A DNA stretch of 58,707 nt from Chloroflexota bacterium (GTDB lineage: Bacteria; Chloroflexota; Anaerolineae; UBA1429), in assembly GCA_012719135.1 (NCBI GenBank), contig JAAYAW010000023.1, positions 1-58,707 of the forward strand. The letters are read 5' to 3'. The notes beneath the pieces were generated by a model, which worked only from the letters and a program-made list of their open reading frames with translations, ran no database searches and was not told the origin of the DNA. Each line of letters starts with the position of its first letter. Position 1 is the stretch's first letter. Positions 1 to 58,707 of the stretch are shown in pieces. The position numbers and the translations under genes were made by a program.

Positions 1-85
1 GGAGAGGTCGCATAGTCTGGTCGAGTGCGCACGATTGGAAATCGTGTAGGCGCAAGCCTCGCGGGTTCGAATCCCGCCCTCTCCG
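1..85 (+). tRNA. tRNA-Ser (anticodon GGA)
   Basis: Folds as a class II tRNA. The acceptor stem pairs bases 1-7 with 78-84 and the discriminator is G85. The anticodon stem CACGA/TCGTG encloses loop TTGGAAA, giving anticodon GGA, which reads UCC/UCU serine codons. A long variable arm around GCGCAAGC and a T-arm with loop TTCGAAT follow. The 3' CCA is not encoded (the next bases are CTGCA), so it must be added by a nucleotidyltransferase such as the cca product at 13270-14598. The gene starts at the first base of the window, so its promoter lies outside. Confidence 0.96.
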
Positions 86-282
86 CTGCAGCCACATGGG
101 CACCTGTGGTTTCCCCTGCAGGGTGCCGCAGGACGAGCCGCGCGTGTCGTTCCAGATCCTGGGATACCAGTTACTGGGGCGGCAGGCGCGGTTGTGTGTA
201 GAAAGACGCCGGCGGCGATATTCGCTCGATCCCGTTGTCCCGAGCGAGCTATCGCCGCAGATACTCTACGAGCGTGAGGTCG

Positions 283-1569
283 ATGGTCGTTCGTGTGCTA
301 AAGACCACGCTGGGCCCGATGATCCGGCCGCAGACCCGCGAGGACCGCAACATCCGGCGGCTGCTCCTCCACACCGCCCTGTTTGGCGTCGTTCAGGGTG
401 GCATCATCACCTTCCTGCCGGTGCTTCTGGCCCGCATGGGCGCCTCTGCTACGGCCGTCAGCATGCTCACGTCACTGCCGGCGCTGCTGACGATCGCCTT
501 TGCCATCCCGTCCGGCTCCATCGTTGCCCGCTGGACACATCCCGGTCTCATGAGCGCGCGCTGCTTTTACATCCTGCGGCTCTCCTACCCGCTTATTGCC
601 GCCGCAGCCCTTTTGGATCCGCGCATTGCACCCTGGGCGATCGTCGCGATCTGGGGGCTTACGGCGATCCCCGGAGCCCTCGGCAACACCGCCTTCTACG
701 ATGTCCTGGCGGAATCGGTTCCCGCCACACGGCGCGCGGCAATCAACGGAGTCCGTTGGGCGCTCCTCTTTCTGATCTCGGGAGGGAGCGTCTCGCTCTT
801 TGGACAGCTCTTGGACCGCGTGGAGTGGCCCGCCAACTACCTGATCCTCATCGGCATTTCCTTCGTCCTCGGGATGGCGAGCATCTACATTTACTCTCGC
901 CTGGAGATCCCTCCTCGCCCGGTGCGACCAACCATCCGAGAGCGCGGCGACTGGCGCACCCGTCTCGGGAATCTCCTGATCCCATTCCGCGCGCGTAGCG
1001 GCTTTGGTGCGTTCTCCATCGTCACGCTCGCCATGCGCATTGGTTTCTTCCTTCCTGCAGGGCTGTTCAGCCTGTTTCTCGTAAACACCCTTCGCGTATC
1101 CGACGCTTGGATCGGTGGGCGCACCACCATCGAGAGCATCGCCATGACCGCCGGCTACTTTTTCTGGGGGCGTATGGCCAACCGCGCCGGCAAACGGCGC
1201 ATGCTGGCTCTGCTGGGGCTGGCCGTTGGACTGAACTATGTGTTCGTCTCGATGGCTACCACTGAGCGGTTGTACCTCATGTACTTTGGTGCGTTGCTCT
1301 CGGGCTTTTTTGTCTCCGCTGGTGATGTCAGCCTGTTTGAGTGGCTTCTGGAGATCATGCCCGAGGATGACCGTCCGCGGTATGTCGCCATGAACACCCT
1401 CCTCATGAACCTGGTTGCCTTTTTTGCACCGATTGCCGGGGCCGCCATCGCGGAGGCAGCTGGCATCCGAACCGTCTACTGGCTGAGCGCCATCTCCATG
1501 GTGACCTGCACGGTCTTGGCACTTGCGCTGATTCGCCCAGCGCACCATCCTCCTCGAACCGTGGGGTGA
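283..1569 (+). CDS. Major facilitator superfamily (MFS) transporter
   Basis: Encodes about 428 residues with some 12 hydrophobic segments in two halves, the size and layout of an MFS secondary transporter in the cytoplasmic membrane. The central loop (PPRPVRPTIRERGDWRTR) is basic and polar, as is usual between the two six-helix bundles. Substrate cannot be read from the sequence. The frame stays open back to a TTG at 235, and GTG 274 or ATG 319 are other possible starts. I chose ATG 283 because it leaves a short basic N-tail before the first helix; no start has a strong ribosome site. The next gene follows after about 117 bases on the same strand. Confidence 0.8.
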   Translation: MVVRVLKTTLGPMIRPQTREDRNIRRLLLHTALFGVVQGGIITFLPVLLARMGASATAVSMLTSLPALLTIAFAIPSGSIVARWTHPGLMSARCFYILRLSYPLIAAAALLDPRIAPWAIVAIWGLTAIPGALGNTAFYDVLAESVPATRRAAINGVRWALLFLISGGSVSLFGQLLDRVEWPANYLILIGISFVLGMASIYIYSRLEIPPRPVRPTIRERGDWRTRLGNLLIPFRARSGFGAFSIVTLAMRIGFFLPAGLFSLFLVNTLRVSDAWIGGRTTIESIAMTAGYFFWGRMANRAGKRRMLALLGLAVGLNYVFVSMATTERLYLMYFGALLSGFFVSAGDVSLFEWLLEIMPEDDRPRYVAMNTLLMNLVAFFAPIAGAAIAEAAGIRTVYWLSAISMVTCTVLALALIRPAHHPPRTVG

Positions 1570-1600
1570 CTGCGGCCGGATTCTGGCGTAAGCTATGCCT

Positions 1601-1620
1601 GGTTGGCGAACTCGCCAGCC
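1601..1620 (+). terminator. Possible hairpin terminator after the MFS gene
   Basis: GGTTGGCG and CGCCAGCC form an 8-bp stem with one G-T wobble around loop AACT, about 30 bases after the MFS stop. There is no T-run, so termination is uncertain. Confidence 0.3.
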
Positions 1621-1686
1621 CTTGGTCGCGAACGCGGGTGCCCTGCCACCGACGCCGCTCATACGCCGATATGGAGGGCCGCAGAG

Positions 1687-2277
1687 ATGACAGACCGTTC
1701 TGGCGAGGGGTGGGAGCGCCTCTGGCACGAACTGATGGCGCAAGCCCCTCAGATGTCCGAGCAGGGCCGTGAGTATCTGGACCTCGCCAAGCGCCTCGTG
1801 CGCGCAAACCGGGTTCTCATGCAGCTACCCGAGCTCGAGGAGGAAGCCTTCCAGGAGGTGCAGAGCATCTCCATGCTGCTGCATTCGGTGGGCGAGCCCG
1901 AGGAGTACTATGTCTATCAGCTGATCGACCTCATTACTCACCTGCTGGATCGGCTCTATGTACACCTCGAGTATCTCAAGTGGGAGATATCGCCTCTCTC
2001 GCGCCTCCCCTTTGCTCTGCTTGAGATTGAGCAGCTTGAGAATCTGACGTCGAGTGACCTGGAGCTCCTGGCATTCCTGCGCGCGTTCAACAAGGCCGTG
2101 CGCACGGGAGCGGGCCTGGCGGATCCGCGCCAACGCCATCAACTCTGCGAGCGGATTCTCCAGATCGATTCATCAGCCCGACACGGAGCGGACAGGCGTC
2201 TCAGAGCGCTGGTCTGGCAGGTGTCGCGTTTGCTGGACTACTATGAGGATCAGTCCCCCTCAGATGAAGAGGGCTAA
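1687..2277 (+). CDS. Uncharacterised all-helical protein
   Basis: I do not recognise this family. The 196-residue product is acidic, rich in Leu/Glu/Arg and predicted by eye to be almost wholly alpha-helical (for example LEEEAFQEVQSISMLL and LLEIEQLENL). It has no signal peptide, membrane segment, cysteine pair or catalytic motif that I can name, so it is probably cytoplasmic and may be a helical-bundle or coiled-coil protein. The start at ATG 1687 is supported by GGAGGG eight bases upstream; the frame is open further 5' (to 1603) but that part looks like leader. It lies between the MFS gene and gpmA on the same strand; a separate promoter-like sequence precedes gpmA. Confidence 0.65.
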   Translation: MTDRSGEGWERLWHELMAQAPQMSEQGREYLDLAKRLVRANRVLMQLPELEEEAFQEVQSISMLLHSVGEPEEYYVYQLIDLITHLLDRLYVHLEYLKWEISPLSRLPFALLEIEQLENLTSSDLELLAFLRAFNKAVRTGAGLADPRQRHQLCERILQIDSSARHGADRRLRALVWQVSRLLDYYEDQSPSDEEG

Positions 2278-2307
2278 GGCTGCTACCCACGAGTAGGGGT
2301 CACCGAT

Positions 2308-2336
2308 TTGACCGGCTCAGCGTTCTGCATCAGAAT
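2308..2336 (+). promoter_or_regulatory. Putative sigma70 promoter of gpmA
   Basis: TTGACC (2308-2313) and CAGAAT (2331-2336) match the -35 consensus at 5 of 6 and the -10 at 4 of 6 bases, with the ideal 17-base spacer. They lie about 50 bases before the gpmA start codon. Confidence 0.45.
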
Positions 2337-2384
2337 GGACGCTAAGTGGTCAAAATCGCGGCATCGCGCTGGGGAGATAGACTC

Positions 2385-3131
2385 ATGCACAAGCTTGTAC
2401 TCATCAGACACGGCCAGAGCCTGTGGAATCTCGAAAACCGGTTTACAGGCTGGACCGATGTGGACCTCACGGATACGGGCCGCGAAGAGGCCAGGCACGC
2501 AGGCCGCCTGCTCCGTGATGGCGGGTACACGTTTGATGTGGCCTACACCTCTGTGCTCAAGCGCGCCATCCGCACTCTGTGGATCGTGCTTGACGAGATG
2601 GATCTGATGTGGATCCCTGTCATTCGCGATTGGCGCCTGAACGAGAAGCACTATGGCGCACTCCAGGGCCTAAACAAAGCAGAGACGGCCGAGCGCCATG
2701 GCGATGAGCAGGTTCATGTCTGGCGCCGCAGTTACGATATCCCCGCCCCTCCGATCGATGACGACTCTCCATATTCGCAGGCCAACGATCGCCGATATGC
2801 GACGCTCTCTCCGGGACAACTACCGCGTACGGAGGCCCTCAAGCAGACCGTTGAGCGCATGCTCCCGTATTGGCACGCCGTTATCGCTCCGGACGTACGG
2901 GCCGGGAAGCGTGTGGTGATCGCTGCACACGGGAATAGTCTCCGCGCCCTGGTCAAGTACCTTGACGGCATTTCCGACGAAGAGATCCCGGAACTGAACA
3001 TCCCCACCGGTATCCCGCTGGTGTACGAGCTTGACGACGATCTCGTGCCCATCAGGCACTACTATCTGGGCGATCCCGAGGCGGCGGCACGTGCGGCAGC
3101 CGCTGTGGCCGCCCAGGCCGCGCGACGGTAG
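2385..3131 (+). CDS. gpmA: 2,3-bisphosphoglycerate-dependent phosphoglycerate mutase
   Basis: Interconverts 3- and 2-phosphoglycerate in glycolysis/gluconeogenesis. The product is 248 residues, the usual length of dPGM. The phosphohistidine motif RHG is at residues 8-10 (His9). The family stretches [23 protein letters not shown] and [11 protein letters not shown] are present, as is the second active-site histidine in [13 protein letters not shown] 2385 is chosen because GGGGAG lies eight bases upstream and the protein then begins [10 protein letters not shown], as in the family; an in-frame start at 2346 would add an unconserved tail. The C-terminus is alanine-rich. It converges on pfkA and pgk, so three glycolytic genes are clustered. 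Confidence 0.96.
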
Positions 3132-3153
3132 CGGCCAGTCCACCAACGTCAGA

Positions 3154-3188
3154 GCCCCCGCCCGGCTACGGGCGGGGGCTTCTTCTTT
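3154..3188 (+). terminator. Rho-independent terminator of gpmA
   Basis: GCCCCCGCCCG (3154-3164) pairs perfectly with CGGGCGGGGGC (3169-3179) over loop GCTA, followed by a T-rich tail. It lies 22 bases after the gpmA stop and next to the stop of the convergent pfkA. The T-rich tail is on the plus-strand side only, so it mainly serves gpmA. Confidence 0.9.
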
Positions 3189-4170
3189 AGCGGGCCAGCG
3201 TATCGGCCAACTCGACGTACATCGGATCGATCTCAGGTCTCCGGCTCACGACATCCCGAAGAGGGATCAGTGCGACTCCCCCGGACACGAGGCCGGCCAT
3301 CACACCGCGCTCGCCTTCGGCTAGAGCCTGCACCGCCCGTGTCCCCAAGAGTGTCGCCAGATACCGGTCCTTGGCAGTCGGTGATCCACCCCGCTGTATG
3401 TGGCCAAGCATGGTCAGATGGGCCTCAAAGCCAGTCTCCTGGGAGCGCTCCACCAGGTATTGCTGGATGGCGCGCGCGTCAGGATGGGCTCCCTCTGCCA
3501 CCACAACAATGCAGTGCTCCTTCCCCCGGACGTACGCGGAGGAAACCTCGCGAGCGATATCCTCAAGAGACGGACTCGACTCCGGCAGACACGCGATCTC
3601 CGCCCCCGCCACAATTGCTACCATCAACGCCAGATAGCCTGAGCGAGCTCCTGCCGTCTCCACCACGAAAGCCTGCTGCTGTGAGGAGGCGGTGTCTTTG
3701 ATGCGATCGATGACATCCATGGCGGTGTTGATCGCCGTATCCACGCCCACGGCCTGATCAGTTCCCCAAAGGTCATTCTCGATGGTGGCAGGGATAAGCG
3801 TTACGGGGAAGCCGGCATCGCCAAGCGCCACGCCTCCACGAGCGGAGACGTCTCCACCGATCGAGACGAGCGCGTCGACACGCTCTTCGTTTAGGCTGCG
3901 GAGTGCCTGGCGCACTTTTGCCGCGGTAGCTAGGGACTCCTGCTGAGATGTTCCCAACAGGGTCCCCCCCTTGTCGATCCGGTGGCTCACAGAGCGGGAG
4001 TCCAGGGGCACATAGTCGCCCCGGAGCAATCCGCTGAACCCATGGCGAACCCCGAGAACGGACCAGCCGACCTCTAGAGAACTCCGAACAGCCGCGCGGA
4101 TGGCGGCGTTCATCCCGGGACCATCCGTCCCTCCCGTCAGAACGGCCACCCGACGAATCGTACTCACCAT
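3187..4170 (-). CDS. 6-phosphofructokinase family protein with altered active site
   Basis: A 327-residue PFK-A-fold protein that would phosphorylate fructose 6-phosphate. Family landmarks are [13 protein letters not shown] near the N-terminus, GGDVS (105-109), PATIEND (127-133), a GTD next to it, and [12 protein letters not shown] near the C-terminus. Key positions differ from ordinary bacterial PFKs: the phosphoryl-donor position (Gly104 of E. coli; Asp in PPi enzymes) is Val108, and the catalytic Asp127 of TIDND is Glu131. Donor and activity are therefore uncertain; it could be a divergent kinase or a regulatory paralogue. ATG 4170 has TTGGAG eight bases upstream; a GTG at 4188 is the alternative. 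It follows pgk by 27 bases, so the two are probably cotranscribed. Confidence 0.85.
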
Positions 4171-4197
4171 CGACTCTGCTCCAACCACGCGACTCGG

Positions 4198-5373
4198 CTA
4201 CTTGTCCTCCAGAACGGCAACGCCTGGCAGTTCAATTCCTTCCAGGAACTCGAGCGAAGCGCCACCACCGGTGGAGATGTGTCCAATCGAATCCGCCACG
4301 CCGGATTCCTGTACGGCCGCCGCAGAATCGCCACCGCCCACGATGGTCATCGCATGCGATGCGGCCAATGCCCGGGCTACTGCAAAGGTGCCCTTGGCAA
4401 ACGGCTCCAGCTCAAAAACCCCCATGGGCCCGTTCCAGATCACGGTGCCTGCCCCAGCGATGAGTCGCTCGTAAAGCTCGGCTGTCTTGGGCCCGATGTC
4501 AAGAATGCGCCATCCGGGCTCTACCTTGTCCGGCAGAGAAACCTTGGCGTTCGCCTGAGCGCTGAAAGCATCGGCGAGCACGACATCTTCGGGCAGTACG
4601 AGGATGCTCCCGGCCCGCGCCAAAAGATCCGCAGCTGTGGAGATCGCGTCCTGCTCGACGAGAGAATCCCCCATCTCGTACCCTCTGGCAGCGAAGAAGG
4701 TATTCGCCATACCTCCGCCGATCAGTATCCGATCGGCCTTGGTGAGCAGGTTCTCGATGACTCCGATCTTGTCCGAGATTTTGGCGCCGCCGAGGATAAC
4801 TACCAACGGGCGCTCCGGTGCCTCCAATGCCTTGCCAAGCACCTCGATCTCTCTACCCATGAGCAAGCCCGAAACAGCCGGGAGAAACGCGGCCACTCCG
4901 GCGGTGGAAGCGTGTGCCCGGTGCGCAGCCCCGAAGGCATCGTTGACATAGAGATCGGCCAGCGCGGCCAGCTTGCGGCTGAGGTCCGGATCGTTCTTTT
5001 CATCTCCAGGCTCAAAGCGGGTGTTCTCCAGGAGCAGGACATCCCCAGGGCGCATCGAGAGTGCCGCCGCCGCCGCCGCCTCACCCACTACCTCGTTGAC
5101 CTTCTTAACGGTGACGCCCAGCTGTTCGGACAGCCGTGCGGCGACGGGATCCAGCCGAAGCGATTCGACGATCTTGCCCTTGGGACGCCCGAGATGGGAA
5201 CACAGGATCACGGCAGCGCCATGCTCCAGCAGGTACTGGATCGTGGGCACGGCAGCACGGATGCGCAGGTCATCGGTGATCTCCCCCGCATCGTCCAGCG
5301 GCACGTTAAAATCGCAGCGCACCAGCACGCGCTTGTTCTCCACAGACACATCGAGGATGGTCTTTTTGGTCAT
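4198..5373 (-). CDS. pgk: Phosphoglycerate kinase
   Basis: Transfers phosphate from 1,3-bisphosphoglycerate to ADP in glycolysis. The 391-residue length is typical. Visible landmarks are [14 protein letters not shown] near the N-terminus, the substrate-binding SHLGRPKGK, the [11 protein letters not shown] segment, the NGPMGVFE loop and the C-terminal VGGGDSAAA motif that binds the nucleotide phosphates. It is the first gene of a pgk-pfk pair and is divergent from the oxidoreductase at 5535; a good promoter lies about 60 bases upstream. Confidence 0.97.
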
Positions 5374-5430
5374 GTCTCCATTCTCCTGCCCTTGTGCAAC
5401 TAGAGCGCCTCATTCAGGCCCCTTTGCGGC

Positions 5431-5460
5431 ATTCTAGCACACAGCACCCACCAGGGTAAA
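5431..5460 (-). promoter_or_regulatory. Putative promoter of pgk-pfk
   Basis: Read on the minus strand: TTTACC (5460-5455), an 18-base spacer, then TAGAAT (5436-5431) preceded by TGC, which makes an extended -10. The -10 matches 5 of 6 consensus bases. It lies about 60 bases before the pgk start. Confidence 0.5.
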
Positions 5461-5502
5461 CCAGCCCCGTCTCCTGCCCTTTTTCTGGCTCCATCTCTGC
5501 TG

Positions 5503-5508
5503 TAGAAT
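5503..5508 (+). promoter_or_regulatory. Putative -10 element of the oxidoreductase gene
   Basis: TAGAAT lies 26 bases before ATG 5535 and just upstream of the AGGAGG ribosome site. The matching -35 is poor (TTTTTC at 17 bases), so this is tentative. With the pgk promoter it would make this a divergent promoter region. Confidence 0.3.
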
Positions 5509-5534
5509 GGCGTCACTACGCAGAGGAGGCCAAG

Positions 5535-6566
5535 ATGGCTGCAAAGACGCGAGCCGTGATGGTGGGATGTGGGGGCATCACCCGTTCATGGCTGACCCCG
5601 CTCAAGGACATGGAGGACGTCCAGATCGTAGGCCTGGTGGATATCGTGGAGCAGAACGCGCGCGCCCGAGCGGAGGAATACGGGCTCGCAGACGCAGAGA
5701 TCGGAACCGAACTTGACCTAGTCCTGCGGCTCACACAGCCGGACGTCGTCTTCAACTGCACCGTACCCGAGGCCCATGCCTCGGTGAGCATCGCCGCGAT
5801 GGAGTTTGGTTGCCATGTGCTCCAGGAGAAACCCCTGGCCGATTCTGTGGAGAACGCACGGCGCATGATCGCCGCAGCGGAAAAGGCGGGGAGGATCCTG
5901 GCGGTCATCCAAAACCGCCGGTACGATCCGAACATCCGCCGCCTGCGAAACGTGGTTGCCTCTCAGGCCATCGGCGCCCTGACGACCGCCAACTGCGACT
6001 TTTACCTCGGCGCGCACTTTGGTGGGTTCCGCGATCACATGCCCCACGTCCTGCTTCTGGACATGGCAATCCACACGTTCGACGCCGCCCGCCTGATCAC
6101 CGGTGTGGACCCCGTCTCTGTGTACTGCAAAGAGTGGAACCCGGCCGGCTCATGGTATGATCGCGACGCATCGGCCGTGGCCATCTTTGAGATGACGGGC
6201 GGGTTGATCTACACCTATCGCGGAAGCTGGTGTGCTGAGGGCCTGAACACCACGTGGGAGAGCAACTGGCACCTGGTAGGTACCCGTGGGTCGCTGCATT
6301 GGGATGGGGCTCTGTGTATAGAGGGAGAGAAGGTCGCCGAATCTGGAGGCTTTCGATCCGCCCTCGAAGCGGTAGAGATCCCCGTCTTTGACGCCGGAAG
6401 CAAGGTGGGCGCCCATGGAGGCGTGATTCGCGAGTTCCTCCACAGCGTTCGGACGGGAGTGCGCCCGGAGACGAGCGCACACGATAACATCAAGAGCCTG
6501 GCCATGGTCTTTGGCGCCATAGAGAGCGCAGAGACCGGTCGTGAGGTGCGCATCTCAGTGGAATGA
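5535..6566 (+). CDS. Gfo/Idh/MocA-family NAD(P)-dependent oxidoreductase
   Basis: 343 residues with an N-terminal Rossmann fold (VMVGCGGITRSW, Gly-rich turn at 11-14), the family signature EKPLA (98-102, whose Lys is normally catalytic) and a C-terminal alpha/beta domain. A conserved-looking MAIHTFDAARLI supplies the usual active-site histidine region. Such enzymes oxidise or reduce sugars, inositols or related polyols in the cytoplasm; the substrate is not evident here. The start is firm: GAGGAGG precedes ATG 5535. It stands alone between the divergent pgk and the convergent glycerate kinase. Confidence 0.88.
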   Translation: MAAKTRAVMVGCGGITRSWLTPLKDMEDVQIVGLVDIVEQNARARAEEYGLADAEIGTELDLVLRLTQPDVVFNCTVPEAHASVSIAAMEFGCHVLQEKPLADSVENARRMIAAAEKAGRILAVIQNRRYDPNIRRLRNVVASQAIGALTTANCDFYLGAHFGGFRDHMPHVLLLDMAIHTFDAARLITGVDPVSVYCKEWNPAGSWYDRDASAVAIFEMTGGLIYTYRGSWCAEGLNTTWESNWHLVGTRGSLHWDGALCIEGEKVAESGGFRSALEAVEIPVFDAGSKVGAHGGVIREFLHSVRTGVRPETSAHDNIKSLAMVFGAIESAETGREVRISVE

Positions 6567-6699
6567 ACGGCCCGGGAGCTCGAGTCGCGCGCCTGGCCTC
6601 ACCCGCCCAGTCCGCGGACCATTGGATGCGCTTCTCCAGCCCTGGTTCAGCGCATCGACCGTCAGGCGACAAAGTTGGGCGGGCGAACCGACTGCTCAT

Positions 6700-6736
6700 A
6701 TCCGGCTGGCTGAGCGTTTGGCTCAGCCAGCCGGAT
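6700..6736. terminator. Perfect 16-bp inverted repeat between convergent genes
   Basis: CCGGCTGGCTGAGC (6702-6715) pairs with GCTCAGCCAGCCGG (6721-6734) around loop GTTTG, and two more A-T/T-A pairs extend the stem to 6700 and 6736. It begins 4 bases beyond the glycerate kinase stop (-) and about 135 bases beyond the oxidoreductase stop (+). Position and strength suggest a bidirectional terminator, but neither side has a T-run. Confidence 0.55.
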
Positions 6737-6740
6737 CCTG

Positions 6741-8105
6741 CTACCACACAAAGACAAAGGCCAGATCGTTGACGTTGGTCTGGGTGGGCCCCGTCATGAG
6801 CAGGTCATCCAGCGCCTCAAAGAAGGGGTAGGCATTGTTGTCCGCCAGGTACGCCCAGGGGTCCAGGCCAAGCGCACGGGCACGCCTGCAGGTGGATCCG
6901 TCGGCGAGCGCGCCGGAGGCGTCCGTTGGCCCGTCCGTCCCATCGGTCGCCAGGCAGACGATGTCCACGTCATCAAGCCCGTCGATGGCTAGCGCAGCCG
7001 CGAGGGCCATCTCCTGGTTTCGCCCTCCCCTGCCATCTCCCTTGAGTGTCACGGTGGTCTCACCGCCGACGATCACGCAGGCGGGTCTGGCCACAGGCCG
7101 GCTGGAGGCGCGGATCTCTTTGCCAATCGCAGCCAACACCTTGGCCACCTCTCGGGCCTCGCCCTCAACGTACGTCGTGAGGAGCAGCGTCTCAAAGCCT
7201 AACGCCTCGGCGTGCTTCTGAGCCGCGGCAGCGGCGAGGTCGTTGCTGGCCACGATCACGTTCTGCGTCCGGTCAAATACCCTGTCCCCCGCGAGTGGGT
7301 TCTCTGGTAGCCCTCCGCCCGCACCACGTCTCAGGATCGCTTCAATGCTGGCCGGCATACGCCCCACCAGGCCATACCGCTCCATCAGGCTCCACGCTTG
7401 TGCATAGCTCGACCCGTCGGGTACCGTGGGGCCGGAGGCGATGGCATCCAGCGGATTGCCAACCACGTCGGAGAGGATCAGTGATACGACTGACGCTGGC
7501 GCTGCCAACCGGGCCAGTTTTCCTCCCTTGAGGCGATCCAGGTGCTTTCGGATCACATTGATCTCTACGATCGTCGCCCCTGCCCGTAACAGAGCGGAGG
7601 TTAGCGCCTGCATATCGTCCAGCGACACCTCGTCCTCCGGCAGCGTCATCAGGGCCGAGCCGCCGCCTGAGATCAGGCAGATGACGAGATCTCGCTCACC
7701 CGCACGCTCGAGCAGATGGGCAATGCGGCCAGATCCCTGCACGCCCGCCATGTCCGGAACGGGATGCCCCGCCTCCACGAGTTCGATGCGCGCCGTTGGC
7801 AACGCGTGACCATGCTTTACGTTGACGACACCCTCAGACAATCGATCGCCAAGAAGCCCTTCCAGTGCCTGAGCCATGGACGCGCCCGCCTTGCCGGCCC
7901 CGACGACGTAGACGTGCTCGATCGCGTCCAGGTCATAGGCCCTTCCATCTACGATCAGCCGTCTTCCCTGGCGCTGCACAGATCGACGCACGGCCTCAGC
8001 GGGATCGACCGCCTGCAGAGCCGCCTGCATGGTCTCCACGATCTTGCGCCGCCGTTCTCCAGCCAGGCCCTCCCGTTCGTATAGGCCGGGCGAAAAGCGC
8101 ACCAT
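6741..8105 (-). CDS. Glycerate 2-kinase (DUF4147/MOFRL family)
   Basis: Would phosphorylate glycerate to 2-phosphoglycerate, feeding lower glycolysis. The 454-residue product has the N-terminal DUF4147 Rossmann-like domain (VYVVGAGKAGASMA, then LISGGGSALMTLP) and the C-terminal MOFRL domain (GGETTVTLKGDGRGGRNQE, then LATDGTDGPTDASGA). I place the start at ATG 8105, which has GAGGGG eight bases upstream; ATG 8144 is in frame but sits 6 bases from a strong hairpin and lacks a clear ribosome site. Gene function is assigned from the family; hydroxypyruvate reductase is an older name for relatives. It is monocistronic as far as I can see. Confidence 0.88.
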   Translation of the reverse strand: MVRFSPGLYEREGLAGERRRKIVETMQAALQAVDPAEAVRRSVQRQGRRLIVDGRAYDLDAIEHVYVVGAGKAGASMAQALEGLLGDRLSEGVVNVKHGHALPTARIELVEAGHPVPDMAGVQGSGRIAHLLERAGERDLVICLISGGGSALMTLPEDEVSLDDMQALTSALLRAGATIVEINVIRKHLDRLKGGKLARLAAPASVVSLILSDVVGNPLDAIASGPTVPDGSSYAQAWSLMERYGLVGRMPASIEAILRRGAGGGLPENPLAGDRVFDRTQNVIVASNDLAAAAAQKHAEALGFETLLLTTYVEGEAREVAKVLAAIGKEIRASSRPVARPACVIVGGETTVTLKGDGRGGRNQEMALAAALAIDGLDDVDIVCLATDGTDGPTDASGALADGSTCRRARALGLDPWAYLADNNAYPFFEALDDLLMTGPTQTNVNDLAFVFVW

Positions 8106-8150
8106 ATCCGCCACCCCCTCATCCAATACAGCGGTTACCCACATAACACA

Positions 8151-8184
8151 CGCGCCTCTCGTCTAGCGTACCACGAGAGGCGCG
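8151..8184. other. Perfect 12-bp inverted repeat between secF and the glycerate kinase gene
   Basis: CGCGCCTCTCGT (8151-8162) and ACGAGAGGCGCG (8173-8184) pair perfectly around a 10-base loop. It is downstream of secF and just upstream of the glycerate kinase gene, both on the minus strand. It could end secF transcription or act in the kinase leader; there is no T-run. Confidence 0.5.
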
Positions 8185-8238
8185 CGAACCATATTCGAGC
8201 TCGATGGCGGTCGAATCGCTGCCCACGGGTGCAACGCC

Positions 8239-9174
8239 TTAGGTAGTGCTCATCTGCGGTCGGCGCCGAAAGATATGCGCCCACTCGTTCCTCTCCCAGA
8301 CGACCAGTAGCGGCACCGCGAAAAAGAGCGACGAGTAGGTGCCCGTCACCATGCCAATCAACATGATCGCCATGAACTGCCGGATCGTCGCCCCGCCAAA
8401 GAGGATGATCGCCAGCATCACGAACTGCGAGTTGAGCTGTGTGGCAAGAGAGCGATGAAGCGTCTCAAGCAGGCTGCGGTTGATGATCGTCTCGTACGGT
8501 TCGTTTCGGTAGCGCGCGCTGTTCTCGCGAACACGGTCGAACACGACGATGACATCCTGCACCGAGAATCCTACCACGGTCACGACGGCGGTGAGGAAGA
8601 GGGCGTCTACCTCCCAGTTGAACACCAGGCCAAGCATGCTGCACACGCCCATCATGATGATGACATCGTGGAACATCTTTGCAATAGCGCAGGCTCCGTA
8701 GCGAATCGGATTGGGCACCTTGCGGAACGCGATCGCCACGAACGCGAGGATCGCTACGCCAGCCGCGAGGATCGCGTACACCGCAGCCCGCGTGGTTTCC
8801 TGGCCGACCGTCGGGCCCACGGTATCCGAGCTGCGCACGGTAAGCGGCCCATACGCCGCCGCGAGCACCGCCTTGAGCGCTTCGATCTCCGCCACAGTCA
8901 GCTCTCTGGTACGAATGCTCACCGTGGCATCATCGCCCACAGTCTTGACGGTAGCATCCTCGTAACCCTCGTCCGTCAATAGGGCCCGGATATCCTCCGG
9001 ATCCACGGACCTGTCGAGCGTAGCCTCCAGCAACGTGCCACCGGTAAAGTCGATACTCAGGCGCAGGGGAGATCCCAGCGTGAGAGTGGAGACCACCATA
9101 GCCACAACACTGAGTACGATAAGTGTTGTAGAGATCAGGAAGTAGTAGGGGCGCTTCTGGATCAGTGTGAACAC
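8239..9174 (-). CDS. secF: Protein translocase subunit SecF
   Basis: Membrane partner of SecD that uses the proton motive force to help complete protein export through SecYEG. 311 residues: a first transmembrane segment, an extracytoplasmic region with the LSIDFTGGTLLEA motif, then five more helices of the RND-type fold including GFSVQDVIVVFDRVREN, the conserved SecF signature (usually GYSxNDTVVxFDRxRE). It starts 16 bases after the secD stop, so the two are cotranscribed. Confidence 0.96.
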   Translation of the reverse strand: MFTLIQKRPYYFLISTTLIVLSVVAMVVSTLTLGSPLRLSIDFTGGTLLEATLDRSVDPEDIRALLTDEGYEDATVKTVGDDATVSIRTRELTVAEIEALKAVLAAAYGPLTVRSSDTVGPTVGQETTRAAVYAILAAGVAILAFVAIAFRKVPNPIRYGACAIAKMFHDVIIMMGVCSMLGLVFNWEVDALFLTAVVTVVGFSVQDVIVVFDRVRENSARYRNEPYETIINRSLLETLHRSLATQLNSQFVMLAIILFGGATIRQFMAIMLIGMVTGTYSSLFFAVPLLVVWERNEWAHIFRRRPQMSTT

Positions 9175-9190
9175 GTGCTACCTTCTTCCC

Positions 9191-10549
9191 CTAGATGCCC
9201 AGCAGCCATCGTTTTTCGCGTAGCCGCTCGCCGGTTGTACGAAACGTAAAGCGCACAAAGGTTCGCGTCACGGTGATCGCGGTAAACATGCTCACCGCCA
9301 CTCCCAGCGCCAGCGTGACGGCGAATCCCTTCACCATGTTGGCCCCAAAGCTATTCCCAAAGGCCCACAGGATGGCGCAGGTGATCCACACGGACACGTT
9401 GGAATCCAGAATAGAGGTCCAAGCCCGGCGGAAGCCAGCATCTACGGCGCGCCCGAGTTCTCTGCCGTGCCGTAGCTCCTCCCGCATACGCTCAAAGATG
9501 AGTATGTTTGCGTCCACGGCCATACCAACGGAGAGCAGAAAGCCAGCGATGCCCGGCAGGGTCAACGTCACCGGGATCAGCTTGTACAGCGCCAGCGTGA
9601 TCAGCGCGTAGATGATCAACGCGAGGCTCGCCAGCGCACCGGGGAGCCGGTAGTAAATGAGCATGAACAGCAGCACCGCGACCAGCCCGATGATCCCGGC
9701 GCGAATGCTCTTGTCCACCGAATCCTGGCCCCTTGTGGGTCCCACCGAACGCGTCTCCAGCACTGTCAGCGGCACAGGAAGCGCGCCATAGCGCAGCTGC
9801 AGCACCATGGACTTGGCCTCTTCGAGAGTGAACTGCCCCTCAATGATCCCTTCACCGTCTGGAATGGAGGAGTTGATCACCGGACAGGAGATCACCTCTC
9901 CATCCAGCACGATCGCCAGATACTTGCCGATGTTTGCGGCGGTGTGTTCGGCGAACACATCCACGCCCTCGCCGTCCAGCGCAAAGGCGATGTAGGGTCG
10001 GCCCGTTGTCTGATCGAAAGTGACCTGGGCCGTCTTGAGGCTGCTACCCGTCAACACGGTGTGATACACGGTCGTGGTCGGCGATATCGCTTCACTGGCG
10101 GCAACCGAGCCATAGTCCGTCTCTACCGGCGTGCCGGCGGGCAGGAACTGGCTGCCGGTATCCACAAACTCGAGAAGGCCGGTCTCCTTGAGCGTATCAA
10201 TCGCGGTTTGCGGGTCCTGGATGCCGGGCATCTCTACGAGAACGCGGTCCGAACCCACGGCCTGCACCACAGGCTCGGTCACACCCAGGGCATCCACCCG
10301 GTTCTCCAGAATGCCACGCGTCGCCTCCATCGCGTCCGCGTCCAGTGTCTGGCCCTCCGGGACGTCCGCCTTCATCAGCACCTGCATGCCACCCTGAAGG
10401 TCGAGCCCCAGCCAAAGCCGGATCTCCCGAGTGATCGAGCGATCGCCAAGCTTGATGTTCACCCCGGGGTTCCCGGGCCAGGCCACCCAGGCGGCGAACG
10501 CCGTAATGACAATGATCAGAATTAGGAGACGACCATCATGCTGCCTCAT
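9191..10549 (-). CDS. secD: Protein translocase subunit SecD
   Basis: 452-residue Sec accessory subunit. It has an N-terminal membrane anchor, LGLDLQGGMQVLM (family motif LGLDLxGG), a large extracytoplasmic P1 region, and a C-terminal six-helix block containing GMAVDANILIFERMREE, the conserved D5-type motif. The start codon is preceded by GAGGAGTGCTCC. It is first in the secDF unit, behind a consensus promoter and a terminator-like hairpin in its leader (see those entries). Confidence 0.97.
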   Translation of the reverse strand: MRQHDGRLLILIIVITAFAAWVAWPGNPGVNIKLGDRSITREIRLWLGLDLQGGMQVLMKADVPEGQTLDADAMEATRGILENRVDALGVTEPVVQAVGSDRVLVEMPGIQDPQTAIDTLKETGLLEFVDTGSQFLPAGTPVETDYGSVAASEAISPTTTVYHTVLTGSSLKTAQVTFDQTTGRPYIAFALDGEGVDVFAEHTAANIGKYLAIVLDGEVISCPVINSSIPDGEGIIEGQFTLEEAKSMVLQLRYGALPVPLTVLETRSVGPTRGQDSVDKSIRAGIIGLVAVLLFMLIYYRLPGALASLALIIYALITLALYKLIPVTLTLPGIAGFLLSVGMAVDANILIFERMREELRHGRELGRAVDAGFRRAWTSILDSNVSVWITCAILWAFGNSFGANMVKGFAVTLALGVAVSMFTAITVTRTFVRFTFRTTGERLREKRWLLGI

Positions 10550-10581
10550 GGAGCACTCCTCGTCGGTGTACCGGTCCGGGC

Positions 10582-10608
10582 AAAGAAAAACACCCCTGTG
10601 GGTGCTTG
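10582..10608 (-). promoter_or_regulatory. Terminator-like hairpin in the secD leader (possible attenuator)
   Basis: Read on the minus strand, AAGCACCC and GGGTGTTT form a stem of up to 8 bp (one G-T wobble; the CACCC/GGGTG core is perfect) over loop ACAG, followed by a T-rich run (TTTTTCTTTG). It lies between the secD promoter and the secD ribosome site, as an intrinsic attenuator would. The stem is short, so efficiency is unknown. Confidence 0.45.
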
Positions 10609-10618
10609 CAGAAAGCCA

Positions 10619-10660
10619 TCAACGGGCAAATGGCCAGCACAGGGCGCCGCTCTCTGCCAT
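10619..10660 (-). other. Possible 13-codon leader ORF upstream of secD
   Basis: ATG 10660 to TGA 10619 encodes MAESGALCWPFAR. It sits between the predicted transcription start (about 10662) and the terminator-like hairpin, the position of a leader peptide. There is no room for a ribosome site if transcription starts where predicted, so translation would have to be leaderless; it may be chance. Confidence 0.15.
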
Positions 10661-10668
10661 CGAACTGG

Positions 10669-10696
10669 ATTATAGAGTCGCGCCGTACGGTGTCAA
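10669..10696 (-). promoter_or_regulatory. Consensus sigma70 promoter of secDF
   Basis: On the minus strand TTGACA (10696-10691) and TATAAT (10674-10669) are both perfect consensus hexamers with a 16-base spacer. The -35 overlaps the stop codon of the preceding P-loop gene. Predicted transcription start is near 10662, giving a leader of about 110 bases before secD. Confidence 0.8.
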
Positions 10697-11112
10697 ACAG
10701 GCGGGCCCTCCTCGGGCCCAGATCCCGGCAGCCCCTTCACTCCCGGATCCAGCTCCGCCAGTGCGGCAAGCACCCGTTCGGCGACCTGCTCGCGGCTCAG
10801 AGCGCCCGTATCCAGGTAGAGATGGCATCCGGCTCGGGCACGCTCGAGCCGCCTTCGCTGTTCGGCCGCGTAGGCCGGATCTGCCGGCACGCCCCTCCGC
10901 TTCTCGAGAACGCCGTCCGGCGCATCGAGATAGATGAGCACCTGCGGTCGCGAGATCCAGCGCCACATATCTGGAACCAGCGAGTGCTCCTGACCACACT
11001 GGCGCGCGTCAATGCTCTGGGCGCGGAGGCGGCGCACGAGTTCGCTCTTGCCTGCTCCGCAGGGCCCTACGACGGCGATTCGTCCCGGAACTGGCTCGGG
11101 ATACTCGCTCAC
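10693..11112 (-). CDS. Small P-loop NTPase/kinase-like protein
   Basis: 139 residues with an N-terminal Walker A motif GPCGAGKS, a Walker B-like hydrophobic strand ending in Asp (QVLIYLDA) and an Arg-rich stretch (RRRLERARAG) resembling the lid of small nucleoside or shikimate-type kinases. A Cys/His stretch (ARQCGQEHS) lies between them. I cannot name a substrate. GTG 11112 is chosen because AGGAGG lies six bases upstream; ATG 11127 is the alternative. It follows the PP2C-like gene by about 20 bases, so a functional link with it is plausible. The secD promoter begins inside its stop codon. Confidence 0.7.
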   Translation of the reverse strand: MSEYPEPVPGRIAVVGPCGAGKSELVRRLRAQSIDARQCGQEHSLVPDMWRWISRPQVLIYLDAPDGVLEKRRGVPADPAYAAEQRRRLERARAGCHLYLDTGALSREQVAERVLAALAELDPGVKGLPGSGPEEGPPV

Positions 11113-11133
11113 GCCGGACCTCCTCATCAAGCC

Positions 11134-11895
11134 CTACGGTCGGATAGGTGGTTCCACCGGCATCCGTGCAGACAGCCGCCGGATTCTACCCGCCGTTGTA
11201 TCTGGAACAAGAGCCATGACGAGCACACTGATGTCATCACGCGGCCTCTGCGCTTCGGCGCGCAAGCCGGCCTCCAACAACGCCTCCGCAAGCTCCTGTG
11301 CCTCAGGCCGTGTCTCCAGAAGGCGCCCCAGCGCGACATCCAGAGCCTCCTCTGCGCCGGGCCCGCTGAGTGCCAGCGACAGACCATCGGTGCACTGCAC
11401 AACGTAGGTCCAGGGAGCCATGGGGAGCTCGACGATCGAGGGTTTGGTGTTGTCGTGGATGCCGATAGGCTGCGAATCGTCTTCGAGCGCACGAAGGGTG
11501 CCCTCCGTATACACGTACGAAGGACAACGAGCGTTGCGCGAGATGACCAGAGTCCGCGTGGCCAGATCCGCCGAGACCATCTGCAACTCCGCAGACACCT
11601 GTCCCCCCCTGTGTGTCCGGAGGTAGTCGTGAACCGCGCGGCCAACGGCCCCGTCGCGGACACCCTCACCAAGAAGAGACACCGCCTTCCGAGCGGCGAT
11701 ATTGCTGATCACTCGCGCGGGGCGCCCACTCCGCTGGCCATCCACCAGCACAGCGGAGAGTCCCCCTCTCGGCCGCTCGATGATCTCCAGCGTGTCGCCG
11801 CTGGGGCCTGCCGCGTACTTGGCGACCTTTGCCGCTCCTACCTGCACCTCCAGGCCCTGCAGCGCGACCGCGCCTGTGCGCTTGTCGGCACACAC
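11134..11895 (-). CDS. PP2C/SpoIIE-like protein serine phosphatase
   Basis: 253 residues, about the size of a lone PPM-family catalytic domain. GLSAVLVDGQRSG matches the metal-binding 'DGxGxG' strand, VQCTDGLS the central acidic motif and PRDDISVLVMAL the C-terminal 'DDxTxLV' motif. The family hydrolyses phosphoserine/threonine, often on anti-sigma antagonist proteins. There is no sensor or membrane domain. The GTG start has GGAGGT eight bases upstream, inside the end of the preceding CBS-domain gene, whose stop is only 1 base away, so translation is probably coupled. The substrate is unknown; no STAS or anti-sigma gene is in the window. Confidence 0.8.
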   Translation of the reverse strand: MCADKRTGAVALQGLEVQVGAAKVAKYAAGPSGDTLEIIERPRGGLSAVLVDGQRSGRPARVISNIAARKAVSLLGEGVRDGAVGRAVHDYLRTHRGGQVSAELQMVSADLATRTLVISRNARCPSYVYTEGTLRALEDDSQPIGIHDNTKPSIVELPMAPWTYVVQCTDGLSLALSGPGAEEALDVALGRLLETRPEAQELAEALLEAGLRAEAQRPRDDISVLVMALVPDTTAGRIRRLSARMPVEPPIRP

Positions 11896-11896
11896 G

Positions 11897-13243
11897 CTAA
11901 TCCACCTCCGAGGCCAGTCCAGGCGCCACAGCAGGCTTGTCGCCCAGCGCCCCGATCCTGGAGATCAGAAGCTTGTCCACCCGGGGCCCATCCATGTCCA
12001 CAATCTCAAAGCGCAGGCCCTCCCACTCAAAGCTATCGGCGGAGGCGGGCACCCGGCCGAGTTGCATCACCGTGAATCCGGCCAGGGTCTGGAAAAGCCC
12101 CTGGTCTTCGCCAGGCAAGGATTCCTCCAGATCCCAGAAATAGCGGAACTCGTCGGTAGTCAGCATGCCGTCCACGAGCCAGCTGCCATCGTCTCGCTCA
12201 ATGATCTGCGGCTCCTCCGGCTGGTCCTGGGCGGGGATATCGCCCACGATGGCCTCCAGAATGTCGGTGAGCGTCAACACTCCCTCGACGCTGCCGTATT
12301 CATCGATGACCATGGCCAGCTGAGTGCCCGAGAGCTTGAACTGCTCCAACACCGTCAGGGCCGGCATGATGTCAGGCACGTAGAGGGGCTGGTGCACCAC
12401 GGCTTCGAGATCGAACGTTTCGCCCTTCCAGGCCTGGATGAGCAAGTCCTTTGCTTTGACCTCCCCAAGCAGCTGCTCAAGGCTCTCGCGCCCCACCGGA
12501 AACCGCGAAAAGGGCTTCTCCATGATCGCCTGCCTGAGCTCTTCCGGCGAATCGTCCAGGTCGAGCCAGACGACCTCGGGCCGAGGCGTCATCAGCGCGC
12601 TCGCCGCCCGGTCGTTCAAGCGGAACACGCTTTCGACCATGTCCTGTTCGACTTCCTCAATGACGCCAGCATCGGTGCCCTGCTGGAGCAGAGCCCGGAT
12701 CTCGTCCTCGGTCACCGGCGGGCGATCCTCTTCCCGGACACGCAGTATGCGCAGCATCAGGCTTGTGGAGGCCCCGAGCATCCACACGATCGGCTTGGTC
12801 ACGGCGGCCATCGCCTCCATGGGCCACGAAAGCACTGCGGCGACGCGCTCCGGATCCGTGAGGGCTATCCGCTTCGGCACCAGCTCCCCGAGTACCAGAG
12901 TCAGGTACGTGATCGTGAGCACGACCGCTACGATGGCGATGCTCTGCGCATAGGGAGCCAGTGGAGCCCAGTGCCCCAGCCACTCCGCCACGGGGGCTGA
13001 AAGCGCAACGCCTCCCACCGCGCCGGCAAACACGCCGACCAGCGAAACCCCCACCTGGACGGTCGATAGGAAGCGGTCCAGGTCCCCGGCGAGGCGCAAG
13101 GCGCGCCGGGCACCACGGTTCCCTTCCCTGGCTCGCTGCTGTAGCCGCTCGTTCCGGGAGGAGACGATCGCGAACTCGGCCATGGCAAATACCCCATTGG
13201 CCAGCACGAGCACGAGCACCAGCAACACCTGTCGCAGTACCAT
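11897..13243 (-). CDS. CorC/HlyC-family membrane protein with CBS domains
   Basis: 448 residues: an N-terminal DUF21/CNNM membrane domain with about four helices (FAMAEFAIVSSRNERLQQ is the typical start), a tandem CBS pair in the middle (ALMTPRPEVVWLDLDDSPEELRQ; then LSGTQLAMVIDEYGSVEGV) and a C-terminal CorC_HlyC domain. Relatives take part in Mg2+/Co2+ efflux or homeostasis; haemolysin is a historical name. It follows cca by 26 bases and precedes the PP2C-like gene by 1 base, suggesting one transcript. Confidence 0.92.
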   Translation of the reverse strand: MVLRQVLLVLVLVLANGVFAMAEFAIVSSRNERLQQRAREGNRGARRALRLAGDLDRFLSTVQVGVSLVGVFAGAVGGVALSAPVAEWLGHWAPLAPYAQSIAIVAVVLTITYLTLVLGELVPKRIALTDPERVAAVLSWPMEAMAAVTKPIVWMLGASTSLMLRILRVREEDRPPVTEDEIRALLQQGTDAGVIEEVEQDMVESVFRLNDRAASALMTPRPEVVWLDLDDSPEELRQAIMEKPFSRFPVGRESLEQLLGEVKAKDLLIQAWKGETFDLEAVVHQPLYVPDIMPALTVLEQFKLSGTQLAMVIDEYGSVEGVLTLTDILEAIVGDIPAQDQPEEPQIIERDDGSWLVDGMLTTDEFRYFWDLEESLPGEDQGLFQTLAGFTVMQLGRVPASADSFEWEGLRFEIVDMDGPRVDKLLISRIGALGDKPAVAPGLASEVD

Positions 13244-13269
13244 GAACCCTCGCCCTGCTTTCCTCTAGT

Positions 13270-14598
13270 CTACTTGGCAGCGAGTGCGGCACGGGCCCAG
13301 GCCCACGCCTCCTCGCGATCGGCCACCACACCGGACACTTGCGCTTCCACCAGCGCACGAAGAGTCGCCCCTACTGCGGGCCCCGGGGGCAGCCCCAAAC
13401 CCTCAATCAAGTCATGCCCGCTGAGCAACGGCGTAGGGCTCGCGATCGCCTGGCCCTCGCGGCCCCACCAGGCCAGCAGAGAATCCGCCATCTGGCGCCG
13501 TTCTGCCGAACTCCAGGGACAGTACCACACCAGCGCTGCGGCGGCAGCTCCGGCGACGTCGCGATCGCGATAGTACCGGTGCGCATCGAGTCTATCCACA
13601 GGCCTGCGCTGCGCCCACACGGCGCACGATAGGGCCAGAAAGACCCGCTCCAGGTGCACGTACTCCCATCGCGAAAGCCTCAGCCCTCGTAGAGCTGCGT
13701 CGCGGCGGTCGGGCGTCCCAGGGGCGACGAGCGCGGCCAGAATGTCGATCTCCTTCCCAGGGTGCCTCTCCCCCTCGGCCCATGCCCAAAGGCTCGCCGC
13801 TGCAGTGGCCGCGCCGGCTGTGGTGGCATCAGCCTGTTGCACAACCCCCGCCCACTGAAGACCTTCGGCCAACTCAGCCTCTGGAAGCGGGGTCAGCACC
13901 CGTGACAGGAGGCCCAGTTCCAGCGCCATTCGGAGACCACTGGGCGAGTTCATCCGGAGCATGTGCATCAGCTCATCGCGTACGCGTTCCGCGGACACCT
14001 GCTTGATGAGTTCGCACCGGTCGCGCACCAGTCCCAGTGTGCTGGCGTGCAGAGTGTATTCCAGGGAGGCGCTCTGGCGCACAGCGCGCAACAAACGGAG
14101 CGGATCATCGTCAAACGCCCGTGGATAGGCGTGTCTGATAAGCTTCCCCTGGAGATCCTCCCACCCGCCGGTGGGATCCAGGAGCTCGGAATTCTGATCG
14201 TGGAGCGAGACCGCCATGGCGTTCACAGTAAAATCCCGTGCCGCCAGGTCCTCCTCAATGGTGCGGCTGCGCAAGGCCGCCAGGTCGACATGGCAGCCGT
14301 GCCAGGCATCCCTCAGGACGACGCGGCATACGCCGTGATCATCATCCAGCACGTAGAACGCTCCCCCAAGTGAGTCGGCCAGTCTACGCCCGACGCGCTT
14401 GGCATCACCGTCAACCGCCAGATCGAGGTCATTGCCGACCACGCCGCGCAGGGCGTCACGAACCGTCCCGCCGACCAGATAGATGCCTTCAGAGACCGAG
14501 GGGAGGTACTCCATCGCCCGAGACCATGCGTCGTGTTGCGAGACACGGGCTCGAATCATGCGCGGAGCTTCGGCCAGGCCGTTGATTCGACTCAACAT
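13270..14598 (-). CDS. cca: CCA tRNA nucleotidyltransferase / poly(A) polymerase family
   Basis: Class II nucleotidyltransferase, about 442 residues, that adds CCA to tRNA 3' ends. Motifs include LVGGTVRDAL (42-51), the metal-binding DLDLAV (Asp57 and Asp59) and ARDFTVNAMA. No clear HD phosphohydrolase domain is seen. Start ATG 14598 has GAGG seven bases upstream; the frame is open to 14670 but the extra part is Arg-rich and unlike the family. The need for it fits the CCA-less tRNA gene at position 1. A poly(A) polymerase role cannot be excluded from sequence. First gene of the cca-corC-phosphatase-P-loop run. Confidence 0.9.
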   Translation of the reverse strand: MLSRINGLAEAPRMIRARVSQHDAWSRAMEYLPSVSEGIYLVGGTVRDALRGVVGNDLDLAVDGDAKRVGRRLADSLGGAFYVLDDDHGVCRVVLRDAWHGCHVDLAALRSRTIEEDLAARDFTVNAMAVSLHDQNSELLDPTGGWEDLQGKLIRHAYPRAFDDDPLRLLRAVRQSASLEYTLHASTLGLVRDRCELIKQVSAERVRDELMHMLRMNSPSGLRMALELGLLSRVLTPLPEAELAEGLQWAGVVQQADATTAGAATAAASLWAWAEGERHPGKEIDILAALVAPGTPDRRDAALRGLRLSRWEYVHLERVFLALSCAVWAQRRPVDRLDAHRYYRDRDVAGAAAAALVWYCPWSSAERRQMADSLLAWWGREGQAIASPTPLLSGHDLIEGLGLPPGPAVGATLRALVEAQVSGVVADREEAWAWARAALAAK

Positions 14599-15111
14599 GC
14601 TGGCGCCTCGCGGAGATCTCGCGCCGCTCTGCCGGCTTGGCCTTCGACGCCGGCGTACGGCAAGCACCAACGCCCGGAGACGAACAACGGCCTCAGGATC
14701 GAGTTGCGCGGGGTAGTTAAGTAGAACGGACTAGGGGGGGCGCCGTCCACGGCGCCATGGACCTCTTGCGACCCCTGGCTGCCGGATGAGCAGGCACAAT
14801 CCACCAACGGGGCCGGGTTACAGGTGTTGGTGCCACTCACAGGGGGACCAAGGCGCAGGCGGAGGCGCGGAACCGCGGCGGATCTTCTGCTGCCGTAACC
14901 CTGCCAGTGCCGCCGAGCGTGAAAGCGCGGCGAAGATGTGCGCCACAAGGCCGGCGTCGGCCCGGGCCCTCCGGCGCGTCCGGCTGAGCGAGACTTCGAT
15001 GCTGAGTTGCGATCAGTTCTGTTACCGACTGCGCTCGATCTGAACCGAACCGTCGTAACCATCGTGGGAGCCGTGTCGGCCTTGCACCAATGGCCCACTA
15101 CGGCGCGTTGG
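14599..15111. other. 513-base intergenic region without a recognisable gene
   Basis: Between the HAD phosphatase stop and the cca start I see no credible protein. A 193-codon frame on the minus strand runs through it but lacks any family feature and overlaps both neighbours. Two short inverted repeats are present: GGCGCCGT/ACGGCGCC (14739-14756, two-base loop) and CACCAAC/GTTGGTG (14802-14831). No tRNA, tmRNA, SRP or RNase P landmark is visible. It must hold the cca promoter. Confidence 0.6.
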
Positions 15112-15831
15112 TTACCCTCTTCGTCTGTCATCCTGACTCCCATTGCCCGGCTGGTTCGCCACCAGGGCACCATCCAGGTACCTCGCCAGATCCGTAATCC
15201 GATCGAGGATCAGATCCGGATGCGCCTCCAGCAGCCGCTCACGGCCAATAGCGGGGCTACAGACCGCAGCCGTAACGGCTCCGATCGCCTTCCCGGCCGC
15301 CACATCCATCGGGTGATCTCCACACACTAGCACTCTACCGTACACAGCATCGAGGCTCTCGAGCGCAGCGATCAGATGGCCGGGATCGGGCTTGACTCGT
15401 GCCACATCGTCTCGCGTCAGCACCACCTGGAGAGGTAGCGGCCAGCGCCCCAGTACGATCTCCACCGCGCTGCGGCAGTTCCGCGTCACGACGCCGATCT
15501 TGTATCCCGCATCAAGCAGCTCGCGCAGCATATCGGATACACCGGGATACGGCCGCGTTCGCGTAGCGGCTTCCAGTTCGATATCCATGATAACCCTGTC
15601 AGCGGTTATTGCCAAGTCCTCTGCCGCGCCCGCATCGCGCCCGCGAAGATCATCGGTGGCACGGTCCAGAATCTCCAGCGCCGGGAGGTGCCTCCAGGCC
15701 GCTATCTGCACGCCGGCCTGCTCACATGCCGCGAGCACGGCCCCGTTGAGCCGAGCAAAATCGATGCTGGGTTCGATCAACGTCCCGTCCAGGTCAAACA
15801 GCAGCGTATCCACGAGGTATCTCAACGTCAC
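15112..15831 (-). CDS. HAD-superfamily phosphatase (phosphoglycolate phosphatase-like)
   Basis: 239 residues with all four HAD motifs: FDLDGTL (nucleophile and general acid Asp), VVTRN (motif II Thr), RVKPDP (Lys) and VCGDHPMD (acidic motif IV). A helical cap lies between motifs I and II, as in the phosphoglycolate phosphatase group. The substrate is unknown. The GTG start follows the stop of the Agl23-like gene directly (TGA then GTG) with GGGAG five bases upstream, so the two are translationally coupled. It is the last gene of the membrane-glycosyltransferase run; it may dephosphorylate a sugar intermediate of that pathway, which is inference. Confidence 0.85.
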   Translation of the reverse strand: MTLRYLVDTLLFDLDGTLIEPSIDFARLNGAVLAACEQAGVQIAAWRHLPALEILDRATDDLRGRDAGAAEDLAITADRVIMDIELEAATRTRPYPGVSDMLRELLDAGYKIGVVTRNCRSAVEIVLGRWPLPLQVVLTRDDVARVKPDPGHLIAALESLDAVYGRVLVCGDHPMDVAAGKAIGAVTAAVCSPAIGRERLLEAHPDLILDRITDLARYLDGALVANQPGNGSQDDRRRG

Positions 15832-18800
15832 TCAATCTCCCACGGATTCTGCCCCTGGGGCTTCCGCGCCATCCTGCGGTACGACCGGGGCCGAGTACAC
15901 CAGTACCCGGCCGTTCTCCGAGTCGCCAAGATAGAGCTGCCCGTTCTGGTCGATCGCCAGTCCCGTCGGAAGATCCATGCCTTCGAGCCCGCTCCCGTAC
16001 TGTCCAAAGACCACGGCAATCTCACCATCAGAAAAGCCCAGAATCCGGTTGCTCTCGGGATCGGTGGCCCATACCATGCCCGATCCGTCCACTGCCAGAT
16101 AGGGTTTGTTCACAACGGACAGGCTGCTCCAAGCCTGCACACGCCATTCTCGCAGGTACGTCAGCTTGGCGTCAAAGACCTGAATGCGTCGGTTCCAGGT
16201 ATCCGCCACGTAGAGCTCCCCGGTCGCGCCAAAGGCAAGGCCCACCGGCTCCTCGAACTGCCCGGGACCGTCGCCGGACCCACCCACTGCCCCGAGAAGC
16301 ACGCCCTCAGGGCTGTACTTGAGCACGCGCTTGTTCCCTGTGTCGGAGACGTACAGATTCCCCTCCGTATCCAAGGCGAGCCCACGCGGGCCGTAAAAGC
16401 CCACCTCGACAGCCGGATCCTGCCCGGCTTCACCGAAAGTACCCCACTCGCGCAGATAGGTTCCCTGCGCATCAAACACCTGGATCCGGTGGTTCCAGGT
16501 GTCGGCCACGTACACCGTACCGTCCTGGGCGACCGCCACGCCCCAGGGTTCCTGAAAGTCGCCGGGGCCAGCCCCAAAGCCCCCCCACTGGCGCAGCGGC
16601 GCCCCCGAGGGAGAGAACACCTGTATGCGGTGGTTCTGGCTATCGGCTACGTAGATGTTGCCATCGGTATCCACGGCCACACCCTTTGGTGAAAGCACCT
16701 GCCCCTCAGCCGATCCAGCAGATCCAATGGATCGGACCGCACTATGCGAGATCCAGCGCTCCAGGTATGGGCTTGGCTCAACTGGCTCTAGCGCCGTCAG
16801 CGCATCGGTACCGCCGTCCCACATCCGTTGGAGCACATCCCGACGCACATACATGGCAAAACGGGACACGTACGGCCAGTCCGTCAGATCCCTATCCCAC
16901 TTGCGGTAGAACAGAATGTCCCACAGCACCCGCCTTCCCTCCGCAGTGGAGAGGTCCTGCCATAGGGAGGCCGGTGTCATCTGCATGTACCAGTCTTGAT
17001 AGGGCCACCAGATCATCCGGTACTCGCTTCGCACGTATCCCTCAGCGAGGAACTGGGCCGTTGCGTCTTCGTTCGCTGTGCCCACCAGCACCACGTCCGC
17101 ATCCAGCGGGCCCGAAGGAGCCTCTCCGAAATAGGTGGCGTGATCATAGTTGCGCAGGTACCAGACAAAGGGCCAACTCGTCTCATTGTCGTGCGCGATA
17201 GAGAGGTGCAGCCCGCCGGTCAGCCGGCGAGACATGCTCTCGATCTCTCGAGCAACGATCCCGGCATCAGGCGCCCCCTGAGCATACACGAGCAACTCAG
17301 CGGCGGAATCCCCGTTCACGAAGGACAGCCGCAGCGCAGACCGAACCGTGAGAGCCATGAGCACGGTCACAAGCGAAAGGCTCAACATCCGCCAGGAGTC
17401 GCTCCGGCGCAAGCGCGACAGCAACCAACCGATGGCCAGAGCCAGAGCAAGGCCCATCGCCAGCGTCACGATCCAGAGCATAGTATCCGACAGGGCCTGC
17501 GTTGACGTGTCCGTGCTCGGCGAGAGGGCAGCTAGCCGGGCCAACGTCCAGATCTCCAGAGGCACCAGCCCGAGAACCCAGAGTCCCCGTTGTCTGACCA
17601 CCGCGGGCCAGTCGGCGCGCAATAGCCATCCCAAAGCCCAGCCGCCCAGCAGGGTCATCGGCACGCTGATGTGCTGCAGCAGCCAGGGCATCTTCTCTCC
17701 TGCCCAGCTATAGATCACGAACGCCAGCAGAAACCAGTAGATGAGCAGAGGCACATAGGGCGCGGACGTGAGCTGAGGCTTGCCCTCTGCTCTGGCGACA
17801 GAGTCCCCCTTCAGGGCGTAGAGGGCTACCCCCGCAAGTGCCAGCAGAAAAGGCAGGAACTCGTACACCACCGTGAGCACGAGGTAATAGTGCCAGGGCT
17901 GCCCGCCCCGGGACTCGCCATGCTGCGAGAGCCAATATCCGAGCTGGCCAAGAACACCGGTGGCAATCCCACCGCCATTGGTAAACATCGTGGTAAAGAA
18001 CGGCAAGAACACCGCCCAGAAGATGCCCGCACAAGCCATCCACCTGCGGGCGCCCCACCACATGCCGATCCCCGCGCCGATGCCGAACATGACCAGAGCA
18101 ATGCCAAGCGAGAACAGCAGCGGTCCAGTGGTATAGTCCAGTGGATCGTGCCCGAGCAGAGTGATGACCACCGGGGACGCAAAGGGCAGGATCAGAGTCC
18201 CTATCGTGACCACCAGGTCGAACGCCGGCATCGCGATGAGCGTGCTCAGTCGCAGATCGCGGGTGGAAAGCCACTGGTACAGTAGGAAACCCACCAGAAA
18301 AGTACCCAGAATGGCATAGGTGATGAAGGTGGTCTCTTTCGCCGCAAAGCCGAGCGCCACAGCCGCCGCGGCCACATACAGATAGCGAGGCTTGCGCTCC
18401 TCTAGATACCGCAAGCACACGATCACCAGGATGAGGTTGAACAGGATGGCGAACTGATCGTGCCGGATGAACCGCGCACGGTGCATCAGGACAGGCGAAA
18501 CCGCCATGAGCGCCATAGCGGCGAAGGCCCCCTGCTTGCCCAACCATTTGCGCATGGCCAACGGGCTCAGAGCGATTGCGATCCCCGCGACAGCGGTCGC
18601 CAGACGTCCCGTCACATCGGAATCGCCGAACAGCAGATACACCAGCGCCGTCATGTGGTACAGAAACGGTCCATGGTAGACGGGGCTGTGGGTGTAGCCC
18701 TGACCGGTTGTCAGCTTCCAGGCCTCCCAAGCGTGGATGCTCTCGTCGTGACTGTAGGCACGCGACCCGAGATCCCACAGCCGCGTGAAGACGATCGCCG

Positions 18801-18921
18801 CCACCAGCAGGGCGCAGACCAGCGCCCAACGATCGATCCTCGCACCGGCGAGCACCGGCCGGTCCAGCCAACCCCGATGTGACTCGGTGCCGACAGGCGT
18901 GATCAGTTCGTTACTGCCCAT
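15832..18921 (-). CDS. Agl23-like membrane protein with C-terminal NHL propeller
   Basis: 1029 residues. The N-terminal two thirds is a GT-C-like membrane region with the invariant DE in SHDESIH (57-63) and HGP in VYHGP (81-85), the hallmarks of the family called flippase activity-associated protein Agl23 (TIGR03663), which resembles protein mannosyltransferases. From about residue 745 six NHL repeats (for example GNIYVADSQNHRIQVF) should form a beta-propeller, probably outside the cell. The start overlaps the end of the upstream GT39-like gene by 11 bases. Relatives usually occur beside DUF2298 genes, as here. Exact activity is unproven: sugar transfer to lipid-linked glycan, or a helper role. 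Confidence 0.85.
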   Translation of the reverse strand: MGSNELITPVGTESHRGWLDRPVLAGARIDRWALVCALLVAAIVFTRLWDLGSRAYSHDESIHAWEAWKLTTGQGYTHSPVYHGPFLYHMTALVYLLFGDSDVTGRLATAVAGIAIALSPLAMRKWLGKQGAFAAMALMAVSPVLMHRARFIRHDQFAILFNLILVIVCLRYLEERKPRYLYVAAAAVALGFAAKETTFITYAILGTFLVGFLLYQWLSTRDLRLSTLIAMPAFDLVVTIGTLILPFASPVVITLLGHDPLDYTTGPLLFSLGIALVMFGIGAGIGMWWGARRWMACAGIFWAVFLPFFTTMFTNGGGIATGVLGQLGYWLSQHGESRGGQPWHYYLVLTVVYEFLPFLLALAGVALYALKGDSVARAEGKPQLTSAPYVPLLIYWFLLAFVIYSWAGEKMPWLLQHISVPMTLLGGWALGWLLRADWPAVVRQRGLWVLGLVPLEIWTLARLAALSPSTDTSTQALSDTMLWIVTLAMGLALALAIGWLLSRLRRSDSWRMLSLSLVTVLMALTVRSALRLSFVNGDSAAELLVYAQGAPDAGIVAREIESMSRRLTGGLHLSIAHDNETSWPFVWYLRNYDHATYFGEAPSGPLDADVVLVGTANEDATAQFLAEGYVRSEYRMIWWPYQDWYMQMTPASLWQDLSTAEGRRVLWDILFYRKWDRDLTDWPYVSRFAMYVRRDVLQRMWDGGTDALTALEPVEPSPYLERWISHSAVRSIGSAGSAEGQVLSPKGVAVDTDGNIYVADSQNHRIQVFSPSGAPLRQWGGFGAGPGDFQEPWGVAVAQDGTVYVADTWNHRIQVFDAQGTYLREWGTFGEAGQDPAVEVGFYGPRGLALDTEGNLYVSDTGNKRVLKYSPEGVLLGAVGGSGDGPGQFEEPVGLAFGATGELYVADTWNRRIQVFDAKLTYLREWRVQAWSSLSVVNKPYLAVDGSGMVWATDPESNRILGFSDGEIAVVFGQYGSGLEGMDLPTGLAIDQNGQLYLGDSENGRVLVYSAPVVPQDGAEAPGAESVGD
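15886..16689 (-). repeat. Six NHL repeats within the Agl23-like protein
   Basis: Protein-level repeats of about 40-50 residues, each with a GVAVD-like strand, a YVAD-type turn and an N(H/R)RIQVF-like strand. The six together would close a six-bladed propeller. The fifth unit is the least regular (TDPESNRILGF). Confidence 0.85.
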
Positions 18922-20773
18922 CCGTCTCTCCCGTTTTCCTCATCACCCACAACCAAACAGTCTCACGTTCCACCGCCGGGCCCGCCTTTCGAAACAAGAG
19001 CCATTTGAGCGCCTCTCGCAGATCCCTCTGGCCCACAACGGGTCGCTCGCGAAGCGTGACGGACTGCCCCACATATCCGGCTGGCTCTGCCTGGCTCTCG
19101 CTCTGAGCACCGATCAGTATCGCCGCCTCGGACGGCTCTCCCACCCTTACGACGGGCTTGGCGTTCGGGTACTCGCGTAGCAGCCACGCGATCTGCGGTG
19201 ACAGCGCCTCCTCGTACAGGATATCCACGGCGCGCGGATCGCCGCTTTCGGCAAGCGACAGCCTCTCCAAGAGGGCCTCGACATCCCGGAGCGTGCCGGC
19301 GGTGGTGTGGCCCACCATGGGCTCCCATGGGTCTCTGGCACGATCGTAGGCCAGTGCCACCGTCCCCCGGATAGTGAGCAGCGTCGCCAGCACCAACACG
19401 AGGCTCATGACCACCAGTCCAGCCGCCTCTCGCCCTATCCAGATCCCGTAACCGATCAGCACAACCACCAGCAGGCCGCCTCCGAGCAGCGCCAGTCCCA
19501 GGTACACGTCCGTGCCGTGGTACAGGTACCCGCCCAGCTCGATCAGGGCAAACCACAGCAGGCACACGCTGGCACCCAAGGCGGCTAACTCCTTCGAGAC
19601 GAGGCGCATCACGCGACCCTCGATGCCGTACTGCGCACCCCGCCCCGCCAGAATGGCCAGTGGCAGGACGATCGTGACAATCCAGCGCGGCTCACGGTGC
19701 CCCGGGGCCAGACAGAGGATCAGGCTGAAAAGCAGCCAGGCAGCCAGGGCCTGATCAAGCGCGGAACCGGCCCTCCAGCCCCTGTACAAGCCGTAGAGCG
19801 CCAGCAGCAGTCCCAGTGGCTCGTACACCGCCAGCACCAGTGGAGCCTGATAGGGGAGCCAAGTGGATCTCTCCACGAGCGCCCCGATCCAGCCTCCCAG
19901 CATATCGACGGCGGTACCCATGCCGCCTGGGTTCGCCAGGCAGGCCGTGGCCCCCAGAGCCCAGGCGGCTCCGACCACCAGAACCAGTCTGCCCCGGTCA
20001 AGTTCGCGCCACCGCCGCGTAAGCTCCACCCGTGCGTCCCGGCAGGTTCGCCACCAAAGCACGCTCCCGGCCGCACAGAGTCCCAGAGCCAGGCTGAGGG
20101 CTTGTGGTCCGGCACACAGAGAAAGCCCGATGGACGCCATCCCGGCCGCGGCCATACGGTTGTCTCCGCGCTGCAGTGCACGATAGGCCAGCAAAACGCC
20201 TAGGGTGAACAACCCTACCGCGATCGCGGCGCCGTCAGCCGTCCGGCCCGCATAGACCCAGATCGGCGAGAGAGCCAGCGAACCGGCCACGAACAGGGCC
20301 GCCGTCCGCCCGAGCCAGCCCCGCGCGAGGTACGGGATGAGCACCAGCAGTGCGCCCACCATAGCGGTTGGCAGCCGCACGGCGAGCGCGTCCAGGGCAC
20401 CGGTGAGCGAGATCAGCTGGAGATCGAGCAGAAACGGCAGATACCCGCGCACCTCAAGTCCATCCCCCGATAGGGCCTGCACCGCGGCCAGCGCGGTGGG
20501 CGCCTCGTCCTGCAGCAGAGGCCAGCGTCCCAGGGAGAACACTCGGACAGCCAGCGCACCGAGTACCAGGGCAACGTACAACACCTGTTCTATGGTGATG
20601 CGCGGCCAGCCTGTGGCACAGGCCGTTGCCTCCCCTTCCCTCAAGGCTACGACCGTATCCGAGCCTCCGGCGCTTGTGGACGTCTCCTCGTCGGGAACGC
20701 TCACGCTCTGGCTCACATCAGCAGTATCCACAGGATGACACTCCGCCCTATCTGGCTCGGGCATAGATGACAT
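18911..20773 (-). CDS. GT39-like (protein mannosyltransferase family) membrane glycosyltransferase
   Basis: About 620 residues: a short Ser/Thr-rich cytoplasmic tail, roughly 10-12 membrane helices and a C-terminal soluble region. WPLLQDEAPTAL after the first helix holds the Asp-Glu pair typical of the catalytic loop in GT-C/PMT enzymes, which use polyprenyl-phosphate sugars on the outer face of the membrane. Several in-frame ATGs (20794, 20782, 20773, 20764) overlap the end of the DUF2298 gene; I chose 20773 without a decisive ribosome site. The stop overlaps the Agl23-like start by 11 bases. Confidence 0.78.
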   Translation of the reverse strand: MSSMPEPDRAECHPVDTADVSQSVSVPDEETSTSAGGSDTVVALREGEATACATGWPRITIEQVLYVALVLGALAVRVFSLGRWPLLQDEAPTALAAVQALSGDGLEVRGYLPFLLDLQLISLTGALDALAVRLPTAMVGALLVLIPYLARGWLGRTAALFVAGSLALSPIWVYAGRTADGAAIAVGLFTLGVLLAYRALQRGDNRMAAAGMASIGLSLCAGPQALSLALGLCAAGSVLWWRTCRDARVELTRRWRELDRGRLVLVVGAAWALGATACLANPGGMGTAVDMLGGWIGALVERSTWLPYQAPLVLAVYEPLGLLLALYGLYRGWRAGSALDQALAAWLLFSLILCLAPGHREPRWIVTIVLPLAILAGRGAQYGIEGRVMRLVSKELAALGASVCLLWFALIELGGYLYHGTDVYLGLALLGGGLLVVVLIGYGIWIGREAAGLVVMSLVLVLATLLTIRGTVALAYDRARDPWEPMVGHTTAGTLRDVEALLERLSLAESGDPRAVDILYEEALSPQIAWLLREYPNAKPVVRVGEPSEAAILIGAQSESQAEPAGYVGQSVTLRERPVVGQRDLREALKWLLFRKAGPAVERETVWLWVMRKTGETDGQ

Positions 20774-23108
20774 AGACTTCATTCTGATAGGCACGAACCA
20801 TCAGGCCATCCAGCTTCGCGAGCGTATCATCGCCGGCATCATAGGCTTCGCGCTCGTACGGCCCAACGAGCACATAGTCTACCCCGTAATCCCTCAGCAG
20901 TCGATCCGTCTCCGCCATGTCCACACCGCTGTAGATCGCTCGCAGCACCTGCTCCCGCTCAGCAGGGAGATCACCAGAGCCGCGCCATTGCCGCTCATGG
21001 CCTGCCCAGCCCAGCAGGCTCTGCAGACCCGTGTGTGCGGACACCCAGTTCTCAACGGTGTAGCTGCCCCCGGAGCCCTCCACGATCACGGCATCAGGGG
21101 CAGCGTCGGCGAGAAGCCACGCGATGGCCGCGTATTCGGCCGGCCTCTGCCGCGCCACATAGGCGGTTCCGTTCAACGTCGCCTCGCCCCGAAACAGACC
21201 CGCCTTTGTGGCCGTCGCTGCCGCCGTGTAGCTCAGGCCACCGATCACGAGCATGCCCGAGAGAGCCAGCCAGAGCGCTACGGCCGCCTGCCAGGGCCGT
21301 CTCAGCTCGCCTGCCTTCCGAACCAGTCGGTAGACGCCATAGCTCCCGCACAGGCTGAGCAGGACCCATGCCTGATAGTAGAACTTGAACACCGTGTTCA
21401 TTCGCGAGTCAAAGACGTCACGCAGATATACGACCTCCACGGCACAAAGGAGGCCCATCGCTACCATGATCATCAACAAGACCATCAGCGTGGGCGCATC
21501 AGGCCCCCCTGCTGACTCTCGCACTCCGACCACGGTCCCCCACAACAGGAGCCCCCCGCTCACCAGGAGAAACAGAAGGCACAGCGCCGCCGTCCACCAG
21601 CCGGCGACCAGGGAGGCCACCAGCGCCAGCCCGAAGGCGGCGGCCCAGATCCATGCCAGTGATGGAGGAGCGACTGACTTGAGGGCGGCCCTCATCTCTG
21701 CAGCAATCACGGTCAGCGTTGCTGGCAGCAGCGAAAACTGGATCCCGAACATCAGCAGGAACTGTTGTGGCGCCGTTTTCGTTTCCGGAGAGACCAGGCC
21801 GATGCCCCCTGCCTGAGACCGCAGGCTCAGGAAAAAGGGGAAATATGCCAGCACTCCACTGGCGCCAACCGCCAGCATCAGGATCGCCGTGTCGCGCAGC
21901 CAGCCCTGTTTCCCGATGTCCACCCGGTATCGCCAGACCGCCAGAGCCGCGCCAAAGAGGAGCAGGTATATGGGATAGTCCCAGGTGTTCAGAAAGGCCA
22001 GCGCACCCAGGATCAGACCCCACCACGCCACCTCTTGCGGCGTGCCTGGCCAGGAGCGAGCAACAGACGCCATCCAGCGACGCAGGCCTGTACCCACCGC
22101 AGGGGCCTCACCGCACACCCTTTCCCGCATGAGTATGTTCAGCGCCAGAGCGATCGCCAGGAGCACAAAGGGAAGCGCAAGAACGTGAGGGTGGTTGTCC
22201 CCCAGTAGGAAACTAAAGAAGGGGAACTCGGAGATCACCTCCTGGTCCGCTCCGGTGGGCCCACGGTCATGGATCACGCGCGAGGCACGCCACCACCACC
22301 AGTTGTCCGTGGGATACCAGTGCGGGCTCGGCTCCGATGCCTGCAGGTTGCGTACATCCAGCCATGACCAGAATGCCCCGCTGCCCCACCCTCTAGCGCG
22401 GATCAACTCCAGTACGCCGACCAGGTTCCCCATCACGGCGACGAGGATGCCTCCCAGCAGCCCGTACCGGGCGGCACGCTGCCCCGCCGCAGTCACGAGG
22501 TTGTAGACGACGCCAAACGCCCCGCTTATGGTCAGAGCGAACAGGCTGATACCCACAAGGTTGAACGTGACGCTGCTCGGCAGCGCCGACAGCCGTGTCA
22601 GCATCGCGGCCATCAGATACCCAAAGTAGTAGTAGCTGATCGAGTATCCGGCGAGCCAGGGATCGTGCGGAGGAAAGGTCTCGCTCTGCAGAATGCCGTT
22701 CAGAAAGGCGAACTCCATCGGCTTCTCTGTGGCCACGATGTCCGGATTGAAGGCCCGGAAGATCCCAAAGAGCAGCAACGCGGCAAAGAACAGGGCCGAT
22801 TCCAGCGCCACGACGCGCCTCAGCCCGGACAGATGACGCAACAGCGCGGTCCGATCCCTCCAGGCGACGGCCACCGAAATCAGCGCCGCCAGGCAGAGAG
22901 CCAGCACCGCGGCCGCCGTGGTATTGCGCAGCCAGCCGGTGGTCGCCAGCAGCCAGAGCAGGTAACCAGTCAGTAACAGACCGATAGGCCGGCGGAAGCA
23001 GACGCCGCGCTCGGGAAGATGGCGCAACAGCGTCATGCTCAGCGGCAAACCCACCAGCCCAAAGAGCTCGAGCAACAGCCCCCAGCGCAGCAGAACGCCT
23101 ATGACCAT
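20748..23108 (-). CDS. DUF2298 (Chlor_Arch_YYY) integral membrane protein, single-domain form
   Basis: 786 residues, almost all hydrophobic, essentially one DUF2298 domain of the usual 700-900 residue size. The name-giving motif is YYYFG (159-163), preceded by TEKPMEFAFLNGIL and TFPPHDPWLAGY; RMNTVFKFYYQAW follows at about 569. The C-terminal soluble part (DYVLVGPYEREAY, LAKLDGLMVRAY) matches the ends of both domains in the neighbouring giant protein. Family function is unknown; GT-C-like glycosyltransferase activity is a reasonable guess from topology and context. The ATG lies inside the last codons of the giant gene (10-base overlap). Confidence 0.88.
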   Translation of the reverse strand: MVIGVLLRWGLLLELFGLVGLPLSMTLLRHLPERGVCFRRPIGLLLTGYLLWLLATTGWLRNTTAAAVLALCLAALISVAVAWRDRTALLRHLSGLRRVVALESALFFAALLLFGIFRAFNPDIVATEKPMEFAFLNGILQSETFPPHDPWLAGYSISYYYFGYLMAAMLTRLSALPSSVTFNLVGISLFALTISGAFGVVYNLVTAAGQRAARYGLLGGILVAVMGNLVGVLELIRARGWGSGAFWSWLDVRNLQASEPSPHWYPTDNWWWWRASRVIHDRGPTGADQEVISEFPFFSFLLGDNHPHVLALPFVLLAIALALNILMRERVCGEAPAVGTGLRRWMASVARSWPGTPQEVAWWGLILGALAFLNTWDYPIYLLLFGAALAVWRYRVDIGKQGWLRDTAILMLAVGASGVLAYFPFFLSLRSQAGGIGLVSPETKTAPQQFLLMFGIQFSLLPATLTVIAAEMRAALKSVAPPSLAWIWAAAFGLALVASLVAGWWTAALCLLFLLVSGGLLLWGTVVGVRESAGGPDAPTLMVLLMIMVAMGLLCAVEVVYLRDVFDSRMNTVFKFYYQAWVLLSLCGSYGVYRLVRKAGELRRPWQAAVALWLALSGMLVIGGLSYTAAATATKAGLFRGEATLNGTAYVARQRPAEYAAIAWLLADAAPDAVIVEGSGGSYTVENWVSAHTGLQSLLGWAGHERQWRGSGDLPAEREQVLRAIYSGVDMAETDRLLRDYGVDYVLVGPYEREAYDAGDDTLAKLDGLMVRAYQNEVYVIYARAR

Positions 23109-26100
23109 CCGTCTGCGCTCCCACGATCGCCTGGCACGCCATCAGCGTAGAGGTAGAGCGTGGCCCCATCATTCTCGTACAGGCACTTGAGTACTCCTGT
23201 GTCCTCCAGCGCCTCGAACTTGGCCAGGGCCGCCTCCGGATACAGCGCCCGCTCCAGAGGGCCCACGTACACGAGCCTCACGTGCCGGCGCTGCATCAGC
23301 GCCAGCGCGACCTCCGGGTCCTCCGTGGTAAAGAGCAACTCGGCGTCGGCGAGCTGGGGAGCGACCTGCTCCGCCGGTCTCTGTTCGTATTGGTGCGCCC
23401 CCACCAGCGTCGGCAGGCCGCTATACGAAGACATCCGCAGCCCACCCTCCCGATAGTAACCCACGGGCGCCTCTGCCAGCACCGGCAGAACACTCACGTT
23501 CGCCCAGATCCAGCGCAGCGCATCCCGGTCATACCGCATCTCCACCGGATTATCCGATTCTGGCAGGCTGTATACGGCCTGCTCCATATAAGCCGTGCCG
23601 TCCAGCGTAAGGCCCGATGGCGATCCGCTGGGAAACCGTTCGTTCACGCGGGTGGGCACGGCCGCGAGCGGGTACACAAAGGCGCCCGCAAGAAGAACGA
23701 CGGCCCCCGTTCGCCAGGCCATCCCAGATGACGTCCAGGGCCGCGCAGATTGCCAGACGACTGGCAGCATGGCGCCTCCCACGGCGGCGAGGAGTACCCA
23801 GGCCTGGATCGAGAACTTGAAGACCGTGTTCATGCGGCGCCAGTCCGATCCACGCAGGAAATCGGCCACGTAGATCCATTCGATCCCGAGCAGCAGCCCA
23901 AACCCGGCAGCGAGACATAGCCAAAGAATCCAGCGTCCCGGCCTGTTTCTCTGCAGGATGCACATCGCCAGAGAAGCGGCCAGCAGGCAGGCCAACAACG
24001 GCCAGATCTGGCCCATCGCGACACCCGCGGCGAAGGAGATCGACAGCGCGATGCCGAGCGCTCGCGACAGCCATCGCCCCCGTCCCGAGCCTCTCCTACC
24101 ACGCCGGCGGCCAGAAGTCCTCGCCCCCCACCGGAGCAGCCCGATGGTCAGCCACAACACCGCCCCCCAGATCTCCAGGAAAGGAGCCACGGCCGTGCGC
24201 TCGCCGGGCGTCAGGAGGGCTAGCCCAAGGTTCTGTGCGCGAAAGCGTGAGTAGAATGGTGCGAAAGCCAGCAGCGCGGCCAGAGCGAGGACCGGGGATA
24301 CCCCGCCCCCCAGAACGGCTCCCCGGACCCCGCCGCTTCGGTAGCCCAGGTAGACGAGCGTGGCGGCGGAGAGCAGCCAGAACACCGGCAGATCCCAAGT
24401 ATTGGTGACGCTCAGCGTACCGATGGTCAGCGCGAGCCACAGCACCGCGCACGCACGCAGGGCAAGGCTGGGCCTTGCCGCCTGGATTAGCGCGCCACAC
24501 AGGCACAATACCAACAGGCCAAGCGGAAGGGCCATCATATGCGGGTGCAGATCGGCGAACAGGTAGGAAAAGAACGGAAACTCGTTGATGGTGTTTGGGA
24601 TAATCCGGGTCGCCGCGTACCAGTAGTCAAAGGCCAGCGCCCCGCCGCCCCCGCTAATCCATCGGCCTGCCCCATCGACGGCACAGACGGCCCCCTCCAG
24701 AGCGGACCCCGCGCCCTCGGGGCAGGCCAACACGGTCAGCTGTTGCACGATCTGCCGAGCACCCGACAAGTTGCCGGCTACGGCCACCAGCGCCGCAGAG
24801 CCTGCGCCCTGCCAGATCCGCAGCCGCCCGGTTCCGATGATCTCGCGCCCAAAGGCAAAGGCATGGCTTACCGTCAGCCCAAAGAACGTCGGGACAGCCA
24901 GGTTGAATCCGATCTCCGGCGATAGGCCAACCATCTTGCACAGCAGGCTCACCAGGTACAACCCGTAGTAGTAATAGTTGAGAACCCCTCCTGCAAAGTA
25001 GGGATCGTAGGGCGGCAGGTAGGCCGATCGCGAGATCGCGTTCAGCATGGCGATCTCCATCATCTTCTCGCCACCGTACCAGGGTTGCCACAGATCGGGG
25101 TTCAGCATGCGAATCAGCACGAATGTGCCATAGCTCAGCGCAAAGACCGCCTCCCCGCGCATTGCCGCGGCCGAGAAGCGCGAACTGAACCGCCTGCGAC
25201 GCCGGACGTACACGGCGAGCGCTACCGCTCCCACCATCAAGGCCGCACCCCAGGCGGTGAGCGGTGTATTCCGCAACCACCGCAGGCTCATCGCGAGCCA
25301 GGCCACATAACCCACAAGCACGAGTCCCAGGCCCTTGGCCACCAGATACCCGCCATCGGACCATCCGCCAAAGACCGGAAGGATAAGTGGCCAGACAATG
25401 AGCCCGATAAGGACCAAAACGAGCCACCAGAGTGCCGCCGAGACGAACGGAGAACCTTCTGCCAGGGTATTCCATCCCCTGGAGTTCACCGAGGGCACGT
25501 CCTCCACCGGGCTCTCGAGCAACAGGCGCGCGTCACTCGAATCACCGTCGGCCCGGACCCGCGATGGGATCCAGTGACGCGCCAGCCAATCGCGAGCAGC
25601 CTCGACCCAGCCCGGGCCAGCGGGTTGTGCAGACGTCAGCCGAGCTCCGGAGCCCAGCACGCGATAGATCGTCACAGGCCCCTTGGAGTAGATCCGCTCC
25701 AGTGTGTCCCCCAGCATCGCGTCGAACTTGGCAAGAGCCTCCGGCGCATAGTAGGCCCTCTCCAGTTCCCCCACATAGATCAGGCCTACCTGGTATCGCC
25801 GCAGCAACTCCACCGTTTCGTCCACACTGAGGCTGGTGTAGATCGTCGCCAGATCCTGGAGGCGCCAGTCAACGACCGTAGAGCTCAGTGCTGCCCGCTG
25901 TTGCTTCTGGTGCCAGTCCCAGCCGACCACAGACGGCAGGCCCGTGTACACCGACACGCGCCCGCCCCAGCGATAGAGTGGCGTGTTCGCCTCGACGATC
26001 ACTGGAGAACCCAGCACGTGCTCCTGAAGCCAACGGATGGCCTCCGCATCGTGCCCGAGATTCAACTGCTGCCCGTTGTCCTGGTAGGTCGCCGAGTCCA

Positions 26101-29100
26101 TGAAGGCCATGCCATCCAGGCCGGTCGGAGAGCTTGCAGATATGCGGTCGCGGACTTTGGCCGGAGCGGCCAGAGCCGGGTAGCTTAGCGTCCCAGCCAG
26201 CAGAGCCGCTAGAACCACACGCCACCAGGCCCGGCGCGTCACGCCCGTGCCGCTCTCACGTGCCCCGGCCAGCATCGATCTGAGCGCGACTGCCGTCGAG
26301 ATGCCCCACAGGATCCACACCTGGAGGCTGAACTTGAATACCGTGTTCATCCGTCCAATGTCGCCGTCCAGCACCACCCACTCCAGACCGAGCGATAGAG
26401 CCAGCCCGCCAACGACCATCAGCCTGAGGAAACGCTCGCGCGAGCCAGCCTTACCCGCAAAGAGCGCGAGCACGCCCAGCGCCAGCAGTATGAACAGAAG
26501 GGCGCTCGTCACCTCGCCTGCCCCGATGAGCAGGGCCACGGCGCCCACCATGAGTAGGCAGACCAGCCATCCCAGGCCGTAGAACAGCGTAGGATAGCGC
26601 ACCAGCGCCCGTCTGAGAGTCAGGCCGCGGCCAAATCGAGGCTGTCGGGCCAGGCCCAGGCGCAGCGAACGCCACCAGGGACTGCGTACGATGGGAGGCC
26701 TCACGGCCTGCAAGAGATAGGTGATCAGCACAAAGAGAAAGGGGAGATAGATCAGCACGAGATCGCCGAGCGAGGACCTCTCGCCGGACCACAGCCCAAC
26801 GCTGGAGTAAGCCGCCCCGTAGCGCGCGTGGAAAGGGAAGTAGAGGAGCCACGCCAGGGCCCCCATAGCGGCGAGCTGACTGACCAATGCCACGATGGTC
26901 TGGCGACTCCTCACGCGTATACGATCGCGCGCGCGTATAACGAGTGCTCCGGCGGCAATAGCCAAGCCCGTTGGCAGATCCCAGGTGTTGGCGCACCAGC
27001 TGGCGCCCAGCACCAGGGCCAGCAACCCGATCTGGATCGCCAATGTTCGCCTCACACCTAGGGGCGGGCCGCTTCCTCCCGACGCCAGGTTTGCCGCCAC
27101 CCCTACGCCGAGGACAAAGAGGGGCATCGCCACGACGTGCGCATGCAGGTCCCCATAGAGAAAGGAAAAGAACGGGAACTCGTTGATCTCTCCGTGGGAC
27201 ATGATCCGGCTGGCATTCCAGTACCACCACTCGGGCCGAAAAGCCAGAGCCTCATGCCCCTGCAGGAGAGCCAGCAGTCCACGAAGCACCTGCCCCACCT
27301 CTCCCAACAGGGCGCTTCCGCCTCGACGACCAATCTCCGCCAGCCCCTGCCAGAGCAACTCGATCTCGCCCAGATTCCCGGCCACGGCCACGAGCACCCC
27401 GGCGACAAGCCCCCATCGCAGGCAGCTCGGCAGCCAGGCACCGTCGGCATCGTCCCTACAGCGCGGCATGAGGTACGCCGCGACGCTGGCGCTCCCGGCA
27501 AACACGAGCGCAAACAAGGTCGCCAGCGCGAGGTTGTAGCCGACGGTCGGCAATATCCCCGTGAGCTTGATCACCACGGCAATCGGGAGCCAGCCATAGT
27601 AGTAGTAGTTGATATGGCCGCCCGAAAACCATGGGTCATATGGGGGAAACGTGGTGCTCTTGATAATCGCGTTCAGATACGCCAGGTCCATGGGCTTTTC
27701 GCCGCCCATGGCGCCATGCCACAGATCCGGGTTGCCGTGGCGAATCAGGATCATGCCCACAAAGGCGATCAGGAACAATCCCTCGCTGACGACCAATAAA
27801 CGCCAGCGCTTACGCAATAAGCCGACCAGATCACGACGTTGGGCCCACGCCGCAAGGGCGGAGACGGCGCTCAGCCCCATCAGCGAGAGCCACAGCGTCC
27901 CCCGGCTGAACGTCGCGACCCCCAGGCTTACCAGCATCCAGGGGACGTAGCCAACCAACAGCAGGCCCACGGCCTTGGCCAGCAGGTAGCCGCCATCGGG
28001 CATCTGTCTCAGGGCCGGAAATGCCAGGGGGAAAGCCAGGACCGCCACGAACAGGAAGGCAAGATACCACACCAGAACGGGGACACGGTTCACGAGGCTC
28101 TTTCGGTCAAACAGATCGGACCACGTTCCCCCCTGGCGCTGGGAGCGCAGCTCATCCGCTCTCAGCATCAGCCCGTCAGGGGCCCCGGTCACCTGCTTGG
28201 GCATGATGCGCACGATCCGCTCCAGGTCATAGTCCGCAAACAGCGCCTGAACAGCCTCCGTCGAGTAGGCCGCGGTCTTTCGGAAGACGGTCACACGCGG
28301 ATGGTCATAGACGGTGAAGGACTCGTCCGCATCATCATCGACGATCTCGATGCCAAACAGCTGCGGACGCGAGGTGAAAGAGGCGAGCATCTCATATCCG
28401 AGCTCACCGCTGAACAGCGCTTCATAGTACCGGGTCGTCATCGGATAGCGCGACGGCAATCTCGGGATGGAGCCGTACAGCCGGTTGCTGCTCAAGATGA
28501 TATAGTCAGCCTGGTCCAGCCATTCCACGAGCGCCGTGCGCTTCTCTGGGATGTCCTCCCAGTAAGGATCGGTGCGCACCATGGTATAGGTCTGGTCCGC
28601 CAGGCGTCCATCGAGATTCAGTGGCAGTGCATCGTCCCACACCTCGAACGTGAGCGCAGACCCCGGAGGAATGTTGGCATAGATCCAGCGCGAGGCCTCG
28701 ATGCGCGTCACAGGCCGGGTGTAGATCGAAGCAAAGGAAAAGGCCCACAGCGCCGTGCCCAGCACGACCGTGCCGCAGATCACCCCCGCCAACGCTGTGG
28801 CCCTTGGCCTTGCGCTGCTGCGTGCCCGATCCCACAGCCAGACGAGGCCCGCGGCCGCCATGAGCGCCATGGTGGGATAGATCGGAAGCAGGTAGCGGAC
28901 GGTCTTGACGAACTGGACGCTCTGGTACAGGAACGTCAACGTCATCCAGCTCCAGGGGAGTAGCGGCCTTAGCTGTCCGTGTCGCAGCAGCTGCCATCCC
29001 ATCAGCCCCCAGGCAAAGCATACAGCGAGTCCCAGGGGCAGCCCGAGCCCCCACTTGACCATGTTCTCCAGCATGTAGGTGACGGGAGCGCGATCCGCCC

Positions 29101-30160
29101 ATTGGTGGCTCGGCGGGTAGTCGATCTCGCCGGACATCAGCCGTTGAATGTAACGCATGTCATCCAGCCAGCGCTGGTTGAGTTGGAGTCCAAAGAGGCC
29201 TGGGCCCTGGAAGGCCTGCGGCTGGGCCAGGCGAAAGGCCCAAAAGGCGATGAACAGGATCGCAATCATCAGCACGGCAGCCCGTAACCAGCGCACAACC
29301 ACACCATCAAGCCGCCGGACGGAGAGAGGGGCATCATCGTCGTCCAGGGCAAGGGTAAAGCGCCAGCGCCCCATCCGACCTGTACGCGTCACGCGGCCGT
29401 CGGGCTGGTTCCCGCCCTGGGATCCTCGCCCGAACACCCGCACAAGAAGTGCCAGGCCAATGATCAGCCCGAACGTAGCCACCGAGATCTTGGCGGAAAT
29501 CGCCAGGCCAAAGGCGAGCCCAAGGCCGAGCACACTGCCGAGACTCTCCCCCTGTGATACGCGCACCGCCGCGTACAGGGCCGTCGTCACCAGGAACGTG
29601 GTGGCGGAGTCCACGGTGAAATAGTGTGATTGCTGGATGTTGAGCACGGTCATCGCCAACAGCAAAGCGCCCAACAGGCCGACTCGCGTATCGTACAGCC
29701 GCCGGCCCAGGAAGAAGACGACCACCACCGCCAAAAGATCGAGGATCGCGGACATGGCCCGGCCGGCGAGATATACGCCCCAGTAGCCCGTGTGGCCCGT
29801 CGCCTGTCCGATGAACTTGGCCAGCGTCACGGGCAAAAGCCCGTAGACGTACGAGCCCTGCCCCCGGTTGTACGGGTTGAGCGGGTTTACCGAGGAATCT
29901 AGATACTCGCCCAGTGACTCCGGCCAGGCCAGAGCGTTCTCGACCATCGTCAGGAATCGCTCATCCGGATGTAGATGCTGCCCTTCATCCCAATCCAGGC
30001 CCACCAGCCGGAGATACCCGCCCAGAAGGAGTATGCCGGCCATGGCCACGAGCACCAGCAGGCGATGTTCCCTCCGGAGCACGCTTCGATCGCCCTCGGA
30101 ATTGGAGGGTCGCGCCGCGAGCGCGACCGGTTTTCGACGCGGCACTGCCAGCGACCTCAC
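23099..30160 (-). CDS. Giant fusion: GT39-like domain plus two DUF2298 domains
   Basis: 2353 residues in three membrane modules. Residues 1 to about 680 resemble a GT39/PMT enzyme, with HPDER (64-68) after the first helix, like the GT39 protein at 34273-36207. Residues about 690-1500 are DUF2298 copy 1 (YYYYG 852-856, MNTVFKF 1271-1277). Residues about 1570-2345 are copy 2 (YYYYG 1729-1733, MNTVFKF 2110-2116). Each copy ends with a soluble segment containing YVGxLERAxY. A polar linker (about 1507-1570) separates the copies. The two-copy class of DUF2298 proteins with an extra N-terminal region is known; no TPR tail is present here. GTG start overlaps the previous stop by 4 bases. Probably a membrane glycan enzyme; activity unproven. 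Confidence 0.87.
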   Translation of the reverse strand: MRSLAVPRRKPVALAARPSNSEGDRSVLRREHRLLVLVAMAGILLLGGYLRLVGLDWDEGQHLHPDERFLTMVENALAWPESLGEYLDSSVNPLNPYNRGQGSYVYGLLPVTLAKFIGQATGHTGYWGVYLAGRAMSAILDLLAVVVVFFLGRRLYDTRVGLLGALLLAMTVLNIQQSHYFTVDSATTFLVTTALYAAVRVSQGESLGSVLGLGLAFGLAISAKISVATFGLIIGLALLVRVFGRGSQGGNQPDGRVTRTGRMGRWRFTLALDDDDAPLSVRRLDGVVVRWLRAAVLMIAILFIAFWAFRLAQPQAFQGPGLFGLQLNQRWLDDMRYIQRLMSGEIDYPPSHQWADRAPVTYMLENMVKWGLGLPLGLAVCFAWGLMGWQLLRHGQLRPLLPWSWMTLTFLYQSVQFVKTVRYLLPIYPTMALMAAAGLVWLWDRARSSARPRATALAGVICGTVVLGTALWAFSFASIYTRPVTRIEASRWIYANIPPGSALTFEVWDDALPLNLDGRLADQTYTMVRTDPYWEDIPEKRTALVEWLDQADYIILSSNRLYGSIPRLPSRYPMTTRYYEALFSGELGYEMLASFTSRPQLFGIEIVDDDADESFTVYDHPRVTVFRKTAAYSTEAVQALFADYDLERIVRIMPKQVTGAPDGLMLRADELRSQRQGGTWSDLFDRKSLVNRVPVLVWYLAFLFVAVLAFPLAFPALRQMPDGGYLLAKAVGLLLVGYVPWMLVSLGVATFSRGTLWLSLMGLSAVSALAAWAQRRDLVGLLRKRWRLLVVSEGLFLIAFVGMILIRHGNPDLWHGAMGGEKPMDLAYLNAIIKSTTFPPYDPWFSGGHINYYYYGWLPIAVVIKLTGILPTVGYNLALATLFALVFAGSASVAAYLMPRCRDDADGAWLPSCLRWGLVAGVLVAVAGNLGEIELLWQGLAEIGRRGGSALLGEVGQVLRGLLALLQGHEALAFRPEWWYWNASRIMSHGEINEFPFFSFLYGDLHAHVVAMPLFVLGVGVAANLASGGSGPPLGVRRTLAIQIGLLALVLGASWCANTWDLPTGLAIAAGALVIRARDRIRVRSRQTIVALVSQLAAMGALAWLLYFPFHARYGAAYSSVGLWSGERSSLGDLVLIYLPFLFVLITYLLQAVRPPIVRSPWWRSLRLGLARQPRFGRGLTLRRALVRYPTLFYGLGWLVCLLMVGAVALLIGAGEVTSALLFILLALGVLALFAGKAGSRERFLRLMVVGGLALSLGLEWVVLDGDIGRMNTVFKFSLQVWILWGISTAVALRSMLAGARESGTGVTRRAWWRVVLAALLAGTLSYPALAAPAKVRDRISASSPTGLDGMAFMDSATYQDNGQQLNLGHDAEAIRWLQEHVLGSPVIVEANTPLYRWGGRVSVYTGLPSVVGWDWHQKQQRAALSSTVVDWRLQDLATIYTSLSVDETVELLRRYQVGLIYVGELERAYYAPEALAKFDAMLGDTLERIYSKGPVTIYRVLGSGARLTSAQPAGPGWVEAARDWLARHWIPSRVRADGDSSDARLLLESPVEDVPSVNSRGWNTLAEGSPFVSAALWWLVLVLIGLIVWPLILPVFGGWSDGGYLVAKGLGLVLVGYVAWLAMSLRWLRNTPLTAWGAALMVGAVALAVYVRRRRRFSSRFSAAAMRGEAVFALSYGTFVLIRMLNPDLWQPWYGGEKMMEIAMLNAISRSAYLPPYDPYFAGGVLNYYYYGLYLVSLLCKMVGLSPEIGFNLAVPTFFGLTVSHAFAFGREIIGTGRLRIWQGAGSAALVAVAGNLSGARQIVQQLTVLACPEGAGSALEGAVCAVDGAGRWISGGGGALAFDYWYAATRIIPNTINEFPFFSYLFADLHPHMMALPLGLLVLCLCGALIQAARPSLALRACAVLWLALTIGTLSVTNTWDLPVFWLLSAATLVYLGYRSGGVRGAVLGGGVSPVLALAALLAFAPFYSRFRAQNLGLALLTPGERTAVAPFLEIWGAVLWLTIGLLRWGARTSGRRRGRRGSGRGRWLSRALGIALSISFAAGVAMGQIWPLLACLLAASLAMCILQRNRPGRWILWLCLAAGFGLLLGIEWIYVADFLRGSDWRRMNTVFKFSIQAWVLLAAVGGAMLPVVWQSARPWTSSGMAWRTGAVVLLAGAFVYPLAAVPTRVNERFPSGSPSGLTLDGTAYMEQAVYSLPESDNPVEMRYDRDALRWIWANVSVLPVLAEAPVGYYREGGLRMSSYSGLPTLVGAHQYEQRPAEQVAPQLADAELLFTTEDPEVALALMQRRHVRLVYVGPLERALYPEAALAKFEALEDTGVLKCLYENDGATLYLYADGVPGDRGSADGWS

Positions 30161-32136
30161 TCGGCCTTCCTCTCGCCATAGAACGCCCAGAACGCCAGGC
30201 TTCCATCTTCCCAGCGATGCCCAAGCACGATCGACCGATCATAGTCCCCCTCCAGCAGGGAGAGGGCCTCCAGGCCATCGGGATGTACGATCACCAGCGC
30301 GCGCGGAACGCTCCGATCCAGGGGCCCCTGCCCTGGCTCCAGTACCGTGACCTCCTGAACGCCATCGGGCACGGCGTGCACCAGCTGAGCCCGAACCGCG
30401 TTCCCATCATACCAGAACGGCGCTACGAGGATGTATGCCTGCCCGTCGCTGTAGGCATCGATCACATGAGCCATCTCCAGTGAGATGGACTGGTTCTGGT
30501 AGGGTTGGGCGGACACATATCGCCCAAAGTACAGTGGATAGACCGCCACGGCTTCTGCCAGCAGTCCTCCCACAATCGCCACCACAGAGAGAGGGCGCAC
30601 CACGGCATTCAGCCTGCCGGATCTACCGGGTTGCGGACTTCCCCCGGTCAGCCAGCAGCTGGCCGCCCGCACTCCCACGGCGGCCAGCATCATGGCCATC
30701 GGCAGGACGCCTATGCTTCGCACAGCGCTGGGAACCTCATCGGGGAAGGCCAGTGAAAGCGTCGAAGGCAGCAGCAACCCGATCAAGAACAGCCACAAGA
30801 GCCAGCCGTGGTTCAAGGGGCGCCTCAGGGCACAGTAGGCGGCTCCCAGCGCAAAAAACAACGCGGTGGCGAAACCGAGTTGCCTGTAGCCCGGCACGTT
30901 GGTGACGTACACCGTATCTCCACGGTACTGGAACATCGCCGCTGCCCTGGCGCCATTCCCCAGCCAGGTCGCCAGGGGCCGCGCGGGCAAGGGGGCCTCT
31001 ATCGAGGTCGCTCGGGTGGCCGCTCGATACAGGTACCGCGCAGGGTCCTCCAACGCATAGCACACCAGCGGCAGCGCGACGATTAAGATCACCAGGGCGC
31101 ACAGGAGCACCATGCTCCAGGAGATGCGGACCTGGAGTTGCCTTCGGAACGCCGCTGCAATCAGCAACGCGCCCATGAGCAGTAGAGGGACCACCATCCC
31201 GGCGTTGTAGGTCTGCAGGCATAGGGCAGCAAAACCTGCGCTGAGGGCATACCAGCGCGGCTGTCCCGTCATGAGCCCGCGAACAGCAAAGAGTAAGCAT
31301 AGCGACGCCAGCGGGGGCAGCAGCACGGCACGATAGCCCATCCGGCTGAGGATGATGTGCCAGTGGCTGATCGACAACAGTACCGCGGCTGCCGCACCGG
31401 CCCACCGATCCCACATCTCCTTGCCGAGCCAGTACATGACGGGGATGGACGCCACGCCGATCAGTGCCGCGGCGATCTTGATGCTCACATGGCTGAGCCC
31501 GGCCACCGAGGCGACGGCGGCGGCGAGGTAAAAGAACAGTCCCTCTCGCCCGGGGTGTGACTCGAAAAAGATCGGGAACTCACCGTCCAGGATCTGCGCG
31601 ATGTTCCCCTGGATAAGCGGCAGGTCACAACCCATCTCCAACGGGATGCTGTGAATCCGGTGTAGCCGTAGAAAGGCTCCCACGATGACCGCGAGCCCCA
31701 CAACAACGACGGGCCACGAAAACGTAACGGATAGCGGCAACCGGCGCGCTACGGTCCGGTCCCGCTGAGGCCAGACGGCGATCGCGAGGGCGATGATCGC
31801 GCCCAGCCACGGCATCACGCCGGCCAGGGTGAATCTGTTGGCGGCCAGGCCGGGCACAGCAAGCAGGGCCAGCCCCGCGGCGATGCCCACAGTGGGCCAG
31901 TGAATGCACATCTGCGGGACGGCACTGGGGCCGGACAGGCACCGTTTCCGACCAGGGGCGAGTACCGCGAACAGGATACCGCCAGCAGCCAGCAGTGCGC
32001 CGCCAAGGGCGGGCAGCGTACCGCGATCGAGCAACAACTGCCCCAGGGCTCCTGCCAACAGCACAAATCCCAGTGACCACGTTCCGCCTGGTCTCGATTT
32101 CAGTGTGTTCGTACTGGGTGATGCGGCGCTACCCAC
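30157..32136 (-). CDS. GT39-like membrane protein (phospholipid carrier-dependent glycosyltransferase family)
   Basis: 659 residues with about 12 helices and a C-terminal soluble domain, in the PMT/ArnT-like fold. The loop after the third or fourth helix reads PLEMGCDLPLIQGNI where relatives have a catalytic Asp-Glu, so the expected DE pair is not intact; SHPGREGLFFY follows. This may be a variant catalytic loop or a non-catalytic partner. The N-terminus carries extra helices before that loop. Its stop overlaps the GTG of the giant gene by 4 bases and it starts 57 bases after the methyltransferase. Confidence 0.75.
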   Translation of the reverse strand: MGSAASPSTNTLKSRPGGTWSLGFVLLAGALGQLLLDRGTLPALGGALLAAGGILFAVLAPGRKRCLSGPSAVPQMCIHWPTVGIAAGLALLAVPGLAANRFTLAGVMPWLGAIIALAIAVWPQRDRTVARRLPLSVTFSWPVVVVGLAVIVGAFLRLHRIHSIPLEMGCDLPLIQGNIAQILDGEFPIFFESHPGREGLFFYLAAAVASVAGLSHVSIKIAAALIGVASIPVMYWLGKEMWDRWAGAAAAVLLSISHWHIILSRMGYRAVLLPPLASLCLLFAVRGLMTGQPRWYALSAGFAALCLQTYNAGMVVPLLLMGALLIAAAFRRQLQVRISWSMVLLCALVILIVALPLVCYALEDPARYLYRAATRATSIEAPLPARPLATWLGNGARAAAMFQYRGDTVYVTNVPGYRQLGFATALFFALGAAYCALRRPLNHGWLLWLFLIGLLLPSTLSLAFPDEVPSAVRSIGVLPMAMMLAAVGVRAASCWLTGGSPQPGRSGRLNAVVRPLSVVAIVGGLLAEAVAVYPLYFGRYVSAQPYQNQSISLEMAHVIDAYSDGQAYILVAPFWYDGNAVRAQLVHAVPDGVQEVTVLEPGQGPLDRSVPRALVIVHPDGLEALSLLEGDYDRSIVLGHRWEDGSLAFWAFYGERKAE

Positions 32137-32193
32137 AGTGGTGAACAGAGCTCCTGTCTTGCTTGGATCTGTGGTGAAGCCGTCGTCAGGCGA

Positions 32194-33078
32194 TCATCCC
32201 TTTGTCGCCAGCACGGCCAGGTTCACAAACGTACGCTTCCGAGCCAGCCGTTCCGCGTCCTCGTTCAGCCGGTCGATCCGGTGGAACAGCGCCAGGGCCC
32301 AGTTGAATGGATTCATGGGGCTGTTCCGGTTGGCCTCACCGTCGAAGCGGTGGACAGACCTGGATACCGCCTTGGGCAGGAGATTCCTTTCGATCAATCC
32401 CTTGCCGATTGTGTACACGATGGTCTGAGTCCCAGGGAAGCAGTAGTGCGTGAGTTGCTCCACCGGGCCGAGCGCGTAGCCCGCGGACCGCAGCACCTGC
32501 CGCAGCGCCTCAGCCGTGTAGAGTCGCTCATGGTTGGCCCAGATGCCTGCAAACGGGCCCCTTCGGATCGGGCGCCGCCGGATCGCCATAGACAGACGGT
32601 TGATGGGATCATACCACCACGGATAGTCGCGGGAAGGAACCGTCACCGCCAGCTTGCCGCCGGGCTTGAGGACGCGCCACACCTCGGCCAGGGCCGTAGC
32701 CTCATCGCGCAGGTGCTCAAGCACCTCGGACATGATCACGCTGTCCACGCTTTCGTCCGCCAACGGTATCCTGGATACATCCGCAAAGAGCACCAGCGCC
32801 TGGCCCGCGACGTGCGCGCGCGCGAATGCCAACGCGCGGCGATCCACGTCGATCCCGAGGACGCGCGTCTCCGGGTACAGCCGCGTGATCGCGCGTGGAT
32901 AAAAGCCCATGCCCGTGCCGCAATCCAAAATCGTCTGGCCCGGCTGCGGATCCAGGTAGCGCAGCATTGTTCGTACGCGGCGCCGGTAGGCCACATCGGA
33001 CTCGTTGCGCAGCAGCGCGCCCAGAGTCTTCTCGCGCGCTTTCTCTTCGCTCTGTGGTCCAGTCTCCACTTCCGACAT
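32194..33078 (-). CDS. Class I SAM-dependent methyltransferase
   Basis: About 294 residues. Motif I LDCGTGMG (51-58), the acidic GIDVD strand, SEVLEHL and LKPGGKLAVTVPS are the standard SAM-binding and post-motif segments of the UbiE/Methyltransf_11 type. The C-terminal part has hydrophobic and basic stretches that could associate with membrane. The target is unknown; the setting suggests a glycan, lipid carrier or sugar O-methyl group, which is inference. Start ATG 33078 has GAGAGG four bases upstream; ATG 33108 is in frame. It lies between the flippase-like gene and a GT39-like gene. Confidence 0.85.
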   Translation of the reverse strand: MSEVETGPQSEEKAREKTLGALLRNESDVAYRRRVRTMLRYLDPQPGQTILDCGTGMGFYPRAITRLYPETRVLGIDVDRRALAFARAHVAGQALVLFADVSRIPLADESVDSVIMSEVLEHLRDEATALAEVWRVLKPGGKLAVTVPSRDYPWWYDPINRLSMAIRRRPIRRGPFAGIWANHERLYTAEALRQVLRSAGYALGPVEQLTHYCFPGTQTIVYTIGKGLIERNLLPKAVSRSVHRFDGEANRNSPMNPFNWALALFHRIDRLNEDAERLARKRTFVNLAVLATKG

Positions 33079-33168
33079 GTACCCTCTCAGCCAAGTTCCA
33101 AACGCCATAGACGTCAGGAAAGTGCTAAAGCCTGCCGATCTCGGCTCGCCATAGTGATCCAGAGGCGC

Positions 33169-34158
33169 TCACGTGCGGCTGGATACCACATCCCTGACGT
33201 GCTGGTAAGAGATCCCCTGCGCCAGCATGCCCACCAAGCCCAGCAATATAAGGGTGAGATTGGTAAACAGGTGCAGGCCCAGCATGTAACCGAAAGCAAC
33301 ACCCTGATCCACACCGTACACCGCCAGGCCCTGAACCCCGGACCACTCAAACACGCCCATGGCGCCCGGCGATGAAGGCACCATCATCGAGAATCCGGTC
33401 GCACAGAGAACGAGCGCAGCCGCCGAGAACGGAAGGTATTGCAGGCGGAAGACAAAGAGCAGGATATAGTTCAGCGTTGCATATCCAAGCCAAACCGCGG
33501 CGGTCGCCGCCACTACGCCCAGCAATCTCCGCCACTCGAGCAACACGCCAAAGCCGCCGACCAACTCGGCGAGCGCGCTGCGAACCGCCGGCCTGCCCAG
33601 CACAGGCACGCGCCCCACCCAGCGCCACACCCAGTCGATAGCCCGCGGGCCAATGCGCGCCATGATGAGCAACGCCGCGATCCCGGCAACCGCGAGAGCG
33701 CCAAACATCAGCCCTCCCCGGCGCACCCATTCCGGGATGGCGATCACGGGCAGCAACAGCACCAGTATGACGATCACGGATAGCACATCGAGCAGGCGCT
33801 CCACCAGCAGCGAAGAAGCTGCCTGACCGTACCCGCCGGTGAGCTTTCTTCCCGCCAGATAGCCGCGGATGAACTCGCCTGCCTTGGCCGGGAGGATGTT
33901 GTTGAAAAAGTACCCGATGTTCACCAGGTGATACAGCGAAGAGAGGCTTACCCCCGGGTCCTGTCGGGTCAGCAGGTGCCAGCGGAGTGCCCGGATCATG
34001 CTGATGGCCGCGATGAGCACAAAGGCGAGCCCGAGGTATCCATACGATGCCTGCCCGAACAGGGCAAAAAGCTCCGGCCAGTCGATATCGCGCATCGCGA
34101 GATACAGAAACGCCAAGCTCAAGATGATGCCGATGGCGAGACGTGCTCTTTTTTGCAC
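33169..34158 (-). CDS. Flippase-like membrane protein (TIGR00374 / UPF0104, LPG synthase TM type)
   Basis: 329 residues, about eight helices. RALRWHLLTR, the FFNNILPAKAGEFIRGYL stretch and LLVERLLDV are the signatures of the lysylphosphatidylglycerol synthase transmembrane/flippase-like family. The family occurs often beside polyprenyl-linked glycan genes and is thought to move or modify lipids; substrate unproven. It begins with GTG after AAAGGGA and a spacer that may contain its own promoter (34200-34208). No aminoacyl-transferase domain is attached. Confidence 0.82.
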   Translation of the reverse strand: MQKRARLAIGIILSLAFLYLAMRDIDWPELFALFGQASYGYLGLAFVLIAAISMIRALRWHLLTRQDPGVSLSSLYHLVNIGYFFNNILPAKAGEFIRGYLAGRKLTGGYGQAASSLLVERLLDVLSVIVILVLLLPVIAIPEWVRRGGLMFGALAVAGIAALLIMARIGPRAIDWVWRWVGRVPVLGRPAVRSALAELVGGFGVLLEWRRLLGVVAATAAVWLGYATLNYILLFVFRLQYLPFSAAALVLCATGFSMMVPSSPGAMGVFEWSGVQGLAVYGVDQGVAFGYMLGLHLFTNLTLILLGLVGMLAQGISYQHVRDVVSSRT

Positions 34159-34199
34159 TATATTCCCTTTGTCAGTAGCTTCTATCCCGTTACGAGCCT

Positions 34200-34208
34200 A
34201 CTATAGCA
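34200..34208 (-). promoter_or_regulatory. Putative extended -10 promoter upstream of the flippase-like gene
   Basis: TGCTATAGT on the minus strand is an extended -10 (TGN plus 5 of 6 consensus) about 40 bases before the GTG start, in the 114-base gap after the GT39 gene. No good -35 is present at 16-18 bases. It could give the downstream genes transcription independent of lepA. Confidence 0.4.
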
Positions 34209-34272
34209 TCGTATGTATCCCTGGGCCAGACGCAACAGCCGACCTCGCCCGGTCCTTACGCAAGATCGCGTG

Positions 34273-36207
34273 CTAGCCAGCTTCCTCCAGTAGCGCCTCC
34301 AACCGCCCTTCAGGGAGATCTGAGGCGCGTCGGAAGATCATGGGCAGGGGGTGATCATACACGGTGAAGCTCTCATCAACGTATCCCAATACGAGATCGC
34401 TCGCCTTCCGCCCCTCGTCCCGCAACAACGCGGGGACCTCCAGACCGGATCTGGTAAACGGGTCATCGACCAAACGAAACGGCCCGAGTGAAGGGTACAC
34501 CTGCGCAAAGTAGGCCAGCTCAAAGCCCAGATCCTCAGCAAGCAGCCTCTGATAGTAGCGCGTGGTGGTCGGATAGCGCTCGGGCAGCTGCGTGACACTG
34601 CCGTACAGGCGGTTACTGGCGATCACGACATAGTCCGCGGACCGGAGCGCCTCCACCAGAGCCGAACGCTTTTCTGAGGTGTCGGGATCATAGGCGGGAA
34701 ACGTCAGAATGCGGTAATCCTCATAGCAGCGATGCTCACCCATTCCCTGCAGAATGGGAAGAGGCTGGTCCCAGTGCTCGATCAGCAACGTGCTGCCAGC
34801 CGGGACCTGCTCACAGATCCACTCGGTGGCCTGCTCCCAGGGGTGCACGGTAGCATAGATGTGCAAGAAGCTCAGCGTATACAGGGCGGAGGCCGCGACA
34901 ACCACCACGGCCTGCCCCCGCCCGGCGGCACGGGCGGCACGCCCCCCGTGGTGCACCAACCTATCGAGCAACCGTGCTCCCCACAGGCACAGAAGGGGCG
35001 TAAGAGGCAGCATGTAGCGCAGGAACTTGGCGTGGAAAGCACCGATGATCCCAAAGTAGATGACGAACCAAACGACGGGGATGACCTCCGGGAAGAGAGA
35101 GGACCATTTGCGCTTGAGTGCGGCCCGGATGAGCCCCCAGATCATCGCGACGGCTCCGGAGAAGCCGACAGCACCCAATGGCAGACCAAGCGACCACCAG
35201 ATCGTCTGTGCGATCTGGTAGATGTAGGGAACCGTCCGGGCGTATTGTCTTGTGTAGGGGAGATCCAGACTGCCGCTCACCATCATGCTCTCGGTGGCTA
35301 GATCCCCCAGGAAGGTGCCAAGGTCGATCAGGGCATAGGGCTCCAGCAAGACGAACGTGATGGCCGCAATCCACCCGGCAGCGATAATGCCGCGCACCGC
35401 CTCCGCACCCAGATGCCCACCTGAGCGCTCGGCCTGTGCGCCGTTCTCACGGCGGCCGAGGGCCAGCGCGCCGATCCATGCGACGGCCAGCGGAGCCATC
35501 AGCGCGGCCGCGCTGATCTTGATCGAACAGGCCAGCCCCAGCGCCATGCCCGCCCCCAGCATTCTCCCCAGCGTGGGCTTGTCCACCAGGCGCACGCTCA
35601 GGACAAGCACCAGCATGATCGCACAGGTCAGCAGGGTATCCACGGCGTAAAAGTGCGAGAGCTGAACGTGGAGCACAGCAAAGGTCAGAAAGGTCGCCGC
35701 CAGGAAAGCGGTCCAGCGCCCGTAGAGGCGCCTGCCCAGGGCATAGGCCAGCGCAATGGTGCCCACATCGGCCAGAGCGGAGATGACGCGGCCGATGACA
35801 TAAGAGGATCGCAGATTCGACATCGCCGGCCAGACCACTGAAGAGGCGTTGGCCATAATGCGCAGGAGGTAAAGAGGAAACGATCCGTAGGAGAAGAAAC
35901 CCGGGTTCCAGCTGCTGGCGGGCGAGAACAGGCTGTCCCAGTCTGGCGGCCAGCTGAGCTCGAGGTCCGCCGTCACAAAGACCACCTGCCGCTCGTCGGG
36001 ATGGAACAGGTAGCCGTGATCCCACGTATTACCGAAGAGGCGGACGCCGAGGGCGACAATCAGCAGCGCCGCGACGGCTGCCCGCTCGCACCAGACGCGC
36101 CTTGCTGAGTGGGCCTCTCCCGACCATCGATCCCGCCGCAGCCCACACGCCGCGGGGTCGGCCATGCGAGACGATCGCCTGTCCTGATCCGCAGCCGAGC
36201 ACGACAT
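34273..36207 (-). CDS. GT39-like membrane glycosyltransferase
   Basis: 644 residues: an Arg-rich N-tail, about 10-12 helices and a C-terminal soluble part. HPDERQ after the first helix parallels HPDER of the giant fusion, and further shared stretches (GRVISALADVG versus GRAMSAILDLL; QLSHFYAVDTLL versus QQSHYFTVDSAT) show that this protein and the giant's N-terminal module are paralogues. Family members transfer sugars from polyprenyl phosphate. It starts 4 bases after lepA; ATG 36165 is an alternative. The end of the protein repeats the DESFTVYDHPxxxxFR motif also found in the giant. Confidence 0.85.
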   Translation of the reverse strand: MSCSAADQDRRSSRMADPAACGLRRDRWSGEAHSARRVWCERAAVAALLIVALGVRLFGNTWDHGYLFHPDERQVVFVTADLELSWPPDWDSLFSPASSWNPGFFSYGSFPLYLLRIMANASSVVWPAMSNLRSSYVIGRVISALADVGTIALAYALGRRLYGRWTAFLAATFLTFAVLHVQLSHFYAVDTLLTCAIMLVLVLSVRLVDKPTLGRMLGAGMALGLACSIKISAAALMAPLAVAWIGALALGRRENGAQAERSGGHLGAEAVRGIIAAGWIAAITFVLLEPYALIDLGTFLGDLATESMMVSGSLDLPYTRQYARTVPYIYQIAQTIWWSLGLPLGAVGFSGAVAMIWGLIRAALKRKWSSLFPEVIPVVWFVIYFGIIGAFHAKFLRYMLPLTPLLCLWGARLLDRLVHHGGRAARAAGRGQAVVVVAASALYTLSFLHIYATVHPWEQATEWICEQVPAGSTLLIEHWDQPLPILQGMGEHRCYEDYRILTFPAYDPDTSEKRSALVEALRSADYVVIASNRLYGSVTQLPERYPTTTRYYQRLLAEDLGFELAYFAQVYPSLGPFRLVDDPFTRSGLEVPALLRDEGRKASDLVLGYVDESFTVYDHPLPMIFRRASDLPEGRLEALLEEAG

Positions 36208-36211
36208 CGGA

Positions 36212-38020
36212 CTAGTCGTTCAGCCTGAGCACGGTCATGAAGGCCTCCTGAGGCAGTTCCACCTTGCCCACCTTCTTCAGTCGTCGCCGGCCTTCCTTCT
36301 GCTTCTCCAGGAGCTTGCGCTTGCGCGTCACATCGCCACCATAGCACTTGGCGAGCACGTCCTTGCGCACCACCTTGACCGTCGCCCGGGCGAGCACCTT
36401 TCCGCCCACTGCAGCCTGAATCGGCACCGGGAACAGGTGCGGCGGGATCACGTCCTTCAGCCGGCGGACCAGCAGGCTCCCCTTGGCATAGGCGCTCTCG
36501 CGATGTACGATCACCGAAAGCGCATCCACAGGCTCTTCGTTCACCAGGATCGTCATCTTTACGAGGTCGCCCGCACGGTAGCCCGTGAACCGGTAATCCA
36601 TGCTCGCGTACCCACGTGAGCAGGACTTGAGCTGATCATGAAAGTTGACCAGTATCTCCGATAGCGGGATGTCAAAGTACAGCACGACCCGGCTGGCATC
36701 CAGGAACTCCATCTTGTCAAAGCCGCCGCGGTGACTCGTAGCCAGTTCCATCAGAGGCCCGATATAGTCCTTTGGCGCAAAGAGACTGATCTGCATCCAG
36801 GGCTCGCGGATTTCGCTGATATAGGACATATCGGGGAGTTCCGCGGGGTTATCCACGCTGATGGTGTCACCGCTGGTGAGCTCCACCTCGTATTCCACGC
36901 TGGGCGCTGTGGCCAAAAGATCCAGCTCGTACTCACGCTCCAGGCGCTCCTGGACGATCTCCATGTGGAGCAGACCCAGAAACCCGCAGCGAAATCCGAG
37001 GTTCAAGGCCACCGATGACTCGGGCTCGTAGACCAGCGAGGCATCGTTCAACTGGAGCTTTTCCAGCGCATCGCGCAGATCCTCATAGTCATCGTTCTCA
37101 ACCGGATAGAGCCCGGCATATACCATCGGCTTGGGCGGATCAAACCCGGCCAAAGGCTCCGTCGCAGCCCGCTGCCAACCCGTCAACGTATCCCCGACGC
37201 GACAATCCCGGACGTTCTTGAGCCCGGTGGCCACATAGCCCACGTCACCCGCGGAGAGGCTCTCCACCGGCCTCAAATCGGGCCCGAATATTCCGAGCTC
37301 GAGGGGCTCAACCTTTCGCCCGGTGGACATGATCTGCAGCGGCGCCTCACCCGCGATGGACCCATCCACTACGCGTACGTAGGCCACAACGCCCTTGTAC
37401 GAGTCATAGTGTGAGTCGAAAACAAGGGCTCTGAGAGGCTCGTCGGAATCGCCGACCGGAGGTCTGATCTGTTCGACGATAGCCGTCAGCAAAGCATCTA
37501 CGCCCGTGCCATCCTTGGCAGATACCCGCAGAATGTCGCCTGGCGACACGCCCAGCAGTTCCTCGATTTCCGCAGACACTCCCTCGGGGTCGGCCGAAGG
37601 CAAGTCCAGCTTGTTCAGCACGGGAATGATATCGAGATCGTGCTCCATAGCCAGGTACAGATTGGCCAGCGTCTGGGCCTCGATACCCTGCGTGGCGTCG
37701 ACCACGAGCAGAGCTCCCTCGCAGGCCGACAGCGCATGCGAAACCTCATAGCCAAAATCCACATGGCCCGGCGTGTCGATCAAGTTCAGCGTATACGTCC
37801 GCCCGCCCTCGGCGGGGCTGTAGAGCATGCGCACCGCCTTGGCCTTGATCGTGATTCCCTTCTCACGCTCCAGTTCCATGCGATCGAGGACCTGCTCGGC
37901 CATGTCCCGGCTGGCGATCGTGCCGGTATCCTCGAGAAGCCGGTCGGACAGGGTCGACTTGCCATGGTCGATATGCGCGATAATGCAAAAGTTGCGTACG
38001 AACTCTAGGTTATTGCTCAC
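36212..38020 (-). CDS. lepA: Elongation factor 4 (ribosomal back-translocase LepA)
   Basis: 602-residue translational GTPase that acts on stalled ribosomes. G1 AHIDHGKST (15-23), G3 DTPGH (82-86) and G4 NKLD (136-139) are intact. The LepA-specific C-terminal domain is complete, with the RKRKLLEKQKEGRRR stretch and the end PQEAFMTVLRLND. The start is GTG 38020 with a weak ribosome site. It lies between the AI-2E gene and the long glycosyltransferase run, and its stop is 4 bases from the next start. Confidence 0.97.
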   Translation of the reverse strand: MSNNLEFVRNFCIIAHIDHGKSTLSDRLLEDTGTIASRDMAEQVLDRMELEREKGITIKAKAVRMLYSPAEGGRTYTLNLIDTPGHVDFGYEVSHALSACEGALLVVDATQGIEAQTLANLYLAMEHDLDIIPVLNKLDLPSADPEGVSAEIEELLGVSPGDILRVSAKDGTGVDALLTAIVEQIRPPVGDSDEPLRALVFDSHYDSYKGVVAYVRVVDGSIAGEAPLQIMSTGRKVEPLELGIFGPDLRPVESLSAGDVGYVATGLKNVRDCRVGDTLTGWQRAATEPLAGFDPPKPMVYAGLYPVENDDYEDLRDALEKLQLNDASLVYEPESSVALNLGFRCGFLGLLHMEIVQERLEREYELDLLATAPSVEYEVELTSGDTISVDNPAELPDMSYISEIREPWMQISLFAPKDYIGPLMELATSHRGGFDKMEFLDASRVVLYFDIPLSEILVNFHDQLKSCSRGYASMDYRFTGYRAGDLVKMTILVNEEPVDALSVIVHRESAYAKGSLLVRRLKDVIPPHLFPVPIQAAVGGKVLARATVKVVRKDVLAKCYGGDVTRKRKLLEKQKEGRRRLKKVGKVELPQEAFMTVLRLND

Positions 38021-38077
38021 TGGGGCATCAGTCCCTGGTTAGCATGGTGGCGGGCAGCACGAACACGTGGATGCTAG

Positions 38078-38083
38078 AGTATA
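38078..38083 (-). promoter_or_regulatory. Putative -10 element upstream of lepA
   Basis: TATACT on the minus strand, 5 of 6 consensus bases, about 58 bases before the lepA GTG in the 94-base gap after the AI-2E gene. No convincing -35 is visible. It may drive lepA and the genes behind it. Confidence 0.4.
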
Positions 38084-38114
38084 CATCACGCCCGCCCGGC
38101 GTCGAATAGCCCCA

Positions 38115-39239
38115 CTAGACGCTCTGCGCTCGGAGAATCTCCATCGCCATCTCAGGCGTCGCGCCGCGATCGGTAGTTCGAAGATAGAGGTAGCGCGCCA
38201 CATCTCGCAGCATTGCCGCCAGAGGCACCGCCAGAAGCATCCCCCACAGGCCCGCAACCTCGCTTCCCACGAGCACCAGCACAATCACGATGGCCGGATG
38301 GAACCGGACGGCTCGCCCCGAGATGCGCGGCACAAGAAAGGCGTTCTCCACCTGCTGGATCACCACAAAGCCCAAAGCCACCCACACGGCCTTGATGGGA
38401 TCCACGAGCAGGGTCACCACCACCGCGGGAATGGCCCCGATGAAGGGTCCCAGGTTCGGGATGACCTCGAAAGCGCCCGCCAGAGTGCCCAGCAAGAGTG
38501 CCTGCGGCACGCCCAGGGCTGCCAGCAGAATCGTCGATGCCGCCGCTATCACCAGGCAGAGGATCAGCTGGCCCCGCAGGTAGGCACTGGCCAGGCTATC
38601 GATAATTCCTACGATGTTGTGGACATCACCACGCGCCGCCGGGGGGATCATGCGGTTAAAGGTCCGCTGTGCGCCGGCGAGGTTCGAGAGCACCAGGAAG
38701 ACCCAGATCGGCACGATCGCCATACCCACGATGAAAGACACCGTTGCCCATACCGTCTGAACGGTCTTCTCAATGCCAGTCTGAAGAGCATCGCCCACCG
38801 CCCGGATCGTGGTCTGCACACCTTCTTCCACGCTCGAGCGAATGGCCAGCGGTATCCGTTCCAGCAAGGCATCCACATCAAAGGATATCCTCCCACTGAG
38901 GTTCTCTGCCAGTTTGGGCACCGTACTGACCAGTTGTTGGGTCTGCGTGATGAGCTCCGGGACAACGTATGACAGCAATCCACCCAGCAGGCCGAACACC
39001 ACGAGATACACCAGAATGATCGCCAGAGTCCGTGCCACTCTCTTGCCGCGGATCTTGCGTGGCGCACGATCCTGCAGGAACTGCACAGGCGGGATCAGGA
39101 TGTACACCAGGATCGCGCCGATGAAAAAGGGAACGAGCGCCGCGGCCCCTTCGCGCAGCACAGCCCAGATGATGGCCATCACTAGGGCGATCAGTAGTGC
39201 TCTCAGTCGTTGTGCGCGGGTACCCAACCAAGTCGGCAT
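38115..39239 (-). CDS. AI-2E family transporter (UPF0118/PerM type)
   Basis: 374 residues with about eight helices: two N-terminal pairs, a soluble segment (residues about 90-150), then a dense hydrophobic C-terminal half with the family-typical GxxxGxxxG-like and PNLGPFIGAIPAV stretches. Named after the E. coli AI-2 exporter TqsA, but the family is broad (ions, small metabolites) and the substrate cannot be inferred. ATG 39239 has GAGG eight bases upstream; a GTG at 39248 overlaps less well. It follows tlyA after about 10 bases. Confidence 0.87.
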   Translation of the reverse strand: MPTWLGTRAQRLRALLIALVMAIIWAVLREGAAALVPFFIGAILVYILIPPVQFLQDRAPRKIRGKRVARTLAIILVYLVVFGLLGGLLSYVVPELITQTQQLVSTVPKLAENLSGRISFDVDALLERIPLAIRSSVEEGVQTTIRAVGDALQTGIEKTVQTVWATVSFIVGMAIVPIWVFLVLSNLAGAQRTFNRMIPPAARGDVHNIVGIIDSLASAYLRGQLILCLVIAAASTILLAALGVPQALLLGTLAGAFEVIPNLGPFIGAIPAVVVTLLVDPIKAVWVALGFVVIQQVENAFLVPRISGRAVRFHPAIVIVLVLVGSEVAGLWGMLLAVPLAAMLRDVARYLYLRTTDRGATPEMAMEILRAQSV

Positions 39240-39249
39240 CTGGCTCACC

Positions 39250-40029
39250 TCAATCCAGTGCTTGTCCTATCGCAGCATCCAGCTCGTCACCGATCGCAAT
39301 CGGCGGGTGCTCCGTGTTCCTGCCAAGCCATGCCAGGAACTCGATGTTCCCGGCCGGCCCCACCAGAGGCGACCGGGTCAGTCCCAGAATCTGCCAGCCA
39401 GAGACCGTGGCATTCTCTAGAACACGGCGGATTACGTCTCGATGCGTTATGCGGTCGCGCACAACACCGCCGCGCCCAACGCGATCGGCCCCCGCCTCGA
39501 ACTGCGGTTTGATGAGCGCCACGGCCTCTCCCCTGTGGGCCAGCCAGTTCAGCGCACGCGGCAGGATCAAGTCCAGAGAGATGAACGATACGTCGATGCT
39601 GATGCGCTGCACCAACTCCGGTAGTGCCTCCAGATGACGTGCGTTGGTTCTCTCCATCACCAGCACCCGCGGGTCCTGCCTGAGCTTCCAGGCGAGTTGA
39701 CCGTACCCCACGTCGATGGCATATACGCGAAGAGCCCCGCGCTGAAGCCACAGGTCCGTGAACCCACCTGTGGAGGCGCCGATGTCCGCCACGATAAGGC
39801 CCTCTGCGGAGATATCGTACAGGTCCAGCGCCTTCTCAAGCTTCAGCCCGCCCCGACTGACGTAGGCTGGCTCGCGCTCGATCTGTATCTCGGCATCATC
39901 TTCCACGGGCGCCCCCGGTTTGTCGACTACGAGCCCGTTCACGCGCACCTCGCCAGCCATGATCAGGCGGCGCGCCCATTCCCGGCTCTTTGTCATCCCC
40001 CTGCTATAGATCGCTTGATCCAAACGCAA
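39250..40029 (-). CDS. TlyA-family rRNA (cytidine-2'-O)-methyltransferase
   Basis: 259 residues. Residues 1-60 form an S4 RNA-binding domain (MRLDQAIYSRGMTKSREWAR). The rest is an FtsJ-like SAM domain with VADIGASTGGFTD (80-92) and AIDVGYGQLAW. Family members methylate 2'-OH groups of 16S and/or 23S rRNA cytidines; haemolysin is an old name. The TTG start 40029 has GAGAGG seven bases upstream and gives the standard N-terminus. Divergent from the UbiA gene. Confidence 0.9.
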   Translation of the reverse strand: MRLDQAIYSRGMTKSREWARRLIMAGEVRVNGLVVDKPGAPVEDDAEIQIEREPAYVSRGGLKLEKALDLYDISAEGLIVADIGASTGGFTDLWLQRGALRVYAIDVGYGQLAWKLRQDPRVLVMERTNARHLEALPELVQRISIDVSFISLDLILPRALNWLAHRGEAVALIKPQFEAGADRVGRGGVVRDRITHRDVIRRVLENATVSGWQILGLTRSPLVGPAGNIEFLAWLGRNTEHPPIAIGDELDAAIGQALD

Positions 40030-40089
40030 GTAAAAGCCTCTCCCTCATCGCACGACCAACGGCGTCCGCCTTGCAGAACGCCCCCTCCT

Positions 40090-40118
40090 TTGACGCGGCG
40101 CACGTGTCTTCATAAGAT
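40090..40118 (+). promoter_or_regulatory. Putative promoter of the UbiA-family gene
   Basis: TTGACG (40090-40095; 5 of 6) and TAAGAT (40113-40118; 4 of 6) with an ideal 17-base spacer, 30 bases before ATG 40149. Confidence 0.55.
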
Positions 40119-40148
40119 TAGCCCACTTCAGTGGAGGAGACCAGTCGC

Positions 40149-41018
40149 ATGCGGATGTTGATCAGGGCTATGCGTCCAAAGCAGTGGGCCAAAAACGCGT
40201 TCGTGTTTGCTGCACTCCTCTTCGACGGACGCCTCGGTGAGCTGGGTGCGTTGGCCAGGACCCTCGTTGCCTTTGTCGTGTTCGTATCGGTTTCGAGCGC
40301 TATCTACCTCATCAATGACCTTGCCGATCTCGAGAACGACCGGAATCACCCAGAGAAGCGCCTGCGCCCTCTGGCTTCAGGCGCGCTCAAGCCGGCAACG
40401 GCCCGCATTGCTGCGCTCGTGCTCCTCGTGGCGAGCTTTGCCCTGGCGTCCGCCTTCGTTCCACAGGTCCTGATCATCACGGCAGCCTATATGGTGCTCA
40501 TGCTTCTATACACTTACAGGCTGAAACACGTGGTCATCATCGACGTCATGGCTATCGCAGCGGGCTTTGTGCTGCGCGTGGCGGCCGGGGCAGCCGCGGT
40601 GCAGGTCACACGCTTTTCGCCCTGGCTATACGTCTGCACCACTCTCCTGTCTCTGTTCATCGCTCTCAACAAGCGCCGTCACGAGATAAAGCTACTCGAC
40701 GAAACGGCCGTGGATCACCGAGCCATCCTGCGCGAGTACAGCGTGCCTTTTCTTGACGAGATGACCTCACTGGTTACCGCCACGACACTCGCGGCCTACT
40801 CCTTCTACACCTTCTCCGCGCCAAACCTGCCGGAAAACCACACCATGATGCTGACGCTGCCCTTTGTCATGTACGGGGTCTTCCGCTACCTCTACCTCAT
40901 ACATGTACGCGATCTAGGTGGAACGCCGGAGGACATCGTCCTAGGGGATCGCCCGCTTCTCGTCGATATCCTCCTGTGGGCGTTGACGGCCGGACTGGTG
41001 CTTTACTGGCCCTGGTAA
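40149..41018 (+). CDS. UbiA-family prenyltransferase, decaprenyl-phosphate phosphoribosyltransferase-like
   Basis: 289 residues, about nine helices. RPKQWAKNAF at the N-terminus, NDLADLENDRNHPEKR (56-71; Asp60, Asp64 and the HPxKR tail) and the C-terminal YGVFRYLYLIH with DIVLGDRPLLVDILLW are the pattern of DPPR synthase (Rv3806c type), which joins polyprenyl phosphate to 5-phosphoribose diphosphate. That product is the precursor of polyprenyl-phosphate pentose donors. ATG 40149 is chosen over GTG 40131 because GGAGGAGA lies nine bases upstream. It could supply lipid-linked pentose to the GT39-like enzymes; this link is inference. Other UbiA substrates are possible. Confidence 0.82.
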   Translation: MRMLIRAMRPKQWAKNAFVFAALLFDGRLGELGALARTLVAFVVFVSVSSAIYLINDLADLENDRNHPEKRLRPLASGALKPATARIAALVLLVASFALASAFVPQVLIITAAYMVLMLLYTYRLKHVVIIDVMAIAAGFVLRVAAGAAAVQVTRFSPWLYVCTTLLSLFIALNKRRHEIKLLDETAVDHRAILREYSVPFLDEMTSLVTATTLAAYSFYTFSAPNLPENHTMMLTLPFVMYGVFRYLYLIHVRDLGGTPEDIVLGDRPLLVDILLWALTAGLVLYWPW

Positions 41019-41041
41019 CTGCGCCCATCCCGCGATCCTGA

Positions 41042-41111
41042 CCTTTGGCGCCCTGGCAGCACCGAAGGACGCCAAAGGCAGGCCAGATCCCGATTGGGGA
41101 TCTAGCCTGCC
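41042..41111. terminator. Overlapping hairpins between convergent ubiA-like gene and rpsI
   Basis: A 15-bp stem with one mismatch (41077-41091 with 41097-41111; arm start GGCAGGC, loop GATTG) adjoins a second possible stem, CCTTTGGCG (41042-41050) with CGCCAAAGG (41070-41078). The two share two bases. They lie between the stops of the two convergent genes and probably end both transcripts. On the minus strand only TTT follows the strong stem. Confidence 0.7.
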
Positions 41112-41137
41112 AAAGAGGTCAGAACCGCGCCAGCGAT

Positions 41138-41530
41138 CTAGCGCTTTGTGTACTGAGGAGCCTTACGGGCACGCTTGAGGCCCGGCTTTTTGCGCTCCTT
41201 GGCCCTCGGATCACGCGTGAGGTAGCCGCCCCTGCGAAGCGCATCCCTCAGCTCCGGGTCAGCCACCAGTAGCGCGCGCGCTACGCCATGGCGGATCGCG
41301 CCGGCTTGACCGGTTACGCCGCCACCAGCCACCACAACGGATACACGATACTTGTCCATCGTCTCCGTAGCCACCAATGGCTCGGAGGCATCGCGCATAT
41401 CCGTCACCCGAGAGAAATACTCGGTAGCAGGCTTTCCATTCACAACAAACCCGGTCTCACCCGGATACAGCCGTACGCGCGCGGCTGCCGTCTTGCGCCG
41501 GCCAGTGCCGTAATAGTACTCCAACGCCAC
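41138..41530 (-). CDS. rpsI: 30S ribosomal protein S9
   Basis: 130 residues ending in the S9 tail that reaches the P-site (KRARKAPQYTKR, final Lys-Arg). The YYYGTGRRKTAAARVRL start is the family signature. Last gene of the superoperon, 22 bases after rplM; rplM-rpsI is a near-universal pair. Confidence 0.97.
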   Translation of the reverse strand: MALEYYYGTGRRKTAAARVRLYPGETGFVVNGKPATEYFSRVTDMRDASEPLVATETMDKYRVSVVVAGGGVTGQAGAIRHGVARALLVADPELRDALRRGGYLTRDPRAKERKKPGLKRARKAPQYTKR

Positions 41531-41552
41531 GTGTCGTCCTCCTTACTCGCTC

Positions 41553-41981
41553 TCAGAGATCCAGGGGTTGCGGCTTTTGAGCCTCATGCGGATGCTCAGG
41601 CCCGGCATACACCTTCAACTTGGTGTACATCGCCCGCCCGAGGCGGTTCTTCGGAAGCATGCCCCGCACGGCGTGCTCGATTACCCGCTCTGGATGGCTC
41701 TTTAACATATCACTGAGTGAGACGGCCGTCAGTCCTCCGGGGTGCAGCGAATGACGGTAATAGAACTTGTCCGTCATCTTGTTCCCCGTGACCTGCACTT
41801 TGTCAGCGTTCACGACGATCACATAGTCACCCAGATCCATGCTCGGCGTGTAGGCCGGCTTGTGCTTCCCGCGAAGAATCGTCGCTACCCGCGTCGCTAG
41901 GCGCCCGAGGCTCTGCCCCTCAGCGTCCACCACGAACCACGAGCGCTCGATATCTCCGCCCTTGACTACATAGGTCTTCAC
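41553..41981 (-). CDS. rplM: 50S ribosomal protein L13
   Basis: 142 residues, the same as E. coli L13. I start it at GTG 41981 ([15 protein letters not shown]), which has AAGGAG eight bases upstream, rather than GTG 41990. [21 protein letters not shown] is the conserved C-terminal segment. Confidence 0.96.
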
Positions 41982-42019
41982 TCGTCCCACTCCTTATACT
42001 CCCGCGGAGCATTAAGTAC

Positions 42020-42035
42020 CTGCAGTTGACTGCAG
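42020..42035. promoter_or_regulatory. Palindrome in the truA-rplM gap
   Basis: CTGCAGT (42020-42026) and ACTGCAG (42029-42035) flank two bases. A GC-rich short hairpin (AGCGCC/GGCGCT) lies beside it near 42050-42061. Together they could be an L13 leader structure or merely chance. Confidence 0.3.
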
Positions 42036-42062
42036 CCTGCCGGATCAGCGCCCGGCGCTTGT

Positions 42063-42830
42063 TCACTCTCCCGCATAGTGCGCTTCCCAAAAGAACAGCC
42101 CACGGGCGGGTGCCGGCGGCCCTGCCCGGGCAGGATCTCCGGCTCTGATGATGTCACGGACATCGTCCGGCTCCAAATGCCCCTCAGAGACCCGCACCAG
42201 GGTACCGACCACCCGTCTCACCATTCCACGCAGAAAGCCGTTCGCTTCAATGGAGAACTGCCAGATGGGCGCTCCCCACGGTAGCTGCGGCTCCCGTCGC
42301 CACTCTGCTCGCATCACCCGGCGCACCGTCGATCGCCCACCTGCAGCCGTCCCAAAGGCCCTCAGATCATGCTCGCCGACGATCATCTCTGAAGCACACT
42401 TCACGCGGCTCTCGTCGATGCCGCTGCTGACGCGCCAGGCGAAACGATCCAAGTGCGGCAACCGAACCGTGCTCTGATATATCCTGTAAACGTACTCGCG
42501 GCTCGTCGCGCTGTACCGTGCGTGAAAGCTCTCCGCAACCCTCTCGACTCCACTCACGGCTACGTCACCCGGAAGGAGCGCATTCAGCGCCCGCTGTAAT
42601 TCATCCGGCGAGTGCCTCCATGCCGAACGGTAACTGACCACCAGCCCGACGGCATGGACCCCTGCATCGGTTCGACCTGCTCCAGCTACGCGATCTGCCG
42701 AACCCGTCGCAGAACCCAAAGCCTTCTCAAGCGCACCCTGTATCGTCTGTCGTCCCGGTTGGCTCTGGAAGCCGGAATACCCTGTTCCATCGTAGGCCAC
42801 GATCATCCGGTAATTCTGTGGCTCCGCCAT
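42063..42830 (-). CDS. truA: tRNA pseudouridine(38-40) synthase
   Basis: 255 residues. The catalytic Asp is in GRTDAGVHA (Asp55). VAYDGTGYSGFQ at the N-terminus and FLRGMVRRVVGTLV near the C-terminus are TruA signatures. Modifies U38-40 in the tRNA anticodon stem-loop. Common between rplQ and rplM in this operon. Confidence 0.96.
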   Translation of the reverse strand: MAEPQNYRMIVAYDGTGYSGFQSQPGRQTIQGALEKALGSATGSADRVAGAGRTDAGVHAVGLVVSYRSAWRHSPDELQRALNALLPGDVAVSGVERVAESFHARYSATSREYVYRIYQSTVRLPHLDRFAWRVSSGIDESRVKCASEMIVGEHDLRAFGTAAGGRSTVRRVMRAEWRREPQLPWGAPIWQFSIEANGFLRGMVRRVVGTLVRVSEGHLEPDDVRDIIRAGDPARAGPPAPARGLFFWEAHYAGE

Positions 42831-42852
42831 AGGGACTGCCTACTAACCGCTC

Positions 42853-43230
42853 TCAGGAGAACTCGAGGAGCGCCATCTCCGCGTTATCACCTTTACGCGG
42901 CTCCAGATCCAGCACACGCGTGTACCCTCCGGCACGTTCCGCGTACCTCGGCGCGATCTCGTCAAACAGCTTCGAGACCAGCCGGCGGTCGCCAAGAACC
43001 ACGGCGGCCTGGCGCCGTTCATGCACGTCCTGAGCGTCCGCTGCGCGCTTGCTCATGCCGCGCTTGGCCAGTGAAATAAGCTTATCGGCGTCCCCACGCA
43101 CCGCCAACGCCTTGGCCTTGGTGGTGCGAATACGCTCATGCTCCACGAGCGCCCGAACCAGATTGCGCCTGAGCGCCTGCCCGTGAGCGGCTGTTCGGCT
43201 CAGAGGGCGGCCGGCAACACGATGTCTCAT
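42853..43230 (-). CDS. rplQ: 50S ribosomal protein L17
   Basis: 125 residues with the MRHRVAGRPLSRTAAHGQAL start and LVRALVEHERIRTT typical of L17. Follows rpoA by 63 bases, its usual place. Confidence 0.97.
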   Translation of the reverse strand: MRHRVAGRPLSRTAAHGQALRRNLVRALVEHERIRTTKAKALAVRGDADKLISLAKRGMSKRAADAQDVHERRQAAVVLGDRRLVSKLFDEIAPRYAERAGGYTRVLDLEPRKGDNAEMALLEFS

Positions 43231-43293
43231 AACGTCATACCCCTCGTTAATATCACGTCCGTGCCGCTTCCGAAAGGACGGCGGCGCCGGCCT

Positions 43294-44244
43294 CTATTCG
43301 ACCTCATAGTCCTCAGGGAGATAGTGACTCTCCTTCAGGCGCGCCACCAGTTCCACCAGAGATTTCTGGCCAAAGTTGCGAATAGCCAGCATCTCATCGG
43401 TGCCCCGTGCCATTCGTTCCAGCACGTCACCCACCGTGTTGATGCTCGCCCGCTTCAGGCAGTTATACGCGCGCACCGCCAGATCCAGTTCTTCGATCGG
43501 GACGGAATACAGCTCGCCTGCGATACCACTCCGCCCGGTATCCTCGTCCAGATCCTCCACCTCGACATCGGAGAAGGCGGCCACCGGCTCTACGTGCTGC
43601 ACCAGTATGCGGGCCGCCTTGGTCAAGGCGTCGGCAGGCCGGACCGTACCGTCGGACCAGACCTCCATGATCAGGAGATCATAGTTCGTGATCTGCTCGA
43701 TGCGAGCCATCTCCACCCGGTACGCGGCCTTGACGATGGGCGAAAAGATCGCGTCCACCGGGATCTGGCCAATCGGCATCTCGCCATGTTGGTCTGAAGG
43801 CACATAACCCTTGCCCTGCTCCACGACAAACTCCAGATCGAGGTCGGAATCCAGCGTGTCCAGCGTCAGGATCTGCAGTTCTGGGTTAATGATATCGACG
43901 TCCGCTGGGGCCTCGATATCGCCGGCCGTGATAACGCTCTTGCCTCTTGCGGACACGTGCATGCGCACGGGTTCCTCAGAGTGCGATATCAGGCGCACCT
44001 GCTTGAGGTTCAGGAGCAACATGGTCATGTCTTCTTTGGCGCCCGGGATCGGCTGAAACTCGTGCGGCACATCAGAGACGCGCACAGAGGTGATTGCCGC
44101 CCCCGAAAGGGACGACAGCAGTATCCGCCTCAACGCAACCCCGACGGTCGTACCGAAACCACGCGACATCGGACCAATGGCGAACCGGCCATAGTTCTGC
44201 GTGCTGGCCTGCGCCTGGATCTTTGGTAGTACTTGATACAGCAA
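43294..44244 (-). CDS. rpoA: RNA polymerase alpha subunit
   Basis: 316 residues. The N-terminal dimerisation domain has GRFAIGPMSRGFGTTVG and ALRRILLSSL; the C-terminal domain (from about 245) has LDLAVRAYNCLKRASI, the stretch carrying the UP-element-binding arginine, and the helix-hairpin-helix RNFGQKSLVEL. The linker is acidic. Located between rpsD and rplQ as usual. Confidence 0.97.
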   Translation of the reverse strand: MLYQVLPKIQAQASTQNYGRFAIGPMSRGFGTTVGVALRRILLSSLSGAAITSVRVSDVPHEFQPIPGAKEDMTMLLLNLKQVRLISHSEEPVRMHVSARGKSVITAGDIEAPADVDIINPELQILTLDTLDSDLDLEFVVEQGKGYVPSDQHGEMPIGQIPVDAIFSPIVKAAYRVEMARIEQITNYDLLIMEVWSDGTVRPADALTKAARILVQHVEPVAAFSDVEVEDLDEDTGRSGIAGELYSVPIEELDLAVRAYNCLKRASINTVGDVLERMARGTDEMLAIRNFGQKSLVELVARLKESHYLPEDYEVE

Positions 44245-44341
44245 GGGAAACCCTCCTTACCTGCGCGGCGCCCGCCTCGCCGCGATTCAGAACGCGCGGG
44301 CGCCAGTCAACGTACGTTTGAACCCTGGTGAGAGGATCCCT

Positions 44342-44977
44342 CTACCGCGAGTAGTACTCAACCACGAGCTGCTCGTCGATGGGAATGTCGATTGACTCAC
44401 GCGCGGGCAGGGCATTCACCACAGCGGACATTTCCTCCGCCTTGAGCGAAAGCCAAGCCGGCACTGTCTGGTGCTCCAGGACCTCGCGAATCTCACGGAA
44501 GTAGGCGTTTCCACGGCTCCGCTCCCGAACCGCGACGACATCCCCTGGCGACACCAACGCCGAGGGAGCATCCGTTCTGCGACCGTTCAGGTCAATGTGC
44601 CCGTGAGAAACCAGCTGCCGCGCCTGCGCCCGGGATTCTGCCAGGCCCAGCCGGTATACTACGTTATCCAGGCGAGTCTCCAGGATGACGATGAGGTTCG
44701 CGCCAGTCTGCCCACGCATCCGTTCCGCCAGTTCATAATAGCGACGGAACTGCTGCTCCAGCACCCCGTAGATGCGGCGCAGGCGCTGCTTCTCGCGCAA
44801 CTGCTGGCCGTAATCCGACACCTGTCTTCTGAACTGCGCCTGTCGGCCATGGTCGCCCGGTGCGAACGCCCGCTTCTCCATGGCGCACTTGGGAGATAGG
44901 CATCGCGAGCCCTTGAGGAAGAGCTTCATACCCTCTCGTCGACACTGCTTGCAGACCGAATCCGTATACCTGGCCAT
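44342..44977 (-). CDS. rpsD: 30S ribosomal protein S4, zinc-binding form
   Basis: 211 residues with N-terminal Cys9, Cys12, Cys26 and Cys31 that form the zinc knuckle of the Cys-containing (C+) S4 type. The S4 RNA-binding domain follows ([20 protein letters not shown]). Primary 16S rRNA binder; S4 commonly regulates alpha-operon translation in other bacteria. Confidence 0.97.
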
Positions 44978-45112
44978 TCATCCTCCTGAGATCTGCCAAA
45001 GCCATCAGACCGTATGCTCCAGGCCATTGGCTCTGGTAGCGGGTTTACGTCGGACTCTACGTCTTCCCCGCTGACTGTGAATCAACTCCCGTTGCCTATG
45101 AACCCACTCGCT

Positions 45113-45505
45113 CTAGATGCGGCGCTTTTTGGGCGGCCTGCAGCCGTTATGCGGGATGGGCGTCACATCTGTGATCGACCGCACATGCAGACCGGAGGCC
45201 TGCAGTTGGCGGAGTACCGCCTCTCGCCCGGGACCCGGTCCCTTGACGAACACGTCTACGTCTCGCATCCCCATGTCCATAGCCGACCGGCTGACCACAC
45301 TTGCAGCCGTCTGCGCGGCAAAGGGAGTGCTCTTGCGCGAACCGCGAAAATCCTGGCCCGCGTTGCGCCACGCCAGCACGCCACCTTCCGGATCCGTCAC
45401 CGTAATGATGGTGTTGTTAAAGGTCGCCTGAACGTATACGCGCCCGCGCGGCACATTCCTGCGCTCACGACGTACGCTGCGGCCCCGAGTTCTTCTCCGC
45501 CCCAT
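45113..45505 (-). CDS. rpsK: 30S ribosomal protein S11
   Basis: 130 residues. [15 protein letters not shown] and the tail [11 protein letters not shown] are the S11 signatures. 27 bases after rpsM. Confidence 0.97.
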
Positions 45506-45532
45506 ATATCGTTTACCCCCTGAGCCCTGCTG

Positions 45533-45916
45533 TTACTTCTTTTCCGAGGAGCGCTTCTTGCCGGCCACCGCACGTCTGGGCCCGCGCCGCGTGCGCGCGT
45601 TCGTCTTGGTCCGCTGCCCGCGGACGGGCAGGTTGCGGCGGTGCCTCAGCCCACGGTAACTGCCGATATCGACCAGCCGCTTGATGTTCATGGCCACTTC
45701 GCGTCGAAGATCGCCTTCGACCACATAGTCCTGGCCAATCACCTCTCGCAGCCGTGCCACCTCAGCCTCCGTCAGGTCACGCCCACGGGTGTCCGGGCTA
45801 ACGTTCGTCTTGCCCAAGATCTGCCTGCTACGCGATAGACCGATGCCGTAGATGTACGTCAGGCCCACTTCCACGCGCTTCTCGTTCGGTATGTCAATCC
45901 CTGCAATACGCGGCAT
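45533..45916 (-). CDS. rpsM: 30S ribosomal protein S13
   Basis: 127 residues. ARIAGIDIP-type start ([15 protein letters not shown]), [24 protein letters not shown] near the C-terminus, then a basic tail ending KKRSSEKK. Contacts tRNA in the A/P sites and 23S rRNA. Confidence 0.97.
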
Positions 45917-45976
45917 TCAAGCTCCTCCCTGCGATCGATCCCCCGAGCAGCTTCCCCTGCGCGGGATGTGGCTCCC

Positions 45977-46090
45977 CTATCCCTGACGCTGCTTATGGCG
46001 CGGGTTCTCACAGATGATCCGCACAACTCCGTTGCGCCGGATGATCTTGCACTTTTCGCATCGCTTTTTCACCGAAGGCTTAACCTTCAT
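45977..46090 (-). CDS. rpmJ: 50S ribosomal protein L36, zinc-binding form
   Basis: 37 residues read directly from the bases: [15 protein letters not shown] at the start and [10 protein letters not shown] at the end. Cys11, Cys14, Cys27 and His32 form the CCCH zinc site. It starts 2 bases after the map stop. Confidence 0.96.
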
Positions 46091-46092
46091 CC

Positions 46093-46863
46093 CTATGCCT
46101 CCCCGACTTGATCCTCTGGCGGCAGAGTCAGGATCTCCGCGCCGTTTTCAGTAACCAGAACCGTGTGCTCAAAGTGCGCCGATACAGACCCATCCGCCGT
46201 GACCACCGTCCATCCGTCATCCAGCACCTTTGTGCTGTATCCCCCGAGCGTAAGCATCGGCTCCAGGCAGAACGTCATGCCCTCTCGCAATCTCAGTCCG
46301 CCGCCGGGGGGACCCCAATTCCGGATGCTTGGTGGTTCATGCATGGCCTGGCCGATGCCATGGCCACCGTATTCACGCACAACCTCGCAACCTGCATCTC
46401 GCGCGACACGTTCGATGGCGTGCGATACATCACCCATCCGCGCACCCTCTCGCACCGCCGCGATCCCCGCCTGGAGCGATGCTTCCGTGGCCCGAATCAG
46501 AGTTGCTACGGCCTCTGATACCGATCCGACAGGCACCGTCACGGCGGCATCTCCATGGTATCCCTGCCAAATGGCGCCCACGTCGATGCTCACGACATCC
46601 CCATCCTCCAACACGCGAGGCCCTGGGATACCGTGCACGATCTCATCGTTGACAGACGCACACACACTCGCCGGGTAGCCGTGGTATCCCTTGAACGATG
46701 GTATCCCACCGGCCTTCCGGATGATCTCCTCCGCCGCGGCATCAAGCTCGCGGGTGGCCAGCCCGGGCCTGACCATCTCGGAGATCCCCCGAAGAACGCG
46801 GGCCACGATCTGGCCCGCAATACGCATACGATCAAGCTCATCACACGACCGACGGGGCACCAT
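46093..46863 (-). CDS. map: Methionine aminopeptidase, type I
   Basis: 256 residues. Removes N-terminal Met from new proteins. The five metal ligands are visible: Asp94, Asp105, His168, Glu201 and Glu232 (in VSIDVG, HGDAAV, GGHGIG, CLEPM and HFEHT). There is no N-terminal zinc-finger extension. Follows adk by 32 bases. Confidence 0.96.
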
Positions 46864-46895
46864 ATTCTACAGCCTTTGCCTGTTCGTGTCCACTG

Positions 46896-47549
46896 CTACA
46901 AAGCCGCCTCTACGGCTTGCCTGATCTGCGCGCCAACCTCCGCGGGAGGGCGCTCCCCGTCGATATCGACGAGCAGTCCCTTCGACCGGTAGTACGCCTC
47001 CAGAGGGGCCGTCTGCTCCTGGTAAACCAGGATGCGCCTCTCTTGCGTGGCGCGGTTATCGTCTTCCCTTTGGAAAAGCTCGCCGCCGCACTTGTCACAG
47101 ACGCCAGACACCTTCTCTGGGCTGAACAACCGGTGGTAGATCTCGCCGCACCGTGAGCAGGTCCATCGCCCTGCGAGGCGCTCCAAAAGCACCCCGGCAT
47201 CGACGGCGATGTTCAGCACGACGTCCACACCGCGCCCCATCTCCCGCAGCAGACGATCCAGCGCCTCAGCCTGTCCCACCGTGCGTGGGAAACCATCGAA
47301 CACCACACCCTTGGCACAGTCGGCTTGCGCTATGCGGCTCGCGACCATCCCGATGGTGATCTCATCTGGCACGAGCTCGCCCTTTTCCATATAGCCGCGT
47401 GCTTTCCGACCGAGCTCCGTCTCACGCGCAAGGTTGTCGCGAAACAGATCCCCGCTCGATACACGCGGAATTGGTAGCCAGCTCTGCATGAGCTCGCCCT
47501 GTGTGCCCTTGCCAGCGCCCGGTCCGCCGAGGAGTATGATATCCACCAT
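46896..47549 (-). CDS. adk: Adenylate kinase with zinc-finger lid
   Basis: 217 residues. P-loop GGPGAGKGT (8-16), DGFPRT (85-90), and a LID with Cys131, Cys134, Cys151 and Cys154, the four-cysteine zinc form common in Gram-positives. Interconverts ATP, ADP and AMP. It begins 5 bases after the secY stop. Confidence 0.97.
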   Translation of the reverse strand: MVDIILLGGPGAGKGTQGELMQSWLPIPRVSSGDLFRDNLARETELGRKARGYMEKGELVPDEITIGMVASRIAQADCAKGVVFDGFPRTVGQAEALDRLLREMGRGVDVVLNIAVDAGVLLERLAGRWTCSRCGEIYHRLFSPEKVSGVCDKCGGELFQREDDNRATQERRILVYQEQTAPLEAYYRSKGLLVDIDGERPPAEVGAQIRQAVEAAL

Positions 47550-47554
47550 GGCGT

Positions 47555-48859
47555 CTACCTCATCCTCCGGATAAAGCCCTCGTAATGCCGCATCATCAGC
47601 TGTGCCTCGAGCTGCTTCATCGTATCCAGCACCACGCCCACGACGATCAGGAGCCCCGTGCTGGTCAGCAACATCTGGTTGCTACCGGTGACCAACTGAA
47701 CAAGGAACGGCATGATGGCAATCAACCCCAGGAACAACGCCCCAACCAGCGTGATCCGCCGAACCACGCCCTGCAGGTACTCTGCTGTGCGCACCCCAGG
47801 TCGGATCCCCGGCACAAAGCCACCCTGTCGCCTCAACGTCTCTGGGAGATCCTGCTGCTGGAAGATGACATCCGTGTAAAAGTAGGTAAACCCGACCACC
47901 AGGGAGAAATACAGAATCCAGTAGAACACGCCATCCGAATCGAACAGTCTGGAAATGCCCGTCGCGAGGCTGGAAATCCAGGCCGTGCCCGACCCCACAA
48001 AGTAGCTCGCGACAACGCCCGGGAGCATAATGATCGAAACGGCAAAGATCAATGGGATCATCCCGGCCGAGTTGACCTGCAACGGGATGTGCGTGCTCTG
48101 CCCGCCATAGATCCGGTTCCCGCGAACCCTCTTGGCATAGTGCACCGGCACTCTCCGCTGACCTTCGTGCACCAGGACGATGCCCACCACGGTAACCGCC
48201 GTGATTCCCAGGAACACGAAAATCGACCAAGGGTTCGTCACAGCCATTTGGGCCATCTGCTGAGGTATACCCGAGATGATGCCCCCAAAGATGATCAACG
48301 AGATACCGTTTCCGATCCCCTGGTCATCGATCAGCTTACCCATCCAGATCGCCAACATCGTGCCACCGGCGAGCGTCAGCAGAATCGCCAGAGTCGGAAG
48401 CCAGGTTCCCCCCGCAAAACCAAAGTTGGCGATAGCTGGCCCACCGGCACCTGCCGACTGCGCCAGAAGAGACGTCTGCCCGAGCCCGTACAGCAGCGCC
48501 AACGGTATCGTCAAGAGCATCGTGTACTGGTTGACCTTATCCCGCCCCGCCTCGCCTTCCTTGCTCAGGCGATCCAGAAACGGGATGATCGGCGTCAGCA
48601 ACTGCAACACGATCTGAGCGGTGATATACGGGTAAACGCCCAAAGCCATAACCGAGTAGTTGGACATCGCCCCGCCAGAGAACATGTCCAACAACCCCAG
48701 CAACTGGTTGGATTGGAACAACATCCTCAGGGCTTCCAGATCAACGCCCGGAATCGGTACATGCGCCGCGAACCGGTAGATCACGAGGATGACGAGCGTA
48801 AAGACGATCTTCTTCCTCAGATCCGGAACCTTGAACGCATTGGATACTGCTTGCAGCAT
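47555..48859 (-). CDS. secY: Protein translocase channel subunit SecY
   Basis: 434 residues, ten helices. Landmarks are the N-terminal FTLVILVIYRFAAHVPIPGVD, the plug/TM2 region (MFSGGAMSNYSVMALGVYPYI) and the TM7-8 loop with YTDVIFQQQDLPE. Central pore of the Sec machinery, in its usual place after rplO. Confidence 0.97.
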   Translation of the reverse strand: MLQAVSNAFKVPDLRKKIVFTLVILVIYRFAAHVPIPGVDLEALRMLFQSNQLLGLLDMFSGGAMSNYSVMALGVYPYITAQIVLQLLTPIIPFLDRLSKEGEAGRDKVNQYTMLLTIPLALLYGLGQTSLLAQSAGAGGPAIANFGFAGGTWLPTLAILLTLAGGTMLAIWMGKLIDDQGIGNGISLIIFGGIISGIPQQMAQMAVTNPWSIFVFLGITAVTVVGIVLVHEGQRRVPVHYAKRVRGNRIYGGQSTHIPLQVNSAGMIPLIFAVSIIMLPGVVASYFVGSGTAWISSLATGISRLFDSDGVFYWILYFSLVVGFTYFYTDVIFQQQDLPETLRRQGGFVPGIRPGVRTAEYLQGVVRRITLVGALFLGLIAIMPFLVQLVTGSNQMLLTSTGLLIVVGVVLDTMKQLEAQLMMRHYEGFIRRMR

Positions 48860-48898
48860 GCGCTTCTCCAGTGGTACGGTGCTCCCGGCGGCCGGGTT

Positions 48899-49345
48899 CT
48901 AGCTCAGCACTTCGGCCGTTCCGCCGGCCGCCTCGATCTTTGTCCGTGCCTCGGCGGAGAACTTGTCCGCCCGAACGGTCAGAGGACGCTCAAGCTCACC
49001 ATTCGCGAGTACTTTGATCGGAAGATCGCAGTTCTTCACAAGCCCGACACCCATCAACAGCTCCGGATCCACGACCGTGCCCGCCTCGAACACCGCCAGA
49101 TCCCCGATGTTGACCGGTACGTACTCCACGCGGTTCACATTCCTGAACCCGCGCTTGTGGGCCAGCCGACGCACCATCGGGTTCTGACCACCCTCAAAGA
49201 ACACATGCCCACCGCGCCCGGCGCGTGAGCCCTGTCCCTTTGTGCCAAAGCCTGCTGTCTTGCCTTGGCCGGCCGCGATACCGCGACCGCGCCGCTTGCG
49301 TGGCGACTTGGCCCCCGGCGATTGCCTCAGCTCATCGATCCTCAT
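48899..49345 (-). CDS. rplO: 50S ribosomal protein L15
   Basis: 148 residues with the glycine/arginine-rich N-terminus (SPRKRRGRGIAAGQGKTAG) and GGQNPMVRRLAHKRGF. Its ATG overlaps the rpmD stop by 4 bases (ATGA), implying translational coupling. Confidence 0.97.
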   Translation of the reverse strand: MRIDELRQSPGAKSPRKRRGRGIAAGQGKTAGFGTKGQGSRAGRGGHVFFEGGQNPMVRRLAHKRGFRNVNRVEYVPVNIGDLAVFEAGTVVDPELLMGVGLVKNCDLPIKVLANGELERPLTVRADKFSAEARTKIEAAGGTAEVLS

Positions 49346-49533
49346 GATGCCACCTCTTCAACGCGCACCAGGTGCCTCACGCTCGCCACCATTCCCAGGA
49401 TGGGTGCGCTGGCCTCCTGCTCAACTGTATGCCCGATGTGCCTCAGCCCGAGCGCCTTGATCGTCGCCTTTTGGCGCTTGCTAAAGCCGATCGCGCTCCT
49501 GACATAGGTGATGCGCAGTACCTTATTCTGCAT
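49342..49533 (-). CDS. rpmD: 50S ribosomal protein L30
   Basis: 63 residues ([17 protein letters not shown], then [11 protein letters not shown]). The start ATG 49533 lies inside the end of rpsE (11-base overlap) and has GGAGGG nine bases upstream; the longer frame to 49602 would be a shadow of rpsE. Confidence 0.95.
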
Positions 49534-50065
49534 TTCGAACAACCCTCCAGGGGGGTAGCAGCTCCGCCACGGTCTTGCCACGTGCCTCTGCACGGTGCTC
49601 AATCGGAGTCAGCTCCTGCAGCGCCTGGAACGTGGCCATCACCACGTTGAAGGAGTTGTCACTGCCCATGGACTTGCTGAGCACGTCATGCACGCCCGCT
49701 GCCTCAACCACGGCACGCACACCGCCTCCCGCAATAACCCCAGTACCCGGCGAGGCCGGCTTGAGCATCACTCTGGCGGCGCCGTAGCGCACAGTGATAT
49801 CGTGCGGGATCGTACGGCCAAAGAGCGGCACGGTTACCATGCGTGACTTGCCTCGCTCTACGGCCTTGCGGATCGCGCTGGGCACATCGCGGGACTTGCC
49901 CACGCCAACGCCCACGCGTCCTGCTCCATCTCCCACCACGACCAGTACACGAAAGGCAAAGCGCCGGCCGCCCTTGACCACCTTGGCGACGCGATCGATG
50001 CTGACGACGCGCTCCTGGAGCTCTTCGCCTTCGCCGTACTCGTCGTACCTGCTTCTATCGCTCAT
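49523..50065 (-). CDS. rpsE: 30S ribosomal protein S5
   Basis: 180 residues with the double-stranded-RNA-binding-like N-domain ([19 protein letters not shown]) and the [15 protein letters not shown] segment. A short acidic N-tail is normal. Helps ribosomal accuracy. Confidence 0.97.
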
Positions 50066-50112
50066 GTATCTCTCCTCACTTAGCCTGCCTCAACTGGCGG
50101 GTGAAACAAGGG

Positions 50113-50481
50113 CTAGAACTCCAGCCCGGCCTCTCGGGCGGCGTCAGCAAGAGCCTTGACGCGGCCGTGATACTGAAACCCGCCGCGGTCGAACACCACG
50201 GAACTAATGCCCGCGGCCTTTGCGCGAGCCGCGATCGCCCGGCCGACCACCCGTGCGCAGTCCGTCTTGGTCAAGCCATTGCACTGGGCACTCAACTCTC
50301 CGTCGATCGTTGAGGCAGAAGCCAGAGTATGCCCCGCTGCATCGTCGATCACCTGAGCATAGATATGCTCCAGGCTCCGAAACACGTTCAGCCGGGGACG
50401 CGCTGCCGAGCCCTGCACCTTACTGCGAACGCGGCGATGCCGGCGAAGGCGCGCCTGACGAACATCCTGAACTCCACTCAT
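50113..50481 (-). CDS. rplR: 50S ribosomal protein L18
   Basis: 122 residues, with [20 protein letters not shown] and the conserved end [26 protein letters not shown] (5S rRNA binder). ATG overlaps the rplF stop as ATGA. Confidence 0.97.
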
Positions 50482-51032
50482 TTCTTGCCTCCAGCCCTAC
50501 CGGCCTTGCCCGCCTTACGCCGAATGACTTCGCCGTCGTAAGCGATACCGGTGCCATGATACGGCTCCGGCTTGCGGACTGCGCGGATGCGCGCGGCGAT
50601 CTCTCCGACAACCGCTTTGTCGGCACCAAGCACATCCACGAAACGGCCCGTCCGGTCTACCTCATAGCTGATGCCTTCAGGCGCCACGATCTGCACCGGA
50701 TGGCTGTAACCCACGTTCAGTACCAGCGTATTTCCCTGGACTTCCGCGCGGTATCCAACACCGGTGATGATCAGGCGCTTGGTGAACCCTTCGGAAACGC
50801 CCGTCACCATGTTCGCTAGCAGGGCCCGGGTCATACCATGAAGCGCCCTGTTCTGCTGCGCGTCATCTGGCCTAGCGACGCTCAGCACGCCGCCCTCCAA
50901 AGCCACCTGCATCTTGGGGTGTACGTCGAACGCCAGAGTCCCCTTGGGCCCCTGTACTGTAACCATCTGTCCATCAATGCCCACCTGCACGCTGCTCGGT
51001 ACCGCAATGGGCATACGTCCTACTCTTGACAC
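50478..51032 (-). CDS. rplF: 50S ribosomal protein L6
   Basis: 184 residues starting at GTG 51032 ([13 protein letters not shown]), which has GGGAGG eight bases upstream and matches the family N-terminus. The frame is open to 51203 but that part overlaps rpsH and is not L6-like. Ends with the [21 protein letters not shown] motif. Confidence 0.96.
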
Positions 51033-51066
51033 AGTAACTACCTCCCGCTCAACGACGGCCCAGCGC

Positions 51067-51465
51067 CTACCAAACCTCGCAGAGGACTTCGCCACCCACG
51101 CCCTGTCGCCGGGCCTGGCGCCCCGCCAGCACACCCTTTGGCGTGGACAGAATGACGGTTCCCAGCCCGTAGCGTACCCAAGGTATCTCGCTCTTGCCCG
51201 CATAAATGCGGCAGCCCGGTTTGCTCACCCGCCGCAAACCCTGAATAAGGGGCTCCCGTCCCCGCGTGTACTTGAGGTACACCCGCAGCATGGGAAAGCG
51301 TCCGTCCCGGACGGTCTCATACCGCTCAATGTAGCCTTCCTCCTGGAAAACCTTGGCCAAAGCCTGCTTCACTCCGGAGAATGGAATCATCACATACCGC
51401 CGCCGCACGGCCTGGCCGTTGCGGATGCGCGTCAGCATGTCGGCAATGGGATCAGTTGAGCTCAT
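51067..51465 (-). CDS. rpsH: 30S ribosomal protein S8
   Basis: 132 residues from ATG 51465 (MSSTDPIADMLTRIRN, the family start). An upstream in-frame TTG at 51486 adds seven unconserved residues. Binds 16S rRNA and often represses spc-operon translation in other bacteria. Confidence 0.96.
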   Translation of the reverse strand: MSSTDPIADMLTRIRNGQAVRRRYVMIPFSGVKQALAKVFQEEGYIERYETVRDGRFPMLRVYLKYTRGREPLIQGLRRVSKPGCRIYAGKSEIPWVRYGLGTVILSTPKGVLAGRQARRQGVGGEVLCEVW

Positions 51466-51570
51466 CGAAATAGCACTCCCTTTCAACTCGGTAGCTGTGC
51501 CACCGCGTGCTCCATCCGCTACATGTACTCAATCACAAAGGCAGCCACGGACCTGCTGCACTCTCACCGG

Positions 51571-51753
51571 CTACCAGCTGGACTTGACGACCCCGGGGAT
51601 CTTGCCATCCATAGCCAGTTCTCGGAAACACACGCGACACAGATCAAAGCGCCGCATGTACCCCCGCGGGCGACCACAGCGCGAGCATCGGTTGCGCACT
51701 CGCACCTGGTACTTGCGGTTCTTTTCACGCGCGATAATCGACTTTTTCGCCAC
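51571..51753 (-). CDS. rpsN: 30S ribosomal protein S14, type Z
   Basis: 60 residues with Cys23, Cys26, Cys39 and Cys42, the zinc form of S14. Ends in the usual [10 protein letters not shown] 105-base gap separates it from rpsH, longer than most in this operon. Confidence 0.97.
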
Positions 51754-51801
51754 TCTGTATCTCTCCCATCCTCAGAGGCAAGCTAATCAGAACCCAGACC
51801 G

Positions 51802-52365
51802 CTAGGCCGCGGCGGCCTGGCTGCGGGATCCCACAAAAGGCATTCCCATGAGCTCAAGCAGACGCCGGCCCTCTTCGTCAGTCCTCGCGGAGGTGACGAT
51901 CGAGATCGACATTCCTCGCACCTTGTCGATCTCGTCATAGTCGATCTCGACAAAAGCAAGCTGCTCGGAAAGCCCGAGGGAGTAGTTGCCCCTCCCGTCG
52001 AATGATCGGCGCGACACCCCGCGAAAGTCGCGCTGACGAGGCAGCGCCACATTCACCAGCCGATCCAAAAACGCATACATGCGTTCCTGTCTCAGCGTAA
52101 CCATCACGCCGATGGGATTACCCTCACGCAGCTTAAAGTTGGCGATGGACTTTCGGGCACGAGTGACGATCGGCTTCTGTCCCGTGATTTTGGTCACGTC
52201 CCTCACCGCTGCCTCGATCGCGTTGGCATTCTGCAGCGCCTCGCCGAGCCCGATGTTCACCGTGATCTTTTCGATACGCGGCACTTGCATCACGCTCGTG
52301 TAGCCGAACTCTTCCATCATCCGGGGAACGATCTCATCCCGGTACTGTTGCTTCAGCCTATGCAT
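51802..52365 (-). CDS. rplE: 50S ribosomal protein L5
   Basis: 187 residues from ATG 52365 ([16 protein letters not shown]), with GGGGAG seven bases upstream; two earlier in-frame starts are poorer. [11 protein letters not shown] and [11 protein letters not shown] are family landmarks. 5S rRNA binder. Confidence 0.96.
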
Positions 52366-52411
52366 CCTCATACTCCCCAGGCCCATGCCACTTCTGGTGC
52401 GGCCATTCGTC

Positions 52412-52723
52412 CTAGTCGATCACTTCATTGCACTTGCGGCAGACGCGCACCCTGCCATCAGCGGTGGACTCGATCCCGACCCTCGTCGGCTTGTCACACC
52501 GTGGGCACACCAACATCACGTTAGATACGTGAACCGGCGCCTCCATCTCAATGATACCCGGTTCGGTCCTCATATTCGCTGTACGACGCTGCGCCTTCTT
52601 GACCAGCTTTACCCCAGAAACGATCACGCGCTGTTCCTTGGGCATGGCCAAGCGCACCGTGCCGCGAGTACCCTTATCATTACCGCCGATCACCTCGACG
52701 GTGTCTCCTGCTCTGATCTTCAT
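52412..52723 (-). CDS. rplX: 50S ribosomal protein L24, with C-terminal CxxC pairs
   Basis: 103 residues. KOW motif at the N-terminus ([21 protein letters not shown]). The C-terminal part has Cys73, Cys76, Cys95 and Cys98, a likely zinc ribbon in place of the cysteine-free end of E. coli or B. subtilis L24. Confidence 0.96.
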
Positions 52724-52758
52724 CGCCTACTCCTCACAACCCGATCGCGCATCCTGAG

Positions 52759-53127
52759 CTAGAGCACCTCAGGGGATAGGGAAACAATCCTCATGAACCC
52801 CGCGTCCCGGAGCTCTCGCCCAACGGGACCAAAGATGCGCGTGCCGCGCGGGTTCGTTTCGGCGTCCAGGATCACCGCGGCATTGTCATCAAAGCGCACA
52901 TAGGACCCGTCTGATCGCCCATATTCCTTCGCTGTGCGCACCACCACAGCTCGGACGACTTCCTTCTTCTTCACAGAGCTACCCGGTGTCGCTTCCTTGA
53001 CTGAGGCGATGATGATATCGCCCACCCCCGCGTAGCGCCGTCTCGTGCCGCCCAACACCTTGATGCACATGATCTCGCGCGCACCTGTGTTATCGGCGAC
53101 CGTTAGCTTCGTGTACGGCTGAATCAT
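52759..53127 (-). CDS. rplN: 50S ribosomal protein L14
   Basis: 122 residues: [19 protein letters not shown] start and [20 protein letters not shown], both diagnostic of L14. Confidence 0.98.
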
Positions 53128-53200
53128 CTCGCGTCACTCCACTCTGTCGTAATGAGCCGGCGCATCACCCATCCAGGTTCAAGCGCCACTCGGAACTCAA

Positions 53201-53440
53201 TCACCGGCCCGTAATCTCTATCACACGCCAGCGCTTGCGCCGACTGAGCGGTCGCGACTCCTCGATAGTGACCCAGTCACCTTCGTGTGCGGCGTTCTCT
53301 TCATCATGCGCCACGTACTTTTTTGTCGTGCGCAGGATCTTGTTGTAGACGGCATGCCGCTTCGTGCTGACAACCTGCACGACGACGGTCTTGTCCATCT
53401 TGTCACTCACAACCTGACCGCTCATACGTCTACGTGGCAT
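53201..53440 (-). CDS. rpsQ: 30S ribosomal protein S17
   Basis: 79 residues: [16 protein letters not shown] and [29 protein letters not shown]. Starts 1 base after the rpmC stop. Confidence 0.97.
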
Positions 53441-53441
53441 C

Positions 53442-53645
53442 CTACTGCTCCCCAGCCTTCAGCTCGCGCTCACGGAGAATCGTGTTCACCCGAGCGATAT
53501 CTCTGCGCACCTGCTTGATTCGGCTTGTATTATCCAGCTGCCGGCTGGCCGTCTGGAACCGCAGGTTGAACTGCTCCTGCTGGAGCTCGCCCAACTCCTG
53601 CGCAAGCTCGTCGGAGCTCATCTCGTGCAGCCTGCTTGCCTTCAT
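53442..53645 (-). CDS. rpmC: 50S ribosomal protein L29
   Basis: 67 residues, all helical, with the [29 protein letters not shown] core of L29. ATG overlaps the rplP stop (ATGA). Confidence 0.97.
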
Positions 53646-54073
53646 TCCTCTTCACCTCGCCCCGCCTCAGACCGCGCCGATACCACCGTCTTGATGGGCA
53701 GCTTCTGAGCGGCACGCCACAGAGCGTCCTTTGCCGTGGCCTCATCCACCCCGCTGACCTCGAACAGAACACGCCCGGGCTTGACCACAGCCACGTAATG
53801 ATCGACGGCACCCTTGCCACTACCCATACGCGTTTCGGCCGCGCGCATGGTCACCGGCTTGTCCGGGAAGATGCGGATCCATACCTGGCCACCTCGGCGC
53901 ATGACACGCACTATGACGCGACGCGCCGCCTCAATCTGTCGGCTGGTGATCCACGCTGGCTCCAGCGCCTTCAGGCCGAATTCCCCGAAACTCACTTCTG
54001 CACCCCGCCACGCATACCCGCGCATGCGCCCACGGTGCTGCTTGCGATGCTTTAGCCTCTTGGGCATCAACAT
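53642..54073 (-). CDS. rplP: 50S ribosomal protein L16
   Basis: 143 residues starting [17 protein letters not shown], with GGGAG ten bases upstream. [24 protein letters not shown] is the conserved core. Stop is 5 bases from the rpsC stop-side boundary. Confidence 0.97.
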
Positions 54074-54078
54074 GACGA

Positions 54079-54750
54079 CTATGCTCCCTCACTGGTCGTC
54101 GTCCGAACGGACTCCGGACGAACGTCGCCGCGATAGATCCACACCTTTATCCCGATGCGCCCCGTTCCCGTGGCGGCCTCCTCGCTGGCATAGTCGATAT
54201 CTGCCCGCAAGGTGTGTAGCGGCACGCGACCCTCGCGAACCCACTCGCGTCGCGCCATCTCCGCACCAGAGAGTCGACCGCTGCACTGGACCTTGATGCC
54301 CTGAGCGCCGCTGCGCATCGTGCGCTGCACGACCTGCCGCATCACGCGCTTGTGGGCCACACGGCGTTCCAGCTGCTCCGCGATGCCCTCCGCAACCACT
54401 CGCGCATCTACCTCGGCGTTCGGCACCTCGGTCACGTCCACGCGAAGGCTCTTGCCCTGAATGTCGGACATATGCTCGAGCCGCGCCTTGAGGGCGTTGA
54501 TGTTTGCCCCCCGACGACCGATCACGATGCCGGGCTTGGCAGTGACGATGGTCACATTAATCTGCTTTGGAAAGCGCTGAATATCGATGCGCGATACCCC
54601 AGCGCGCCCCAAACTCGACCGGATCTCTTTGCGGATCGCTGTGTCTTCCGCTAGAAGCTTGGCGTATTGCGCGCCCTCAGCGAACCACTTGGATTCCCAG
54701 TCCTTTATGATTCCCAGCCTAAAGCCGATTGGATTTACTTTGCGCCCCAA
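54079..54750 (-). CDS. rpsC: 30S ribosomal protein S3
   Basis: 223 residues: [14 protein letters not shown] start, KH domain with [11 protein letters not shown], and C-terminal domain [17 protein letters not shown]. Located between rplV and rplP. Confidence 0.97.
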
Positions 54751-54773
54751 GATGCCTCCTTGCCTCGCCTGGC

Positions 54774-55118
54774 TCAGGCCTGCCGTGCCGAAAGCACGAC
54801 CGTGATATGAGAGCTACGCTTCAGAATGGGCTTGTAACGGCCTCTCGCACCGGGGCGACCCCTCTTCAGGGTCGGACCCTCGTCGGCCGTGATCGCGGCC
54901 ACATACAGCTCATCCGCCGCGAGCCCATAGTTCTCCTCGGCATTCGCCACCGCCGACTGCACGACCTTGCGAACCTCATGTGCAGCGGCCCGCGGTGTGA
55001 ACCTGAGAACATCCAGCGCTCTGGTCGCTGGCATCCCGCGGACCAAATCCGCAACCAACCGCACCTTTTGCGCTGACATGCCAATGTACTTGGCAACTGC
55101 TCGTACTTCTAGTGACAT
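54774..55118 (-). CDS. rplV: 50S ribosomal protein L22
   Basis: 114 residues; AKYIGMSAQKVRLVADLVRG and the exit-tunnel hairpin region (LKRGRPGARGRYKPILKRSSH) are typical. Confidence 0.97.
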   Translation of the reverse strand: MSLEVRAVAKYIGMSAQKVRLVADLVRGMPATRALDVLRFTPRAAAHEVRKVVQSAVANAEENYGLAADELYVAAITADEGPTLKRGRPGARGRYKPILKRSSHITVVLSARQA

Positions 55119-55189
55119 CAGCTAATCTCCTACACCCACTCGTGAGAACCGCTGCCGCCTACTGAAATCGCAGGTGACCCGGCCACAGT

Positions 55190-55471
55190 CTACTGAACCC
55201 GCGTCCTCCGCTCCTTGGCGGCATGCCCGCGATAGTACCGGGTCGGCGCGAACTCACCGAGCCGATGCCCAACCATGTTCTCAGTCACGTAGATGGGGAT
55301 GTGCCGCCGGCCGTCATGCACAGCAATGGTGTGCCCCACCATCTGTGGGAATATCACCGATGCCCGCGACCAAGTCCGAACCACGCGCTTTTCGCCACGC
55401 TGGTTCATCTCCTCAATCTTCTTGAGTAGCTTCTCCGAGACAAACGGTCCCTTTTTCAGAGATCGCGACAT
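55190..55471 (-). CDS. rpsS: 30S ribosomal protein S19
   Basis: 93 residues: [19 protein letters not shown], then the [11 protein letters not shown]-type segment ([16 protein letters not shown]). Confidence 0.97.
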
Positions 55472-55520
55472 GACTGGCCCTCCCCGCTACATACCTGTAC
55501 GTCCACGCAGAGCTCCTTCG

Positions 55521-56354
55521 CTAACGCTTCTTGGCTCGGCGCCGGACGATCTGCTTGTCCGTTCGCTTGTTGTGACGCGTCTTGTAGCCCATCGTCGGCT
55601 GTCCCCAGGGCGTCTTTGGCCCAGGCATACCCACGGGCGCCTTGCCCTCTCCACCGCCATGCGGGTGATCCCGCGGAGTCATCGCGGAGCCGCGCGTGTG
55701 GGGCCGCCTGCCAAGCCACCGGCTACGCCCGGCCTTTCCGAGCCGCAGGTTGCTGGATTCCACGTTACCCACTTGGCCAATGGTTGCCATGCAGTCGCGT
55801 GCGACAATTCGCACCTCTCCAGATGGCATACGCAGTTGCACTGCATCGCCCTCTTTGGCCAGAATCTGAGCGCCCGTTCCAGCCGCGCGCACCAACTGCC
55901 CGCCCCGACCGGGATACAGCTCCACATTGTGCACCACTGTGCCGAGCGGTATGCTCGCCAGCGGGAGCGCGTTGCCTACACGGATGTCCGCCTCTTCGCC
56001 CGACATCAACTGGTCGCCTACACGCACACCGAGCGGCGCAATAATGTACCGCTTCTCCCCGTCGGCATAGACCAGAAGCGCAATCCGAGCGGATCGATTC
56101 GGGTCGTACTCGACACTCGCTACCCGCGCCGGTACCCCATGCTTGTCCCGACGAAAGTCGATGATGCGGTAGCGCCGCTTATGGCCCCCGCCGCGATGCC
56201 GCACCGTAACCTTTCCACGAAAGTTGCGGCCAGCCTTGGAAGAGAGCGGCGCCAGAAGCGACTTTTCGGGCGTGCTCGTGGTGATCTCTTCAAACGTGAA
56301 CCCCGACATACCCCGCCTGGATGGCGTCGTCGGTCTGTACTGCTTGATAGGCAT
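55521..56354 (-). CDS. rplB: 50S ribosomal protein L2
   Basis: 277 residues: the [13 protein letters not shown] start, [17 protein letters not shown], and the C-terminal [14 protein letters not shown] motif that contains the conserved peptidyl-transferase-region His. Confidence 0.98.
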
Positions 56355-56403
56355 AATCCATTCCCCTCAGCTTGCGGCGTAACTCGAACCGCGCCAACCC
56401 AAC

Positions 56404-56691
56404 CTAGACGCCTTCAAAGAAGCTGATGCTATCGCCCGACGCAAGCGTGACGATGGCCTTCTTCCATTCTTGAGTATGGACCACATGACGCCCAACACGC
56501 CGTGTCTTGCCGGGCATGTTGATCATGTTGACGCGCTCGACCGTTACGTCGAACAGTGCCTCCACCGCCTGCCGAACCATCTGCTTGGTCGCGCGACGGT
56601 CCACCTGAAACGTATAGCGGTTCAGTTCGTCGGCGAGGTAGTTGGACTTTTCCGTCAGTATCGGTCGCCGGATGATCTGGTAATGATTCAC
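56404..56691 (-). CDS. rplW: 50S ribosomal protein L23
   Basis: 95 residues; IIRRPILTEKSNYL and FQVDRRATKQMVRQAVEALF are the L23 signature. Located at the tunnel exit, docking site for trigger factor and SRP. Confidence 0.96.
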   Translation of the reverse strand: MNHYQIIRRPILTEKSNYLADELNRYTFQVDRRATKQMVRQAVEALFDVTVERVNMINMPGKTRRVGRHVVHTQEWKKAIVTLASGDSISFFEGV

Positions 56692-56754
56692 AGCTTTGCG
56701 CTCCTATTGCCTCGTAAAGGCGGCACAGCGCACCTTTCGGCCCGTGCCACCGGA

Positions 56755-57387
56755 CTAGATATCCGTCCGCAGAAATCCCTCGATCTGCCCGACGGACTCC
56801 CGGGGCATCACAACAAAATCATAGCCCAGCAGGTCTCGAATACTGAGAACCTGTGCGTTCAGCGTCTTGACCTGTTGAAGGTTGCGCGCAGATCGCTCGA
56901 CGTTCTCATTACGGGCCGGCAAGAGGAACAGCGCTGAAGACTCCCCAAGCTTGAGATTCTCCAGCAGCGACCTCATCTCCCTCGTCTTGGGCGCGTCCAT
57001 CGTCAGGGCATCTAGAACGATAATCTGCTCATCAGCCGCCTTGACCGAAAGCGCAGAGCGCAAAGCCAGCCGCCGCATCTTGCGGTTCATCTTTTGCGCA
57101 TAGCTGCGAGGCTGTGGACCGAATACTGTCCCACCTCCGCGCCACTGCGGCGCCCGCGTGCTTCCCTGCCGCGCCCGCCCGGTGCCCTTCTGCCGCCAGG
57201 GCTTGCGCCCGCCACCGCGAACCTCGCCGCGTTCCTTGGTCTTGTGGGTCCCAAGCCTTGCGTTCGCCATCTGCCGAAGCAATGCCTGATGCATCACCGC
57301 CGTTGAAGGCTGGATGCCGAATACTGTCTCGTTCAGCTCGATCTCGTCGACCGTTTCACCGGCCATATTGACAACCGGAACTCGCAT
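56755..57387 (-). CDS. rplD: 50S ribosomal protein L4
   Basis: 210 residues from ATG 57387 ([18 protein letters not shown]) with AGGAG seven bases upstream; the frame is open to 57435 but the extra part is not L4-like. The tunnel loop [19 protein letters not shown] is present. In other bacteria L4 also regulates the S10 operon. Confidence 0.96.
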
Positions 57388-57427
57388 TTCAACACTCCTG
57401 CGTATCGTCAGTGTGGCACCAGGCCGG

Positions 57428-58054
57428 CTAGGCAACCTTCACAGCATTGCGGACCATCACAAGCCCGCCTGCCGGGCCCGGCAGGGCCCCTCTGATCGCG
57501 ATGAGATTCCTCTCAGCGTCTACCCGAGCCACCGTAAGGTTCAGCGTGGTGACCCGTTCACTGCCCATGTGGCCCGGACCGCGCAGCCCCTTCCACACGC
57601 GCCCTGGCGTCGATGTGGAGCCAATCGAGCCGACCGCCCGCTCGCGGTCAGACTGACCGTGCGTTTTGGGGCCGCCGCGGAAGTGGTGCCGCTTGACGCC
57701 ACCCGCAAAGCCCTTGCCCTTGGAAGTACCGATCACGTCCACCAACTCGCCCTCGCTAAAGACCGTTACGTCGAGGACTTGGCCGACGGTATACGAACAG
57801 GAATCCTCGGTTGCGACTTCTCGCAGATGCCGCAACATCGGAAGGTTACGCAGGTGCCCTTTCTCAGGGCTATTGAGGCGCGTTGCCGGCCCGAAGCCGA
57901 TCTGAATCGCGTTGTAACCATCGCTGGCATCCGTCTTCACCTGAGTCACGTAGCACGGCCCCAGCTCAACGATGGTCACCGGGATGACCTCGCCCGTCTT
58001 GTCCACCAGGCGCGTCATGCCAACTTTCTTACCCAGTAGTGCTTTTCTCTTCAT
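57428..58054 (-). CDS. rplC: 50S ribosomal protein L3
   Basis: 208 residues: LGKKVGMTRLVDKTGEVIPVT, then GKGFAGGVKRHHFRGGPKTHGQS and the RVWKGLRGPGHMGSERVT loop. A 102-base gap separates it from rpsJ. Confidence 0.97.
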   Translation of the reverse strand: MKRKALLGKKVGMTRLVDKTGEVIPVTIVELGPCYVTQVKTDASDGYNAIQIGFGPATRLNSPEKGHLRNLPMLRHLREVATEDSCSYTVGQVLDVTVFSEGELVDVIGTSKGKGFAGGVKRHHFRGGPKTHGQSDRERAVGSIGSTSTPGRVWKGLRGPGHMGSERVTTLNLTVARVDAERNLIAIRGALPGPAGGLVMVRNAVKVA

Positions 58055-58156
58055 CTCTCCGCCTCGGGGGGAACTAGGCTGGCGGCCACTGGCTCACACG
58101 CCAGTAGGGCCACAAGGGTCTCCCCTTTCCCCCTCTGAACTAGACTATGTACGGGC

Positions 58157-58468
58157 CTAGAGCTTGATCTCGATGTCCACGCCGCCAGGCAGATCCAGGC
58201 GCATCAACGAATCGATCGTCTGCGGGTTCGGGTCCAGCACGTCGATCAAACGCTTGTGCGTGCGAATCTCCAGCTCTTCTCGTGAATCCCGGTCGATGAA
58301 AGGCGACCGCGCCACGGAGAACTTCTCAATGCGGGTGGGCAAGGGCACGGGCCCAACCACGGCCGCCCCTGTGCGCTCAGCCGTGTCGACGATCTGTCGC
58401 GATGACTGATCCAGTACCCTGTGATCATACGCCTTGAGTCGGATACGAATCCGCTGTTGTCTTGCCAT
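58157..58468 (-). CDS. rpsJ: 30S ribosomal protein S10 (NusE)
   Basis: 103 residues from ATG 58468 ([20 protein letters not shown]); the in-frame extension to 58495 is unconserved. [13 protein letters not shown]-type loop and [18 protein letters not shown] end are typical. Also a transcription antitermination factor in known systems. Confidence 0.97.
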
Positions 58469-58501
58469 GGTCTCCTCAATCCGGAAGATCTGCACGCTGC
58501 C

Positions 58502-58548
58502 TCAGGGATCAACACGTGGCCCTGAACTCAGCGCCACGTGTTGCCTGA
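58502..58548. promoter_or_regulatory. Strong hairpin between tuf and rpsJ
   Basis: CAACACGTGGC (58510-58520) and GCCACGTGTTG (58533-58543) pair perfectly over a 12-base loop; an outer TCAGG/CCTGA stem (58502-58506 with 58544-58548) extends it past a 3-base bulge. It occupies much of the 112-base gap. Without a T-run it could be a processing site, a leaky terminator or a regulatory element for the S10 operon. Confidence 0.55.
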
Positions 58549-58580
58549 ATCTACACTCCGCCTCTGATACTCTGCGCTCC

Positions 58581-58707
58581 CTACTCGATGATCTGCGTGA
58601 TGGCGCCGGCACCCACGGTTCGGCCACCCTCGCGGATCGCAAAGCGCGAGCCGACTTCCAGCGCCACCGGGACGATCAGCTGGATCGTCAGGTTGGCGTT
58701 GTCGCCC
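58581..58707 (-). CDS. tuf: Elongation factor Tu, C-terminal end (partial)
   Basis: The last 41 residues of EF-Tu run in from the window edge: [30 protein letters not shown] and the end ITQIIE before TAG. This is domain III; the 5' part lies outside. tuf directly upstream of rpsJ is the classic str/S10 junction. Confidence 0.96.

Follow-up and report, generated by a model that had tools for sequence, protein, structure and literature searches.

Little is known of the cell surface of Chloroflexota, an abundant group of bacteria, and a 21-kb run of genes for membrane enzymes in one of their genomes raises the question of what such an assembly would build, and which of its parts would carry out the chemistry. 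The sequence studied comes from Chloroflexota bacterium (GCA_012719135.1, contig JAAYAW010000023.1) and covers 58,707 nucleotides, a stretch that we call the window; the run lies at positions 15112-36207. The genome has a size of 2.64 Mb and a completeness of 99%, and its relatives are Chloroflexota MAGs.

A dense run of GT-C-type genes

A sequence-only reading of the window had described nine consecutive minus-strand genes with the domains given below, and open reading frames, Pfam and NCBIfam searches found all nine at the claimed place, on the claimed strand and in the claimed order. The curated cut-offs are 300.25 bits for TIGR03662, 27.8 for DUF2298 (PF10060), 126.25 for TIGR03663, 26.1 for PMT_2 (PF13231), 33.4 for PF03706 and 43.2 for TIGR00374; scores in the following list lie above these values unless marked as below.

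15112-15831, minus strand: HAD-family phosphatase (Pfam HAD_2, 5.8e-22; phosphoglycolate phosphatase/PpaX-like in NCBIfam, below equivalog cut-offs)
15832-18921, minus strand: Agl23-type GT-C protein (TIGR03663 268.4 bits, PMT_2 54.5 bits) with a six-bladed NHL propeller
18911-20794, minus strand: GTb, a divergent GT-C protein and weak TIGR03663/PMT_2 relative (TIGR03663 59.2 bits, PMT_2 21.8 bits, both below); order conserved in relatives
20748-23108, minus strand: stand-alone DUF2298/TIGR03662 protein, a predicted GT-C glycosyltransferase by its AlphaFold2 model and PDB fold matches (TIGR03662 538.1 bits, DUF2298 386.6 bits)
23099-30160, minus strand: giant of 2353 aa, a GT39-like GT-C module (aa 1 to ~640) followed by two DUF2298 modules (~691-1520 and ~1591-2353) (PMT_2 44 bits, DUF2298 721.9 bits, TIGR03662 1038 bits)
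25601-28090, minus strand: Y2, the giant's first DUF2298 module; invariant residues complete; groups with other GT39-fused copies
23102-25390, minus strand: Y3, the giant's second DUF2298 module; invariant residues complete; placed beside second modules of giants encoded in distant families
30157-32136, minus strand: GTc, a GT39-like GT-C protein (PMT_2 43.8 bits; TIGR03663 35.5 bits, below) with D171 and E198
32194-33108, minus strand: class I SAM-dependent methyltransferase (Methyltransf_11, 9.7e-22), with a counterpart at the equivalent place in several relatives
33169-34158, minus strand: PF03706/TIGR00374 flippase-like membrane protein (156.4 and 80.1 bits), the sole one in the genome
34273-36207, minus strand: GTd, a GT39-like GT-C protein and paralogue of the giant's first module (PMT_2 49.9 bits; TIGR03663 18.7 bits, below)
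36212-38020, minus strand: LepA (EF-4; TIGR01393 926 bits), 4 bp upstream of GTd

The description of three separate GT39-like proteins holds for GTc and GTd, which pass PMT_2, whereas GTb is a weak match. None of the PMT_2-type modules in the window passes a named PMT equivalog in NCBIfam.

The near-continuous overlapping or touching of genes that had been noted from 32136 down to 15112 is real, with junctions of -4, -10, -47, -11 and 0 bp, the -47 bp value depending on the start codon chosen for GTb. Upstream of 32136 the genes are separated by 57, 60 and 114 bp, and the last of them from LepA by 4 bp. A start of the run at 36207 could not be upheld, however: genes for LepA, an AI-2E-type transporter and an FtsJ-like protein lie ahead of it in the same orientation. 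LepA adjoins the cluster in several relatives as well, and is a frequent neighbour that stands outside the pathway. The HAD gene lies beside the Agl23 gene in close relatives only and is probably peripheral to the system; it adjoins the gene for a CCA-adding enzyme in a relative too. Simple promoter and terminator scans of the run yielded no more sites than shuffled sequence.

Around the run, a UbiA-family prenyltransferase gene lies at 40131-41018 on the plus strand, for which a role in prenyl-phosphate or quinone metabolism is possible. SecF-like and SecD-like genes lie downstream on the run's own strand (8239-10549), and a ribosomal-protein region on the minus strand (42063-56354) includes genes for SecY, adenylate kinase, RpoA, S5, L2 and a tRNA pseudouridine synthase.

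DUF2298 is predicted to adopt a GT-C fold

The GT-C character that had been proposed for the DUF2298 domains is supported by a confident AlphaFold2 model (pLDDT 94.8, pTM 0.95), whose top matches in the PDB are all GT-C proteins. A Foldseek search with this model returned 12 matches at E<=0.001, every one of them a GT-C enzyme or a complex containing one, among them Dpy19 (8e-7), AglB (4e-6), OST and AftA; altogether, the solved GT-C enzymes matched in fold are Dpy19, AglB/STT3, AftA, PMT, ArnT and ALG9/12. In VIA-align, ranks 1-44 are occupied by GT-C entries or their C-terminal domains (STT3 at Z 16.2; AftA at Z 14.6, 4.7 Å over 494 residues), after which scores drop to Z 6.7 and unrelated folds. 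The extracytoplasmic C-terminal domain taken alone aligns with that of AglB at Z 10.5 and 2.6 Å. DUF2298 is thus predicted, on the basis of its model, to combine a GT-C membrane module with an extracytoplasmic domain, and the Pfam GT-C clan may already include it.

At the sequence level, neither a single DUF2298 sequence nor a profile of the family retrieved a relative from the PDB, and hhalign gave no match between DUF2298 and Agl23. Against Chloroflexota STT3 profiles, the one alignment obtained was a weak one of the C-terminal domains (17% probability, E 0.0014), and the N-terminal halves, which hold the active site, gave no profile-profile alignment. There is no Pfam STT3 match (PF02516) in the DUF2298 proteins or anywhere in the genome, and no WWDYG motif was found in the window's proteins.

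Invariant residues suggest a candidate active site

Across 116 sequences, 18 alignment columns are invariant: E128, M131, P146, Y159, Y160, G163, N228, R277, E294, P296, D304, H306, H308, R569, N571, F574, K575 and W581. E128 sits just after the helix at 97-119, in the first extracytoplasmic loop (EL1), and, judging by conservation and position, may be the EL1 catalytic carboxylate of DUF2298. Such a carboxylate is used by OST, PMT and Dpy19 and is common to GT-C enzymes (PMC10154233). A D304-x-H306-P-H308 motif directly precedes a membrane helix, and D304 and H306, possibly with H308, could form a putative metal site comparable to that of AglB, whose metal ligands include D161 and H163 (PMC7226087); the Chloroflexota STT3 sequence LGFTDHHV can be set against the DUF2298 consensus LLGDLHPHV. 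E128 and D304-x-H306 are placed like the OST metal site (EL1 D, DxD/DxH, EL5 E), but profile alignment gives no match to the STT3 residues, and the metal site is for this reason proposed as a lead, by motif and position. R569, N571 and K575 may hold phosphate.

All three DUF2298 modules of the window retain the invariant polar residues, and none therefore bears the marks of an inactivated catalytic site. The motif set is also retained by a homologue from beyond Chloroflexota and archaea, encoded on the Pseudobutyrivibrio (Lachnospiraceae) plasmid pNP95 (L153:14554-16809) among genes for WecB, a DegT-type aminotransferase, a GT2 protein, a glucosyltransferase and an O-antigen ligase. A haloarchaeal fragment has R-L-N-T-V-F-K.

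The Agl23-type protein and the remaining GT-C modules

The run holds eight modules, each with its own conserved acidic motif: three are DUF2298 and five are of GT39/Agl23 type, one of the latter being weakly matched. The Agl23-type protein has D59, E60, H63, H83, R106 and R150 invariant in 30 relatives; GTb keeps E97 in 42 of 43, and GTc keeps D171 in 22 and E198 in 20 of 23. The giant's first module and GTd retain H-P-D-E-R. A PDB sequence search with the membrane half of the Agl23-type protein found no relative, and its fold search list was filled by propeller matches, which confirm the NHL propeller by fold. This propeller is ~35-38% identical to those of animal TRIM71/Thin, and is absent from some relatives (L013, L019, L027 and L045).

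In NCBI, TIGR03663 bears the name 'flippase activity-associated protein Agl23'. Haloarcula hispanica Agl23 (HhAgl23) is reported to suppress a yeast rft1 deletion and to translocate M5GN2-PP-Dol and an M3GN2-linked lipid in liposomes (PMC11182771), and the role of Rft1, which serves as the benchmark of that flipping assay, is disputed (PMC11365447). This naming implies that HhAgl23 belongs to TIGR03663; if so, it too is related to GT39 with conserved acidic residues. We favour Agl23-type proteins as transferases, and the report of flipping would be compatible with the kinship to GT39 if such a transferase also scrambled lipid in vitro.

The giant is one of several triple fusions

The giant's N-terminal module and GTd share 32% identity over 644 aligned positions. 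The GT39-DUF2298-DUF2298 architecture recurs in the genome L009 and in the distant families L111-L113, and members G304 and G306 of the same family also encode giants with a pair of DUF2298 modules; these cases rule out a recent oddity or an assembly artefact. In a midpoint-rooted tree, stand-alone and GT39-fused DUF2298 form two clades with supports of 0.968 and 0.998. Y3 groups with the second modules of the L111-L113 giants and some single fusions, at 0.937 and 0.834, the lower supports in the tree being modest. This placement of Y3 makes it likely, from the tree, that the triple fusion is old and that losses followed.

The cluster recurs across the phylum

Five of the genome's 14 PMT_2 places fall within the 21 kb of the run (P ~6e-8, assuming random scatter and ignoring tandem duplication), together with all three of its DUF2298 domains and its only PF03706 gene. 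DUF2298 and TIGR03663, counted as present at E<1e-40 and E<1e-25, respectively, are both found in 188 of 301 Chloroflexota genomes; one is found alone in 5 and the other alone in 3, and neither in 105. The pair is missing from some Chloroflexota families. The resulting phi of 0.94, with the genes adjacent, substantiates the co-occurrence in Chloroflexi that the sequence-only reading had cited and refutes an unrelated distribution.

With the stand-alone DUF2298 protein as the query, 80 Chloroflexota loci were retrieved, in which all 178 neighbouring family matches have the same orientation. Of the 61 loci with room for a further gene, 51 have a matching family member in the next position; 39 of 46 have an upstream DUF2298 or GT39-DUF2298 gene; and 41 of 44 have, within 7 kb, a match to the Agl23 profile, which may also catch GTb-like genes. 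As the loci are akin, these neighbourhood counts are not independent. Given the five of 14 PMT_2 places, the sole PF03706 gene and an order that recurs throughout the phylum, the clustering exceeds chance. Among 14 control genomes, TIGR03662 was detected only in Haloferax and Methanosarcina, and TIGR03663 in four, two of them above the cut-off, with both families detected in Haloferax volcanii; the presence of DUF2298 in archaea was thus seen in two control genomes and one plasmid fragment.

Some loci consist of DUF2298, Agl23-type and PF03706 genes in tandem and nothing more (L115, L116, L122 and L123; L013, L019 and L027). The genomes of L115, L116, L122 and L123 measure 1.3-1.7 Mb, and the cluster of L127 is nearly as small. 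This shrinkage to a trio in small genomes suggests that these three genes form the core of the system, with the GT39-like modules as an elaboration. The system is phylum-wide and little described, its component families being already known; in literature searched under the family names, DUF2298 in Chloroflexi appears only in one passing mention of a neighbourhood.

A proposed role in surface-glycan assembly

We propose, with a probability of roughly two in three, that the run encodes the assembly arm of a surface-glycan system in Chloroflexota, at work on the extracytoplasmic side. GT2 synthases encoded elsewhere in the genome would make polyprenyl-phosphate sugars in the cytoplasm; the GT2 proteins found there are nearest to dolichyl- or undecaprenyl-phosphate hexose synthases, and all score below the equivalog cut-offs. 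The PF03706 protein is a plausible flippase that would bring these donors to the outer leaflet, where each GT-C module could transfer one sugar, probably in a distinct linkage, to a growing surface glycan or glycoprotein. With three active sites per chain, the giant might perform consecutive transfers without release, while the NHL propeller may bind or scaffold the acceptor outside and the methyltransferase may modify a sugar. The number of sugars transferred is a guess from the module count, and some modules may instead have regulatory roles or work as parts of complexes.

Sequential transfer from polyprenyl-phosphate sugars is favoured by the polysaccharide cluster on pNP95, the GT2 synthase-like genes and the lack of STT3 in the genome, and from the first two of these the surface-glycan role gains support. 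That the genes jointly build or transfer a lipid-linked glycan, as first proposed from the sequence, is something that we still infer, and it weighs against our reading that a common fold alone does not show chemistry and that the genes are missing from some families of the phylum. We advance more tentatively a bolder combination, in which DUF2298 is a new metal-dependent GT-C family of Chloroflexota, archaea and some other bacteria, the giant is an assembly line with three active sites for a surface glycan, and the Agl23-type proteins are transferases of the pathway; if it is true, the reported flippase activity of Agl23 would be read differently.

Three other explanations deserve weighing. 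Capsule and exopolysaccharide loci often contain several glycosyltransferases, and the 32% identity between GTd and the giant's first module would suit an ordinary locus of this kind, its GT-C genes gathered by duplication and its machinery in no way special. We regard this as improbable: capsule loci usually differ between close relatives, whereas the order here spans the phylum; the stand-alone and GT39-fused DUF2298 clades are both old; and the run contains no sugar-nucleotide, GT-A/GT-B, polymerase or export genes. A protein glycosylation machine, with DUF2298 replacing oligosaccharyltransferase and modifying an S-layer or other surface protein, would account for the prominence of Dpy19 and AglB/STT3 among the top folds, for the AglB-like C-terminal domain and for a genome that lacks STT3. 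Clear STT3 occurs in 7 of the 301 Chloroflexota genomes, all of <=2.2 Mb (L085-L091, several with WWDYG), and six of these seven have no DUF2298. Yet the fold is matched well also by AftA and ArnT, enzymes that modify glycans and lipid A, DUF2298 has no STT3 score in Pfam, and the Lachnospiraceae gene sits among polysaccharide genes, so that we consider this machine somewhat unlikely.

The Agl23-type protein, and perhaps DUF2298 also, could instead be a flippase for lipid-linked sugars, making the run a transport and assembly complex, as the rft1 suppression and liposome translocation by HhAgl23 (PMC11182771) and the NCBI name of TIGR03663 would have it. It is by that name that HhAgl23 is linked to TIGR03663, and the Rft1 benchmark of the assay is itself in dispute (PMC11365447). 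The Agl23-type protein moreover scores as a GT39 PMT_2 protein and keeps the invariant D59-E60, as a GT-C transferase would, and a separate flippase-like PF03706 gene adjoins it even in the minimal trio. We therefore think a flippase role unlikely and retain the assembly arm of a surface-glycan system as the preferred reading.

Comparison with known systems

The window's DUF2298 modules lie far above the cut-offs of TIGR03662 (Chlor_Arch_YYY)/DUF2298, a family whose name already cites Chloroflexi and archaea. What differs is that this known family has no assigned function, and we offer for it a predicted GT-C fold and an active-site hypothesis, and describe a triple fusion. DUF2298, present in about two-thirds of the sampled Chloroflexota genomes and in archaea, thereby gains a testable structural identity, and a minimal three-gene core is named. 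With the GT39 protein O-mannosyltransferases, four of the five modules outside DUF2298 share a score above the PMT_2 cut-off, and none is a named PMT equivalog.

The enzymes AftA, AftB, AftD and EmbA-C are of GT-C type and use decaprenyl-phosphate arabinose serially to build the mycobacterial wall polysaccharide. AftA is a wide, low-rmsd structural match to DUF2298; these are different families, and the likeness of the group is one of working principle only. With STT3, AglB and PglB (GT66), DUF2298 has in common the predicted GT-C fold, a C-terminal globular domain and a D-x-H motif before a membrane helix comparable to D161/H163 of AglB (PMC7226087), whereas the window's proteins differ in having no STT3 Pfam match, no WWDYG and N-terminal halves without profile homology. 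Finally, the window's Agl23-type protein, at 268 bits against a cut-off of 126, resembles H. hispanica Agl23, reported to be a flippase of hexose-P-Dol and lipid-linked oligosaccharide (PMC11182771), and differs from it by the NHL propeller, the adjoining flippase-like gene and the GT39-type acidic residues. The locus bears on whether Agl23 acts as a flippase or as a transferase in the dispute over lipid-linked oligosaccharide flippases.
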